From NCBI GenBank assembly GCA_900073065.1, contig FJOG01000025.1:930001-994000 (forward strand): a DNA stretch of 64,000 nucleotides, read 5' to 3'. Made by a program: the position numbers and the translations under genes. Under the pieces are notes generated by a model. It worked only from the letters and a program-made list of their open reading frames with translations. It did no database searches and had not been told where the DNA came from. Shown in pieces: positions 1 through 64,000 of the stretch. The number at the start of each line of letters is the position of its first letter. Within the stretch, counting starts at the first letter, position 1. Source of the stretch: Phialocephala subalpina (Eukaryota; Ascomycota; Leotiomycetes; Helotiales; Mollisiaceae).

Positions 1-280
1 GGAATCGGAGCAGTACAAGGATGCGTACAAGACTGTCTGGAGGATGCTGACAAAGGCGAGCATGCAGAAGATAACACACGGGAAGGAATTGACAAAGACA
101 CCGGCGTGTGGCGTGCTTCTGGATAAGAAGGAGAATGAAGGGAAGGATGTGGAACCAGGTACTTTTGCGAGTCTACTTCGGTATGGGACTGTTCACTTTG
201 AGCAATTGCGGGAGACGATTGATTATGTTAAGACTGAGAAGCCAGAGTATGTGATTGCAAAGGGGCTTCTAGAACCATAG
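1..280 (+). CDS. 3' end of an unidentified gene (partial)
   Basis: An open frame enters from the left edge (frame starting at base 2) and ends at a TAG stop at 278-280, giving about 92 C-terminal residues. The visible part is lysine/glutamate-rich and hydrophilic, and ends in a run reading YVIAKGLLEP. I see no signal peptide, membrane helix or catalytic motif, and do not recognise the family. It lies 270 bases upstream of HGH1 on the same strand. The start, full length and function lie outside the window. Confidence 0.5.
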   Translation, partial: ESEQYKDAYKTVWRMLTKASMQKITHGKELTKTPACGVLLDKKENEGKDVEPGTFASLLRYGTVHFEQLRETIDYVKTEKPEYVIAKGLLEP

Positions 281-549
281 ACTTTGTTTCATAGATAAGA
301 GCAGAAGTTCAGCGAATAAATGAGGAGTATATATCACTTGACTGGACTATATTTCAGGGCCGTGTGAGCAAGGCCCCATCTAGTGTCATCTCTTGTTTTC
401 GAGAGCACCTTTGATATGTATGATGACAAACCCCTCCCCAGGAACTCAAGGGTCATACTTAGGCGGTGAAAATGGGCAGAATCCGACCCCTCCAAGTAAA
501 TTTCTCGAAGCACCGAAAATGCGACCAGAAACATCACAAATCGCCCATC

Positions 550-1914
550 ATGCCTACGGAGCTAGAGGAGGTATGTACTGGCTTTCATGCGTGGAGGATA
601 GTAACTGACCATCTGCAAGCTTGTTGAGTTCATATCTCATGGCAATACTCAAGTCCGGCAGCTTGGTGAGTTCCCTCGAGTCTGAAGTGAAGAGCGAAAC
701 TGATGTACGCCACAGCTGTTGAAAATCTTGTGCCGTACTCTCTTTCACAGCCCGCGATATTCAAGACGAATCAGCTACTTCCAATAAAGGATTTGAAGAT
801 GTTAGTACGAGATTATAAAGTTAGTCAAGCCCGGCCTCCAACTCGAGGTTGCGACTTACACCTCCCAGCAAATAGCTCGAGATGCGATTACAATCCTTAT
901 AAACCTCTCGACTGATCGTGAGGTCCTAGAATACCTTGCGTCAGATAAGGAATTTATCAAAACACTACTTGGCAGAGTCACAGTATGTCAGTCTCCTCCT
1001 TCCACCCTACAGAGCACTTGCTGATGCTCTCAATCCAGAACCCCACAGAACCCAATGCAAATCTCATGTCAATGCTCCTAGCCAACCTCGCAAAATACGA
1101 CGAATTGAAAGAGATTATCACCCTCGAGCGGCCAGCGCCAAAAGAATTATCCTCCAACAATAAAGCCATCGACCAACTCCTCGACCTCTTCGTGAAAGGT
1201 GCCGACGGGACCTATAACAAGGAAGCAGACTTCGATTATCTGGCCTACCTCTTTGCAGATCTCGCCAAACACAAAGAAGGACGGACATACTTCCTCACGA
1301 AACAAGAATACGATGATGTCGTCCCTCTTACAAAACTCACAGTCTTCACAGAGCACAAATCAGACATTCGGAGGAAAGGTGTCGCATCTACAATCAAGAA
1401 TGTTGCATTCGAGGTCGAAGCACATCCATCTTTCTTGTCGGAAGGCGAGATCAATATCCTACCATATTTGCTGTTACCAATCACAGGCAACGAGGAATAC
1501 GAAGAGGACGATATGCTGAGCATGCTTCCCGACCTACAATTATTGCCACCGGACAAGGCTCGAGATCCAGACCCCGCAATCATACAAACGCACGTCGAGA
1601 CACTCATGTTGTTAACAACCACGAGGGAAGGAAGAGATATACTGCGAGATATCAAAGTGTATCCTATCATTCGAGAGCTACATTTGCAAATTGAGCACGA
1701 GGAGTTGCGAGAGGCGTGCGAGAGATTGGTTCAGGTGCTTATGAGAGACGAGGAAGGCGAGGAGAAAGTTGATGAGGGAATGACCGCTCTGGAGAGAAAT
1801 CCACAGAAACGACTGGCGCCACCGAAGGATAATGGCGTGCCGGGCAGTTGGGCAAAGCAAGATGTGGAAGAAGAGGAAGAGAGTGACGATGATGATAAGA
1901 TAATTGAGGTATAA
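550..1914 (+). CDS. HGH1: Protein HGH1 homologue (DUF383/DUF384), eEF2 folding factor
   Basis: Five exons: 550-570, 620-665, 716-819, 869-982 and 1039-1914, giving about 386 residues, the normal size for Hgh1. The N-terminal exons give the armadillo-like helices (LVEFISHGNTQVRQLAVENL, then IKDLKMLVRDYK). The DUF383 block NPTEPNANLMSMLLANLAKY follows the fourth intron, and the DUF384 block (HVETLMLLTTTREGRDILR) comes near the end. The tail is acidic (EEEEESDDDD). In yeast Hgh1 is a cytosolic chaperone that helps translation elongation factor 2 fold. The start ATG at 550 opens a 7-codon exon, which is short but keeps phase. The acceptor at 618-619 is AAG rather than CAG/TAG. The other three introns are 48-56 nt with ordinary sites. 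Confidence 0.88.
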
Positions 1915-3196
1915 ATCGTAAGAAAATAAAAGAATACTGCAATCTTCAGAATGGAGACAAAGCCTGGAAACGTCAATATTGAGCACAAGTGTTCTCAGCA
2001 GCACGGACTTTTGCGGGTGGTGAGTGTTCCTGCTTCGCAGGACAATCTGTCATTGCTAATGTACTTGGCAATTTAGGACTTTCTATTATGTTATACGTGC
2101 TCCTACTTCCAGCTTTCACCATGCTCCACTCTCGGTTACGCCTCAGGATACATCCACATCGAGTAACGAGTGCTATCGAACTCCTCTTAGAATGAATGCT
2201 CGAACCCCTCTTTCCACTGTTCAAAGTTATGGGAGCGAAGAGTCATGATTGGACCAACCCACCAATCAGTCGTACCGGCACTGTTACAATTCTTTTTGTT
2301 GCACATCTCTAAGTAATGAAAGCAATGCTTTTAATATAAGTCTCTTTGGGTGAAGATTCTTGGTTTTTGACTGGCCTCACCGAAGGTCTAGTGTTCTAGT
2401 TTCCGAAGTCAATGAAGTCCTACTTGAGCCCTATCAAATTTTTGGTAGCGAGAACAACTTTTCTATCTTTACCTAGTTCCTACTTATGCAATTGTTATAT
2501 TTCAATTTTGCGTGCTCTGCTCGGCTTCGTTGCATTTCTCCTTTGCATACCATCAGAATCTTACCTTGACATTGTCCATATATTGCCATATTGAGAGAGG
2601 ATTTCAGTTAGTCTGAGGCTAGAAGATAACAGGCAGTCGTGCTGGGACTGGTACGGAGTCCTGGACTGTGACATTCAAGAAGAATGATAACAGAGATAAA
2701 CACGGAAAGTGAGAGGAAAGTACGGAGGAGTTTTAAAAGAGATCGAGGAATGATCCAGGTAGAGCCAGGACCAATGCTTGCATGGTTCTATAATTTCCCA
2801 AATTCATCAATAATGTTTAAATCTCGGAGCACCAAACCCTCTGAAGTATCCCATACTCTCCAATGTCATGACTTTTCTGGGACATTTTCGGATGATCTTG
2901 GATGCGCAAATTACCTGAAGCCTTTGAAGTCTTTTGCTAGCCAGACGCACAACTGAGTTATTAAAGCAGGAGGATCGTTAGAAGATGGGATCAATTGAAG
3001 GTTGTTGAGAAGGAACTAGCTGAGCAGGTGCAGTCTCCGGATAACTCTGAGTTCGATACTGTTGTGGTGGAGGATAGGAGGAAGACTGGTTGAAGGTCAT
3101 ACTTTCTCCATTCGAGGAAGCGGAACAATTTCTAGGTAATTCCTTTCTTACTCTAGACTAACGCTCAAATAAGTTCCCTGATTATAGCCAGAGCTC
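1915..3196. other. Intergenic, no gene seen
   Basis: This lies between two convergent genes (HGH1 + and the MDR gene -). Only short frames without family resemblance or splice support are present. I see no RNA gene or repeat. Confidence 0.5.
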
Positions 3197-4333
3197 TCAA
3201 ACCCCGCTATGCCTCCTTTTCAGGTTTGGTGTCTCGGCAATCCTGATAACGAATTTTGTCGCCGACGACTTCCCCTCTCTCAGAGTCTTTAATGCCTTCT
3301 CCAATCCTGCCAAACCACCTTCCACAACCTCAAACGGATGAATATTGAGTTTCCCTTCTTGCAACCAGCTCCCAATCAACCTCGAATACGCAAATCCAAA
3401 ATCCTTCCCTCCGACACCCATTCCCAATCTATCCTTCTTGCCTAACGGCTGTAGTTCCTTCCACAAACTCCCTACCATTGTGGTAGATTGCTCAATACCT
3501 TCGGGAATATCTTCTCTATGTCCACCAAGCACAAAGGTCACCCTTCCAGTCTCCAGATCCATTGCCCGCCAATAATTCTCATGACTTGCCTTCTCGCTGA
3601 TGCCGTCAAACACAAACTCCAACTTCCTCCCACCTAGCACTTTCTTCACCTCCTCCACAACCTTCTCCGGCCCCTGTCTATAATCAATACTCACGTCCCC
3701 CTTACTCCTATCAATCAACGACTCCACAAATGCCCCTCCCCTCCCCACAACACAAATCAGTGGATGCACACCCATAATTCCCGCCAATTTAATAACCGCC
3801 GCCCCAACCGCACTACTCGCCCCATAAACCAACAAGAGTTTCTCGGCTCCCTGTCCCTTCCTCGTCTGCATCTCAGCAACATCCCATGGACCAGTTTTGA
3901 CCCTCAACATCCCACAAAGCCCAATGACCCCCATATAAGTAGCCATCGGCACTGTACACGCCTCCTCAAACGGCATCTTGTCATCGAGATGGAATGTCGT
4001 CCATTCATACACCACGGCATATTCAGCATAACTCCCATGCGGAGTCCCAAGTTCATGGAGAGCGGCGACTCGATCTCCGGGCTTGAATGAGAGGACTGAG
4101 GGGCCGACAGAGACGACGGTGCCGGCGATGTCGTCGCCGGAGTTGGGACAGGAGCGGATGGTCATTAGGTTGCTGGCGGCCATTTTCCAGTCTTTGGGGT
4201 TACAGGATGTGGCGGCTACCTTGACTAAGAGGGAGTGCGGGTGTGTGAGTACGGGGATGGGGACGTCGTGGATGGAGACGGTGGTTTCGGCTGAAATATG
4301 GGCTTCTTTCATTGTTGTTGGGAGAGTTGCCAT
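3197..4333 (-). CDS. Zinc-type alcohol dehydrogenase / enoyl-reductase-like MDR oxidoreductase
   Basis: Single-exon gene of 378 residues from the ATG at 4333 (MATLPTTMKEAHIS). It is a medium-chain dehydrogenase/reductase. The N-terminal GroES-like part contains LLVKVAATSCNPKDWK and the GDDIAGTVVSVG stretch. The Rossmann part has LLVYGASSAVGAAVIKLAG, the NAD(P)H-binding loop. The C-terminal IHPFEVVEGGLAGLEKALK segment is typical of the fungal YNL134C/ToxD-like enoyl-reductase branch. The catalytic-zinc Cys/His pattern is not obvious, so it is probably a zinc-free NADPH-dependent reductase of unknown small substrate. The reading frame stays open 53 codons upstream, to an ATG at 4492, without a single acidic residue. 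That could encode an optional mitochondrial presequence. It is convergent with HGH1. Confidence 0.8.
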   Translation of the reverse strand: MATLPTTMKEAHISAETTVSIHDVPIPVLTHPHSLLVKVAATSCNPKDWKMAASNLMTIRSCPNSGDDIAGTVVSVGPSVLSFKPGDRVAALHELGTPHGSYAEYAVVYEWTTFHLDDKMPFEEACTVPMATYMGVIGLCGMLRVKTGPWDVAEMQTRKGQGAEKLLLVYGASSAVGAAVIKLAGIMGVHPLICVVGRGGAFVESLIDRSKGDVSIDYRQGPEKVVEEVKKVLGGRKLEFVFDGISEKASHENYWRAMDLETGRVTFVLGGHREDIPEGIEQSTTMVGSLWKELQPLGKKDRLGMGVGGKDFGFAYSRLIGSWLQEGKLNIHPFEVVEGGLAGLEKALKTLREGKSSATKFVIRIAETPNLKRRHSGV

Positions 4334-5078
4334 TGTGATTGTTCGAGATGAGGGGCTTGTTTGATGAGCAGGGAGTGGTGAAATTCTAAAAGGATTGAAG
4401 ATTGAGAGAAGGAGAGAATTCGCGTGGATCCTTGATAATAGCAGATAGTGGGAATTGAGAGAAAGAGGTTTCAAAAACGGTAAAAGGTGCATTGCTATAA
4501 ATTGCAGATTCCCGATATGACTAGCATCGTATCATCATCCGTGAACTCCGGCATGCTTATGCCGAGATCTTCCCCTCCCATCATTGTGATGATGAAGGAA
4601 AGTATAGGTATCAAAGCTTGATGTCTACATTGGCGAGGGGCTGACATATGCAAGAAGCGGAAGTCTCAAGGGGGAGCATTAGCTTGCCGATCATGCACGA
4701 TAATGGCAAGTGCGAAAGTCAATTGGTCCCCCCTTTGAGCTAGCAACCGAGTGCGAAGAGCGAAGGTGGGGTCAAGCCACATGCGCTTAAGATGACGGTT
4801 TCTGATACTGTCGTGATGTATCTAGGGTGACTTTGAAATCTTCTCTTGCGATTGGGCTAGACCAAGAGGGAATGCTGCGGATGTGAAGGACGCTTCTGCA
4901 TTCAAGCTTACAAAGCACATCGTAGGAATTGTCCTAAAACTGGGATTGTGGCATGTGAAGACACGGGGCTAAGGGAGAGAGCTGTAGGTAAATTGAGAGG
5001 AGAAAAGACTATCATTGATTCGATTTTGAGCACAACTTTACTTTATCATGCCAGGTATTTCTCTAACCGGGGGGACAC
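4334..5078. other. Intergenic; upstream of the MDR gene, downstream of the DUF4863 gene
   Basis: Bases 4334-4492 hold the acid-free in-frame extension of the MDR gene, which may be 5' UTR or an alternative N-terminus. The rest shows no supported feature. Confidence 0.4.
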
Positions 5079-5826
5079 TTAAACACACAACGGCTGCGGC
5101 TGCCCAGGCTTCGCATTATACCCAATCCTACCCGCTGGCAAAAAGAACAACGCAACCAGTGCCCCCCTTCGTACTTGAGGGTAGTGATGCGTGCCTGCGC
5201 CAGGACTTGTCCTATACCCAAGATCTCGGTGTTAGTATTCCTATTTCAAACACTTCAAAGAGAATAGTAGAATGTCCTAGAAGCCTCAGGATATTTAGAC
5301 TGTCGAAACAAAGAGGAAAGGGGAATATTGCTCCGAGAAGGTGGGCTTACCACCCTGCTCCCTGCCACCCTTGCATGCCCTTCAACTCCGCTCCCTCGTC
5401 CAGCAGCACAACACAATTGATCTCTCCATACGGATGAACATGATACTGGCCGGAATACTCGTCCTGAGAGTTCATGTACACAGTCGTGATACTGAAGTAT
5501 CTCGTCTCTGCTGATGGGAGAAGGATCTTGGAACGTCGGTACATGGCACCGTCCAATTCGACGTTTGCGACCCAGCCTTCTTTCAGACCGGTGCGGACAC
5601 AGGCACACATGGTGTCGTAGAGGGGGTTACCGGGTCCGTATTCTTTGTTGAGCCTCTCCTCGAGGGCTTTGCCTGGGGTGCTTTGGTATGTTAGCACTGG
5701 TAGTGAGTAAAGAAGGGAACCGTACAGGTTATCTATCTCGCTGAAGAACTGCTTGCATGTTGCGACGAGTTTTTGGGCTGTAGGATAAGCTGCAACGTCC
5801 ACTTCGGTATTGCCAGCAGGATCCAT
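5079..5826 (-). CDS. DUF4863 protein, 4-hydroxylaminobenzoate lyase (PnbB)-like cupin
   Basis: Two exons on the minus strand, 5826-5351 and 5211-5079, giving 202 residues. The start at 5826 has a strong context (GCCATGG). Exon 1 contains FSITTVYMNSQDEYSGQYHV followed by HPYGEINCVVLLDEGAEL, the metal-binding cupin-like core (His-x-His, Glu) of the DUF4863/PnbB family. Exon 2 supplies GTHHYPQVRRGALVALFFLP and AGRIGY, the expected C-terminus. The splice restores GAGWTSPGAGTHH across the join, so the gene looks intact. Bacterial members release ammonia from 4-hydroxylaminobenzoate in nitrobenzoate breakdown; the substrate in a fungus is unknown. The single 139-nt intron is an introner-like element, nearly matched by an intron in the MFS gene at 38.8 kb. 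Confidence 0.78.
5212..5350 (-). repeat. Introner-like intron, family A copy 1 (in DUF4863 gene)
   Basis: A 139-nt GT-AG intron read on the minus strand. Its donor-side part (GTAAGCCCACCTTCT...) and its last 21 bases, ending TTGGGTATAG, match intron 1 of the MFS gene (38736-38884) along the whole length. The final 21 bases are identical. The two host genes are unrelated, so the introns themselves must share ancestry. A likely branch site is ATACTAACAC. Confidence 0.85.
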
Positions 5827-6916
5827 GGCTTCAAATTTCAAGTAAGAGGGTGATACTATGGATGCGGACTTCAAGTCTGTGAAGCAATTGAAAGACTTCT
5901 TTGATCAAACTGAAGTGAACTTTTAGAAAGAAGAAATTCGTATAGCTTCGAGGCTCTGAACATTTAAGTGCAAGTTTTATGTAGTTGGTGGTAATACCTG
6001 CCAAGCAGCATCTGACTGCGGAGGTGGGAAGTCGGAAGCTCCAACGGCACATAGGCAGGCTACACACACGAATGGCGCTGTGGCTTACCCTAATCAGGAG
6101 AAGCTTGTCTGCTAGGGCACATTGCCGGACTTCGCATTTCGCATAGGTCCTCGCTTAGATTCCTCGCTTCAGGGACAGTGCTCGTATGAATATCTTTTGA
6201 GAAAAGAACCGCAACTTGACGACTTCTATAGCTACAAGAAACACTGAATACACTCCAACATGTTGGCCGTATTCCAGAAGGCAACGACGAGAGGAAGAAT
6301 AGAACGGCAAACATAAACGAGAAGAGGTCTTCAGATGACGAGAAGTATAACATAACATAACATTGCTGCAAAATCTGCAACCTCCTGCATCAAGCCGCAA
6401 CCGACGGCTTGTTCTGCAAGATCATAGAAAGCGACGAGAAAACGTTATCACCGAGCAAAGGAGCAGAACAGCAATGTGGCGTCTTTCAGTTCTCCGTTTA
6501 CCTTGACGAGCTTGGAGTTGTGTGCTTAGAAATCTTGAATGTACTCCAGATCTGGAGGCTTGTCAAATCTGATGGGGAGTGGCAACTTCCGGGCAATGAA
6601 TTTACCACAGCCCACAGGACGAACCGGCCAGAACATGACATTAAGTGTAGCAGTTGCCTTTGTCTCGCTGATTGGGTTGACGAATCGGAGATATTGGATC
6701 GTCCCGTAGCGCATTTGCAGGCTGTCCGTGAAATACCGCTGCGCTGATTGGACGAGGTCAATCAGAGGCCGAGTTGCCCGCCGCTAACACATTCCAAGGC
6801 TCGGAGTCACGTGTAGATGAACTTCCTCCTCTTCAACATCTCCACAAGCCAATGAGTTGTCCTGATGATTTATGAGCGGACATTCTGTCCAGAAGAAAGA
6901 GAATAGACGAGACACC
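5827..6916. other. Intergenic between divergent genes
   Basis: This 1.1-kb stretch holds the promoters of the DUF4863 gene (-) and the Zn2Cys6 gene (+). The short open frames lack family resemblance. No repeat or RNA gene was recognised. Confidence 0.45.
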
Positions 6917-8370
6917 ATGTCGGCTCGAGTTATGAAAGCACACCACAAGGTGAGGACTGGGTGCATCCAATGTAAAGCTCGTAGGATTAAGGTCAATTCC
7001 ATCATTTTGTAATCGGGGCCGAAGCTGACGGATCTAGTGTGATGAATTGAAACCGCGGTCAGTATTGCTCGGCTCTTGACCATGAATGCTTGTTGACGAG
7101 GTCTTCCAGCTGTTCACGTTGTTTGAGATACTCAGAAGAATGCACCTATCCAGTGCCTAAAGAAGAATCCTCGAAATTATTCAAGCCGACCACAGATTCA
7201 GAGATATCTGGGCCACTCCGGCCCACCGGCTCGATAGAACGTCCCAAGGACATTAACAACTTTACCTCAGAACTGAATCTAGGAGATCTAGGACTTCTCC
7301 ATGAGTGGACTATGAGTGCTTACACCGGCTTCGTTGATCAACCCAGAACCGAGCATCTATGGCAGGCTGAGATTCCTCGAATGGCGCTAAAGCATCCGTT
7401 TCTGATGCGTGGAGTCCTAGCTGTGTCCGCTTTGTACAAAGGTCGAATGGAGCCCGATAAGAAACCCCATTATTTGCAGGTTGCAGCATATCATCAAAAC
7501 CTGGCTCTTCCAGCCTATCGATATATTGTCGAGGACCTTGATAATCGAATGGATAGAGAGAATGCTGGAGCAGTCCTTGCCTTCGGTCATCTGACGACAG
7601 CATACGCTTTCGCGTCACCTCACGCCCCAGGCAGCATCCTATTTGCTGGTTTGTGTGCCTCGACTGGCGTTCCCGAGTAAGCCACCTATTCCCGCCCAAA
7701 ATGCTACTTTTTTGTATGAAAACTCCCAGGGTTGGGGGTTGTCTTAGGGGCTGCAAACGGAATTACAAACGGATGCGACACTTGAGACAACCGCCAACCC
7801 CGAGAGCTGCTACCTATTTTTTCAGCTTTTATAGTGCTAACTTGTGGGAGGTGGCTATATCTGACTCGAGGATGTCGAAAGATCATGGTAATGGCGAAAG
7901 ACTGGATAAGTTCTGGCCCAATGAACCTGGTGATGCGGGATATTGATAGTCCAATCGACCTGTCTCTGAGCCCGGACGACCACCATTTAGCTGCGCTGGC
8001 AGAGCATCTAGAAAGCCTGCCCATATCAGGCCCCGAGGACAGCGAGGAGATGGATGCTTTTCGTGAGGCATTGTCCCAGCTCAGAAGGAGCTTTGCATTG
8101 CCGTGGCAGGCTGGAGATCCATTGAGCGCCAAATTTTCATGCTTCGCGTGGGTAGAGTTCATCCCGCAAAGATATCTCGAGCTATTGAGTGTGTTACGGC
8201 CTGTGGCGCTGGTGATTCTCTCGTATTTCTGCGTGCTCTTACACCAATGCGGTCATTTCTGGCACATTAAAGGCGCCGCGGAGAGAATTATTGGTGAAAT
8301 GTACAATATCCTGGAAGACGACTGGCATGACTGGATTACTTGGCCGCTACAGAGGGTGCTGAATCAATGA
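6917..8370 (+). CDS. Zn2Cys6 fungal transcription factor
   Basis: Four exons: 6917-6991, 7038-7057, 7110-7676 and 7851-8370, giving 393 residues. Splicing the first three assembles a complete binuclear zinc cluster: Cys16-x2-Cys-x6-Cys26-x6-Cys33-x2-Cys-x6-Cys43, flanked by basic residues (KARRIK). The rest resembles the fungal-specific regulator body (MALKHPFLMRGVLAVSALYK; WLYLTRGCRKI; the C-terminal LRPVALVILSYFCVLLHQ stretch). It is a nuclear DNA-binding regulator; its targets are unknown. The third intron (7677-7850, 174 nt) is much longer than the others and carries a strong hairpin. Its acceptor GGGAG is weak, but it is the one that keeps the downstream frame. Confidence 0.8.
7677..7850 (+). 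repeat. Hairpin-bearing long intron (possible introner-like element)
   Basis: A 174-nt intron in the Zn2Cys6 gene. Near its centre GGGTTGGGGGTTGTCT is followed, about 50 bases on, by AGACAACCGCCAACCCC, an almost perfect inverted repeat. A TGCTAAC branch-like site lies just before the acceptor. No second copy was found in this window, so membership of a repeated family is only suspected. Confidence 0.4.
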
Positions 8371-8938
8371 GTACAATCGATATGCCTGTCTCGGGAGGCG
8401 TGTTGTGAATCCCTTCCGATGATTGGGCGGGCTTCTTTCTCGTCATACCCACGCTGTTAGATCCACGTTGTACCAATTCATCTGAAGTCGTCAGAATCCG
8501 AGGAAATTTGAGGCTGGAAATGATGTTGTGGAAGGAAGAATTTTTCTTTTGGCGGCGCGAGAGAAGCTTGGCATGGCATCTGGCACATCTCCGGCCCATT
8601 TTCCCCAAACGAACTCCCCCTGACTTCACCCCTTTGAGACTTTACATCCGGATGGTAGTATTGTTGGACGACATATTTCTTTTCGATTGACTAATGGCAA
8701 GATCCATTCCTCCGATTGTGCATGGGTTGAAGAATACGATCAAACCAGCAAAAATGTGCATCATTCGATGAAGGCGGGGTGATGTCAGGTCACAGCTTCA
8801 ACGTACCACAGAACACAATGTGCATCCAGCAATCTCGGATACACCTTCTGATGGAACAATGGTATACCTATATTAGGCAGTTCCCGAGTCTTCCCACTCA
8901 CTTTTCAATCACTCAACCTTGAAGATCCTGAAGCTCCA
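8371..8938. other. Intergenic
   Basis: No supported gene. It contains the promoter of the small membrane-protein gene that starts at 8939. Confidence 0.4.
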
Positions 8939-9504
8939 ATGCCACCGAATATCGCAGTCGAAATGACTCCAGAAGTGCAAGTCGCCGTTGTCGAGGCACT
9001 GTATTTGCTGCAAGCATTTTCAGCAGCGATTGTTTCTCTCCAAATCGTCCAATTCTTCCTGTTCTCGAGATTCAAGGATGCTCACAAGATTGTGTAAGCT
9101 CTTCATTCTCCGAAAGTCGAGGTACACCAGACTGACATTGGTGATAGCATCTACACCGTCGCACCTCTGCTCGGCTTTATCCAGGTCTTCACCGTTCTGA
9201 CTCAGATCAGAGCCATCGGCCGCAGTCACAAGATGAATGTCGACTTCGAATGGATCAAGTCTGGGATCGTGACCGCGTTGTGGCTCTGGTTGGCTATTGA
9301 GAGCGGAGTGAGCAAGTGGGGAAGTGATGCTCATATGACTGTGGCTTGTGTCCTATCCTTGCTCTTCATTGCGTGAGTAGCATTGTTTATTTGGTAGGAG
9401 GGCTTTGCTGATGGTGTGGCAGTCTTGTATTCTATTCGACATTGATCATGGCAGCGAACAAGCATAGAGGACACAGAGAGGGACGAGTTGTGTTGTCAGA
9501 GTAG
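8939..9504 (+). CDS. Small four-helix membrane protein, family unknown
   Basis: Three short exons, 8939-9093, 9148-9372 and 9423-9504, with introns of 54 and 50 nt, encode 153 residues. No single exon is long enough to stand out as an open frame. The product has four predicted membrane segments, at about residues 16-43 (VVEALYLLQAFSAAIVSLQI), 52-72 (IYTVAPLLGFIQVFTVLTQI), 86-104 (IKSGIVTALWLWLAIES) and 112-134 (HMTVACVLSLLFIALVFYST). It ends in a basic tail. Consistent phase across both introns and the periodic hydrophobic stretches support a real gene. I do not recognise the family; a membrane-integral protein of endomembranes or plasma membrane is an inference from topology. Confidence 0.65.
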
Positions 9505-12103
9505 ACGATCGATGTTCATACATGACTAGCTCTACAAACCAGCAGTGGAATCAGCTTTTACTAAAACGAGGGTGATGGAAGAAAATGGGTGGTAGACCAG
9601 GGTAGACTTAATAATGATTCCCTTTGTTGTTTCCCACTTTGCATCATACACGGAACTGAGTACTTAGAAACAATACAGACAACCTAAACCTACAACCTTT
9701 CACACCGAATCACACAACTATTATGGCGCACATCTGAAACCATGGATCAAGAATTTACAATCCACGGATACTACAGTGTTACTCGACACGACAGCTACTA
9801 ACTACTGCACGCATTCAGCGGTAAAACCTTACGTCCTTCTGTACATCATCAATCTCCCGAATGCAAGACGACGTAGACAGGCTTTCACCGTATATATCGG
9901 CAACTCCAATGAATTTCAATTACACCTGAGGCGATTCAGTCGTCAATTTCGATCAGCTGACCCTATCACCGTTTTCGCCCGAACCGAATTTGCCCCTTTT
10001 GCCAAGCGAGGCGAATTTGTTTTGGTCATTAACTTTGGTCAAGTAGAGTCCAAATTGATTGGTTTTAAATTCATGGACTTAAGAATTATGCATAGAGCTT
10101 GTTCACTACGATAGGAAATTCGCCCGCGACTTCTATCCACATCGGGATCAAGGGGCTGAAAGTGTCTTGGTGAGGCGTGTGTTCAATGTTTTCTCCGCCG
10201 CTGGCAGACCATGCTGTCGAAGTTTATTTTTTAGCTATAATATGTTGACGTAAAATGAGCAGGCAATATTGGTCAACATATAGTAAAGGATGCCATGCCC
10301 TGCAAACTTAAAAATGATGCTGCCGCTTCCCTCGATTGAAAGATTCTTCAGCACAACGTGTCCAACGAATTCGAAGAATGTGCTAGTGTCTTTGAAACGA
10401 TAGCAAGCCATATCTCCCACCTGAATTCCGCATACACAACCAATAACTGTGCACTTCTCCACAGCTCACTCCTTGCTCTCAAGACGTACATAATCTTTGA
10501 CGCCACGCTCAAGAGAGATGGCAACAACTTCCTGATGTTGGCTGTTACTTTATGCCATGTGCCGCAAGAAGCTCAGTAATATCGCCAAAGCATTTTTCGC
10601 CTTAGGAGAGCAAGGTGGGTCTAGTTCTCTTTAATCACCGCAACCCTTCGATTGAAGAAGATATTCGCCGCCCTCAAAGTTGACGCTGATGGTGCAGCAG
10701 CTACCAAAGGAATGGGTAGGCGTCATCGGTAGGATAGGCATGCATCTGTTCCAGAGGACGGGAAGGAACAGCGGTGAGTGCTGGGCGGGGCAGGCAGGTT
10801 ATGACAAAGGTCGTCTTCAAACAGTGTCCGAGTTTCTGCAGATGTCAGCAAGGGAAATGCATCTGCAAAATACTTACGTGCGTCTGGAAAATGTACTGAT
10901 AGATTGTCGCCGGAGAAAAGTTTGAGCTTCGGCCCGTTTCGGCCCAGGCCACCCGATACCCGAAAGATAGCGTATTAGGTCAGCGGGGATTTGGCGTTGG
11001 TGACGCTTCCTTCCAGCTTCAACCTCTCTTTGACACACACTCGCCGCATGCTTGCTATACCCCACGAACCACGCTCTTATATAACAAGGGGCACACACTT
11101 TTGAACGTGGTGTATGGTCTCACTCTGTACTCCAGTGGACGTCGGGATCTGTCGGCTGTCTCAGTTGCTTTTCATTGACTGCCTGTATTGCTGCGGACAA
11201 TCGAATGCATCAAGTAGATTTCACACTTGTCGTCTTTGAATTTGCCTATTTCCTTTCTGTTCAATGTTCGTTTCTCGATCTGTTTCTCGACGGACAATTG
11301 CAATGGTCCGAATACCTTGTGACCTGCCTCACAACCCAAACCCCGAAGCAAGACCAGGTCATTATTGTGTTGATCAACCACACTACTACTTCCCCTACTT
11401 TTATACGATTGCCATTTAAAAGCTACCATCTCCTCCCGGCCCGTCACATCCTGTACTTGGCTAAAGATGTCTCCTCAAAGAAGTGAGATTTTCTCAAGAG
11501 CCAACAAGAGGTTCAAAGCACAATCGCGATACAAATCCTAGAGAGAATGCTTGGCAATATTGGCATTGAGCACAATCAGAAGGCACGGAAAGCTTCCCCT
11601 CTCAGAAGCCTATTGACGAAGCTTTTCATTGCTTACGCTTTGCGGGGTTGCCCGAAGAGTTAGTCAATTTCGGCTCATATCCTGCAGTCAATAGCAAGAC
11701 ACTGCGATGTTAGATTCGAGGACCGAATTTTCCCGCCAATCATCAAGCCTTTTGGCGTATTCCAGGTACCACAGCACTGGAAGGTGCATCCCGTGGGAAA
11801 ATTAATTTTGCATGCGGGGAATGGGATCTGCGAACGACCCCACTTACCTCATTTGGCAGGGGAGCTTCATTCTGAGCTAATACCATTGGGCTACAAGAGC
11901 TTAAAATTGTTGAAATTCTGAAGTTTGCAGAGACAATTGACCCGTCATTGTTGATAGAGGGCTAAACACCTGTCTGGCAGAAGATTAACAGGGCATAGTC
12001 ATTGTTGAAGCTTGGCAAACATTTAAAGTTATGGTTCGCCCACGTCACAAACGCCCAAGAAAACCATCACAGCTCGACCTTGAAATTGCATCACCCTGTC
12101 AAG
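9505..12103. other. Gene-poor 2.6-kb stretch
   Basis: Both strands were read. The open frames are short, lack splice partners and resemble no family. A TATA-like TATATAAC lies near 11080. No terminal repeats, tRNA or simple-sequence arrays were seen. It could hold a non-coding RNA or decayed sequence, but nothing shows this. Confidence 0.45.
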
Positions 12104-13707
12104 ATGCTCTCAAGATCTTTGTTTCTATTGAGTGTTGCGTTCGGCACTCTCGTTGCTTCAGATTGCCCTCCTGCTCGAACTAAAGCTTGTCTCATCCCAT
12201 CCAAGTACCTTTCGTCAAATGGCTCTGCAGAGTGCGTGCAATTTTGCCCTTTATTTGAAGAGATATTTAGAGCCGAACTCTTCGCGAGTACTGCGAACTC
12301 GGCTCCTCCGCTCCTCGACTCCCAAATCATACTTCAATTTGCATACTAATTTATCTACAGTGACTCTCCTGCAGTTGCCGCAGCGTTCGCGAAATGCTCA
12401 AGCAACTCAGTCATCATCTTCGAGGGAGTAGATTACAACATCTTCACTCCCATATCTGCCACGAACCTTTCCAATGTCGCGATTCAAATGCAAGGCAACC
12501 TGCATCTCCCACAAAACGTCACGGCCGTCCAGAATCTTGTCAACGCCTCCAATGCCCTCACATATTCCACAGCGCTCTACTGTAAGTCAAAATTTGCCTT
12601 TGTTATGGAGCCATTTTGGGAGCCGACTTCTCGGGAGAGTCTTCGGGAGACCTCGTCTCCTAAGCTCTTCGAACTTCTAGCAAATCTCATACTAATTTAT
12701 CGACAGGGTTTACCTTTGCCGGGCCTTCAATCGACTACATGGGTTCTTCTAACGTGTCGAACAGCTGGATCAACTCCTATGGTCAAGCCTGGTGGGACAA
12801 GAATCCTGTGAATGGCACTGGAATCGCGAACCGCCCTCACCTTATGTCTTTCAACACTACGAACGGATCTATGTCCCACTTCAAATCTCGCAAACCCATC
12901 GGCTGGAATGTTCAACTTGTCGGTAGCAACATCACTATCACGGACACCATCATCGACGCTTATTCCACAAGCGGCAGTTTCCCGTTCAACACAGACGGGT
13001 TCGATGTCACTGGAACCAACATCAAGATCTCCAATAGCGTCATCTTCAACGGCGACGATGCCATCGCGGTACAATCTGGATCCCACAATGTCCTGTTCCA
13101 AGGGGGGACAATCGGCTACCAAAGTCACGGCATGTCGGTTGGCTCTCTAGGTCAAAATCAAGCTTCTTTCGCCAACGTTTCCAACATTCATTTCGACGAC
13201 ATTACAGTCATCAATGCTGTCTATGCTGCTCGCTTCAAGTCTTGGATAGGAGGCCAAGGATTAGTGAAGAATATCACTTGGTCCAACATCCGGGCCTACA
13301 ATGTTACATTCCCAATATTCGTCACCCAGACGTATATCAATCAAGGAAGTTCCCAGACTCAGCTTGAGAATGGTTCTGTGGGCGGGAGGCCGAACAATTC
13401 GACGGTCGTGATGCAAGATTTCACGTGGGTGAATTTCACTGGCACGATCAATACCTTCTCGCCGGGTGATGGGAGTTGTGCCTCTGATCCGTGCTGGTAT
13501 AACGTTGGGTTGCCGAACCTGAAGCATACGGAAGCGGTGGTGGTCGAGTGTAATACGAATAGCAGTTGCCAGAACTTTGCGGTGGAGAATGTGCAGATCT
13601 TCCCACAGGATCTGAGTGCGCCGACGGTTGTTTGTTTAAATGCTACCAAGGAATTGAATCCAAGGTTGGGGTTTGAGTGTGCGAATGGGACTTTTGTGCC
13701 TACATAA
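12104..13707 (+). CDS. Secreted glycoside hydrolase family 28, exopolygalacturonase-type
   Basis: Three exons, 12104-12231, 12361-12581 and 12707-13707, giving 449 residues. A signal peptide ([19 protein letters not shown]) precedes the right-handed beta-helix. GH28 landmarks are visible: FNTDGFDV (the NTDG motif), [11 protein letters not shown] (paired aspartates), QSHGMSVGS (catalytic His region) and ARFKSW (in place of RIK). The paired-Asp motif reads GDDAI rather than the GDDC common in endo-enzymes, and many N-x-S/T sites suggest glycosylation. The enzyme should cut galacturonan or rhamnogalacturonan in plant pectin outside the cell. Both introns (129 and 125 nt) are introner-like elements with relatives in the GMC and ammonium-transporter genes. 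Splicing them restores [13 protein letters not shown] and TALYWFTFAGPS. Confidence 0.88.
12232..12360 (+). repeat. Introner-like intron, family B copy 1 (GH28 intron 1)
   Basis: A 129-nt GT-AG intron. Its 3' half (CTCGGCTCCTC..., GCTCCTCGACTCCC, then ATCATAC..TCAA and a branch-like ATACTAATTTATCTACAG end) matches the first intron of the GMC oxidoreductase gene (59554-59674). The donor sides also align (CTTTATTTGAAG versus CTCTATTTGAAG). Confidence 0.87.
12582..12706 (+). repeat. Introner-like intron, family B' copy 1 (GH28 intron 2)
   Basis: A 125-nt GT-AG intron. It shares its start (pattern GTAWGTCAAAAYTTGCCTTT), the central TTTGGGAGCCGA, GCTCTTCGA and the CTCATACTAATT branch region with intron 1 of the ammonium transporter (17457-17571). 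It contains a GGAGAC-CTC-GTCTCC inverted repeat. Confidence 0.85.
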
Positions 13708-14432
13708 TGGGAGATTTGCAGCAAATGACCCAAGATAGAGCTTGTACTTAGATGAATAATTCATAATAGCTCGATAGTTCTGAGAGACGTCCATTGTCTG
13801 AATGCATAACAATAGGACTCGTCTTGAAGCTAAGACTTGAGGTCGGTGGAAATTTCCGTGTCGATTATGTGAGAGACCATTACCAGGTCTTCAAGATATC
13901 GATACAAATAGAAGTCTGTGGAAGGATGTCATGGTTCCGCACGGAAGGCGTCCGGTGTCAGAATCACTCATGTTCGGGACTCTGTTCGGGTAAGCAGTTC
14001 TCGGCTCGGGATTGATAACGGAACCGGCAAACCAAAGACAGCATAACATTGGCCCTCAAAGACGTCCTAATGACATCAAAAACGGTGCCAATGTCAGTGG
14101 AAGGGCGGTCACAATATTCTTGGCATCATGCTTACGTCGATGGCATCCAATGCAACGAGGACCCGGGGGATTGTGAAGGAGTACGTTGAGAATGAAGCCC
14201 TGCTAGCAGACCGGTTCCGCACGATCACGAATTTTTGGGCTTCACTTCTCTTCATGGCCACCTTCGTACTCTCGCACTCACTCGCGGTAAGCCGGTCGGC
14301 CCATCGGCCTTGTATTATAATTCCGTAGGCATATAAATCATTCTCTTTTCCAGTCTATTTTCTCTCGTAGAATCTCAGCACTCGTCTTTCTTATTTTCCC
14401 CAGCTCCATCTCCACAATCGGTACACCAAATC
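13708..14432. other. Intergenic
   Basis: GH28 terminator region and decarboxylase promoter. A TATA-like GCATATAAA lies near 14330, about 100 bases before the decarboxylase ATG. Nothing else is supported. Confidence 0.4.
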
Positions 14433-16113
14433 ATGGATTCAAAACAATTCAAAGAGGCTGCGACCTCAGCAATTGACGAGAGTCAGTGGGTTCCGGCTTT
14501 TGTGCAACTATATATTCTGACAGAGAACAGTTGTCAACTACTACGATACTATCGCAGACCGCAGAGTCGTCTCGAGTGTCGAGCCCGGGTACCTCAAGAA
14601 GCTCCTTCCCAATGGCCCACCACAAGACGGAGAATCGTGGGCGGACATACAGAAGGACATCGAGACCAAGATAATGCCTGGACTTACCCATTGGTAAGCT
14701 CGCATGCCTACTGCTGCTGTCCTGGCTAACGCTCTCAGGCAATCACCAAACTTCATGGCCTTCTTCCCTGCCTCTTCCTCCTATCCTGGCATGCTCGGAG
14801 AACTATACTCTGCTGCTTTCACAGCACCTGCCTTCAACTGGATATGCTCTCCTGCGGTCACCGAACTCGAAACAGTGGTCCTCGACTGGCTTGCGAAGCT
14901 CCTCAATCTTCCAGACTGCTACCTATCGACGAGCCATGGTGGAGGAGTCATTCAAGGGTCTGCCTCTGAGGCAATTGTTACAGCAATGGTTGCTGCACGC
15001 GACAAATATCTTCGAGAAACAACGGCTCATTTGTCCGGTCTTGAGCTCGAGGATGCAATCGCACATAAGAGAAGCCGAATCGTGGCTTTGGGAAGTGACT
15101 CGGCACACAGCTCAACGCAAAAAGCAGCTCAGATTGCTGGTGTTCGATACCGGTCGATTCCTGTCTCCAAGGAGACTGACTTCGCTTTGACAGGTGCTGC
15201 ATTAGAGGCAGTGCTGAAAGAGTGCAAGGCACAAGGTCTCGAGCCATTCTATCTCACGACCACGTTAGGGACGACAGCAACTTGTGCCGTCGATGACTTC
15301 GCATCTGTCGCATCCACCCTCGCGAAATACGCACCTCCAAATAAACCTGGAGAGATATGGGTTCATGTGGACGCAGCGTACGCGGGAGCAGCTCTGGTCT
15401 GCCCGGAATTCCACCATCTGACAGCTCCATTTGAGCATTTCCATTCCTTCGACATGAATATGCACAAGTGGTTGCTTACGAATTTCGATGCCTCGTGTCT
15501 CTTCGTCCGAAAAAGGAAGGACCTCATTGATTCGCTGTCCATCATGCCAAGTTATCTGCGCAACGAATTTTCAGAAAGTGGCTTGGTCACTGACTATCGG
15601 GATTGGCAAATACCACTCGGAAGGCGGTTCAGAAGTTTGAAAATATGGTTTGTGTTAAGAACATATGGCGTCAATGGGCTGCAGGCCCATATCAGGAAGC
15701 ACATCAAGCTTGGGGAGACTTTCGCTGGCTTGATCAGGACGAGACAGGATCTCTTCGAGATCACTACGAAGCCCGCATTTGCGTTGACAGTCTTCAATGT
15801 TGTGCCGAAAGTTGCGGACAAGAAGGCGCAAGACCGAATCACCAAAGATGTGTATGAGCTTGTGAACAAGCGGGGAGAGATATATATCACATCAAGTATT
15901 GTTGGAGGTGTTTATGTGATCCGTGTCGTCAGCGCCAATCCTCTGGCAGAAGAAGAATACCTCAGAAAGGCGTTTAAAATCTTAGTGGAGACGGCAGAAG
16001 AGGTTCGAGATGGAAAGCCTATAGAGGACACCTTGAATGGGACCATCCTTGATATCAAGGGCGTCGGAGAGGCCGCCGTTGTGAAAGAGAAGGAGAATAG
16101 TGCAGCCAAGTAG
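14433..16113 (+). CDS. PLP-dependent aromatic-L-amino-acid decarboxylase family
   Basis: Three exons, 14433-14481, 14531-14693 and 14739-16113, with 49- and 45-nt introns, give 528 residues, normal for group II decarboxylases. Visible family marks: the substrate-side HWQSPNFMAFFPASSSYPGM, the coenzyme-binding GSASEAIVTAMVAARDK, WVHVDAAYAGAALVCPEF, and DMNMHKWLLTNFDASC, whose lysine forms the Schiff base with pyridoxal phosphate. It removes the carboxyl group from an aromatic amino acid (Trp, Tyr, DOPA or Phe), giving an amine. The exact substrate cannot be read from sequence. It is cytosolic, with no signal peptide. No prenyltransferase, methyltransferase or P450 genes lie beside it, so the window gives no sign of a biosynthetic cluster. 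Confidence 0.9.
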
Positions 16114-17415
16114 AATTACTCAGACAACCCCCTCAATTCTTACTATCGGCTGATTTCGCCGGTCGCCCTCGCCCCTCTGCAGAGAGCTCATTGAGACTCG
16201 TCTTTGAAGAGGTCAGCATTCGATGCACAGGTAGCAAGACAGTCTCATTCCATCTGATTGGTCCCTGTCATCAAGCCAGTGAACGGATCACATCTACGAC
16301 AGGCTACGGATCTGGGATGCAGATCCAGATGCTACACTTCGGAGGTCAGATCCAATCTTGAGAGAATCCTTGACTTATCTGATGCATACAGCTGCTTGGA
16401 GATTTACCAAGTGGTACAGTACTTCTAAGTTAATTTGTACTGTACATTCATATTTCCATGCCTCGTTAGCGACACGCTCTATCGTTGGCATTGCAAAAGC
16501 CTGACCTCTATCGTCTCGAAGTTTTGAGACCAATACTTATGAGTAACAATGTGTTTCAACTCTTGATACACATGCAAAATCGAGGCGCAGATTGTGGCTT
16601 TTACAAAGGATGTACCCTAGTTCGGAATTGCAAGGGCAAAGATAAGCAATGTGGGGTACATGTCACCCGCGTTCACTAAATGATCAAGCCTTGCCAAGTA
16701 ACGCACTGCCGTTGGCCCATGGGCACGCCTTGGGCTAGATTCTCCAGCGGTATTGTTCTGAGGAATGCATATAGCATTCGATGCACTGCTTTATCTTTTA
16801 TGCGCCAGCCATACAGAACGTAACAGAGATACAAGAGGGCAGCGGTAACCGAGAAACATGTCTGGGACTCCACGGCTGCTATCAAGAGCCCATGAACCCT
16901 TCACAAGTGGCCTGACCTGCATAGATGGCTGGCTTGCAGAGACCAGCCTGGCTTGGCGGTATTGCGATAATGAACAGGCGTCGATGATTCGTGCCTGTCT
17001 GACTTACCAAATCCGGACACATCCTTACCTTGCTTCGCTCCAGAACTCTTCACCTCAAGCTGAGCTTTCTCATATTGTGGCTTTCTTGGTCTTGCACAGA
17101 TTTCTGCAGCGATAAGAGTCAAGCTTCGTGAATGGTCTCCTTGGCTCAAAGTTGATCGGACCAAATAGCAATTGCTGTCCCGCTTTCCATTCCTATTCGT
17201 TGCCAAGAAATGTCTGCTCTCGGATTGAAGCGTATGCCCCGCGGGATGCCTGGCATCTCTGGGAGCATGCAAGCAAAAAGAAAATCAGATCTGGGTCCGG
17301 GATATTCTCAGGGTCTCTTATATAACCTAGCATAGCTGCATTTTGTGCATTTGTGCTCAGCTTCGCGTTGTCAAGCCTCCCTTCTTTCTTCCTTCCTATA
17401 AACAACTTTGGCAAG
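16114..17415. other. Intergenic; long promoter of the ammonium transporter
   Basis: No gene is supported in these 1.3 kb. Several GATA-type sites are listed separately. Confidence 0.45.
16374..17116. promoter_or_regulatory. GATA-factor (AreA/Nit2-type) site cluster upstream of ammonium transporter
   Basis: HGATAR-like sites occur at 16374-16379 (reverse GATAAG), 16641-16646 (GATAAG), 16791-16796 (reverse AGATAA), 16965-16970 (CGATAA) and 17111-17116 (GATAAG). The last is 300 bases before the ATG at 17416. Ammonium permeases in fungi are commonly under nitrogen catabolite control by GATA factors, so the sites fit the gene. Short motifs also arise by chance. Confidence 0.45.
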
Positions 17416-19282
17416 ATGACGAACGTCACTACAGTAGATCCTCTCAATCCGGACTGGTATGTCAAAACTTGCCTTTTTGTAGAGAATTTGGGAGCCGAGA
17501 CCGTCTTTCGAGATAGCTCGACTCCTGTGCTCTTCGATTGACTAGGAGACCTCATACTAATTACTCTATAGGCTCAACAAGGGCGACAATGCCTGGCAAC
17601 TTACAGCCGCGTCCTTGGTCGCTCTGCAGAGTGTACCTGGTTTGGTTGTGCTCTATGCCGGTGTATGTATAAATCCTGCCCTCAATCTGCCATTTCGTAG
17701 GGAGTCAGGCTCGAATCCTAAGCATCATTTGAAACACCATAATAACTTCTTGTAGTGGGTGAAGCACAAATGGGCAATCAACTCAGCATTCATGGCATTC
17801 TATGCCTTCAGCGCTGTCTTACTTTGTTGGGTTCTGTACGCGTATAAAGCTGCGTTTGGTGAGCAGATGTTGCCATTTGTAGGCAGACCTGGGCCTGCTA
17901 TTACAATAGGTAAGTCCACCGTAAAAGTGCGAGATCTTGATATGCCTCAAGAGCTCTGCCAAAGAATGCAAGAAAATCACATACTAATATACTCAACAGA
18001 CTATCAATTGCGGCAATCAGTCCTTCCTACCGCGAACCTCGCTCAGAACTTCCCACAAGCGACAATGGTGTATTTCCAGTTCGTTTTCGCGGCCATTACC
18101 CTCGTCCTAATCGCTGGCTCCTACCTCGGCCGCATGAACTTTTTCGCCTGGATGCTCTTCGTACCCCTCTGGCTCACCTTCTCCTACGTCGTCGGCGCTT
18201 TCTCTCTCTGGGGAGGTGGCTTCCTATTCCAGATGGGAGTCATTGACTACTCAGGAGGATATGTTATCCACTTGTCCGCAGGCACAGCTGGTTTCGTGGG
18301 GGCATGGTGGATTGGACCTCGCACACAAGAGGATCTTGAGGATAACCAGCCGAACAATATTTTGATGATGTTAGTGGGAGCTGGTATCCTGTGGATCGGT
18401 TGGAACGGTTTCAATGGTGGTGATCCTTATGCTGCGAGTCCGGATGCGGGTGTTGCTGTGCTGAATACTAACATCTGTACTGCGGTCTCGTCGCTGGTCT
18501 GGGTTGGAATGGACTTAGCGTATTTCCGCAAGCCGTCGGTTATTGGTGCTATTCAGGGCATGATTACTGGGCTTGTGGCTATTACTCCTGCTGCTGGTGT
18601 TGTTGCTGGTAAGTTTGCTCCTTGCTTCACAAGGAGAAGAAACGATAGACTAACTTCGTCAGGTTGGGGTGCCATCTGTCTCGGCATTGCATCTGGAACT
18701 ATCCCATGGGTCTCAATGAACATCGCCGGCCGCCGCATGACCATCTTCCAACACGTCGACGACACCCTCGAAGTCTTCCACACCCATTTTGTCGGCGCCC
18801 TCGTCGGCGGCATCGGAACCGGTATCTTCGCGACCTCAACCGGCTGCGCTGCCTTCGGCATCACCAACCATGGGGGGGCAATCGATGGCAACGGCAAACA
18901 AGTCTGGCTCCAAATCGTAGGCGGTCTATTCATCATTGGCTGGAACATCGTCTGGACTTCTCTCATCATGTGCTTCATCAAATTCGTCCTCAGAGTTCCT
19001 TTGAGAATGACGCAGGAACAGTTAGATATTGGTGATTATGCTGTTCATGGAGAGGAGCCTTACACTTTTGCGCATTATAATATTAAGCATCCTAGACCAC
19101 CGCTCATGAGGAGAAGAACGACGAAGAAGACAGATGAGGAAGAGAGTAGGGGTGCGGTGCTTATGGGTACTAATCCTGCTGACACAGTTGAGAAGGCGCC
19201 GAGTAGTGAGGGGAGTGTGGGGAAGAAGGGGGGAGATGAGATGAGTGTCGGTGTTAGTACGGCGCTGCCTATTGATGGTTGA
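17416..19282 (+). CDS. Ammonium transporter (Mep/Amt family)
   Basis: Five exons, 17416-17456, 17572-17662, 17756-17909, 18000-18608 and 18663-19282, giving 504 residues. Eleven membrane helices are expected. Family marks are [40 protein letters not shown] (the conserved pore region), [14 protein letters not shown] and [20 protein letters not shown] with the pore histidine. The cytosolic tail has an ITQ/MTQ-like helix then a Ser/Lys-rich end. It takes up ammonium across the plasma membrane. Introns 1 (115 nt) and 2 (93 nt) are introner-like elements. Intron 3 (17910-17999, 90 nt) and intron 4 (18609-18662, 54 nt) are multiples of three without stops, so the frame reads through them. Comparison with the family (ITI|DYQLRQ, VVAG|WGAI) shows they are introns. 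Confidence 0.93.
17457..17571 (+). repeat. Introner-like intron, family B' copy 2 (ammonium transporter intron 1)
   Basis: A 115-nt GT-AG intron homologous to GH28 intron 2 (12582-12706) from donor to acceptor. It holds a near-perfect stem: GGGAGCCGAG pairs with CTCGACTCCT about 20 bases on. Confidence 0.85.
17663..17755 (+). repeat. Introner-like intron, family C copy 1 (ammonium transporter intron 2)
   Basis: A 93-nt GT-AG intron matching, on the opposite strand, intron 2 of the broken MFS gene (38049-38158). Both start GTATGYATAAATCCYGCCC, share CCATTTCGTAG and AAGCATC.TTTGAAAC, and end TAACTTCTTGTAG. Confidence 0.88.
17910..17999 (+). repeat. Possible degenerate introner-like intron (ammonium transporter intron 3)
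   Basis: A 90-nt intron whose 3' end (CACATACTAATATACTCAACAG-like) resembles the ATACTAATT...ACAG/ATAG ends of family B. The remainder does not clearly align. It is a multiple of three and stop-free, so retention would add 30 residues. Confidence 0.35.
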
Positions 19283-20016
19283 ATGATGGAGGGGGGATAA
19301 TGGGATGAGGGAATTGGGAGTTGGAGCGCTTGATGATACCTGTCTGTTGTACTTCTTTGTTTGTTGCGTTTATAGATTGTGTAGGAGGAATCATACTTGA
19401 GATTGGATGTTGATGTTGACTCTCTATTCTTTCAGCTGATTGCCGTCCCTTTTCCTCTCTTCTTCCCCATGTTCCATCCCATCTGTTAGAAGTCGATCAC
19501 TCATTGCGGTCTGCTGCTATTCCGATTGTTTGTGATTGTTTACAGGCGTCCAGGGTAACGTTCCCAGCGGCCAGTCACCAAGCGATCGGATTCTCCCCAT
19601 GATCGTCTGCCTAACTCAACACCCCGAAGCGGCCCGAACGAACCCTGCGAGCTGAACCTCCCGCCCCCAAATATTGTTCTTGGCAGCGCTTCAACCTCAC
19701 TTTCCAACACCCTCACTAGGTTTTCTCCGTCCCCTTGATTGTTACATTTCCTGCAAGCTGTCGGACTTTAGAGGTTCAGGGGCTCGCTCGCTATTTTGAG
19801 TGACTGGAGAAAGGGAAAGGAGATAGGGCTGAGGGTGAATGTTGTCATGCGTAGGAATTCTTGAAATATATGTTGAGTCCACTGCATTTTGTTGTGGTTT
19901 CGAAAGTCTGAATCATCGTGTTTTCGTCTAAGTCTTTGGATATTGCATTATTTTCAGTCAGATTTTACACTCGCGGTCGAAGAGCATCCGCATTCACAGC
20001 AGTAAAAGAAGTCAAC
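19283..20016. other. Intergenic
   Basis: Terminator of the ammonium transporter and promoter of the HET gene. The HET frame is open back to 19918, but the ATG at 20017 is the first good start. No other feature was seen. Confidence 0.4.
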
Positions 20017-22293
20017 ATGGCCGTCCCACAGCGGTTCAGTCTCAATGCCCTCCCAGGCCAGATCGCCCAACTCGATCAACGCATCCAAAGAATCGAGTCA
20101 GCCCTAGACCAAATCCTCCAACGCCTCAGCATGCCCAAACTCGAAGCCTTATCCCTACCAAAAGAGCCTGAGAAAGTCGTCGAAATGCCAAAAACAGGTC
20201 CATATATTTACAAACCCCTCGATGCTTCAAAGAATGAGATCAGAATCCTTATGCTGCATAGCAGTATCAAAGATGATAACGAGCCAGTGAGAGCAACACT
20301 CCAGCATGTTGCTATGGAAGACGATGTGAACCCTGGTGCGATTGCTAGGATGGCACCCGCGTTGAGGTTGTTTAAGGCGTTGTCGTATACTTGGGGGGAT
20401 GCGAGTAAGAAGGTTAATATCACACTTGATGGACATCAGTGTCCGGTTACGGAGAATCTGTTTGCGGCGTTGAAAAATGTGAGGAATTCGAATAAGGCTG
20501 CGATCGCGGCGAATGCCCATACAGGGAAAGGGGTCGTCTCGTGCTGGTGGATTGATGCTATTTGTATCAATCAGGATGATGTATTGGAGAGGAACTCTCA
20601 AGTTGCGATGATGACTATGATCTATAAGAGGAGTCATGGGGTTCATGTCTGGCTTGGGGATGCGGATGAGGACTCAGATATGGCGATGGATTTGATAGAG
20701 AAGATTGCGAAATATAGGCCGGTGGGACCGGGCGATAAAGAGATCGTGTACCCGGATTGCAATATGGAAGAGAAGGTGAAGCATTGGAAGGCCTTGACGC
20801 GGTTGTTCCAGAGACCGTGGTGGAATCGAGTCTGGATTCGGCAGGAAGTGGCAGTACCAAGGTTTGCTACTGTGCAGTGTAAGCGTCTTCATCTCGAGAA
20901 GTATCAAGCTAACTTAGTATAGGTGGTGCTAAAACGGGCCAGTTAGAACAGATATGTAACGTGGCTGGAATTCTTAACACTTTGAATGAGCAGCTTGGCT
21001 ATCAGCCAACTCAACTGCAGTTGGAAGGATACAATGTCGATCGGTCTGCCTCGACAAGCGGTCGATTGAGGATCTCGTGCTATCTCCGAGCCACGATGCT
21101 TCAGGAGCTCCGTCACGATCTTGGTCGAGGTATGACGGTGAAGTATGGAGACCTGACGGATTTGCTGTTCCACACCCGTTCTTGCCAAAGCACTGATCCT
21201 AGAGATAAAGTCTTTTCGGTCCTTGGTCTGGTCGATCCTACCATGTATGGCGTGAAGCCGGATTATCGAATCACCCTGGATCAAGCACTCAAAACTGTCG
21301 CTCGTGCCGTTATAACGAAGAAGCAGAGCCTCGACATATTGTCGGGAAGCCAAAATGCCGAAGGAGAGAATGGACTGCCAACATGGGTACCAAACCTCAC
21401 TGAGGAATGGAGAGCGCGACCTCTAAAGACTAAGGTTCTATATTCTCCTGGTGTACCGGACGAGCCCGACTTTACATTCGAGGCAGAAAATGACTCTGTC
21501 CTGCGAGCAAACGGTCGTACGGTCTCTTTTATTGCAGCCGTCTGCGATGATGTGGTAACCGCTAATGCCACCACTGACCAGCTCGATACTTTGTATCGGA
21601 ACTGGAAGGCTTTCATATTTGCGATGGTAAACCATATCCAATTGGACTGGGATGGGAAACGAGACTTTCGTGACCTGACTGAGAAGCAACCTGACCGAAA
21701 ATGGCTTGAGTTCCTATCTCTGGGAGCCGAGAATGGACATTGGTTGCGCTTCGCAGAGGACGGGTCTGGAAGGCTCTTGCCGGAAAAGGGGGCCGCTGCT
21801 GAAAATGCATTCATGAACCAAAAGATGGTGAACAGCCTTCTGCTTCCAAAGGCCGACGACGAGGAAGCCATCAAAGTCAATCCGTACAAGAAATACCATC
21901 AGAACCTTCGTAAACATGGAATTGGGAGAAGACTATCCTACACGTTCGACGGATCTGTTGGATTGGTCCCCAACGATGCCAGAGTGGGAGACCAAGTCTG
22001 TGTTTTTAGTAACACTTACTATCCTTTCGTTCTGCGTAAGGTCGAGAATGACAAGCATGTAGTCATCGGTGAAGCTTGTAAGTATTCAGCTTTCATACTT
22101 TTCCGGCAAAAATGTCCCATTTCAGGAAGGACATTTCGATGTCGAGAATCCTGGGACCAGTCCCGGACTTTGATCAAGAAGATACGTGTAGAAGAGACTG
22201 GCTGACTTTCCAGATTTCCCAATCTACAAACCGTATCAGGTGCCTTATAAGGAGGGGCGCAAAGTCGAAATGACACGCTTCTCTATCGTGTAG
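20017..22293 (+). CDS. Heterokaryon-incompatibility (HET) domain protein
   Basis: Three exons, 20017-20878, 20923-22077 and 22214-22293, giving 698 residues. A short coiled-coil-like stretch comes first (QIAQLDQRIQRIESALDQIL). The HET domain follows with its three blocks: ALSYTWGD, WWIDAICINQDDVLERNSQV and IYKRSHGVHVWLGD, then RPWWNRVWIRQEVA. HET proteins trigger cell death after fusion of genetically different hyphae; the partner is unknown. I placed the last intron at 22078-22213 because it joins VVIGEA to YFPIYKPYQV and a TAG at 22291-22293, a natural HET C-terminus. Without splicing the frame runs to a stop at 22205. That 136-nt intron contains two perfect inverted repeats. Confidence 0.85.
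22078..22213 (+). repeat. Hairpin-bearing long intron (possible introner-like element)
   Basis: A 136-nt intron in the HET gene with AAATGTCC...GGACATTT (8-bp perfect stem, 11-base loop) followed by GGGAC-CA-GTCCC. The branch-like CTGAC lies close to the acceptor. No second copy is visible in the window. Confidence 0.4.
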
Positions 22294-22713
22294 CCGGTGA
22301 GCAATTGGAACTGGAGAGACTTCTGAATTTCTATCGCTTGATGGAAGAGGTTGGTAAATCGTGGCGGATGACGTCGAATTTGCTTTGTGACAGATGGAGG
22401 TAAATGTCTTTGTACAATAGCAATATGATTCAAACAAAGGCTAGTGGAAGCCATTCAAAAACTCTCAAACTTTTGATAGAGTATGCGCGAGCTGCGAGAA
22501 ACAATTTTTAGGCAACCAGATAATGAAGAAGAGAGGAAGCCCAGCTTAGGAAATAGAACCCTAAATCTCGGAACCCGGAAAAAGTGGCGTTCCGCAGCAG
22601 TTGCAGTCAGCCCGCTCCTCCATCTGTGACGATCCAGTTTCATAAGAACAAAGACTGCCTCCCTCTACGATTCCCTCCTCCATTTCCCTTACTCACACAT
22701 CACAACCGCAAAG
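22294..22713. other. Intergenic
   Basis: Between the HET gene and YKT6. No gene or repeat seen. Confidence 0.4.
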
Positions 22714-23508
22714 ATGAAGTTGTACTACATTGGCGTGTGTCTTTCGAATCCCTAAGTGAGGGAACAGAGCTGACCGCTATCAGATAATCAAGAACCAAGA
22801 GAAGCCCTCCCACGAGCTAGTCGCAGAGAAGGACTTGAGCGCATACTCGCGATTCACACGTAATAAGTACGATTCCCACTCGCAAAGGCAGATGGAGCAA
22901 GACTGACGTCGTGGGAATAGCTATGGAGAATTCATGACGCTGTTCAGCAAGACAGTCGCCGAGAGGACTCGACCCGGCCAAAGACAAGATGTCGAAGAAC
23001 AAGGTTGGACCTACCCTCTTTCGACAGATGGCGAACTGACCACAAGTAGATTACACATTCCACGCCTACGGCCGCACCGAAGGTATCGCTGGCATCATCA
23101 TGTCAGACCACGAATACCCCGCGCTCGTAGCCCACCAACTGCTCTCTAAAGTCGTCGACGAGTTCCTGGCCAAGCATCCTCGATCGTCTTGGGCTACTTC
23201 GAACCCTACCCTCTCTTTCCCTGAATTGAAGGACTATATCGTGAAGTACCAGGATCCTCAGCAGGCAGATTCGATTATGAAGATTCAGAAGGAGTTGGAC
23301 GAAACGAAGATTGTGCTGCATAAGACGATTGAGAGTGTGTTGCAGAGAGGAGAGAAGATTGATGATTTGGTGGCGAAGAGTGATGGGTTGAGTGCGCAGA
23401 GCAAGATGTTTTATAGTAAGTTGTGGAGATTCCGTTGTGATTCGGCATGGATACTAACGGTGAACAGCACAAGCAAAGAAGCAGAACTCGTGTTGTGTTC
23501 TTATGTAG
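22714..23508 (+). CDS. YKT6: Ykt6, R-SNARE (v-SNARE) with lipidation motif
   Basis: Five exons, 22714-22734, 22784-22866, 22921-23003, 23050-23415 and 23468-23508, giving 197 residues, the usual Ykt6 size. The first exon is only 7 codons (MKLYYIG). The longin domain spans about residues 1-125 (YTFHAYGRTEGIAGIIMSDH). The SNARE helix follows (MKIQKELDETKIVLHKTIES, with the zero-layer Arg in LQRGEKIDDLV). The protein ends QNSCCVLM: the two cysteines and CAAX-like end carry palmitoyl and prenyl groups. Ykt6 drives membrane fusion in the Golgi, endosome/vacuole and autophagosome pathways. It is convergent with the Rab gene. Confidence 0.95.
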
Positions 23509-23792
23509 GTGCGTTTGGGATCGGCGTTTTCATACCTTTGATACAGTTCCGGCATAGCAGTTTGTGTAGTAAGATTGTAAATGGGCTCGCAATATTACAT
23601 CGATGGTTTTTTCACAATACAGATGCTAGGAGAGGTTGTGATGCGTGAAAGGATCATGAAATCCATTGAATCAATGCTCAACTCCGGATGCTATGCCACC
23701 AACCAACTCCAGTCCAATGCAGTCATTATCCATCATTTCCCATATCATAGCATCCCAAACATCCAACCCACATCCAACACCGGGTATCTAAA

Positions 23793-24882
23793 CTAACAGC
23801 ACTTCCTCCGAGTCTTAACATGCCTATCTGCAGCACCACCATTCACGTCGTTTTCCTCAATGTAACTCTCAACCGGAACTCCAAACCAACTCCTCCTATC
23901 CCTCCCAACCCTAAAGCTTCCGCCAGGTCTCGCGTGATCGAAATACCCATCCCCTCCATCAATACCAGGCGTAGCACTCGGTGTCTGAGCCGCACTCGCC
24001 AATCCATCCTGTAACTTCCTATTCTGCTCCACCAATTTTCTGGTGATGACTCTGAAGACTTCCTCTACGCCCTCTCCATTCTCAGCAGACACTTCATGGC
24101 AGCAATCCCAGCCCACTTCCTGTCCCCAGAACCCACTACTCCTCTTCGAGCTCGGGCTCCTCGCTCCATCCAAAGCATTGTTACTCCCACCACCCTGACC
24201 CAACCAACTCCCTCTGTACACCCCTCCTCCCATTCCCTCCAATATCCCACCCGAAGAGCCAGGAGTCGCAGTCGCAGGCGGCGTACTGCTCATCCCAGGA
24301 GCCAAATTATCTGCAACATACGCAATGCAACGCTCGAACGGCACTTGACGGATTGAAGGGTCTCTGGCTACGAGATCGGATTTCGTGCCTACGACGTGGA
24401 GGATTATATCGGGAGGGAGGTTGCGCCGGAGTTCGGTGAGCCAGACGCCCATTTCTTCGAAAGAAGAGTTGTCTGTTATGCTGTAGCAGAGGATACAGGC
24501 GTTTGCGCCTCTGTAGTAGAGTCTTGATATTGATCTGTCATGGTTTCTGTAAGCAATTGAAAGCTCTCAATTTCCAGATTCCAGATTTCGGGCTGCCATA
24601 GGAAAATTTGAGTTTAGAAGAGAGTTTATAACCAATGCACGGAATCTTCAAGAAAGCAAGCACGTACCTGAAGCGCTCCTGCCCCGCTGTGTCCCATATT
24701 TGCAATCGTACAACGGTATCCGAATCCTCGTCTACCACTCTCTTCGTCAAGAAGCTCGCGCCAACCGTGCTCGTCGTACTAGCAGGAGAGAACTGATTCT
24801 TCACATATCGATGCACGAGTGATGTTTTCCCCACGCCCTGCGATCCGAGTACCACTATCTTAGCCTCCAAACTTTGTGCCAT
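23793..24882 (-). CDS. Rab-family small GTPase with extended hypervariable region
   Basis: Two exons, 24882-24668 and 24546-23793, joined over a 121-nt intron, giving 322 residues. The start MAQSLEAKIVVLG at 24882 leads directly into the G1 loop GSQGVGKTS. The effector region (TTSTVGASFLTKRV), G3 (WDTAGQERFR) and G4 (TKSD in place of NKxD) follow. The C-terminus is RRKCC, a double-cysteine geranylgeranylation site. Some 100 residues rich in Gly, Ser, Thr and Pro are inserted between G4 and the late SAENGEGVEEVFRVITRKLV helix (G5 SAENG), so the protein is far longer than usual (about 200-220). It should act in vesicle transport; the closest subfamily (Rab5/21/22-like) is not certain. The frame stays open 57 codons upstream of the chosen start. 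Confidence 0.82.
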
Positions 24883-25902
24883 CTTTTGCTCCTCCTGTCC
24901 CTGGTCTCTTCTGTACTGTGGTTCGTTACCAGCTAGAGGACCTGGTCGTTTCTGTGTCTGTGTACCTAGTCCGGTAGGTCGAGTTTTGAGGTACGCAGTG
25001 GCGTTCGTTGGTGCCACGTCGAGATATGGTGTGCGACATGCACTGGATCGCACTGGATCAGGAGAGTGTGAATGAAGAGAAGGATTCGATTCGTGTGGCT
25101 GTGTATTGTACGGTAATGTACTCGTACTCGTGAGATGTGATGGGAATGGCGAAAGGTAGAACTCGCGGAGTGCGTCTGCTTCTCAGCAGGTCAAGAGCAC
25201 AAGAGCTCACTGCCTTTGCCACTGCACTTGTTCCTGCTTTTGCAATGTCTCATATCAGCGCCTCATCATATGCACGAAATATGCAGCTCAGTCTCTGGTT
25301 TTCGTTTCAGCTCACTTCTTTCAAAGAGGAAAATGCAAGAACGAAAAGGCACGAAAGTAAAGTCGCGTCAAAAACAACGGAACGGTTGAATGGAGAGCGG
25401 CATGTAAATAAACAGTATTTGTTAATTTGTTATGGTTTCTAGCCGTGTTTGCGGGATCAAGGCTTGGTGGAGATACTTTAATCGAGATTGCGGATGACGA
25501 TATTTGGGGTGCGCATAGCCCGGCTGAAGCATCCCTGTACGGTCGTCTGCGAGGCTATGGAAATCTGGATAGGGAATTTATCACGTGGGAGCATGACTCT
25601 GTTCTTTGTTAGGCTGGTGGAGGAACACTGGGATGGGGAAAGGTCGCCTTGTGATCAGCAAGTTTGAGTCAGTTGTCTGACGGTTTGGGGACGTTGGTGA
25701 GAACGACTTCCTGGGCAGTGGAGGGCATTGGCTAAGAGGAAAAGGGGGGTGAAGATGCTGATGTAAGTTCAAGGATCTTGGTCATTTCGGGAAGGTGGCT
25801 GAGAAGGGCATGAGATGGCATCAGAGTCGTTATATAGTCTATATGGCATCAAATATGTACAAGTCCAGCAGAATCTGGTATCTATTCAACAGTTTCTCCC
25901 AT
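24883..25902. other. Intergenic
   Basis: Promoter of the Rab gene and 3' flank of the flavocytochrome gene. No supported gene in 1 kb. Confidence 0.4.
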
Positions 25903-27575
25903 CTACAAGTTCGCCTTTTCCTTCGGGTTGACCAAGGGGTCATAGACAGCGAGGCCCTGGAGGAAGTATTAGCAAAGATAACCTAGAATTGGGTAGAGTA
26001 CATACCAAAGTATCGGAAGGCACACTTGTCGTGTGCATGCTCAAACCTCTTGTATCGACCAAGGTCGGGTTCAGCTGTTCAACACTCGAACATCCAATCA
26101 ACCGCATGTTCATTTCCATCTCATCCTTCAATAATTGCATAGCACGGTCAACGCCAGGCTGTCCGTACGCACTCATGGCGTACAAGAACGGTCTTCCAAT
26201 ACCAACACCCTTAGCACCGAGGCAAAGTGCCTTGATGATATCTGTGGCTCTCCTTACGCCACCATCGACGAAGATCTCAATTCGGTTCTCCCAGCCTCGC
26301 TCACGAAGCACTGGCATGACCTCAGCGAGGACTTCAATGCCCGATCGTGCAAAGTCAAGTTGTCGGCCTCCGTGGTTCGAAAGCACAACACCTTGAACTC
26401 CTGACTCGATGGCTCTGATGACATCCTCTACTCGCTGAACACCCTTCAAGATAATGGGCATCTTGGTGATAGATTGGAACCAGGGGATATCCTTCCAGCT
26501 CAAACCAGGATCGATAAAGCTAGAAATAGCTCTAGCAGCACCCTGAGAATTATCGGTCGATGAGCCAGCCTGAACATTTGACCCAGTATCAGTGAACTTC
26601 GACCGCATATCTTTTTCTCTGCGGCCCAACTGAGGAGCATCAACCGTAATGAAGAGACCCTTGCAACACCGCTTCTCAGCATGCTGCACGATCTTCTTTG
26701 TGATTTCTCGATCCTTGTTGACGTAGAGTTGCATCCACTGAACTTGGTCTCCTTCCGCAGCATCCATGATCTCGTCGAATGAGCAGGATGCGAGAGTGGG
26801 TATCATCTGAATAACGTTGTGTTTCTTGGCTGCTCGTGTGAGGACCACTTCTCCCTCGGGATTTCCTAGCTTTCCAAGTGCGGTGGCTGTAACGTAGAAT
26901 GGGATGTCGACTTTCGTGCCAAGCATGGTGGTTGTGAAGTCGATTTTCTCGACATCAACGAGGACTCGGGGGCGAAACCAGATCTTGTGGAAGGCTGAGT
27001 GGTTTTCTCTCATGGTCTGAAGGGGTTAGAATAGCTAATTGAGCTATATAGGAGGACTTACAATCTCGTCATCAGCACCACTGGAATAGTATGCCCAAGC
27101 AGTCTTCTTCATGACATTCCTGGCCACCGCCTCGAAATCCATTAGATTGTAACATTGTTCCAGAATCGGCATGCGTTCTATCCTCTTCTGTCTCTCTATC
27201 TCATCTGGATCATCCGCTTTCTCCTCCTTCTCAACAGTCTTCATATCAACATCGCCGAGGTGCTTGGACTTATCGAGGAACTTGTCGAGAGTGTCGGGAG
27301 GATGGATGGGTTCGTATTCTTCCGTCGCATCTTTGCCGGCATATTTGAGGATGATCTTGGGTCCGCCGGGGTGTTCTGGGACATTATTTAGCACTATTCA
27401 TTGTTGCAGTGTGTCTACTTACCTGGCAGAAACTCCGTTACATCGTAAGCTTTGCCCTGTGCAGGTATTAGCTATTTGCCACCAACGTACTCTCTCTGCA
27501 GATGCATACGTGTACAATAACCCAGCACGACTCCCGGGAGTTGTGCTTCGCGATCTCTTCTCCTGTAAGTGGCAT
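25903..27575 (-). CDS. Flavocytochrome b2-type L-lactate dehydrogenase (cytochrome)
   Basis: Five exons on the minus strand: 27575-27510, 27456-27423, 27375-27062, 27016-26006 and 25956-25903, giving 492 residues. An N-terminal cytochrome b5 domain (ESCWVIVHGKAYDVTEFLP, EHPGGPK, heme ligand His) is joined by a charged hinge to an FMN-dependent alpha-hydroxyacid dehydrogenase domain. That domain shows FYVTATALGKLGNPEGE, IQMIPTLASCS, LFITVDAPQLGRRE, SNHGGRQLD (catalytic His) and FVDGGVRRATDIIKALCLGA. It oxidises L-lactate (or a related 2-hydroxyacid) and passes electrons through heme to cytochrome c. Yeast Cyb2 has a long mitochondrial presequence. Here the protein begins MPLTGEEIAKHNSRE with no presequence, suggesting a cytosolic form or a missed upstream exon. 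Confidence 0.92.
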
Positions 27576-28376
27576 GTTGACATGCAGATTGTTGAGCCGA
27601 GGTAAAGTCTATTGATGAGAGATTGGATGAAAGAAATATCTCAGGAGGATGAGAAATAAATGTAGAAGAGAAAAAAAAGTCTAGACGCAAAGACCAAGAT
27701 GCGACAGTATTTGAGATAGTCTCGGGAATATCAAGCGGCTGTGGTTTTTATGACGATTCGAGTAAGAATCGGAGGAGAGTCGGTAAAGATAGCTTCGGGT
27801 TAAAGGGTGGCGAGATCTTGTATCTTTTTGTTTTCCTCTGCCAAATGTAGGTATAAATTATTAGACAATCAAAGAGCGTATTCTATATTCAACAGAACGA
27901 TAAAAGAAACTTCTCCTTCTTATAATCAACTGGTGAAGAGCAAAAACATCAACATGAAAAGAATCAAGTACCGTGGATTGCCGGTCCTCTCCGCATCTTG
28001 CTCGGGAATCTGGAGATGTGGGGGAAGCTTTCATAAAGAGCCAATCATAAGAGTTTCATTAGAATCAGACACTCGTGACTAAGCTGATGTAGCAATTCTC
28101 TCCCCCTTTTCGTTCGCTTGTAAACTCGAGAAGAGGTTCACAATGGCGTTGAGTCTTGCTTGCATTATATCTTGTTATCCCTTTGGCTTCAAGTCAAGTT
28201 GAGATCTACTTCTGCAGCTTAAGCATGATTTCTCATGCACCAATGGCAAGGGTTCATAAGCGCGCTGACAGAAGACTCAAACCACTGCCTTTAACAGCCT
28301 CATCCTGCAAACTCCTCGTTTGTAACATCAGTTGACCGACAGAAAGCGAAGGTACCCAATTGTCTTCTATAACCGT
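27576..28376. other. Divergent promoter region
   Basis: Shared 0.8-kb upstream region of the flavocytochrome (-) and HeLo-like/ankyrin (+) genes. No other feature was identified. Confidence 0.4.
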
Positions 28377-31300
28377 ATGGATCCTCTCTCCATTATTGCT
28401 GGAGTTGTCGGTATCGTCGGATTTGCAGCTTCTTCCACCGCCAACCTTCTCTCCCTGATAGAATCCATTCGAGGGTCTCCTGCGGCAGTCAGGGGTACTG
28501 GCCGCGATGCAAGTGAGTTTCTCGCCATTCTCAATAACCTCAAGGAGCTCCTCAACGACGAGACCTTGAAAAGAGATGAGACTGTCCAGAATGTCTTCCG
28601 CAGTCTCGAAAGCCCGATTCGAACTTCTCAGGCAGCCTTAGATGAGTTAATAGATCTGATCGAAAGATACACCGAACCTTCTGGGAAAGCCAATAAGTGG
28701 AATGGGTTGAAGTGGGCGTTCAAGGATGAAAATAATGTGAAGGCTTTGAATGATCGGTTGGTAATGAGCAAGACCACTCTTGCTTTTGCACTGACGACTA
28801 TTAACACGTAAGTCCATGATTGTTCAGCATTTATTGGGACATTGAAATATGCTCTGCTGTTCTCGTTCTGGGTATCGGTCGCACAGGCGAGGAAAGCTCG
28901 TGGCGTTTGATGATATATAGCTGACAACTCCTCAGACTCAATTCCATGCGTCTGAACAAGACACAAGGTCTCATCAGTGATCAAATCCGAGATCTTCGTC
29001 TGGATCTTGAGGTAAAAGAGCTTTCGAGTGTGCGGCCGCGTCAAGGATCGGAATCAAGAGGGACTGAAGTTGGATTCGCATTGCAGCGGTTTCTGAACGA
29101 CACGAGTGAAGTCGTCCAATCTCCAATTGGAGCAGAAACTTGGATGGACTGCAATGATGCAATCACATCTTCTTTCTACGATGACAGTATCTTTCCAGAC
29201 AAGTAAATCCTGAGATCTCATGGCAAGGTTGATTGAAGGCTGATTTCAAGTAGCAGGATCTTTGAGGATCGTCAAAGATCTACTCCAAAACGTTCAGAAA
29301 CTCTATGGGTCGAGCTTGCTGAAACGAGTAATATAGATGAGGCCGATGAGAACGGTGATACTCTCCTCCATCGTGCAGCAGATGCCGGCGACGCAGATCT
29401 CGTCCGCGGTCTCCTCGACCGAAAAGCCATCGTCGATGTCCGAGACAGCACTGGGACAACTCCCCTCGGCAACGCAGCCTGGAAAGACTACACAGCAGTA
29501 GCACGCATACTCCTCGAGCACGGAGCCAACATAAACGCCGTGAGCAAAGACCAGCATACTCCATGCCACCATGCAGCCGAAGAAGGGAACACCACCATTC
29601 TAAAATTCCTCATAGACAACGGAGCAGACTTAAAAGCTCGAGAAGAAGACGGCTGGACACCTCTCTATTTAGCTTGCGTATCAACGCGTCTCGGCACAGC
29701 AAAGATGCTCATAACTGCAGGCTCCGATATCACCATACCAGCAACAGACGGAACAACATGTCTTCACGCCGCAGCGCTCGAAGGCTCTGCATCTCTAATA
29801 GAGCTGCTACTTGAATCTGGAGCTGATCTCGGAGCTCGAGATCTGACTGGAGCCACAGCATTACATAAAGCAGTCAAAGACGATTCTTTGAAAGCAACGA
29901 TAGTTCTTCTTGAGAAAGGAGCAGATATCGAAGCTGCTGATTCGGAAGGAAGGACACCATTGTGGGTCACTGCTGAAGAACCTAGTGTTCAATGTGCTAG
30001 ATTGTTGCTCGAGAAAGGCGCAAAAGTGGATGCAAGGAATTCGAATGGGGAGACGCCTTTAGCAGCAGCTGCATCTCAGGGCCATGAACAAGTAGCGAGA
30101 ATCTTGCTTGAGTTCGGTGCTGATGTCAACACGAAAGATAGCGTAGATCATACACCACTCCACCACGCTGTTCAAGGAGAACAAACCACCATGGTGCAAT
30201 TGTTGATCGATAAAGGTGCAGACCTGAATGCCGTCAATCGATTCCTCTTCACCCCACTTCATCTAGCAGTCAACGACACCTACAGCCAAGAAATCGTTTC
30301 CCTTCTCTACGAGCACGGGGCAAATCTTAATAATACTTCTGTCGTTGGCGATACACCTCTAACGACCGTATTGAGAAGCGAAGACGAGAGACAACATACT
30401 ATGGCGCTTCATCTCTTGAGACTGGGGGCTGATCCTGATATTAGGGGAGTTTGGAAGAAGGCCCCGATGCATTGGGCGGCTGAGAAAGGTCTTGAGGAGG
30501 TTGTGAAAGCTTTACTGGAGAAAGGAGCAGACAGAAACATTCTTGATGAATTCGGCTCTTCTCCCATCCATTTCGCTGCAAAATCGGGACATATCAAGTG
30601 TCTTCGATTGTTGGCGTGTGAGGGCACCAATCTAGAAATTGCAGATAAGGACCATTACACGGCACTCTGGAAAGCTGTGATGAACAACGATGATGAGATA
30701 GCTGTAGAGATGGTCCATATCCTTCATGCTGCTGGTGCTAGCATTGAGGGACTGGAAAATACATACGGCAAAACGCCATTAGTATGGGCAGCCGAGAAAG
30801 GTTACAGGCTTATTGTCCAAGCTTTGTTGGACCATTCTCCAGATGTTTCAGCTCGAGATTGCTTTGGAATGACGGCGATACATTATGCTGCCGAGAACGG
30901 ACACCTCGAGATTGTCAAGAACCTTTTGGACAAGGGTTCAGACCTTGCTTGGAGAACATACTACAATCAAACGCCAATGTGGAAGGCCTGTAAGTATAAA
31001 GAACCGTTTCTAGATCCAAGTTGACGGGTGATCCAGATATAAGAGGCCAAAAGGAAGTTGTAGCCTTTCTTGTTTCCGTCGACAGTCCAGATAGCGTGCT
31101 CGCCTTGATTCAAGACCGGAGTTACGAAAAAGCAGCCAATATAATCCGATCCGGAGCATCGCGTACAGTAACATGGGAGGACAATCGAGTAGCATTGCAC
31201 TTTGCAGCTCAGCAAGGTGCCTTTGAACTTGTCCGACTCCTACTTGACCAAAACAACCTCGTTGATCCACAAGATAACGATGGGTGTACGCCGTTGCTCT

Positions 31301-31779
31301 ATGCACTTCAAAAAGGACATGTTGATGTTGCCAAACTGCTCTTAGATCATGGCGATGATCTGAATGAGTATAGATCCTGGAACCTACTATTCGTGGCTGT
31401 AAAGGGAAACCATACGGACTGTGTATCACTATTGCTGGCTAGTGGAATCGACGTAAATGTCACTGACGACGAAGGACAATCGACTCTGCACCTGGTATGC
31501 AATGCCGAAAAAGAACACTTGGAAATGGCGAAGTGGCTGCTAGACCATGGGGCTCGACCCGATCTTGTAGATGCAGCCAAAATGACACCGAGAATGCTAG
31601 CAAAAGCGAAAGAACATGATGGCATTCTGAGGATTCTGGACTTGTGGGAGTTGAAGAAAAGGGGGAAAGCTGATGATAAAACCGTCCCCGACTTCGCCAA
31701 GAACAAGGATTTGAATAAGAGGAGATTCGCTCGTAGGGACAATGTGGAGTTTGAAATGTTAGGTCGACCGACCTGGTAG
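28377..31779 (+). CDS. HeLo-like N-terminal domain plus ankyrin-repeat protein
   Basis: Four exons, 28377-28807, 28936-29202, 29257-30989 and 31037-31779, giving 1057 residues. It opens with MDPLSIIAGVVGIVGFAASS, the typical start of the fungal HeLo-like/STAND N-terminal domain: a hydrophobic first helix, then GSPAAVRGTGRDASEFLAIL. After a linker come about 20 ankyrin repeats (repeated G-TPLHxAA..G....V..LL..GA units) from residue ~260 almost to the end, with a lysine-rich tail. HeLo-like domains act as membrane-targeting or cell-death effectors in fungal NLR-type immunity and incompatibility systems. No NACHT or NB-ARC domain lies between the two parts here, so the protein is a non-nucleotide-binding variant. 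The 128-nt first intron is long. Confidence 0.83.
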
Positions 31780-32822
31780 GAATAATATTCCTTCCACAAG
31801 TAGTCCATACCTAGCCTCCGCAACTAGCTCCTACGGAAGGCGTCGTGGCGTTTTGATTGCTGTTTGAACGGCACACTGAGGTGTCTGGGTCTTGAGAACG
31901 AGGCAAATAAAAGCAAACCTACTTGAGGAAAGGGTGTCGAACTTAAGATGCTGTCAACTGACTTGGTGGGTCGATCGTGTTTGCCGTTATCGGTCTGTCA
32001 GCTATCGACGATTTAACACTCGTAGCTTGGAAGTCCAACGTGCCATTTCTCCAAACATTATTCATATCCCAGATGATTACTTTTTTCAAACAACCGGACA
32101 TTCAAGTGAAGTGCAACAAACCATGAAGTGCAGAGTGACTCAGCTCGGGCTACACATAAGGAAGACTACTCCCTTCGTGGGTATTTAGAGCGAGTGTAAG
32201 ACATCAGACGCGCAACAAAACATTCGAAACCGGTTCCAAAGAGGATTTGGTGATAATATTTGAGTAATTGAAGACCCAGAGAGACCATGTCGTTTTGGAT
32301 TGAATTCGTAAGAGGCTCCATGTCCCGCCACAGCTGAGACATCCGTTTGTCGCTTTTGTACTGGAGCGACTTCGGACATTCCGTAGATGTGCAACAAAAA
32401 TATATTCCTTCATTCCTCTGACACCTGAGGCTTTGACTAGTGCTCCGAAGTCGTCCGGTGTCTTCGGATCCAAGTATTGACGAAGTCGGAGTGAAATCTC
32501 CTCGGTTGCACGCGAGAGTGAGACTTCCTATCTCAGCGGTGATGATTGCTCTTGATCGAGAGCGTTAGTTAGGGAGGCCTCTGAACTGACGATGAGTCGG
32601 AACTGGCGGATAGATCCCAAACTACAATGCAATCCTGCTGGTAGTGATGGGGAAATAGTGCAGAAGGTGGTAAAGAAAAAGGGGAGGCGAATGTCCATCC
32701 AAAAGGGCCATATCACGCTAAAATGGCGCCCCCGCACAAACGCGACATCGCGTCACACAGAAACTTGCACCGCGATCACGAACATCTCGTTCCACAATGA
32801 AGAATTCTCGAATCAATTCAAT
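31780..32822. other. Intergenic
   Basis: Between the ankyrin gene and NSE1. The NSE1 frame is open back to about 32592, but I read this as 5' leader. No other gene or repeat is supported. Confidence 0.4.
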
Positions 32823-34036
32823 ATGTCGGACGCCGGAGATGTCGCGCAGTATAATGATGGCAATAGAGCATTTCTGCAATCATTCTTGGCTCGTGGGACA
32901 TTGACCATGGAAGAGGCCAAGCCGATGATCGCAGCCATTTTATCTATTCAAGCAAAGGGTTTGCTCTACTGTCCCCGATGCACAAGTACCATAGCTAACA
33001 TCCAGCTTCAGAGAGAGGAGAGAGAGTAGTCAAGCCTGATGATGTCACCAAAGCAGATCTCGACTACTTCATCGAAGCAGCCGCTGAGGCAATTTCCCCC
33101 CTCGACTACGAGATTCGCAGCACTCAGCACCAAGTCTCCAGAGACCGAGTTTGGGCACTGGTCAATAGTGTCAGCGATCCTCTCACGCAATTATCAACGA
33201 TTCACACCGCGGACGAAATCTACTACATCAAGCGCTTCCTCGACGCCATGTTCGACACCTACAACACCAAGCGAAGAGAGGTAATGGCTGTTAATGATAT
33301 GCAGGCGCTCGAAACAAAATTGCGCAAAGGTTCAGCTCGGCAGAGTAACGGGGGGGCAGGCACACAACCACAGGGCTCAGACAAAGGGCTCACAACCTCC
33401 GAGACTGAAAAGCTACTGAGAAGTCTCATCGACGAGAAATGGATCCTCAGAGGCTCAAAGTCTGGATATTATACACTCACTCCTCGCGCGCTAATGGAGT
33501 TACGAAGCTGGCTAGTCGACACGTACAACGATCCAGATGAGCCGGATGAGTGGCAGAAGATCAAGTTCTGCATGGCATGCAAGGACATTGTGACGATCGG
33601 GCAGAGATGTGCGGACTTGGAGTGCAACGCCAGACTGCATAACATTTGTGAGGGGTTTTGGACTAGACGAGACAAGACGTGCCCAAAATGTAAGACCGCG
33701 TGGGATGGCAAGCATTTCGTAGGACCCAAGGCTATCACGACGAGGGATGATCAGCTGAGGGCGAAGCGAAGTAGTGGTGTTGGTAAGAGGAGACGAGCAG
33801 ATGTCGATGAAGACGAGAATTCCAATAATGGTGGAGAGGGCCCAAGTGGAAGGAGACGACGAACACAAATTGAGGAAGAGCCTGAAGAGGAGGACGAAGA
33901 GGAAGAGGAGCCAGATGAAGAGCCAGAAGATGAAGAACCAGAAGAGGAGCACAGTCCCATCCGAAATCGTGGCAGTCGAAGGAAAAGCAATCACGTGGTT
34001 GAGGAAGAGGCTAGCGCGAGCGGTTCGGACGAGTAA
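32823..34036 (+). CDS. NSE1: Nse1, RING-like subunit of the SMC5-SMC6 complex
   Basis: Two exons, 32823-32958 and 33006-34036, giving 388 residues. Winged-helix segments come first (FLQSFLARGTLTMEEAKPMI; LDYFIEAAAEAISPLDYEIR; LLRSLIDEKWILRGSKSGYY). They are followed by the C-terminal RING-variant zinc finger: FCMACKDI, CADLECNARLH, CPKC. Nse1 works with Nse3 and Nse4 in the SMC5/6 complex and promotes ubiquitin transfer in DNA repair. A long acidic tail (many EEPEEE runs) with basic patches follows the zinc finger, longer than in yeasts. I chose the ATG at 32823 because it begins a natural Nse1 N-terminus; an in-frame ATG 77 codons earlier exists. The donor (GTTTGC) is non-consensus, but it restores phase. 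Confidence 0.85.
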
Positions 34037-34555
34037 GTCTGGCTTTGAGGTGGGTAATAGGATGGGATTTTAAACACTGGGTGGGCGTTCGGATGACATT
34101 GCAACGAAGGTAGGAGGATGGATGGCGTCGTTGGTATTTTTGGGTTGTCAATAGCAGGTGATGCGCTTGCAGCTGGTTGCCTTTTTTGGCAATGAGGATT
34201 CGACCTCAAATGGACAGCGGTTAGATGTTTTGTTGACTATAAACTGCACTAGTTCTCGCTAAATGAAGTTCAGATAGTTTCCAAATGGGTATATCTAGAA
34301 GCTACTCGACTATCCAAGTGCAACCTCTATAAGAACTCGTCCACCACAAAACTTCAAGCACAACCCAACTTCATCACTTCACGCGCATATCATTCACACC
34401 CTAAAGGTATCGTCGTTGTACTCAGATTGCGTAATACAAGACTCTTTCGATATCCAGACTTCGATCCTTCTGAAAATCCTGCGACCCTCAACACGTACGA
34501 AGCGCAGACCAATATCTCCACCTCCACATATCACGCATCCTATTCCCACTTCAAG
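34037..34555. other. Intergenic
   Basis: Downstream of NSE1 and upstream of the gap-interrupted phosphatase-like gene. Nothing further was seen. Confidence 0.35.
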
Positions 34556-34577
34556 ATGCCCTCGAAGCCTGCTACTA

Positions 34578-35138
34578 NNNNNNNNNNNNNNNNNNNNNNN
34601 NNNNNNNNNNNNNNNNNNNNNNNNNNNNNNNNNNNNNNNNNNNNNNNNNNNNNNNNNNNNNNNNNNNNNNNNNNNNNNNNNNNNNNNNNNNNNNNNNNNN
34701 NNNNNNNNNNNNNNNNNNNNNNNNNNNNNNNNNNNNNNNNNNNNNNNNNNNNNNNNNNNNNNNNNNNNNNNNNNNNNNNNNNNNNNNNNNNNNNNNNNNN
34801 NNNNNNNNNNNNNNNNNNNNNNNNNNNNNNNNNNNNNNNNNNNNNNNNNNNNNNNNNNNNNNNNNNNNNNNNNNNNNNNNNNNNNNNNNNNNNNNNNNNN
34901 NNNNNNNNNNNNNNNNNNNNNNNNNNNNNNNNNNNNNNNNNNNNNNNNNNNNNNNNNNNNNNNNNNNNNNNNNNNNNNNNNNNNNNNNNNNNNNNNNNNN
35001 NNNNNNNNNNNNNNNNNNNNNNNNNNNNNNNNNNNNNNNNNNNNNNNNNNNNNNNNNNNNNNNNNNNNNNNNNNNNNNNNNNNNNNNNNNNNNNNNNNNN
35101 NNNNNNNNNNNNNNNNNNNNNNNNNNNNNNNNNNNNNN
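34578..35138. other. Assembly gap (561 N)
   Basis: A run of unknown bases inside the first phosphatase-like copy. It is immediately followed by a GAA/AAG trinucleotide repeat. Confidence 1.
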
Positions 35139-35165
35139 GGAAGAAGAAGAAGAAGAAGAAGAAGA
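35139..35165. repeat. (GAA)n microsatellite at the gap edge
   Basis: About eight GAA/AAG units adjoin the gap. They would encode a Lys or Glu run depending on frame. The repeat probably caused the assembly break. Confidence 0.85.
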
Positions 35166-35994
35166 CTCTCCCTGATTATTCCAATATCGGTGGATGTATC
35201 TTCGTCGGCAATCGCGAAACTATCCGGGACGAAGGTATTCTCACTAAGCACAACGTTAAGGCCGCTATTTCCATCGTCCATCGCCCGGAGGCCACTCGGA
35301 GCGAAAAATCTTTCCACGACCGAGTTTCCCACCACCTTTAGATTAAAGCTCTTAACTCCCCAACCCAAGAGCTGTTGAAGTATATACCTCGCTGCTGTGA
35401 GTTTATCGAGGAGAATATGGATGCCTTGTCCACTGTGAGATGGGGTGGTCGCGCTCGGTCACTACCGTGCTTGCCTACATGATGCGAAAGAACAAGACCC
35501 GACTCGAGCCAACCCTGAAGTACATGAGGGAGAAGAGAAGTATCAACGTCAGTGTCAACTTCAAGGAGCAGCTCCTGGCCTGGGAAAAGTGCATGTACCA
35601 TCTATGGGAGGACTATGACCAAACGATTCCGAAGCCTGCTTACCGCGATTAGTTGAGTAAGAACAGAGTTGAGCTGAAGAAGATTAGGCTCACTGGGAAT
35701 AACACATTCAGAATGCATATACCAGATAGCTTGGTGCGTAACCTGAGATAGTTGCGGTCCTCCTCTACATTACTTCTTTGCTAACCGTATATCCTTTCCC
35801 AGAGCCCATTCTACGCATGGGGATACAACGAGGACTCTAAGAATGTCATTAAGAAGCGCTTGATACAGCAGCATCCGAGCAAGTTCCTTACCGAGCGACG
35901 TTTCGGAGTCATGCGTGATAATGATGAGCCCCCAACCGTTGAGGAAAAGCTGGGAGTGATTGACAATCTTTGTTCCGATTTCAGACAGCTTTAA

Positions 35995-36640
35995 TCAGGT
36001 TGATCCCAGGCTTGCACCTCTACCTTGCCAGATATAAGATTACCTACACCTCTCAGGAAAATTACACCTACTGATGAGGACGACCCACCGCCACCCCTGC
36101 GATGATTATACAGATGAGGCTACGTTGTCCGACTTGAGGTCAACGGCGGGATGAATCCGTAGAAAATTTGCTTTAGAGGCAGACAGATATTAAAAGCATG
36201 TTAGTTTCTTCTTCTTCTTATTTTTTAAATCACAAGTTGATCGGTTTGTGGCAAGTAACCTCCATGGGAGAGTGGCGTTGCGGACGGATAGACACTAAAG
36301 TACCTTACAGGTTTTACACCTTTTTTCCTTTTTACATGATAATTAGACAGCTGGCTTAGCTACAGTAGCTAGAGGATAGCTATACCAGAGGGTAGTTGCA
36401 CGTCCGCCTGACCTACTTCCTGAACTGCATGCCTTTCGACCTCTTCACACACAATACGCGCATACTATTCCTGCCTTGATAATATCTTCTTCATAACTTT
36501 ACTACTTCTTTCTTTCGCTTTTCTTACTTCAATTCATTTGAAACTCGACGACCGTTAACACTAAGCGCAAAGACAATAAGATCGCCTCAACTGATCAAGA
36601 CCCTTCACGCGTCTTGCTCATATACAGTCACACCGCGAAT
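35995..36640. other. Intergenic spacer inside a tandem duplication
   Basis: Bases about 36230-36430 resemble bases about 37560-37710, downstream of copy 2. Both share GCGTTGCGGAC, an AATTAGA..GCTGGCTTAGCTA block and a GCATGCC block. This indicates that the phosphatase copy and its 3' flank were duplicated together. Confidence 0.55.
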
Positions 36641-37519
36641 ATGACTTCTACTACTGCGCTTTCGATATCCGAAATCATGCCGCGCTTATCCCTGAGTAAT
36701 ATCCACTGCACCGCTAATATCGACACCCTCCGCAAGCACAACATTCAAGCTGTTATGTCCGTCTCTATGTACCCTGTTCGCAGCTGGAGCCTACCCTCTT
36801 TTATCGAACAAGTTCCGCATCATTTGTGGATTGAAGCCCTCAACTCTACTCACCAGGAGCTACTCCGCTATATGCCTCGCTATTGCGATTTCATCGAAGA
36901 CAATCTCAATGCCAGACCAACCGATACCAATGGCCGCACTTTCCAACCTGGCGTTCTTATACATGCCAGCAAGGTATTTCACGTTCTGCCACTATTATGC
37001 TTGCGTATTTGATGCGCAAATATAATTATAGCGGTCTAATGCCTATTGCATTGTTCTTGTAGTGTAAGCGAGATGTCGTTAATCCTAACGCTAATTTTGT
37101 TGCGTAGCTTAGAGTCTGGGAGAAGTGCGGCTCCAAGCTCTGGGAGGATAAGGAGGAACGAATTCCGAAGAAGGGATATCAAGAGCGGTTGGATGGTTGG
37201 AATGTAAAGCTAAAGAAGATGGGCCTCACAGGCAATGATGCCTTTAGAGAGCTTACGCCCGACAATAAGGTACGTACTTCATGTCCTCGAGTTTCGGCAA
37301 CTGTCTCTCGATACTCGAAATTGGTCTTTGATGTGTCCTTGCTGACCATATATATCTCCCTAGGAAGCTTGGGATGTATTTGACTCTAACAATAATCCTA
37401 AAATCACTGGTAAGAAATATATACTCTTGCTGTAAAAGGATCCGAGCAAGTTCGTCTTCGAACGTCATTTCGTCTTAAGGTCAATGATAGAATGGCCCTG
37501 TGGGAAGGTTGCGCTGTAG
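36641..37519 (+). pseudogene. Dual-specificity phosphatase-like gene, copy 2, broken
   Basis: It starts MTSTTALSISEIMPRLSLSN and runs through HHLWIEALNSTHQELLRYMP and GVLIHASK. The catalytic Cys codon is replaced by GCC (Ala). Just after it one G is missing, which shifts the frame. In the shifted frame the rest of the signature, ISRSATIMLAYLMRKYNYSG, is still legible. The C-terminal part (WEKCGSKLWEDKEERIPKKG, then KKMGLTGNDAFRELTPD) follows an intron-like stretch and matches copy 1. Loss of the active-site cysteine together with a frameshift makes it a pseudogene. Confidence 0.72.
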
Positions 37520-38048
37520 ACACATTGATACTAAAAGTTCATTAAATTTTGCTTCTAGTTTTGATTGACACCTCGACAGGCAAAATGTCACCATGGAGAA
37601 ACGCGTTGCGGACAGGCCATAAAAGTACGTTGTTTTCCTTTTCGTTTTCCCCTGCATAATAATTAGATTGCTGGCTTAGCTAGCTCGGATTACATACCGC
37701 ATGCCCTTGAAAACTGTACTTTCCAAAGCTCGGATCTTCTCCATACAAGATCCCGAACCCCAACTATTCCCTGTATCTATCACTGTGTTCCTGGAAGTGA
37801 CAAAGACACCCGCCCTCAAGCTTTCCAAACCCACGATTTCCTCTCAACCGCACTCCCTACCCTAACTGTTCCCACACACACCGTCGCTGCAACCAACAAA
37901 GCAGCATCAAACCACACAACCCCCTTCCACCTCCCCTGATCAAGTCCGCTCCTAACTCCCAAAATATTTCCACCCGCCGGACCTCCAACCACCGCTCCTA
38001 GGCCACGCATGAAATACATGAACCCATTCACACTAGCATAATTCCTCA

Positions 38049-38158
38049 CTACAAGAAGTTAGTAAGTGGTTTCAAAGGATGCTTGGGAGTCGAGGAGCGA
38101 GCTTTTTGGGAGCTCGACTCCTACGAAATGGTAGAATCCGGGCGGGATTTATGCATAC
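38049..38158 (-). repeat. Introner-like intron, family C copy 2 (MFS pseudogene intron 2)
   Basis: A 110-nt GT-AG intron read on the minus strand, homologous end to end with ammonium transporter intron 2 (17663-17755). It contains a perfect 9-bp inverted repeat GGAGTCGAG/CTCGACTCC that is only partly kept in copy 1. Confidence 0.88.
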
Positions 38159-38735
38159 CCCAAACACCTGCCCAACCATAGTCGGAAACAACGTATTATA
38201 CCCTCCTCCCGCAATCCCAAGGGCCGACAACAAACGCGAGCCAGAGCCCCTTGTCATTTACTACAGATACAGCGCTTAGCCAAAGACCTTGAGTGGCGAT
38301 TGTGCTGAGGAGTGTCATTGCGAAAAGTGTGTTTTGACGCCCGAATTTATCTCCTGCGAATCCGATGAATGTTTGACTTGCACAAGAAACTCCATTCGAG
38401 ATCGCGAGGAGGGTGGCAGCGAATGAAGCAGAGTATCCGAGCGCGATACTAAATTGCGGAAGAAAGATACCAGTAACAAGTTCCCAGCCGCAGATAGAAA
38501 CGCAGCAAGGATCGAGAACAGGAATGCTGGTTTCTTAGCCGTGGCGAGGTCGATATGTGTTGGTCTTCGATGGAGGAAGCGAGATGGTGCTGCTGTGAGT
38601 GCGATTGGAGTTGCGATAACCAGGGCGAGGAGAGACAGGAAGCGGAGTGTCCATCGGGGCCGAGATTCGAAAGGAGGGCTTGGATGGCTGGTGAGAGCGC
38701 AAGTCCGCCTACGCCGGTGCCGGATAAGATGAAAC

Positions 38736-38884
38736 CTATACCCAAGATCTCGGTGTCAGTGCTCCCATTTCACTTGTTTCAAGCACTCTAAATAGGAGAG
38801 TAGAACATCCCAGGAGCCTCTGGATATTCAGGACTCTCGGAACAAAAGGGAAAAGGGAATATTGCTCTAAGAAGGTGGGATTAC
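38736..38884 (-). repeat. Introner-like intron, family A copy 2 (MFS pseudogene intron 1)
   Basis: A 149-nt GT-AG intron. Its start (GTAATCCCACCTTCT) and its last 21 bases match the DUF4863 intron at 5212-5350. Splicing joins SALG to FILSGTGVGG. Confidence 0.87.
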
Positions 38885-39416
38885 CTAGTGCTGAGCCGCG
38901 GTGGGAGGTGAAGTATTCTGGTGCGGTGCTGAGGATTGGGAAGTATAGGATTGAAGAACCGATCCTGTAGAGCAGGCCTTGAGTGAGTAGGAGATGCCAG
39001 ATTTGCGAGCTGAGACTGGCGAGGAGGAAACCGAGGGACATGAGGAGGACGCCACTGAGTGTTATGCATTGGCGGCCTCGAAGGATCCAGAACTTCTTAT
39101 CGTCGATAAGTGACAAGAGGGGATTGACGGCGATACTTCCTCCCCATGTTAAACCTGCACCCAATGTCCCTACTAAGGCGAGCAAAGCGCCGGAATTCTG
39201 AGATGGTGGAAGCATTGTTTGCTGAGAGCTGGTGTAGTAGCCTTGGAAGACGCCGTATGATTGATTGATGCCTACCACAAGACAAACAGTGAAGAATCCT
39301 GACAGCAATACCACGATCTGCCTTTGCCGTGTGACAGGGCGAAGCTCGAGTGAAGCAGATAGAGGAGAGTCACGTGCCGACAATGCATCGATCTCGATAT
39401 CCTCTGTTTGAGCCAT

Positions 39417-40061
39417 AGCCGTTGAAGATATGAAATTGATGCAAGTTCTATAACACAGCCTTGAATCTCCAGGAAAATTAAAGCTCTTGTAGGTAGCAGC
39501 AAGCAGTAAGATATCTGATGATGGATGACCAATCTCTTCACGCCCTTCAATGTACAGCGCTACTTGGGTGTCCCAATGGGAGAGTTACATTCAAGCAAAA
39601 CAATGCATTAAGCAGGACTATAGGACAACCCAAGTTCAGAAATTTATTCAAAGCCAGCGCTTGTGTGGCGAGGCAATGCAGCACTTGTGCGAGAAGCTTA
39701 GCTTTTGGCAATTTGGGACGAATAGCGGGCGCTTCCCGGCATCAACCAGAGGGATATTGGACTCGGCTATAATCTCCGACCTCTAAGCAAAATTGTATTC
39801 GAAGGGCGAGTGGGCACCGAAAATCTGTTTGGCAGCAGGTACTTGATGTTTGTTTGTATATCCTGAAGTAAAGTTGTACGTCCAACCTCCCCTCTTGCCT
39901 AATCAAGACTAGTGTAATCGCCATCGACAAGGATGTTCGCGCCTCCTGGGGTAGGAGACAACCTCAACCTCCAACTCCAACTCAGAGCTCTTTCTCATCT
40001 TCACTCCCCATCATTTTTTTCGACTTGAATTCGACAGAAGTCGACAGAAGTCTATGGCAAC
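39417..40061. other. Divergent promoter region
   Basis: Between the MFS pseudogene (-) and the amidohydrolase gene (+). No other feature seen. Confidence 0.4.
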
Positions 40062-43000
40062 ATGTACAAACAATTGATCCCCGAATTGCCTCCCACACAA
40101 CCCAGACGACAGTTTCGTCCCAAAGTTTCCTTATCACTGATTACCCTCATTGTCCTTGTCCTCGGCCTCCAACTCATCGTTCTACCTCGTTATGTATACC
40201 GTATATCAACAAGCCAGGAGCACCTAAACAGCTTCCAACTTGCTAAGCTTGATGCTCGACTTGAGCAATGCCGCGAGCTCAACACCCCACCTATCAATTA
40301 CCCCGCGACCACAGCAGGCTCACGAACCAATCCACGATGGAATTCAGTTACAGGCCAAAACGAGACCATTGTCCTTCGGAATGCAACTCTGTTTGATGGA
40401 GAGACCATTCTCAAGGGCCGATTCGATATCGTGTTCAAGAAGGGAATTATTGAGTCGGTGGGAACAGCGGGGTCGGCGAGCATTGCCGATGCCAAAGTCG
40501 TGGAATTGGAGGGCGGGTTCTTGACTCCTGGGTTGGTGGATATGCATTCGCATCACTTAGCGTTCACGTGGCCGTTGTTGAGTTCTACGGATGATACCAA
40601 TGAAGTTCATGATCGGACAGAGCCTATTACTTCTCAGGTCAGGATACTAGGTCTGTCTTCCCGTTATCAAGCTTGTTTCCTAGCAGGACAAATGTCTCAT
40701 GTTTTCCGAAATACCTATACTGATTTTGTACAGATTCTCTCAAAGCCTATGACCCTGCGACCACCATCATTGCATCTGGCGGTGTCACCACTTCCTTGAT
40801 TTTACCTGGCTCAGCCAATATCATGGGTGGCGAAGCTGTCGTTGTGAAGAACATGCTCAATTCAGGAGCAGATTCGGAAATCGTCGTTGAAGATTTGCTC
40901 CTTGAACACGGAATTCCTAAAGGCCAGAGAAGACGATACATGAAGATGGCTTGTGGTGAGAACCCTCGAAGGTGAGTATATAACATTTTGGCTGCCTTAG
41001 AGTTAGGTTAAATGCCTTATACTTCGCAAGATAAATCTATCTCTTTGTTGAACAGCTGTTTCTAAATCCATGTTTTTAAATTGACTTAAAATATGCCCAT
41101 TATAATCAATATGCTGACAGATTTCATCGAAGGGTTTACAAGCACACCAGAATGGGCAACGCTTGGTATTTCAGGAAGCATATGGAGAGAGCGAAAGAGT
41201 TGAAAGATTGGCAGGATGCATCGTGTCTTGAAACTGCTGCCGTGAGACAAAGTGGAAATGTCGCCGCAATGTCGGAATTCGTCAATAGACTTGTACAGGA
41301 AGAGAGTGCGACTGAATTGTTGGAATACGACTCCACAATTGCCATGCTTCGAGGACAGGTGGGAATAAACGTCCATTGCTACGAGCCAGAGGACTTCGAG
41401 GATATGCTCTTGCATAGCAAGGAGTTTGGTTTCCGGATTCAGGCCTTCCATCATGCTCTTGAGGCCTGGCAGGTACCCGAGATGATCAAAATCAGCGGGG
41501 AGTAAGTAGATGCAATTCTTTCCTCTCCTATCCTCAAGCTGATATTGACTAGGAACATCACAATCGCAACATTCGCCGAGTTTGCTCTGTACAAGCAAGA
41601 AGCATACAATGCCAATCTGTATGCCGGCAAGATTCTTGCAGAGCATGGAGTTCCTGTGGCATACAAATCTGTGAGGAGCATCGACTAACAGCTATGACTT
41701 TGTGCTAACTAAAGTAGGATCACGTCGAGGTAGAGACCAATGCGAAGTATCTCCTGTAAGTGCTGCCCAATATTTGATAGTTCGTCTGTTAACGGAAAAT
41801 CTCAGATTTCAAGCAGCGACTGCGCATTCTTTCGGGCTTGCAACAGACCTAGCGTTACAATCAGTCACCAGTGTCCCAGCTCGGTCTATGGAGATCGACC
41901 ATCGTGTGGGCTTCGTCAGACCTGGATATGATGCAGACATTGTGCTTTGGGATTCTCACCCACTTTCTGTCGGAGCAACGCCATTACAGGTATTCATAGA
42001 TGGCAGAGCCACCCTGGATCCCGAGAAAGTCGAAAGCAGTCGGTCGAAGGTTGTGGTTCCCAATTCCGAACACTCTGCAGCTTTATCAGTTCGAGCAAAC
42101 CCTTCGGTCGAGATGAAGGAATCACTTTGCGCTGAGATAGGGCAGCCCGGTGCCAAGATCAAAATCCAAGGAATCACCAAGTCATTCTTGGATGGCCCTT
42201 CAGCAGACGCTTCTAGCAGCAAAGGGCTGACAATGGTCATTGAGGGAGGAAAGATCGCCTGCTTCGACACCGAAGATCAATGTTTGAGCGCGAGTGCCAA
42301 CAGCACGCTCATCCGCTTGAGGGAAGCGCATGTCCTGCCAGGTCTCACCGCTGTCAGTGTCGCTCTTGGTCTTGGAGAAATCGCAACAGACGATAGTACT
42401 GGTGACGGAACAGCCAATACAGGAAGTGATCTGGAAAGTATCCCATATGCGAAGTACGGTGTGCACCTTGACGGCAAGTCTTTTGCTAGAGCGAGAATCG
42501 GTGGCGTTACAAAGGCGATCACCGCTCCCAAAACTCGAGGATTTCCTGGAGGCGTGAGCGTTGCGATAAAGACCAGTGGCAAGAAGAACATCTTGAACGG
42601 AGGTATTTTCAAGGATGATGTTGCGCTGCATTTCAAGGTCGGATCGGCAGCAAAAAGTAAGGCTCCTTCGATGCTACCAATTGACAGAGCTAACGGTATT
42701 TTCAGGCGACAAACTGCCCACAGTCTCTTCTGGGATAGCAAAGCTGCGACAATTTCTGACCGAAAACAAGGAGAAGGACAGCATATATGGCAGAGCCGCC
42801 AATGGCTCTTTCCCTCTTGTGGTGCACGCCGAGAATGAGTTCGACATCCAGCAACTTATCAAGATCAAGCAAGAGACGCCTGCTCTAGACTTGGTCCTTT
42901 TTGGAGGTGGCGGTGCTCATCTCGTCGCAAATGAACTCGCAGCTGCAAATATCCCTGTCGTCTTGACTGCAAATCGTGGAGCACCGGACACATTTGAGAA

Positions 43001-43395
43001 GATTAATACCCTCCCGGGACCACCTCTGAGCAAAATGCCCGCTGAGATTCTGTCAAATGCTGGAGTGACTTTTGGTCTCGCTATTGAAGGTGAGAGTAAG
43101 TTCTTGCAAGTTTCTTCCCTCCTCGAGTCTTTGCTGACCAGTAATAGGTGATTCACACATTCATAATATCCCAATCGAAGCAGCATGGGCCGCAAAGTAT
43201 GCTGGATTGTCCAGCAAGCAAGCAGTAGATCTGGTGTCGAGGAACATTGAGAAGATTCTTAGTCTGGACGTTAAGGAGGAAAGCCGAGATTTCGTGATCT
43301 ATGAGGGAAATCCATTGGAATTTGGTGCGAGCGTTGTGCTCTCCGTTGATGGAGAAGATGGGATGGTGGCCACGTGCTGGCCGGAGGCGACTTAG
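40062..43395 (+). CDS. Membrane-anchored amidohydrolase (CE9-like) with two amidohydrolase modules
   Basis: Eight exons: 40062-40650, 40734-40971, 41121-41501, 41553-41670, 41718-41755, 41806-42656, 42706-43089 and 43148-43395, giving 948 residues. A short basic cytosolic tail precedes one membrane helix (SLSLITLIVLVLGLQLIVLP, residues ~23-42), so the enzyme faces outward or into the lumen. Module 1: NATLFDGETILKGRFDIVFK, LTPGLVDMHSHHLAF (metal-binding His-x-His), FRIQAFHHALEAWQVPEMI, ITIATFAEFALYKQEAYN, and DHRVGFVRPGYDADIVLWD, the family's conserved end. Module 2 begins IQGITKSFLDGP and repeats the N-terminal beta-sandwich, but has VLPGLTAVSVALG where HxH would be. It belongs to the amidohydrolase superfamily (imidazolonepropionase/N-acetylglucosamine-deacetylase type); the substrate is unknown. 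The ceramidase gene lies downstream in the same orientation. Confidence 0.82.
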
Positions 43396-44661
43396 GACAT
43401 GCGGTGACCATATTGGGTGCCACGATCCGGACACAAGGCATGTGGGAGCATGAAGTTGAACACGGTTCTTTGTGGTAAGGTAATACCTTTCTTTGCGTTC
43501 TGATCGTATATCAGATGGAATGCCGAGCTGGGTGGCAGTTGGAGGTACAGGAAGGATCTTCGCCAAGAGTTCGTGAGAGATCAACTCGACGATGCTCGGG
43601 ATGCGGCTCTCCGAACACTCTTCCTGTAGATCAAGAACATTAGTTTCCAAACATCTCGATTCCACTTTCAAGTCCCACCCTGGAAGAGGATATCCGGACC
43701 ACGACCATTGTTGTTCAGCTTTTCCGGGTTTAAAGCCCAGACCAGTCGAGTCTAGCAACGTTGCCACAGCCGTTCAACCCGGGTAAGCCGAACTTACAAG
43801 ATGTTGTGGGGTAGTTAGTGCTGCTGTACCACCGAGACGGCTTCGACCGGAGAAACATAATTCTGGATCCGACGCCTGTCGCGAGTTAAAGCTTGGCAGA
43901 TTCGTCTGTTCACTGTCGAAGCGCGGCAAAACATCGCCGAGAGAATCGATATCCTCTAATCTTGATAGCACGGACGATAGATCAGAGTTCGATAATCTGT
44001 GATATCGAGAAGTGGACACGATGTACGCGGAGAAGAGATGGAAGTGGGACGGGAGTGGGACGGGAGTGGGATGCATCTTTGATATCGATAGGGTGAGCCC
44101 CATAAATTCACGTGCAGGTACCTCGAACCCCCTGAATATCCCGCGCTAGAAGGCTCCATGCGTTTTTCAGCTGCCATTCGCTCTTCTCCTCCTCGGTCAA
44201 ATCTCATCTTCCCCAGCCATGTCCCAGCCAACCCAACATCAAATCGGACACCGCACCGGAGGATTGGACAAATACCGAATAACCCAATCTGCACGGTAAG
44301 GCCCCATATACCAACCATCTACCCGCCCATGCATCACTTTGGCAGGTGCATTGCGACCTTGGATATTGGTCAGGGCTTCTTGCCGGGTGATTGGTCGAAA
44401 CGAGGAATGATCATCGGCAGCCCCTCAGTTACCCAAACCGTGAACCAAGATTAAGCATGACCATATCACGACCCTATCTTAACTGCATCGGGCTACAGAC
44501 TCGATGGAGGAGGGCCTGGTCAAGAGATCGATAAGCTTCGGTCCCACGTTGTACTGGTTGTCTATCGATCAAGGAAGATGCGCCAGCTGGAATTATAAGT
44601 GTATAACGTGTACATCTTCCCCTTTGGTCTTTTCTCTCACCAGCCACATGCGAGGTTCATA
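43396..44661. other. Intergenic; possible minus-strand gene not resolved
   Basis: On the minus strand, a frame around 43767-43500 (GYPLPGWDLKVESRCLETNV; ELISHELLAKILPVPPTATQ) and another at 44103-43780 look somewhat protein-like. I could not join them into one convincing gene, and I recognise no family. A short GGGAGTGGGAC tandem repeat (about three units) lies at 44041-44072. Confidence 0.3.
44041..44072. repeat. Short tandem repeat, 11-bp unit
   Basis: About three copies of GGGAGTGGGAC, the last ending in T. Confidence 0.7.
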
Positions 44662-47425
44662 ATGTTTCCTTTTCAAAGTTCAGAGTACCAGCAACTCCCA
44701 GTGGAGGAGAAGGTCGAGGATGAACAACCTCAGGCCCCGATTAAGAAACGAAACAACAAAGCGTTCGTTGCGCTTGTTGTGTGTTTGATCGCCTTCGCGT
44801 TGCTCTTTGCATTTTTAGGAACGAGGTCATCGAAGCATGATGATGAATCCCAGCAACAGATCTTTGAGGAGGCTGCAGAGGCCGAATTTGCCTCCTTCTT
44901 GAATGGAGAGGCGAGAGCTACGGGCCAGCAGTACTTGCTGGGTGTTGGGAAAGCCGATATCACGGGGTTAGTGTTGCCCAAAACCATGTGTGGAGTGTTG
45001 TTGACTTTGGTAGACCCGTGGTTGAACTCAATTTCATGGGATATGCATCTCTAGCCCAGATTGGAACCGGTTTACGACAACGGTATGCTACTCCCGTCCT
45101 TCTTAGGACACCGGGTCTAATGAACATAGGATCTATTCACGTGCCTTCATTGTTGGCGATGTCAATAATCCAGACAACCGATTTGTGTATTTGGTCCTTG
45201 ATACTGCCTGTGGAGACACCGCCATCCGTTATGGTATCCTCGAAGCATTGGCCAATTTGGGAACGGATTATTCTATGTATGGGCAGAGCAACGTGGCTGT
45301 GACCGGCACTCATGCTCATTCTGGACCTGGGGCTTGGCTTAACTATTTACTTCCGCAAATCACCAGCTTGGGATTTGACAAGCAGAGTTACCAAGCGATC
45401 GTTGATGGGTATGATCCTCTTGAATTTCACCATGTTCTGTACTAACACGTTTCAGTACGGTGCTTTCAATTCAGAGGGCTCACGCAAGCATTGCTCCTGG
45501 CTACTTGAGCTATGCTGACACTAACATTACGGATGCAAACATCAACCGTAGTCTTTTCGCCTATCTTGCCAACCCTGCTGCGGAGCGTGCTCAATATGAG
45601 ACCACTGTTGATACTACTTTGACAATGCTCCGTTTCCAACGAGCTTCTGACGGCTTGAGCACTGGTGTCTTGGCTTGGCACAGGTAAGAAATCTGCTTTC
45701 AGCGTCTTCGCGGTCCTGAAACAGGAATTGCAAACCAATTCCGGCCCACGTACTGACTTGTCTCAGTGTTCACGGAACCTCTATGCTGGAGAACAACACC
45801 CACGTCACTGGAGGCACGTTTTCCCAAATCCAACTGGATCTGCTTGACTAACTCGAGGCTGCAGATAACAAAGGTCTCAGCAGCTATCTCTTCGAGCAAG
45901 CAATGATATCGGATTCCTCCGCTGCTCCTGGATTCGTGGCAGCCTTCAGTCAGTCCAGCGTTGGTGATACATCGCCTAATGTTCTTGGAGCGTATTGTGA
46001 CGATGGATCTGGACTAAGATGTGGTGAAACGGAGCATAGTACTTGCAGTGGTACTAGTGAAGCTTGCCATGGGAGAGGTGAGTTAGGTTCTTGAGGGCAA
46101 CTTGAGACCGGGGCTAATGTGTTCAAGGTCCTGAATTCCAGAAACTTGATCTTGGCGTCTCTAGCTGTTATGAAATCGGTCGACGAGTGTACGCCGGTGC
46201 CAAGGCACTTTATGTAAGTTGTTTATACCTCAGATGTACGTCTTGCAGTGACTAACAAATTCCAGGACACTTTTGACAGCGTAGCAACACCAGTTGCTGA
46301 TTCCAGCGTTAAATTCTACCACGTAGGTTCATTTCTGGTCTTCACTCATTACCCGTTCTGACCGGAAAACAGACCTTCCATGACATGCAATACTACAGCT
46401 TCCCCCTCCCCAACGGAACCACGGTCCAAACCTGCCCTGCTGCCCTCGGCTACGGCTTCGCAGGAGGAACCACCGACGGACCCGGAGCATTCGACTTCGT
46501 GCAAGGCGACAACAACACCAACGCACAAAATCCCCTCTGGGTCGCCGTATCCGGTCTTCTCAAAACTCCCAGCGCCGCACAAGTAGCCTGTCAATCACCC
46601 AAACCCATTCTCCTCGATGTGGGCGAGATGGATGAACCGTACGCATGGTCTCCCAATATCGTTGACATCCAATCCTTCCGTGTTGGCCAATTCATCATCA
46701 TCGTTTCGCCCTCAGAAGCAACCACCATGACGGGTCGTCGCTGGAAAGCTGCAGTAGCAGCAGCAGCCACCAACGCCTCCATCACTTCCTCCACACCCAA
46801 AGTCGTTCTGGGCGGTCCGGCAAACACTTATGCTCATTATGCCGCCACCCCAGAAGAGTATGGAGTCCAAAGATACGAAGGTGCTAGCACACTTTACGGT
46901 CCCTGGGAATCATACGCTTATATCCATCTCTCGACTTCAATGATTGGATACCTAGCAGCGAGCAACACTTCTACCCCACCAGCAGGCCCCTCACCCCCAG
47001 ACAACAGTGACTCCTCCCTCTCCTTCATAACGGGCGTCGTCTACGACGGAACCGACATCGGCAAATCCTTCGGTCAAGTCCTCTCTCAACCCAACGCTTC
47101 CTACCCCATCGGCTCCGTCGTGAATGCTACATTCGTCGGAGCTAATCCTCGCAACAATCTCCGTCTCGAAGGAACATTCACCGAAGTTCAGCAGTTGGTA
47201 AATGGAGTATGGACGGCTGTGAGAGACGATAAGGATTGGTTTTTGAGTTATAGTTGGTATAGGGATAATGGGTTGACGGGGACGAGTCATGTGGTTGTTA
47301 GTTGGGAGACGGAGACGTATGCGGAGACGGGGACGTATAGGATTGTTTATTATGGGGATCATAAGGATTTGATTGGGACGATTACGGCGTTTAATGGGAC
47401 GAGTGGGAATTTTACGTTGACTTAG
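44662..47425 (+). CDS. Neutral ceramidase, type II membrane-anchored
   Basis: Nine exons: 44662-44966, 45014-45082, 45130-45408, 45456-45683, 45767-45813, 45865-46077, 46128-46213, 46266-46322 and 46373-47425, giving 778 residues. A 30-residue cytosolic tail and one helix (FVALVVCLIAFALLFAFLG) replace a cleaved signal peptide. Family marks: LLGVGKADITGPVVELNFMG, GTHAHSGPGAWLNYLLPQIT, VHGTSMLENNTHVTG, and SVGDTSPNVLGAYCDDGSG, which contains the catalytic serine of the GDxSPN motif. The C-terminal immunoglobulin-like domain contains ATFVGANPRNNLRLEGTFTE. The enzyme splits ceramide into sphingoid base and fatty acid outside the cell or in the secretory lumen. The intron at 45814-45864 appears to start with GC, not GT; using GC restores VTGDNKGLSSYLFEQ. 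Confidence 0.9.
45814..45864 (+). other. Putative GC-AG intron in the ceramidase gene
   Basis: The exon ends GTCACTGGAG and the intron begins GCACGT, with a TGACTAACT branch-like site and a CTGCAG acceptor. The nearest GT donor (45817) would produce an immediate stop. GC-AG introns are a known minor class in fungi. Confidence 0.65.
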
Positions 47426-48867
47426 GGGAAGTTAGTGGGGATGATGGGATGATGGAATGAATTGATGGAAATGTTTGATGGTATTGAATGTTCGTTTGCA
47501 TGATGAAAGTCTGTTCTTGGACTCGAGCGGAGGGCGATTTTCACCTACATGTTTCGGGACGATATCACAAAGGTCGTTCTACCAAAATTCTATTCAGCAA
47601 GTGCCTGCGGCTCTCGTTCCTTTTGCTTTCAAACTTGAGTCCTTTGTCGGCGAGGAAGGGGAAAGATGGGGATAGTGGACACAGGCTCAGTTCTGAGGAG
47701 GAGTGGTGCCGTTGTCTCGCCCATCAGCTTCCCTCGGAGTTCTTTCCTTTGTTTCTCTCTTTCTTACTTTCACATCCGTCTCCCAGAGCAGATGCTCCAC
47801 AAGATACATCTCGTCCATTTGCGATGGTGCCTTCAGTTCGCTTTGCCATTCCTCGCATGCTCTTCCTGCATCACGTCAATGCGGGTTGAATGCCGCCTTC
47901 ACTAAAGCTTGGGTGGCGTGCTTTGGATTGGTAAACGGATTCATCCCTTTGAGGTTGCGGTGTGGTCTTGTGTGCACTCTACTTTCTTTCCGAGTCAAGT
48001 CAAGCGATTCCTTGCAATGGTTCTAGTCATGCCTAGGTGCTGTTTTCGTATGTGACGTATTGCATTGTCTTTACGCGAGAAGGGTCGCTTAGCTCCACCT
48101 TGTCGGTATGGGCATGTATTATGTAGGCAGTAGTAAGTCGGGCTAGGGAGCGTAAACATAGTGTTCGGATGATAGACCGCAATGTGACGCTGGAGATCTC
48201 GGTTCGTTGCACTACCATAGCTGCACTGAGTGCATGAGTGTGGTTTGATATGGACGTCTAGATGTTTTCTAGGGGAATATTAGTATTATGAACAAATATT
48301 ACGTAGCTCAAACTTTGAACGCTCACCTTAGTAGGTACGGCTTATCAGTGCCATAAATTCTTGAGCAAGACCCCCATTGACACCCAGATGCTGCCTGAAT
48401 ATGCTTTTCCATATGTTTTCTAGCATTCCATCAGCTTCGCTGTTCCATGAAACAAAGAATCCATGTACCTGAGGCGATTCACATCTATAAAAGCTTCAGA
48501 GCAAGATCTCCATCCACATGGATATTTTCCGATCCAAATGTGAATGAATCGAAAACACTCTAGACCTCGATGGCTAGACTGCCTGTGCGAAGGACTTGCA
48601 TGTCCTTCGATAGGGGTAGCACTCGGATTCGGTGCTAAAGGACCCCATCGAGTCCCTGAAATATGTTCTACGCCCCAATATTGCTCCAAAAGTTGACTTA
48701 GTGTTTGTTCAGAATTCTCTTGGCTAGCAGATGATTCTGGATCTAAGGTATATACAGTCTCATACTGGGCGGTACAGTGGTACTCTAGTTGGCAAGAATT
48801 GCTAATAACAAATTAGCGAACAATGAGGAAAGGATTACCTATTCGTCTATCTAGGAATATGCAGCCT
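47426..48867. other. Intergenic; weak zinc-finger-like relic
   Basis: No intact gene. A minus-strand frame around 48689-48420 reads YPCGWRSCSEAFIDVNRLRY, which looks like half of a C2H2 finger. It lacks a clear second half, so I do not call a gene. Confidence 0.35.
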
Positions 48868-50224
48868 TTATTCTTGAAAATCATAAAATTTGAACTGACC
48901 AGACAATAGCACCCCTCTGATCAAGCGATGGTGCTTACACTGGCCACAACTAGGGCGGGGGCATAACCCTGCGGAGAAGCCTTTGCCATCGATAATCATA
49001 GACATGCTAACGTCCGACTCGGGGAATACTGAGCTCTCCCACATCTCCCGGTCTATAAATTCCCTCCTCTGTTTCCCTTCGAGCAAAAGGTAGCTTCCCT
49101 CGATGACCCGGTCCTCGCCGGGGCAGTCTTCGAAACTCACATCCTAGCATCAACTCGAAAACATCCTAGTATCTGAACTATCGATATGCGAGCCGTTGAG
49201 TTCTGCCTAACGTATCGGTAAATGTGATACAATCCTCCATTGATAAACACGGTATTCTGGATATGCTGCTCCGGAGCTGGCGAAGCAATGCGTAAATTTC
49301 GAGGTTGGTTTTGAGGATCTGTTCGAGGAGCTTGAGTACCGTTGTTGACAGCCCTCCAAAGGTCTCAAGGAGCTCTCTCACAATCTTCTCCATCCCGATA
49401 ACATGCTTAAATGTAGCCCATGAAGATCGGGAGATCGAAATCAGACTTCGCTTTGATGAATACGGTCGAGGGACTGCTTCGTGGCGAGATGTTGGACTTG
49501 GACGACTCGACGGATGTCTTCAACACCAACCCTTGTACCCGCGCATATTTGCACGAGTCAGTTTGCATGCACGGTTGTTGCGTCTGAGCGATCTTGAGTT
49601 CTTGAAATTCGTCAGTAGCACGCTCAGCTGTATCTCGGCACCTGGAGGAGTTCTCTTCGATGGTCTTCGTCCTAGTTTCAATCTTCGAGGTCATTGACCT
49701 GCTGCAGATCAGCACAAACTCGAGCTCTTCTTGGTTTTGAGGTGCAACAAACGCTATGTTGATCCGCATAAGCAGATTCATTGCCACGATCTTTGCGAGA
49801 ATCACGGCTCTGAACTTCTCGACTTCCTCCTTCATCTGAACGACCCAGTGACCCTGCCTAAACTGGCAAACAACTGAACGTTTCATTTCACGGAGTCTTG
49901 TGGTAACCTCAGGACCATTCATCGCAATCTTGAACTTCTCAATATTTTCCAGAAATCCTGCAAAGGCATTTGCACTGCTAATGCCATGATCTTCACAGCA
50001 TTCACATAGCTGGCGTCTCCTCCGTGATCTAAAGCTCCATGATTCAGCTGCTGGAGCAGGACTTCGAGATGTCCCAGCTCCGTGCAGACGGTTCGAATGT
50101 CATATTTCGCTCCGCCGGTCTCGTGCAAAGCTTTGCGAATCAAATTCAGGATGCTGATTACCGAAGACGAAGTTTCCGAATGAGAAGCCAAAGGCTGGTG
50201 CCGCCATGGAAGTAGAAGCGTCAT
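48868..50224 (-). pseudogene. Broken gene: fungal N-terminal helical domain plus ubiquitin-like domain
   Basis: Read from about 50224 leftward. A helical N-terminal domain (ISILNLIRKALHETGGAKYD, ELGHLEVLLQQLNHG) breaks at about 49940: one missing C turns DF-LENIEKF into a shifted frame. The next frame runs FLENIEKFKIAMNGPEVTTR, then MNLLMRINIAF, and stops. A further frame gives MEKIVRELLETFGGLSTTVL and TDTLGRTQRLAYR, followed by a stop. Then FRY-stop-DVFELML, with TAG where Trp is expected, and another shift into FEDCPGEDRVIEGSYLLLEG, VFPESDVSMSMII and CPRPSCG, the end of the ubiquitin-like domain. This architecture is common in Pezizomycotina proteins of unknown role. At least four disruptions mark it as a pseudogene. 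Confidence 0.65.
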
Positions 50225-50880
50225 ATACAGCGATTTCTGATATATTTCGAGACTGTATTTCAGCTCAAATATTCGAGCTCAAAGGAAAAAAGTCGAGTCA
50301 AGAGCCTCGTTGAATTTTCGAGGAAGAGAAAGTAGGGCGGACGACATCCTGGTGCGTGTGTTGTGCATGCAACCCGTGATTCTGCCTTACGAAGTGTGGT
50401 GGCTGAGTTGGCCAGTTGAGGATTTCTACCTTCTCATTCGCTTTCCTCTTGAACATATTTTCCACTAGAGACACAACAAGAATCTTCTCTGCTTGGGAGC
50501 ACAATAGAAATCGCAGACAAAAAGAGTACCTGAATCTCTCAATATATGATTCCGCACACTCAACAAATTGTTGAGCAACATACACTCGCAATAAGTATCG
50601 TGTAGAAATGAAAGATTGACGAAAAGGGATGAAATGGGAAATCATATTATTGAAAAATCTCAACGCGAATAAACGGAAGAGAATACTTTTGCTGTCTCAA
50701 TCCCCTCAAATCTGAATGACGAATCGCGGGGTATTCCCACACACGTGACTACCCCTCCTTCGTCATCGAAGTCGTCTTACATCTCCCGGAAACATCTTTG
50801 GAATCATCTGAATCGTCTCTCATATAAACCCAATTCATCTCTCAAACAAACAGCAACAGTTGAAAAGATCAAAAGCAACC
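50225..50880. other. Divergent intergenic region
   Basis: Between the ubiquitin-like-domain pseudogene (-) and the DUF427 gene (+). No other feature was seen. Confidence 0.4.
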
Positions 50881-51425
50881 ATGACGAAAGGAAAAGCCAC
50901 CGCCACAGTCCAAGGCAGGAAGATTGCCGAAACAGATGAGTATGAGGTTGTTGAGGGGAACATCTACGTGAGTTTCCATTCACTATTTTCTGAATCCAGG
51001 AGATCGATGAAAGGAACTGACAATAATTAGTTCCCACCCTCGTAAGCCCTTGGAACCCTATCGAGCTGTTCCTACTTACAGATTGCAGCTCAGTCAACAC
51101 CTCAATGTTGACCAAAACGGATCACTCTACCCATTGTCCATGGAAGGGAGATGCTTCGTACTATAGCATCAATCTTGATAGTGTGTTCTTTCTTTCGTTA
51201 ATGGAGTTGTAGGAAGGTTGATGGAAGGAGACCGGTGCTGATGTGAAGCAGAGACTGAGTTGAAGAATGCTGCTTGGTACTACCCTACACCCTCTGACAA
51301 GGCGAAGAATATCAAGGATTATGTAGCTTTCTGTGAGTGTTTTCCTCTCTTGATGTGAGGTGTTGGACGATGACGGCTGATGACTGGGGGTAGATAAGAA
51401 TATTGTTGATGTTAAGGCTGAGTGA
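50881..51425 (+). CDS. DUF427 domain protein
   Basis: Five exons, 50881-50967, 51031-51041 (11 nt), 51089-51180, 51252-51332 and 51394-51425, give a compact 100-residue protein with no long uninterrupted frame. Spliced, it reads EYEVVEGNIYFPPSSVNTSM, TDHSTHCPWKGDASYYSINL and AAWYYPTPSDKAKNIKDYVA, then FYKNIVDVKAE and a stop. These are the hallmark CPWKG, AAWYYPxP and FYKNxV motifs of DUF427, a small beta-rich domain of unknown activity. Phase is consistent at all four introns. The 11-nt exon is unusual; I chose the acceptor at 51088 over one at 51081 because only it keeps the DUF427 frame. It is convergent with the phosphoesterase gene. Confidence 0.85.
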
Positions 51426-51596
51426 GGGAGCTGTGTTGGGATGAAAATGTAGCTCAGAAAATTGAAACTATTGCTTGTCCGGGGAATGAGAATGACAGAA
51501 TTGCCTCTGTGAATGTGTGAGCAGCTTTGTTCATTAGGTATCTCATCACAAGTGAGCCATCCAGGCCTCACTTCCTCTCGCCTTTTCATCGGGCCT

Positions 51597-52616
51597 TCAT
51601 AATTCCACAACCTCGACTGGATTACCAGGATCAGTCGTAGATTGCCATACAATAGCAGCATTGACCAGCAACCCACCATTCCCGCCCCTTGGCCCGACCA
51701 TCAACCTCTGCCACAGAATTCCCTTCACTCCAAACCATAGTACTTTCAATGAATCCCACCAAGCCATGCTTGGGAGGAGGTCCATGATGACCCCACCTTC
51801 CGACCTGCCCATCAGCCTCTCATATGCAGCTTGGCCCTGATCCCAGAAGACAGCTTCACGGCCATGTCCCGAGTGTATATGTCCGAAAACATGGAGTCGT
51901 GGCTTCACAAGCCAGATCTCCTCGAGAAGTCCTGCACAGCCTAGGTTGAGGTCGAGATGGTAGCGCGGAGGAGTATGTGTGATGAGGACATCGGTCTCGA
52001 GAGGGATCCGATTCTCCCAAGGAGCCTTTTCTCGATCATATTGGAATCTGCACACATCAGCTCTGCACCTCCAACAATCAAGGATCACTCACGCGAAGTC
52101 ACTCCCACCACATTTCGGGATGTCAGGAGCCCCATAGAAGTTCAACTTCCTACCACCCTTAAACTTCAACGTAACAGACTTATGCTCCAAATAATGTATA
52201 TTTCCTAACCTTAACTTCTTCCCCTTATCCTCCTCCTTCCTACTCTTCTGATCAAAATAACTATCATGATTCCCCGCAATAACAATCTTCTCCTTATGCG
52301 GTAATGAAGCCAACCAATCCAATTGAGCCTGTATCTCCTTCACTGTACCTGCGTTTGTCAAATCTCCAGCATGGATCAGGACATCGCCATTGGGGATGTT
52401 GATTGTGTTTGTGTGGGTGTCTGATATGCAGACAACTTTGACGAGAGGTTTGTTGTGTGGTGGTTTAAAGGGCGCGCCGCGGAGGAAGAGGAAGGTAGAG
52501 TAGAGGATGCTGATTAGGGCTCGAAGGGGAGAGGAGAGGAAGTTGTCGAGTGTGGTGGGAGGGTCGAACATGTTGGATCGTCGGGACCATGGCCATTGTG
52601 TTGTGCGTTTCGCCAT
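51597..52616 (-). CDS. Calcineurin-like metallophosphoesterase
   Basis: Two exons on the minus strand, 52616-52093 and 52047-51597, with a 45-nt intron, giving 324 residues. The metal-site motifs are in order: CISDTHTN (D-x-H), HAGDLTN (GD), IAGNHDSYFD (GNHD), DVLITHTPP (H) and VFGHIHSGHG (GH-x-H). A hydrophobic stretch at about residues 33-47 (ISILYSTFLFLRG) may anchor the protein in a membrane. It resembles the Ser/Thr-phosphatase-like/UPF0046 branch acting on phosphoesters; the substrate is unknown. A second ATG 15 codons in is possible. Confidence 0.87.
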
Positions 52617-53033
52617 GTTGTAGAAGTCGAGGTGACACGGAGGAGATTGTTGGTGGACGAAGGAAGGGGCAGTGATGAAGTGCCACCTACATTGAGTGCT
52701 TGTAGAGGTCGTAACACATGTCTTCTGTGTTCACAGAGAGAGACTGTCGCGATTTCAACTAAGGTTACTTGTCCTTGCGACGGACTCTCAGCGGAACTCA
52801 GGCGGAATCAAGCGGAATCAGGCGGGGAAGGATCGTCGACAGGGATGTGAGCTCCAGAAGCAAGCTGGAACTAGAACATGGCCCCTAAGCGACGTCATCT
52901 ACTGTACCGTAGCTGTCATGCAGTACTAAAATGCCACGAAGAAATGCCAACTTTCGAGGAGAAGTCTGAGTCTTCTTCGACAAACTATTCACATTCACAT
53001 CTGGAGACTTTCTCAGTGTATTGGGAAGGCACA
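52617..53033. other. Divergent promoter region
   Basis: Shared upstream region of the phosphoesterase and TMEM16 genes. A degenerate 10-12-bp tandem (GCGGAATCA-type units) lies at about 52795-52830. Confidence 0.4.
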
Positions 53034-55582
53034 ATGGCAGGACTCAAGACGCTCTATGAGCCGAATCTAGATTTAGAGAACGCGCTGCATACAAACTTTG
53101 AGTACGTCTGCCGTGCCCCGCGATGGTTGTTGTTGACTTTTACAGTGTTGATTACGTCCTTGACTATCGGTTTGCAACAACAAGTGAGCCACAGTGTCCT
53201 TCTTCATTTCGGTTACTGACATTTGGCAGGCAAAGCAGCTGCAGAAGAGGGATTCGTGAAGCTGATTCAAGCTCTCAACGATGTCGGCCTCTCCACCGAA
53301 GTTCGAAATGGAGATAACTGCGCGGTCCTGATATTCGTGAAGATAGCCTCGGATAGACATCTGCGAGCAGAGGTATACCGATCGAGAGTGCAAGACTGGC
53401 TTTATGGCATACGAACAGCAGCCCCCGAGAAGGAAATGCAGACGAATCTGAACCAAGAGCCGATAACCGAAGCAGAAAGATTACGACTCACATACCTCCT
53501 GATCACGAAGCCGAGAAATGAGGGAGGGGCTGGTGTTACACCCAAGAGCGGAGAGTGGAAAGGCGTTGAGTCTATATTCGCTCTGCACGACCATACATTC
53601 AACAAGAAATGGATTAAAGAGTTGGCAGGGAAGACTTTTCTAGGTGCAAAAGACCTGGAAGAGATCAAGGATAAGTTTGGAGAGAAGATTGCTTTTTACT
53701 TTGCATTCTTACAATCCTACTTCTTGTTCTTGATCTTCCCGGCTGGATTTGGATTCGGTGCTTGGGTCCTGCTTGGGAAGTTCTCACCGTGGTACGCCAT
53801 TGTGAATGCTTTCTGGTGTGTATTCTTCGTTGAATACTGGAAGAAGCAAGAGACGGACTTAGCTGTTCAGTGGGGTGTTCGAGGGGTCTCGAAGATTCAG
53901 CATAAGCGGCCGGCTTTCAGACATGAAAGTGTCGTCAAGGATCCTATTACGGGCGAAGACATCAAGGTCTATTCTCCGATTAAGAGACTATCGAGGCAGT
54001 TGCTGCAGGTTCCATTTGCACTTGTTTCTGCTCTTGTCCTTGGAAGCCTGATTGCAGGATGTTTTGCTATTGAGATCTTCATTTCTGAGATCTATGACGG
54101 TCCTTTCAAGACTTACCTGGTATGTGATGTCGAAGACTAAAAGAGTCTTTCTAACTTTTACAGGTCTTCACACCAACTGTAATTCTTACGACTGTGATGC
54201 CAACATTATCAGCAATGTTGACAGGATTTGCTCAGAAACTTACGGACGTCGAGAACTATGAGACACAAGATGGTAGGTTCACCATGAGCAAGGAGTTCTA
54301 GTCTAACTCTCGGTAGCATACGAAGCAGCTATGGTGTCGAAAATATTCGTCCTAAACTTCATCACCTCATACCTCCCTATCTTCCTTACAGCTTTCGTCT
54401 ATGTTCCGTTTGCTCAGATTCTGGTACCGCATCTGGATATCTTCCAAATTGCTGTAAAGCCATTTGCGGAGAATGAGAAGCAGATGACAGCACCCAAGGT
54501 TGGATTCCAAATCAATCCAGACAGGCTGAAGAAGCAAGTCATTTACTTCACAGTCACGGCACAGATTGTCAACTTCGCATTGGAAGTCGTGGTTCCGTAC
54601 GTGAAGCGCAAGGTGTTCAAGAAAGTGAAGGAAGTGAAGGCTGATAGAGCAGCTAAGCGTGGAGGAGGTGCTGCGGATCCAGGTGCAGACGATCATCCCG
54701 AAGAGGCTGCATTCTTGGTTCGAGTGCGGAACGAAGCCGAGCTTAATCATTATGATGTTACGACTGACTTCAGAGAGATGATTATCCAGTTTGGTAGGCT
54801 CATCAGTTGCTTTGAACTAGCGTGTGCTAACCGAGCCAGGATACTTGTCCCTTTTCTCCGTTGTTTGGCCATTGACTGCCGTTTCTTTCTTCATCAACAA
54901 TTGGATTGAACTGCGTGGAGATGCTGTGAAGATTGCTCTGGAGACACAGCGACCTGTTCCTTGGCGCGCAGATTCGATTGGCCCATGGTTGGATGCTCTA
55001 GGATTCTTGGCATGGCTCGGAAGTTTGACCTCTGCTGCCCTCGTCTATCTCTTCACCGGTGATGGCCTTGGGCCCGATGGAGCACCATGGAGCATCAAGG
55101 GATGGGGACTTCTACTCACGATGTTTTTCTCTGAGCATATTTTCCTTGGTATCCAGCTTGGTGTCAGGAAGGCACTGAGCAAGATTGACAGCCCAGGACT
55201 GCAAAAGGAGAGGGCAGAAAGATTTCTCGTCCGAAAGTAAGTTGTCTTTACCCGATCTGCAGTAATATACTTACAATGCTAGGCAATACATTTCCGAGTC
55301 CATGGGTCAAGAAGCTGCTGAGAAGGCAGCTGCCGGCGGTATCGAAGCCGGAGAGAAAATCAGCCGAAGCACTCTCGAGGAAGAGGCTAGACAATCAACT
55401 CTGAAAGGCCATAGAACTCCAGAGGAAAGATTCTGGCAACGCCAAAGAGTTCAAGCTGAGACAATTGCGGTTGGCAGAGGCTTCATTGCGAGGGTACGTG
55501 CCCACAATCTCCAGGAATTGGGTGTCGCTAACATGTGCAGGCTGCGCCTAACGAGACGAAGGAGACGAAGAAAGAATTGTGA
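53034..55582 (+). CDS. TMEM16/anoctamin family protein (Ist2-like)
   Basis: Eight exons: 53034-53101, 53146-53183, 53230-54119, 54164-54272, 54317-54793, 54840-55236, 55283-55493 and 55541-55582, giving 743 residues. The cytosolic N-terminal domain (GFVKLIQALNDVGLSTEVRN, WLYGIRTAAPEKEM) precedes the membrane block that opens with FYFAFLQSYFLFLIFPAGFG, then FWCVFFVEYWKKQE. Later helices are FVLNFITSYLPIFLTAFVYV and FGYLSLFSVVWPLTAVSFFI. FFINNWIELRGDAVKIALET is a highly conserved anoctamin stretch. TMEM16 proteins are lipid scramblases or ion channels; the fungal members resemble yeast Ist2, an ER-plasma membrane tether, and afTMEM16, a scramblase. I chose ATG 53034 (MAGLKTLYEPNLD). Introns are 44-46 nt. 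Confidence 0.9.
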
Positions 55583-56602
55583 TAGGCACATCAACGACGA
55601 AATGATGCATATAGCGCTTAATTAAGTTCAACGAAATACGGGATGGAAGCGAGGATCATAGCAGGTATGGTGTACGGCGATGAATCATGATTTACTGCAT
55701 TGCAGAGTTCCATTTCTACGTCTCAACATTGTGAGTTTCTTTTCGTGTAGCCCACCACTGTCCAAGTTTCCCTCGGTGAGTTTCCTCGGAGGCAAGCTAC
55801 CATTGGACCGTGGCACGCACGTGATAGGTTTTCTATCTGTCACACTTTCTTCATCAGCATCCCATCAGCGGCATGTCGTGCAGCGAATGACGTGCATACT
55901 CCCATCCTTCCAATCCCAAGACCAGTTTTCTCCCACTTTTCCAAATTGGGCCCACATGCTGTGGTAATCATCCTCCTTCCCCAAAATAACCCCGCATCAG
56001 CCCAGCTGGGAATTACAAGGCAGTCAGAGGTCCCGACCCGATAACAATGCTTGTCGCAGCGCTTAATTTGGGCGTTTGAGGGGGGAGCAGGCGGCGTTGC
56101 GTTTATTTTGCTTGAAGCAGAGTTCGGTAAGGGTACAGAAGCATGCGGCTGACGGCGCTGAGCCTGTTCCTGTGCCACAGCCTTGTGTGACAACGAGGCG
56201 ACCAATCTGGACGCCCGTTACGATATGGCGAATAAGAGGTTCCGTTTGAGGTAAGTAGACCTCTTTTAGACCCTCTGAGACCGTTTTGGAAGATTCACTC
56301 AGGTGTTGGTATTTTCGGTTCGGTGAACATGATAGTGTTTGAGTTATTCGTGTTGAGGGAAATGTAGGCTTTCTTTTGGGGCTTGGAGGGCGATACAGGA
56401 GCTGGAGACTGGTATAAGTTTACTGGTTGTCCTGGAACTTTCCATCTATTTCTCAGTTCCGTAGCCGTGTTCTTGGGTTTCTTCTGCTCTTCCCTCTAAG
56501 CTTCTTCTTTGCCTCTATACCCGTTCTTGCATATCATTGATTCTAACTAAGCTATCTCCAAGGACCTACTCCTATTGTCCTAGCACGACTAGAAGATTCA
56601 AA
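55583..56602. other. Intergenic
   Basis: About 1 kb between the TMEM16 and cupin genes. The cupin frame is open back to 56537, but ATG 56603 starts its signal peptide. No further gene or repeat was recognised. Confidence 0.4.
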
Positions 56603-57430
56603 ATGCACTTCTCAGCAACCCTCTTTACATCCGTGGCTCTCCTAGCCAGCACCGTCACCTGTCTACCGAACTCTATACACTCGCTCAACTCTACATCTTC
56701 AGCAGCCTTCACTTCAGCAGCGACAGCCAGCTCCACCGCCACATCCAGCCCTGCAGCAAGTACCAGCTCACCTGGGACAACTACAAACTCCGCCGCCACC
56801 ACCGCCCTCTTCCAAAAGTTGGTCCTCGCGCCCTCCTCCGTCGAGCGTTTCAACCTCCTAACCGACGCCGACCTCCTCTTCAACTTCAACGACTCCTCCG
56901 CCCACCCCGCCGGTTCTCCCGGGGTAGCGACCGGACTGGGCGGGCAACTAGTCCGCGCGGATCAAGCTACATTCCCCGCTCTCTACATGCAAGGCGGCTC
57001 TATGGCACTCGGTTTCCTCGGCCCCTGCGGCTTCAACACCCCACACGTCCACCCCCGAGCCAACGAACTATTCCTAGTCATCGAGGGAAGGTTAAATGCA
57101 TCCACCATGTTGGAGAATGGAGGGAGGAAGATACATAATCTGGTGAATAAGTTGCAAATGACGATCTTTCCGCAGGGGAGTGTCCATACGCAGTTTAATC
57201 CCGATTGTACGCCTGCTACGTTCGTTGCGAGTTTTACGGGCTCTGATCCCGGGGTTGCACAGATAGCGCAAGAGTTTTTGGGGTTTAGCGAGGAGGAGGT
57301 TAATGCTGCGGTGGGGGGACCGGTGATTGTAGGTGGGATGGATGTTGATGCTTTTCGGAGTCGGATTCCGGATAATGTTGTGCTTGGGGTGGAGGGCTGT
57401 TTGAAGAAGTGTGGGATCGAGAAGCGGTAG
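56603..57430 (+). CDS. Secreted cupin (spherulin/germin-like) protein
   Basis: Single-exon gene of 275 residues. A signal peptide (MHFSATLFTSVALLASTVTC) is followed by a 45-residue Ser/Thr/Ala-rich, probably O-glycosylated linker. Then comes one germin-type cupin barrel. Motif 1 reads GFNTPHVHPRANELFLVIEG, with the His-x-His...Glu metal ligands; motif 2 is FPQGSVHTQFN, with the fourth ligand His. Family members bind manganese or other metals, and some are oxalate oxidases or superoxide dismutases. The activity here is unknown. GC-rich in the 5' half. A cysteine-containing C-terminus (GCLKKCG) may form a disulfide. Confidence 0.87.
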   Translation: MHFSATLFTSVALLASTVTCLPNSIHSLNSTSSAAFTSAATASSTATSSPAASTSSPGTTTNSAATTALFQKLVLAPSSVERFNLLTDADLLFNFNDSSAHPAGSPGVATGLGGQLVRADQATFPALYMQGGSMALGFLGPCGFNTPHVHPRANELFLVIEGRLNASTMLENGGRKIHNLVNKLQMTIFPQGSVHTQFNPDCTPATFVASFTGSDPGVAQIAQEFLGFSEEEVNAAVGGPVIVGGMDVDAFRSRIPDNVVLGVEGCLKKCGIEKR

Positions 57431-58820
57431 AGGAAAATGTCTCCCTGAAGTGTCGGGACATTTGGGTGGTCGTTTTCAGCGGTTGGTTTGTATCCGTATT
57501 TGCTTGAGTTAGCGCAGGAGTCTTGGTATGGGTTGTCTTGGGAGTAAAGGCGCTATATTAGCTAGATGAAATTCGATGCATTTGAAGGTGTTGGGTCGGA
57601 CGGTGTTCCACATCTAGCGTTAGACATAGTTGTACCAAGATCGGATTGAAGGGCAGAGATAATGAGATTGGATCGCAATAAACAAGCTCCATATCTCTCA
57701 AAGCCATCAATAAAGACTGCTAGTGCGATATTGTCAAGTAGATGCAAATAGTCCTTGCTTCTTCCCGACTCGTTAGCTGAGCCAGGATTCAGGGGAGATA
57801 TTGGCAGCACAATGCACAGCGTTTTCAATCTCCCAACTTGCTTGGATTTTGTGACCAGTTGGTGAGGCGTAAGTTATCACAACCAGCAAAGTTGCATAAC
57901 ATTGGCATGTGATAATTTGCTTGGAGAAAGTGGGCTTGAGAATGTCCAGGCAGGGCTGGGAGATTCAGAACCTTGGCACTATTATTGCAGCCATCATCAA
58001 CTTGATGCTCGGCATAATTTCTGTTTGATAATAGAGGTAACGCCACAAAATGATTCATCAGACGTGTTGACTGCAAGAATTGTAGGAAATATGTTGGTTT
58101 GTTTTTCGCATGAAAGCAGAATGTGTTCTAAGGCATAGCTAAAAATGCAAGTTCATCGGGCTTTCACCTTCAATTGATATGTATCATCAGTGTTTAAAGC
58201 CTTTCTCGTTCAAGAACATCAACTAAATATGTAAAAATGGAGAGATATATAAAACAATCCCGGCGCGTGGGCTCAAGGAATGGAGAGCGACGTCACGTGC
58301 TTCAGCTGCATTTTCAAACTCGGGTACCTGAAATCTCTCCTTGGAACCTGAACAGCCACCACCTTGACTTCGATATTCTCGGCCTTCAGTCTTGTCTCTT
58401 GTGTCCTTTGGTACTGGGCATGCGAGTGTCATGGATGTAGCAAGTGAGGATGGTGAGGAAGTTTCGCCTGAAGGAAAAGTGGCTGCCTGGTTTTGTTGGC
58501 CTAGTACGACCACTCACGTACGAGCCTTCGTAATCTTCCAAGCGACTAGACGGCTTCAAGCTTACAAAACAACCTCGAGAGGGAATATGAACCACAACTA
58601 ATGCCAGATCCAGGCATCCGAGCTGTTAATATAATGTCCTCGAGCACCTGCAGCAGAGGACCTCCAATGACATCAAATACCCGCACCCCAAGTCCTCAGG
58701 GACATTTGCGGCACTTCAATATGTATGGACTTGTAGGTATATGAAGACATGGAGCAGGAAATGTAAGTGCTGTTTTCTCCTGTCGACATCTTGTCCCTTT
58801 ACTTTGAACTTTCATCCGCA
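57431..58820. other. Intergenic
   Basis: A 1.4-kb stretch. The open frames lack family resemblance on either strand. The GMC frame extends back to 58767, but ATG 58821 starts its signal peptide. Confidence 0.4.
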
Positions 58821-60910
58821 ATGGGAGTAAAGCAAGTTGCCGGCTCTCTCCTGGCCTTTGCAGGATCAGCCTCTGCAGCAGGCTACCTCTCCTACGCCAG
58901 CCAGTTCGGGATCCCAGGTCGAAATGCGAGCTACGATTACGTTGTCGTGGGAGGAGGAACAGCAGGTCTGGCTATTGCAACGCGTCTGGCCCAGAATACC
59001 TCGAATAGCGTTGCCATCATTGAAGCAGGAGGGTTCTACGAGATTGACAATGGGAACACGAGCGTTGTTCCTCGCCTGGGATCTTACGGCACAAGTACAT
59101 CAACAACGACGCTACAAGACTCTCCCACCGTCGATTGGGAATTCGAGACTGCTCCGCAGGCAAGTCTGAACAATGTGCTGGCACATTACTGGCGTGGGAA
59201 GACACTAGGAGGAAGTTCTGCACTGAACAATGCTGTTTATCAACGAGGAACGGTTGGGTCATACCAGATGTGGGCAGATGTTGTTGGAGATCAGAGCTAC
59301 ACGTTTGATGCTCTGCTGCCATACTTTCAAAAGAGTGTGCACTTCACGCCTGCAGATGCAGCACTCAGACCACAGAATGCGTCTATTCTGCCAGTGTCGG
59401 ATGAAGCTTTCAGCCCTTCTAGAGGGCCATTGAAAGTGTCGTACACCAATTACGCTATTCCTTTCGACAGCTGGATGCAGAAAGCTTTCAATGAAATCGG
59501 ACTATCCGAGATTCAAGATTTCGTGAGCGGGAATCTGATCGGGCACCAATACAGTACGTTAGAATGTACCCTCTATTTGAAGCTCTTTGCGAGTATTGTG
59601 GACTCGGCTCCTCTCGGCTCCTTAGCTCCTCGACTCCCGATCATACATCAAATCGCCTACTGATTTATCTATAGCTCCACACCAGACAGAGGCGAAGGAG
59701 CAGACTCGAAGTTCTTCGGAGTCATCTTTTCTAAGAGAGGCATTGGAAAGCTCTCGAACGAATCTCCAGGTCTACCCAAATACCCTTGCCAAGCGAGTTT
59801 TCTTCTCTCCGGATAAGACTGCCACAGGTGTCGAAGTCAATACCGCAGGGAAGACATACACAGTCTCTGCCAACCATGAGGTGATTTTGTCAGCGGGAGC
59901 CTTTCAAAGCCCACAACTTCTGATGGTCTCCGGTGTTGGACCAGCGGCGACGCTCAACAAGTTTTCTATTCCTGTGGTGGCTGATCGCCCAGGAGTAGGA
60001 CAGAACCTGTGGGACCATGTCATGTCAGGTCCTGTGTATCCAGTTGAGGTGGGCAACGTCGCAAAATTCACCGTCCCATCTCTCATTGCCGCCTCGACTC
60101 AGGAGTACCTAGAGAATAGGACAGGAGTGATGACAGGCTACAGCTTCGATTTCATCGGATGGACGAAACTTCCCGACTCCTATCGTCCAGCCCTCGGGCC
60201 CCAGGCACTGGCTGATCTAGATCAATTCCCTTCGGACTGGCCAGAAATCGAGTACGTGATCGCCGAGGCACCAGGAACAGTGCCAGGTGCAAATTACGCC
60301 TTGATCTTTGATGTGCTGGTTGCACCATTAAGCAGAGGAAATATGACGATTCAGTCCAACGACACAAGTGACCATCCAGTCATTGATCCGAACTGGCTCG
60401 GCAGTGCAACGGATCAAAAGCTTATGATCGAAGCTTTCAAGACTGCTCGAGCTCTGTTCAACACGACTGCGTTGAGGATGATTATTACAGGACCCGAGCA
60501 GTCTCCTGGTGAGGCTGTGCAAACAGACGAGGAGATTTTGGCTTTCATCCAAAGCCAGACTGCGACTTTGTATCATGCTAGTTGCACTTGTGAGTACAGA
60601 TGTTGACTGTGGAACAACAAGTACCCTTGCTTGCGAACTCGAAGCTTTGGAGGACTAAGAACGTCACAGGTGCCATGGGAAAGGCAGATGATCCAATGGC
60701 TGTGATCGACTCACATGCTCGGGTTATCGGTGTGCAAAATCTGAGAGTTGTTGATGCTTCAAGTTTCCCTATCCTCCCACCCGGTCATCCTACAAGTACG
60801 ATTTGTAAGTCATCCCCGTATTCCTTACAATCTTCCAGATGAAGCTAAGATGTTTCCTGGCAGATGCACTTGCAGAAAAGATAGCAGACGACATAATGAC
60901 TGGGAAATAA
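58821..60910 (+). CDS. Secreted GMC oxidoreductase (FAD; glucose/aryl-alcohol oxidase type)
   Basis: Four exons, 58821-59553, 59675-60589, 60670-60804 and 60864-60910, giving 609 residues, normal for the family. A signal peptide ([20 protein letters not shown]) is present. The FAD-binding [20 protein letters not shown] (GxGxxG) follows, then the GMC signature [20 protein letters not shown]. Next come [20 protein letters not shown] (second GMC signature) and [20 protein letters not shown] with [11 protein letters not shown], which carries the catalytic His. It oxidises an alcohol or sugar and makes hydrogen peroxide outside the cell; the substrate cannot be fixed from sequence. Intron 1 (59554-59674) is an introner-like element shared with the GH28 gene. 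Introns 2 and 3 are 80 and 59 nt. Confidence 0.9.
59554..59674 (+). repeat. Introner-like intron, family B copy 2 (GMC oxidoreductase intron 1)
   Basis: A 121-nt GT-AG intron homologous to GH28 intron 1 (12232-12360), 47 kb away. Shared blocks are TATTTGAAG, ACTCGGCTCCTC, GCTCCTCGACTCCC, ATCATAC and the TACTRATTTATCTAYAG end. Confidence 0.88.
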
Positions 60911-62426
60911 ATATATTCATCTTCGCTCAAGACTCAATTGATACACCTTTCTCAGGATCTCGACCACAAAGTTCTATACCTTTCAGATATTTTATGTTGT
61001 TCGAAATTTTGGCTTCCATGTTCGTAGTCGACATGCCTCGTCCGAGAGACTCCCATCCGTAAATCGAACAGCTGAAGCGTGCGTTTTTGTATTTCCGTCA
61101 CTTTTTTTTTATCGCCGCCTTCTGCTTTGTCGTTCACCATTTCTTTGCCAATTATCACCTCTAACATCTCAGTGAAGGTGCCGATGAGCGCACTTGCCGC
61201 CACAATCCAGGTCGGGAGACCCGCCGTGTCCAACTTTAAAACATGGAGTAATATTGATACCAGTAGGAGCACATACTTTTCCTAAAGGAGAACAGCTTGC
61301 GAAAATGCCGGTTTTCCTACCAGTTTCTCCACTGCCTTCGCTTTGGTCATCTCGCTTTGCTTCGAAAGACGAGAATTGAGCTTTGATCCCAGAATGGAGG
61401 GTTTGGCAATGCGAATCGACGTTGAAATTTGAAACGCATATCGATGTTTATTTTCTGAGACACTGCACTGGGATCAACCCGTAATTAGTACATCCGAGAG
61501 CTCGGATCCGAGACCAATGTTCCGAGGAGTGGGAAGCGAGACTGCGCCTTCGTCCGATGTTCACTTGGATCGATCCGGTTGGACGCCTCAATCCCGAGGA
61601 TCATGGCTTGCGATGTGCAACAAATAAGGAGTGTTTTGTCAAACGAGATGATTAAGCATGTTGGCAAACGTGAGGAGAGAATTGTCGGAGGTGTCTTGGC
61701 GCCAATGAGCTAAATTCAGTTCATGCTCTTAAGAGCCCGGCAAGACCGTAATTCTGATGCTTTGCTGGCCTGTGTTTCCACCGGGGGAAGAAGACCTCAG
61801 CATCAGCTCCACGCCTGTCCAAACCCTTAGCTCTTGTGGCATTTGTTTTTGCCTGGGGAAGGTGGAGAAATCTTGGGCATTGTCGAGCAACTCGAAAGTG
61901 AATGGATGTCACCAACTCGGTGCTTGCTTACTAATTTATAAAGAAGGGATCGTACTTCGAGAAATCATCTATCGCGGCTGAATGCAAATACATTTTACAC
62001 AAACGAGCAGAAATCAGCATTATGGGTAGCTTGTCTTCGGGATTGGCGTCAGAGGATGAGGTAGTGTTTGATCTTTAGAAACGAAGAAGAGGAAATGGCA
62101 TTGAGAGAATAAGTGACCACCCCGCCATGTTTGGTAGGGGAAGGCTGGTGCCGACTATGAAGCTTCTAATCAGCTGGGACTCTCTCCTCTTGTAGGTATA
62201 TGTAGCCACACTGACTTCTCGGCGTCGTTTCCTCCAGAAATTTCGCCTTTAGAATTTTCTAACTTTTAAGCGGTTTATTTCCTTGATGCGCCTAGTAGCC
62301 TATAAAGTGCCCGCTTCGCCGCTTAGCAAGTGCTAGCTGACAACCCTTCTACGGTAGATTGATCGCTGGACTGAAGAGACTCCCAATTGAGCTTCGTCAC
62401 AAGATCTACACCTATTTGACTTTCAA
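60911..62426. other. Intergenic; F-box-like fragment near the end
   Basis: A frame at about 62359-62424 reads LKRLPIELRHKIYTYLTF, which resembles the first helices of an F-box, in a different frame from the open frame that follows. Nothing else is supported in this 1.5 kb. Confidence 0.35.
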
Positions 62427-63002
62427 ATGGCTCCGCTTGATCATTATCCAGAAAGCACCTCGAATGAGGGCGTGGCCGGTCTTGCGCGACGCAATGCGTC
62501 ACATGTGTATACCGATCGGATCCTTCAGTTGCACTGCTCTATGAACCCTGACAGGCCTGTCCTGAACGAAAGTAATGTCCAGCCATGGTGCGGTAACAGT
62601 GCTCGCTTCAGTAACGATTTGATGAGGAGATCCGGGAGATTTGGTTCTGTACACATGGGCCTTAGCGATGACGAGACCAGCACCGTTAGGAGCACCTTTG
62701 CTGAGAAATTCAGTATGCTTGACTACTACAAGACGAGCGGGTACTACAACTTCGTACAGTTTAATAAGGCTCTCAAGCGGTTCGAGAACAAGGAGACACA
62801 CGGCAGTCAGGCCGCCAAGAATTTACAGTCAGAGCAACCTCTTATGCTCGGGGAAGCTCTCAACGTCTTCAAAGACTTCATGGATTGGTTCTGGAATAAC
62901 AGTGTCCTAGACCTAAAATCAACCTGGCACCACTGGGAAGAAGAAGAGGAAAAGTTGATGAGCTTCATGAAAGTCAGGAATCCTCTCAATACTCTTTGGT
63001 AA
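62427..63002 (+). CDS. Hypothetical protein, exon structure unresolved
   Basis: An open frame of 191 codons (MAPLDHYPESTSNEGVAGLA ... LKRFENKETHGSQAAKNLQS). It is hydrophilic, with no signal peptide, and I do not recognise the family. An F-box-like segment (LPIELRHKIYTYLTF) lies immediately upstream, one frame away. At 62998/62999 there is a good donor (TTTG|GTAAGT). A further protein-like stretch (LTSLFNATEYLATTLANVKS, LLLFIRLSPGRSDEVLSKPN, ending at a TGA at 63343-63345) lies downstream. They may form one F-box-type gene of about 62359-63345, but phases do not join cleanly. Either splicing is unusual or the gene is frameshifted. Confidence 0.35.
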   Translation: MAPLDHYPESTSNEGVAGLARRNASHVYTDRILQLHCSMNPDRPVLNESNVQPWCGNSARFSNDLMRRSGRFGSVHMGLSDDETSTVRSTFAEKFSMLDYYKTSGYYNFVQFNKALKRFENKETHGSQAAKNLQSEQPLMLGEALNVFKDFMDWFWNNSVLDLKSTWHHWEEEEEKLMSFMKVRNPLNTLW

Positions 63003-64000
63003 GTGGCTTCCCCGTGTCCATCTTTCTCCGTAATTGTATAAGATAAAGAATACAAGCTGACAAACGTCCTGCATCAAACAGTCATCCTTGAAATATATTC
63101 AAGTCAGCCCACCGTATCGCCACATGATTTCACATCTGTCGTTAACGCTCTCTCCTGGATAGTACGTCCACTTACCGGAAACACTTACCTCCCTCTTCAA
63201 CGCGACCGAATACCTCGCCACAACCCTTGCGAACGTCAAATCTCTCCTCCTCTTTATCCGCTTGTCTCCCGGGCGATCGGATGAAGTTCTCTCGAAGCCG
63301 AATGTTGCCTGGGTTCTTGCTATTCGAGAGTTGGGCAGAGTGTGAGAGATAGATTTGAGGTCAGAGTTGGGTGTGATGAGGGAGTTGGTAGCAAGGAGAG
63401 AGCAAACGAGCGAAATGCAGATCACACTAAGAAAGAGAAATGCTTAGAGCGCCCTCTGATGGCCGAACATTTGTTTGGGAAGGAGGACGCAGAGTTGGAC
63501 AGCTGCATTATTGGAAGTTCTCAAGACGAACTCGACTGCAAGACTGAGGCTGCCTTAGGTTACATGACCTTGGAGGGAGAAAACGGCGAGGTCCAGCACG
63601 AGGCAGGAGCCTTTCTCTTGGTGAAAGACAGCATGGCGTTATGAGCACTGAGCATAAGTACAAGACAACAGCACAGAGATGGGACAGTTCTGTATGTTAT
63701 TAGCATGATTTTACTCAGCAAATAAAGTCTGATGACATTTCATCAAAGCAGCCTTGGAGACAGGTTTGCAGTGCTTTGTAGAAAGGCCACTCTTCTTTGG
63801 GAAGAATATACATCAAATGATTGAAGTAGTTGGGCTTGTGACTAGGGAATTATTGGCGTGATTGCTAAATGAAAGTGCCACTGAAAGCTGCTCAACAAGA
63901 GATCGAGCCTTTTATGAAATGGAAACAGGCTTTGTGTAAAACCATGCTTCCTGCTCTCAATAACTTTTGACTATGACAAGGCATCCACAATATTTAAGAC
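63003..64000. other. Probable 3' exon of the preceding gene, then intergenic
   Basis: Bases 63163-63345 hold the protein-like stretch described for the hypothetical gene at 62427. After that only short frames occur up to the window edge. Confidence 0.3.

What the first reader, a model, noticed from the sequence alone, without database searches (positions are those of the whole stretch)
17457..59674. A common hairpin core links the intron families: candidate intron-generating element
Members of B' and C contain GGAGTCGAG-like and CTCGACTCC-like arms, the B copies keep GCTCCTCGACTCCC, and the B members share an ATACTAAT branch-site end. Length (93-149 nt versus 45-60 nt for ordinary introns), stable stems, high similarity between unrelated host genes and exact coincidence with splice sites are the known properties of introner-like elements described in Dothideomycete and other fungi. 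I infer that these are related, recently multiplied introns. Eight copies in 64 kb implies many hundreds per genome.
Basis: partly seen in the sequence, partly recalled or inferred. Interest (0 to 1): 0.88.

Follow-up and report, generated by a model that had tools for sequence, protein, structure and literature searches.

The report
Spreading introns with preferred landing sites
A root-dwelling fungus carries families of near-identical introns that have copied themselves into many unrelated genes, and each family tends to sit next to its own short DNA motif, which could help explain how new introns arise.

Summary
The window has eight introner-like introns: family A (2), B/B' (4), C (2). Genome-wide there are at least 70 C and 85 B 3' ends (reversed-pattern controls 0 and 1) and 41 A matches (no control). 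The genome is Phialocephala subalpina or very close. B and C are homologous beyond the hairpin core; A showed no similarity to them. Copies lie mostly in sense inside genes and are absent from paralogues at the two sites tested. Target duplications were not detected in B or C. The hairpin is present, but covariation and folding energy do not support its conservation. Lengths vary in 8-nt steps.

New here: exon bases beside the introns are strongly biased and differ by family (C A|TG(G); B CA|TNG; A G|G, 12 copies), while 58 ordinary intron candidates show no such bias. The Hypoxylaceae paper read reports no such pattern for comparable introns. "Many hundreds per genome" is not shown; the window lies on a contig rich in copies. 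Isolate polymorphism and splicing (RNA) could not be tested.

The parts
5212..5350 (-). Family A introner copy, 139 nt, GTAAGCCCAC...GGGTATAG, G|G flanks
   Evidence: 77% identical to 38735-38885; 41 matches genome-wide, itself included; boundaries
38736..38884 (-). Family A introner copy, 149 nt, G|G flanks
   Evidence: query; boundaries
12232..12360 (+). Family B (B') introner copy, 129 nt, host gene not identified by a search
   Evidence: model R2 109 bits, but this copy was in R2's training set; independent model R1 (C copies only) finds 12269-12352, E 8e-4; flanks tctgcaga / tgactctc
12582..12706 (+). Family B introner copy, older form, 125 nt, about 0.2 kb downstream of the previous copy
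   Evidence: R2 59.7 bits, in R2's training set; R1 finds 12611-12700, E 4e-4
17457..17571 (+). Family B introner copy, 115 nt, first intron of an ammonium-transporter gene (start codon 17416)
   Evidence: in R2's training set (as L001:1428-1542); R1 finds 17471-17565, E 6e-4; the first 295 residues of the spliced protein are 100% identical to a deposited P. subalpina protein (P0001)
17663..17755 (+). Family C introner copy, 93 nt, second intron of the ammonium-transporter gene, before TGG (Trp)
   Evidence: R1 62 bits, not in its training set; Trp in 14 of 20 aligned proteins
38049..38158 (-). Family C introner copy, 110 nt, with the full hairpin core
   Evidence: R1 98.7 bits, not in its training set; 39 other places 83-92% identical among 40 scored of 92 candidates; reading-frame evidence ambiguous (L043)
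59554..59674 (+). Family B (B') introner copy, 121 nt, in a GMC-oxidoreductase gene
   Evidence: R2 72 bits, not in its training set; PF00732 runs across the spliced junction (protein 1)

Best explanation
These are introner-like elements: short spliceosomal introns, with no protein-coding content noticed, that copied themselves into exons of unrelated genes of P. subalpina or a very close relative in bursts of different age (A and part of B more diverged, C and part of B more alike). Shown: multiplication, coincidence with canonical splice sites, mainly sense orientation in reading frames, absence from paralogues at two sites, no detectable duplicated target in B and C, family-specific flanking bases, common descent of B and C. 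Inferred: the copying intermediate is the intron RNA, put back by reverse splicing into a transcript or into transcribed DNA and then fixed by reverse transcription or repair. Also inferred: the flanking bases are a preference at the moment of insertion, because at the two sites checked relatives have the same residue, because less diverged copies carry the motif more often at several positions, and because ordinary introns lack it. Since the families differ in motif within one genome, I infer that the element itself, not only the host spliceosome, influences its landing site.
For: Copy number: 70 places of the C 3' end (30 nt, up to 3 mismatches) vs 0 reversed-pattern controls; 85 places of the B 3' end (19 nt, up to 2 mismatches) vs 1; 41 A matches with 40 of 48 candidates scored, no control. 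Nearest-neighbour identity median 94.4% in 72 C copies and 93.5% in 47 B copies. B-C homology: C profile scores above 15 bits in sense on 34 of 47 B introns vs 0 of 470 shuffles; B profile on 50 of 72 C introns vs 0 of 720. Genic and sense: sense frame longer than antisense in 39 of 46 C copies (6 shorter, 1 tie) and 30 of 33 B (3 shorter); sense frames >=400 in 28/46 and 20/33 vs 13% of 1945 random window points. Pfam domains run across the junction in 13 of 19 spliced proteins scanned, which I picked from 71. Empty sites: 17 of 19 other NCS1-permease places and 21 of 21 other sugar-transporter places align across the intron position, counted by reading the tables. Exon-intron matches of 2 nt that a TSD would leave: 0 of 72 C, 1 of 47 B. 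Flanking bases, corrected for codon position (48 C and 32 B copies): C -1A p 4e-11, +1T and +2G p 8e-21; B -2C p 1e-11, -1A p 8e-15, +1T p 3e-7, +3G p 4e-10. TG after 62 of 72 C copies vs 3 of 58 ordinary intron candidates, p 3.5e-22. Family difference: -2C 12/72 vs 35/47, p 2.6e-10; +2G 64/72 vs 19/47, p 2.9e-8. Family A: -1G 12/12, +1G 10/12. Half of C nearer its consensus: +2G 35/36 and +3G 23/36; other half 29/36 and 17/36. Residue at the site: Trp in 14 of 20 aligned ammonium transporters; Met at the NCS1 site also in bacterial Mhp1.
Against: No RNA-seq was seen, so splicing is inferred from reading frames, domains and one deposited protein. The exact splice gave the best frame in only 32 of 46 C and 17 of 30 B copies; nearby introns may be part of the reason. 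C flanks share slightly longer words across the element than permuted pairs (3.32 vs 3.09, sd 0.10), about 2 sd, which I did not explain. Two antisense matches above 15 bits appear in the B-profile search of C introns, as a near-palindromic core may give. The age trend of the motif was not tested for significance and is absent at C -1A (22 vs 23 of 36) and +1T (34 vs 34). Flanks come from the best-scoring copies, not a random sample; family A has 12. The ordinary-intron control holds 58 candidates while a decoy search gave 17. A one-nucleotide TSD (G) cannot be excluded for A. A DNA search with the 17457 copy of B found only one other place. No intron-target base pairing stands out, so how the element would influence its site is unknown.
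Confidence: 0.8

Rival explanations
1. The flanking motifs are not insertion preferences but are kept by selection, because these particular introns splice well only in that exon context.
For: Families with different splice-site sequences have different flanks; A has the G|G context that I recall as canonical.
Against: 58 ordinary intron candidates show no flank motif; at several positions the copies nearer the consensus have the motif more often (untested); -1A in B and C is opposite to the G usually favoured by U1 pairing (recalled).
Confidence: 0.15
2. DNA transposition without target duplication, for example a rolling-circle (Helitron-like) element that inserts between A and T and carries a GC-rich hairpin.
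For: A|T insertion in 43 of 72 C and 30 of 47 B copies without a detectable TSD; GC-rich hairpin inside the element. The Helitron A^T rule is recalled, not from a call.
Against: Sense frames predominate, whereas DNA transposition should also leave intergenic and antisense copies; family A inserts at G|G; termini are GT...AG, not TC...CTRR (the latter recalled). I did not search for an autonomous partner.
Confidence: 0.07
3. Microhomology-guided recombination: a cDNA or DNA copy of the intron with a few nucleotides of source exon is pasted in where those nucleotides match.
For: Downstream conservation in C falls off with distance (T 68/72, G 64/72, G 40/72); each family would keep the flanks of its own source gene.
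Against: Upstream conservation in C is patchy rather than graded (-1A, -3C, -6A but not -2).
Confidence: 0.2
4. Ordinary introns duplicated along with gene duplication.
For: Many host genes belong to large families (transporters, HET).
Against: Host genes are unrelated (sugar transporter, desaturase, P450, GMC, PKS, HET and others); no two of 72 C copies had similar 20+20-nt flanks at the threshold used; paralogues lack the intron at two sites.
Confidence: 0.01

Closest known systems
Fungal introner-like elements of Dothideomycetes (van der Burgt 2012 recalled, not held; Collemare 2015, PMC4457414, parts 1-2 of 4 and passages read)
   Same: Near-identical introns in unrelated genes, several families of different age per genome
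   Different: Different class (Leotiomycetes, recalled for Phialocephala); family-specific flanking motifs; an 8-nt tandem repeat in the hairpin arm; no structure signal beyond composition detected
Sister stwintrons and related canonical introns of Hypoxylaceae (PMC8469720, part 1 of 9, section 3.6 and passages read; PMC12403724, outline and abstract)
   Same: Seamless integration at new positions, no target duplications, internal symmetry
   Different: That work found no pattern in bordering exons and no phase bias; here both are strong. No [D1,2] architecture (0 of 131 copies) and no complementary words over 7 nt between the terminal 25-nt stretches
Introners across eukaryotes (Gozashti 2022, PMC9860276, sections 7-9 and passages read; supplement not read)
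   Same: Ascomycete families there also lack TSDs and TIRs
   Different: The sections read describe insertion preference by gene, GC and nucleosome, not a family-specific base motif; Leotiomycet-, Helotial- and Phialocephala do not occur in its main text
Group II intron retrohoming (recalled)
   Same: Insertion by reverse splicing at a sequence-specific site without target duplication is what the pattern would resemble
   Different: Spliceosomal GT-AG introns; no ribozyme or protein seen; intron-exon pairing not supported

Membership tests
Fungal introner-like elements | Many highly similar introns in unrelated genes of one genome | tested here: met
   unrelated host domains
Fungal introner-like elements | Canonical donor, branch site and acceptor at element ends | tested here: met
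   GT...TACTAAC or TACTRAT...AG in aligned copies; no RNA evidence
Fungal introner-like elements | Seamless insertion without TSD or TIR | tested here: met
   for B and C; two sites compared with paralogues; a 1-nt TSD is not excluded for A
Fungal introner-like elements | Longer than ordinary introns | tested here: met
   93-159 nt vs median 52 in 58 ordinary candidates, which were sought only at 45-76 nt, so the contrast is partly set by that limit; published mean intron length of P. subalpina is 80.2
Fungal introner-like elements | Stable secondary structure | tested here: inconclusive
   hairpin present, 91% of cells paired, not above permutation; z -1.98 to +1.14 in 11 folds
Fungal introner-like elements | Recent gain, presence/absence between relatives or isolates | tested here: inconclusive
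   absent from paralogues at two sites; no fungal relatives' DNA available
[D1,2] stwintrons | GGU start and internal acceptor followed by URWGY | tested here: not met
   0 of 12 A, 0 of 47 B, 0 of 72 C, although all 12 A copies are preceded by G
Helitron-like rolling-circle elements | TC start, CTRR end, A^T target (recalled) | tested here: not met
   ends are GT...AG; A|T target in 43/72 C and 30/47 B, 0/12 A
MITE / cut-and-paste elements | TIR and TSD | tested here: not met
   a 1-nt TSD remains open for A

The most novel reading that the evidence does not exclude
Each introner family carries its own target specificity (C: A|TGG, B: CA|TNG, A: G|G), so a spliceosomal intron, through its RNA, selects where it is reverse-spliced. 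This would be a group II-like, sequence-directed retrohoming run by the spliceosome, with the specificity able to shift as a family evolves (between B and C).
Probability: 0.25. Interest if true: 0.85.

Novelty: new variant of a known kind. Interest (0 to 1): 0.62.

Why it matters
How spliceosomal introns are gained is a long-standing question, and ascomycete introners are described as the outlier without transposon hallmarks (PMC9860276 section 8). A genome with three families, each with its own flanking motif, gives a handle on the integration step: the motif predicts empty target sites, can be changed in a reporter, and helps to separate reverse splicing, microhomology and DNA transposition.

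Tried and rejected
Intron-exon base pairing (EBS/IBS-like): upstream of C the raw consensus GGATGCTA looked complementary to the intron word AGCATCC, but a scan of all 7-mers did not single it out (score 3.01, eighth in the list), and after codon-position correction only -6A, -3C and -1A remain upstream. Not supported for C; the scan was not done for B or A.

TG carried by the element rather than the target: not favoured, because the residue occurs in relatives at the two sites checked.

Consensus structure: RNAalifold gave weak structures on the gapped alignments (energies -1.94 and -1.84); the named 12-bp hairpin showed no covariation.

Gene duplication and [D1,2] stwintrons: rejected.

Genome-wide counts by covariance model were not possible, so counts rest on patterns and capped BLAST. 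Isolate polymorphism and relatives' DNA: no fungal collection was available to me.
Full report
What was checked. Motif positions were reproduced, and an all-against-all comparison of the window found five repeat pairs, four of them the introns discussed here. Splice boundaries give eight copies: family A at 5212-5350(-) and 38736-38884(-); family B/B' at 12232-12360, 12582-12706, 17457-17571 and 59554-59674; family C at 17663-17755 and 38049-38158(-). Three of the four B copies (all but 59554) were in the training set of the B model; neither C copy was in that of the C model. The intron 17910-17999 shares ATACTAAT only and matches neither model at E<=1.

Organism. The first 295 residues of the spliced ammonium transporter encoded from 17416 are 100% identical to a deposited Phialocephala subalpina protein; the next listed hit is Mollisiaceae sp. 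at 93%. The genome held here has 68.1 Mb in 119 contigs; the published assembly has 69.7 Mb in 205 scaffolds, 2.7 introns per gene and mean intron length 80.2 (PMC5148876, passages). I did not prove strain identity.

Copy number. The C 3' end gives 70 places (37 forward, 33 reverse), 0 in the reversed-pattern control. The B 3' end gives 85 places, 1 in the control. Family A gives 41 matches with 40 of 48 candidates scored and no control. BLAST with the C copy scored 40 of 92 candidates (40 matches); with the 59558 B copy 41 matches, 40 of 47 scored; with the 17457 B copy only one other place. These are lower bounds. The 155 B and C ends are uneven: contig C54, which holds the window, has 15 vs 2.3 expected (Poisson p 2.8e-8). 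Five of these 15 are in the window, which was not chosen at random, so the excess is partly one of ascertainment; ten lie outside.

Common descent. A profile of 72 C introns scores above 15 bits in sense on 34 of 47 B introns, against 0 of 470 dinucleotide shuffles; the reverse search gives 50 of 72 against 0 of 720, with 2 antisense matches above 15 bits. The best matches cover C profile positions about 35-105 of 112 and B positions about 33-128 of 135, that is the core and the 3' part, and in some copies nearly the whole length. A sequence-only model built from C copies finds the four B copies of the window at E 4e-4 to 8e-3. An exact 15-mer of the core occurs 47 times with 0 controls; where I assigned the place to a copy it is in sense in B and in antisense in C. 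Family A (two sequences) gave no match to either profile.

Anatomy. C is modally 112 nt (25 of 72 copies). Of 63 copies with a well-matching 5' half, 56 differ from 112 by multiples of 8, owing to a tandem repeat CTCGRCTC of up to five units in the right arm of the hairpin. B is most often 139 (13 of 47) or 129 nt (10). The hairpin of C has 12 pairs; 687 of 756 cells pair, no better than permutation (mean 685.8; 647 of 2000 reach it). Eleven introns folded singly had z from -1.98 to +1.14; one of them was the unrelated intron 17910-17999. The structure therefore has no demonstrated conservation after insertion.

Where they sit. In C, 39 of 46 copies have a longer sense than antisense frame (6 shorter, 1 tie); in B, 30 of 33 (3 shorter). 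The exact splice point gave the best frame among exact, shifted and antisense readings in 32 of 46 C and 17 of 30 B copies. Pfam domains run across the spliced junction in 13 of 19 proteins scanned (one of them, L093, just below Pfam's cut-off); 5 had no domain and 1 had its domain elsewhere. I picked these 19 from 71 spliced frames. The host families are varied. In two genes, paralogous places in the same genome align across the intron position: 17 of 19 other NCS1-permease places (three of the 17 contain a stop; I set aside one row as the other half of one of these genes) and 21 of 21 other sugar-transporter places (two contain a stop). I counted these by reading the tables. Loss of the intron from all paralogues is formally possible but less simple than gain.

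Insertion sites. For each family the exon bases touching the intron are far from random. C (72 copies with both ends): -1A 45, +1T 68, +2G 64, +3G 40. B (47): -2C 35, -1A 39, +1T 31, +3G 29. A (12): -1G 12, +1G 10. After correction for codon position, C (48 copies) keeps A(-6), C(-3), A(-1), T(+1), G(+2), G(+3), and B (32 copies) keeps C(-2), A(-1), T(+1), G(+3) at p<0.001. Ordinary intron candidates from the same loci and the window (58; a decoy search gave 17) have nearly flat flanks: TG after 3 of 58 and A|T in 4 of 58. C introns are mostly phase 1 (33 of 48, p 1e-6). The families differ from one another (p 2.6e-10 at -2, 2.9e-8 at +2). Comparing the half nearer the consensus with the other half: C +2G 35/36 vs 29/36, +3G 23/36 vs 17/36, but -1A 22/36 vs 23/36 and +1T 34/36 in both; B -2C 19/23 vs 16/24, -1A 22/23 vs 17/24, +1T 18/23 vs 13/24, +3G 18/23 vs 11/24. 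I did not test these differences.

Was the motif there before? After the C intron of the ammonium transporter the next codon is TGG; tryptophan is present in 14 of the 20 proteins I aligned (of 120 listed, the window's own species included), the others having M, I, L or Q. At the NCS1 site the interrupted codon is ATG, and methionine is also found in bacterial Mhp1. These are two cases only.

Mechanism. A duplicated target would leave matches between exon and intron ends; at 2 nt there are 0 of 72 in C and 1 of 47 in B. Words shared between the two flanks are slightly longer than in permuted pairs in C (3.32 vs 3.09, sd 0.10) and not in B (2.96 vs 3.07, sd 0.13). No complementary word over 7 nt joins the terminal 25-nt stretches. 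Predominantly sense genic location and seamless insertion fit RNA-based insertion by reverse splicing, as others proposed for fungal elements (PMC9860276 section 8; PMC8469720 passages). What is new, as far as I found, is that target choice appears sequence-dependent and family-dependent. Base pairing between intron and target could not be shown for C, so the way the site is chosen is open.

Literature. Searches: 'introner-like elements' (22 papers); introners + intron gain + fungi (9); Phialocephala + introner (0); Phialocephala subalpina + intron + genome (21 held, 15 listed); helitron + introner (2); target-site terms (14); introners since 2022 (12); introner + Leotiomycetes (1, the Cladosporium fulvum / Dothistroma genome paper; passages seen). 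In this open-access library I found no report of these elements in Phialocephala. For Hypoxylaceae the authors state that no pattern was seen in bordering exons and no phase bias. Supplementary tables of the large survey were not read, so P. subalpina might be listed there.

Noticed in passing
window 1-64000 (contig C54 of G000): C54 carries 15 of 155 B and C 3' ends against 2.3 expected (ten outside the window), an excess with no explanation yet.
   Followed up: partly
L122 (G000:C82:63410-63800), minus strand: Two B copies lie almost head to tail; the first copy's acceptor is followed after 7 nt by a GTATGA donor-like word, suggesting a micro-exon or an insertion beside an existing introner.
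   Followed up: no
L034, L065, L090 and window 17457-17755: Several loci hold both a B and a C copy in the same orientation within about 0.7 kb; four pairs of B or C ends lie closer than 1.5 kb genome-wide vs 0.5 expected.
   Followed up: partly
C copies genome-wide: Strong phase-1 bias of C introns (33 of 48), consistent with A|TG often falling in Met codons.
   Followed up: partly
L134 (G000:C19:8340-8600): A 159-nt B-like intron with an extra GC-rich stretch whose core resembles both B and C by eye.
   Followed up: no
window 34578-35138: A run of 561 N.
   Followed up: no
window 36262-36362 and 37591-37682: A further 70% similar pair, nature not examined.
   Followed up: no
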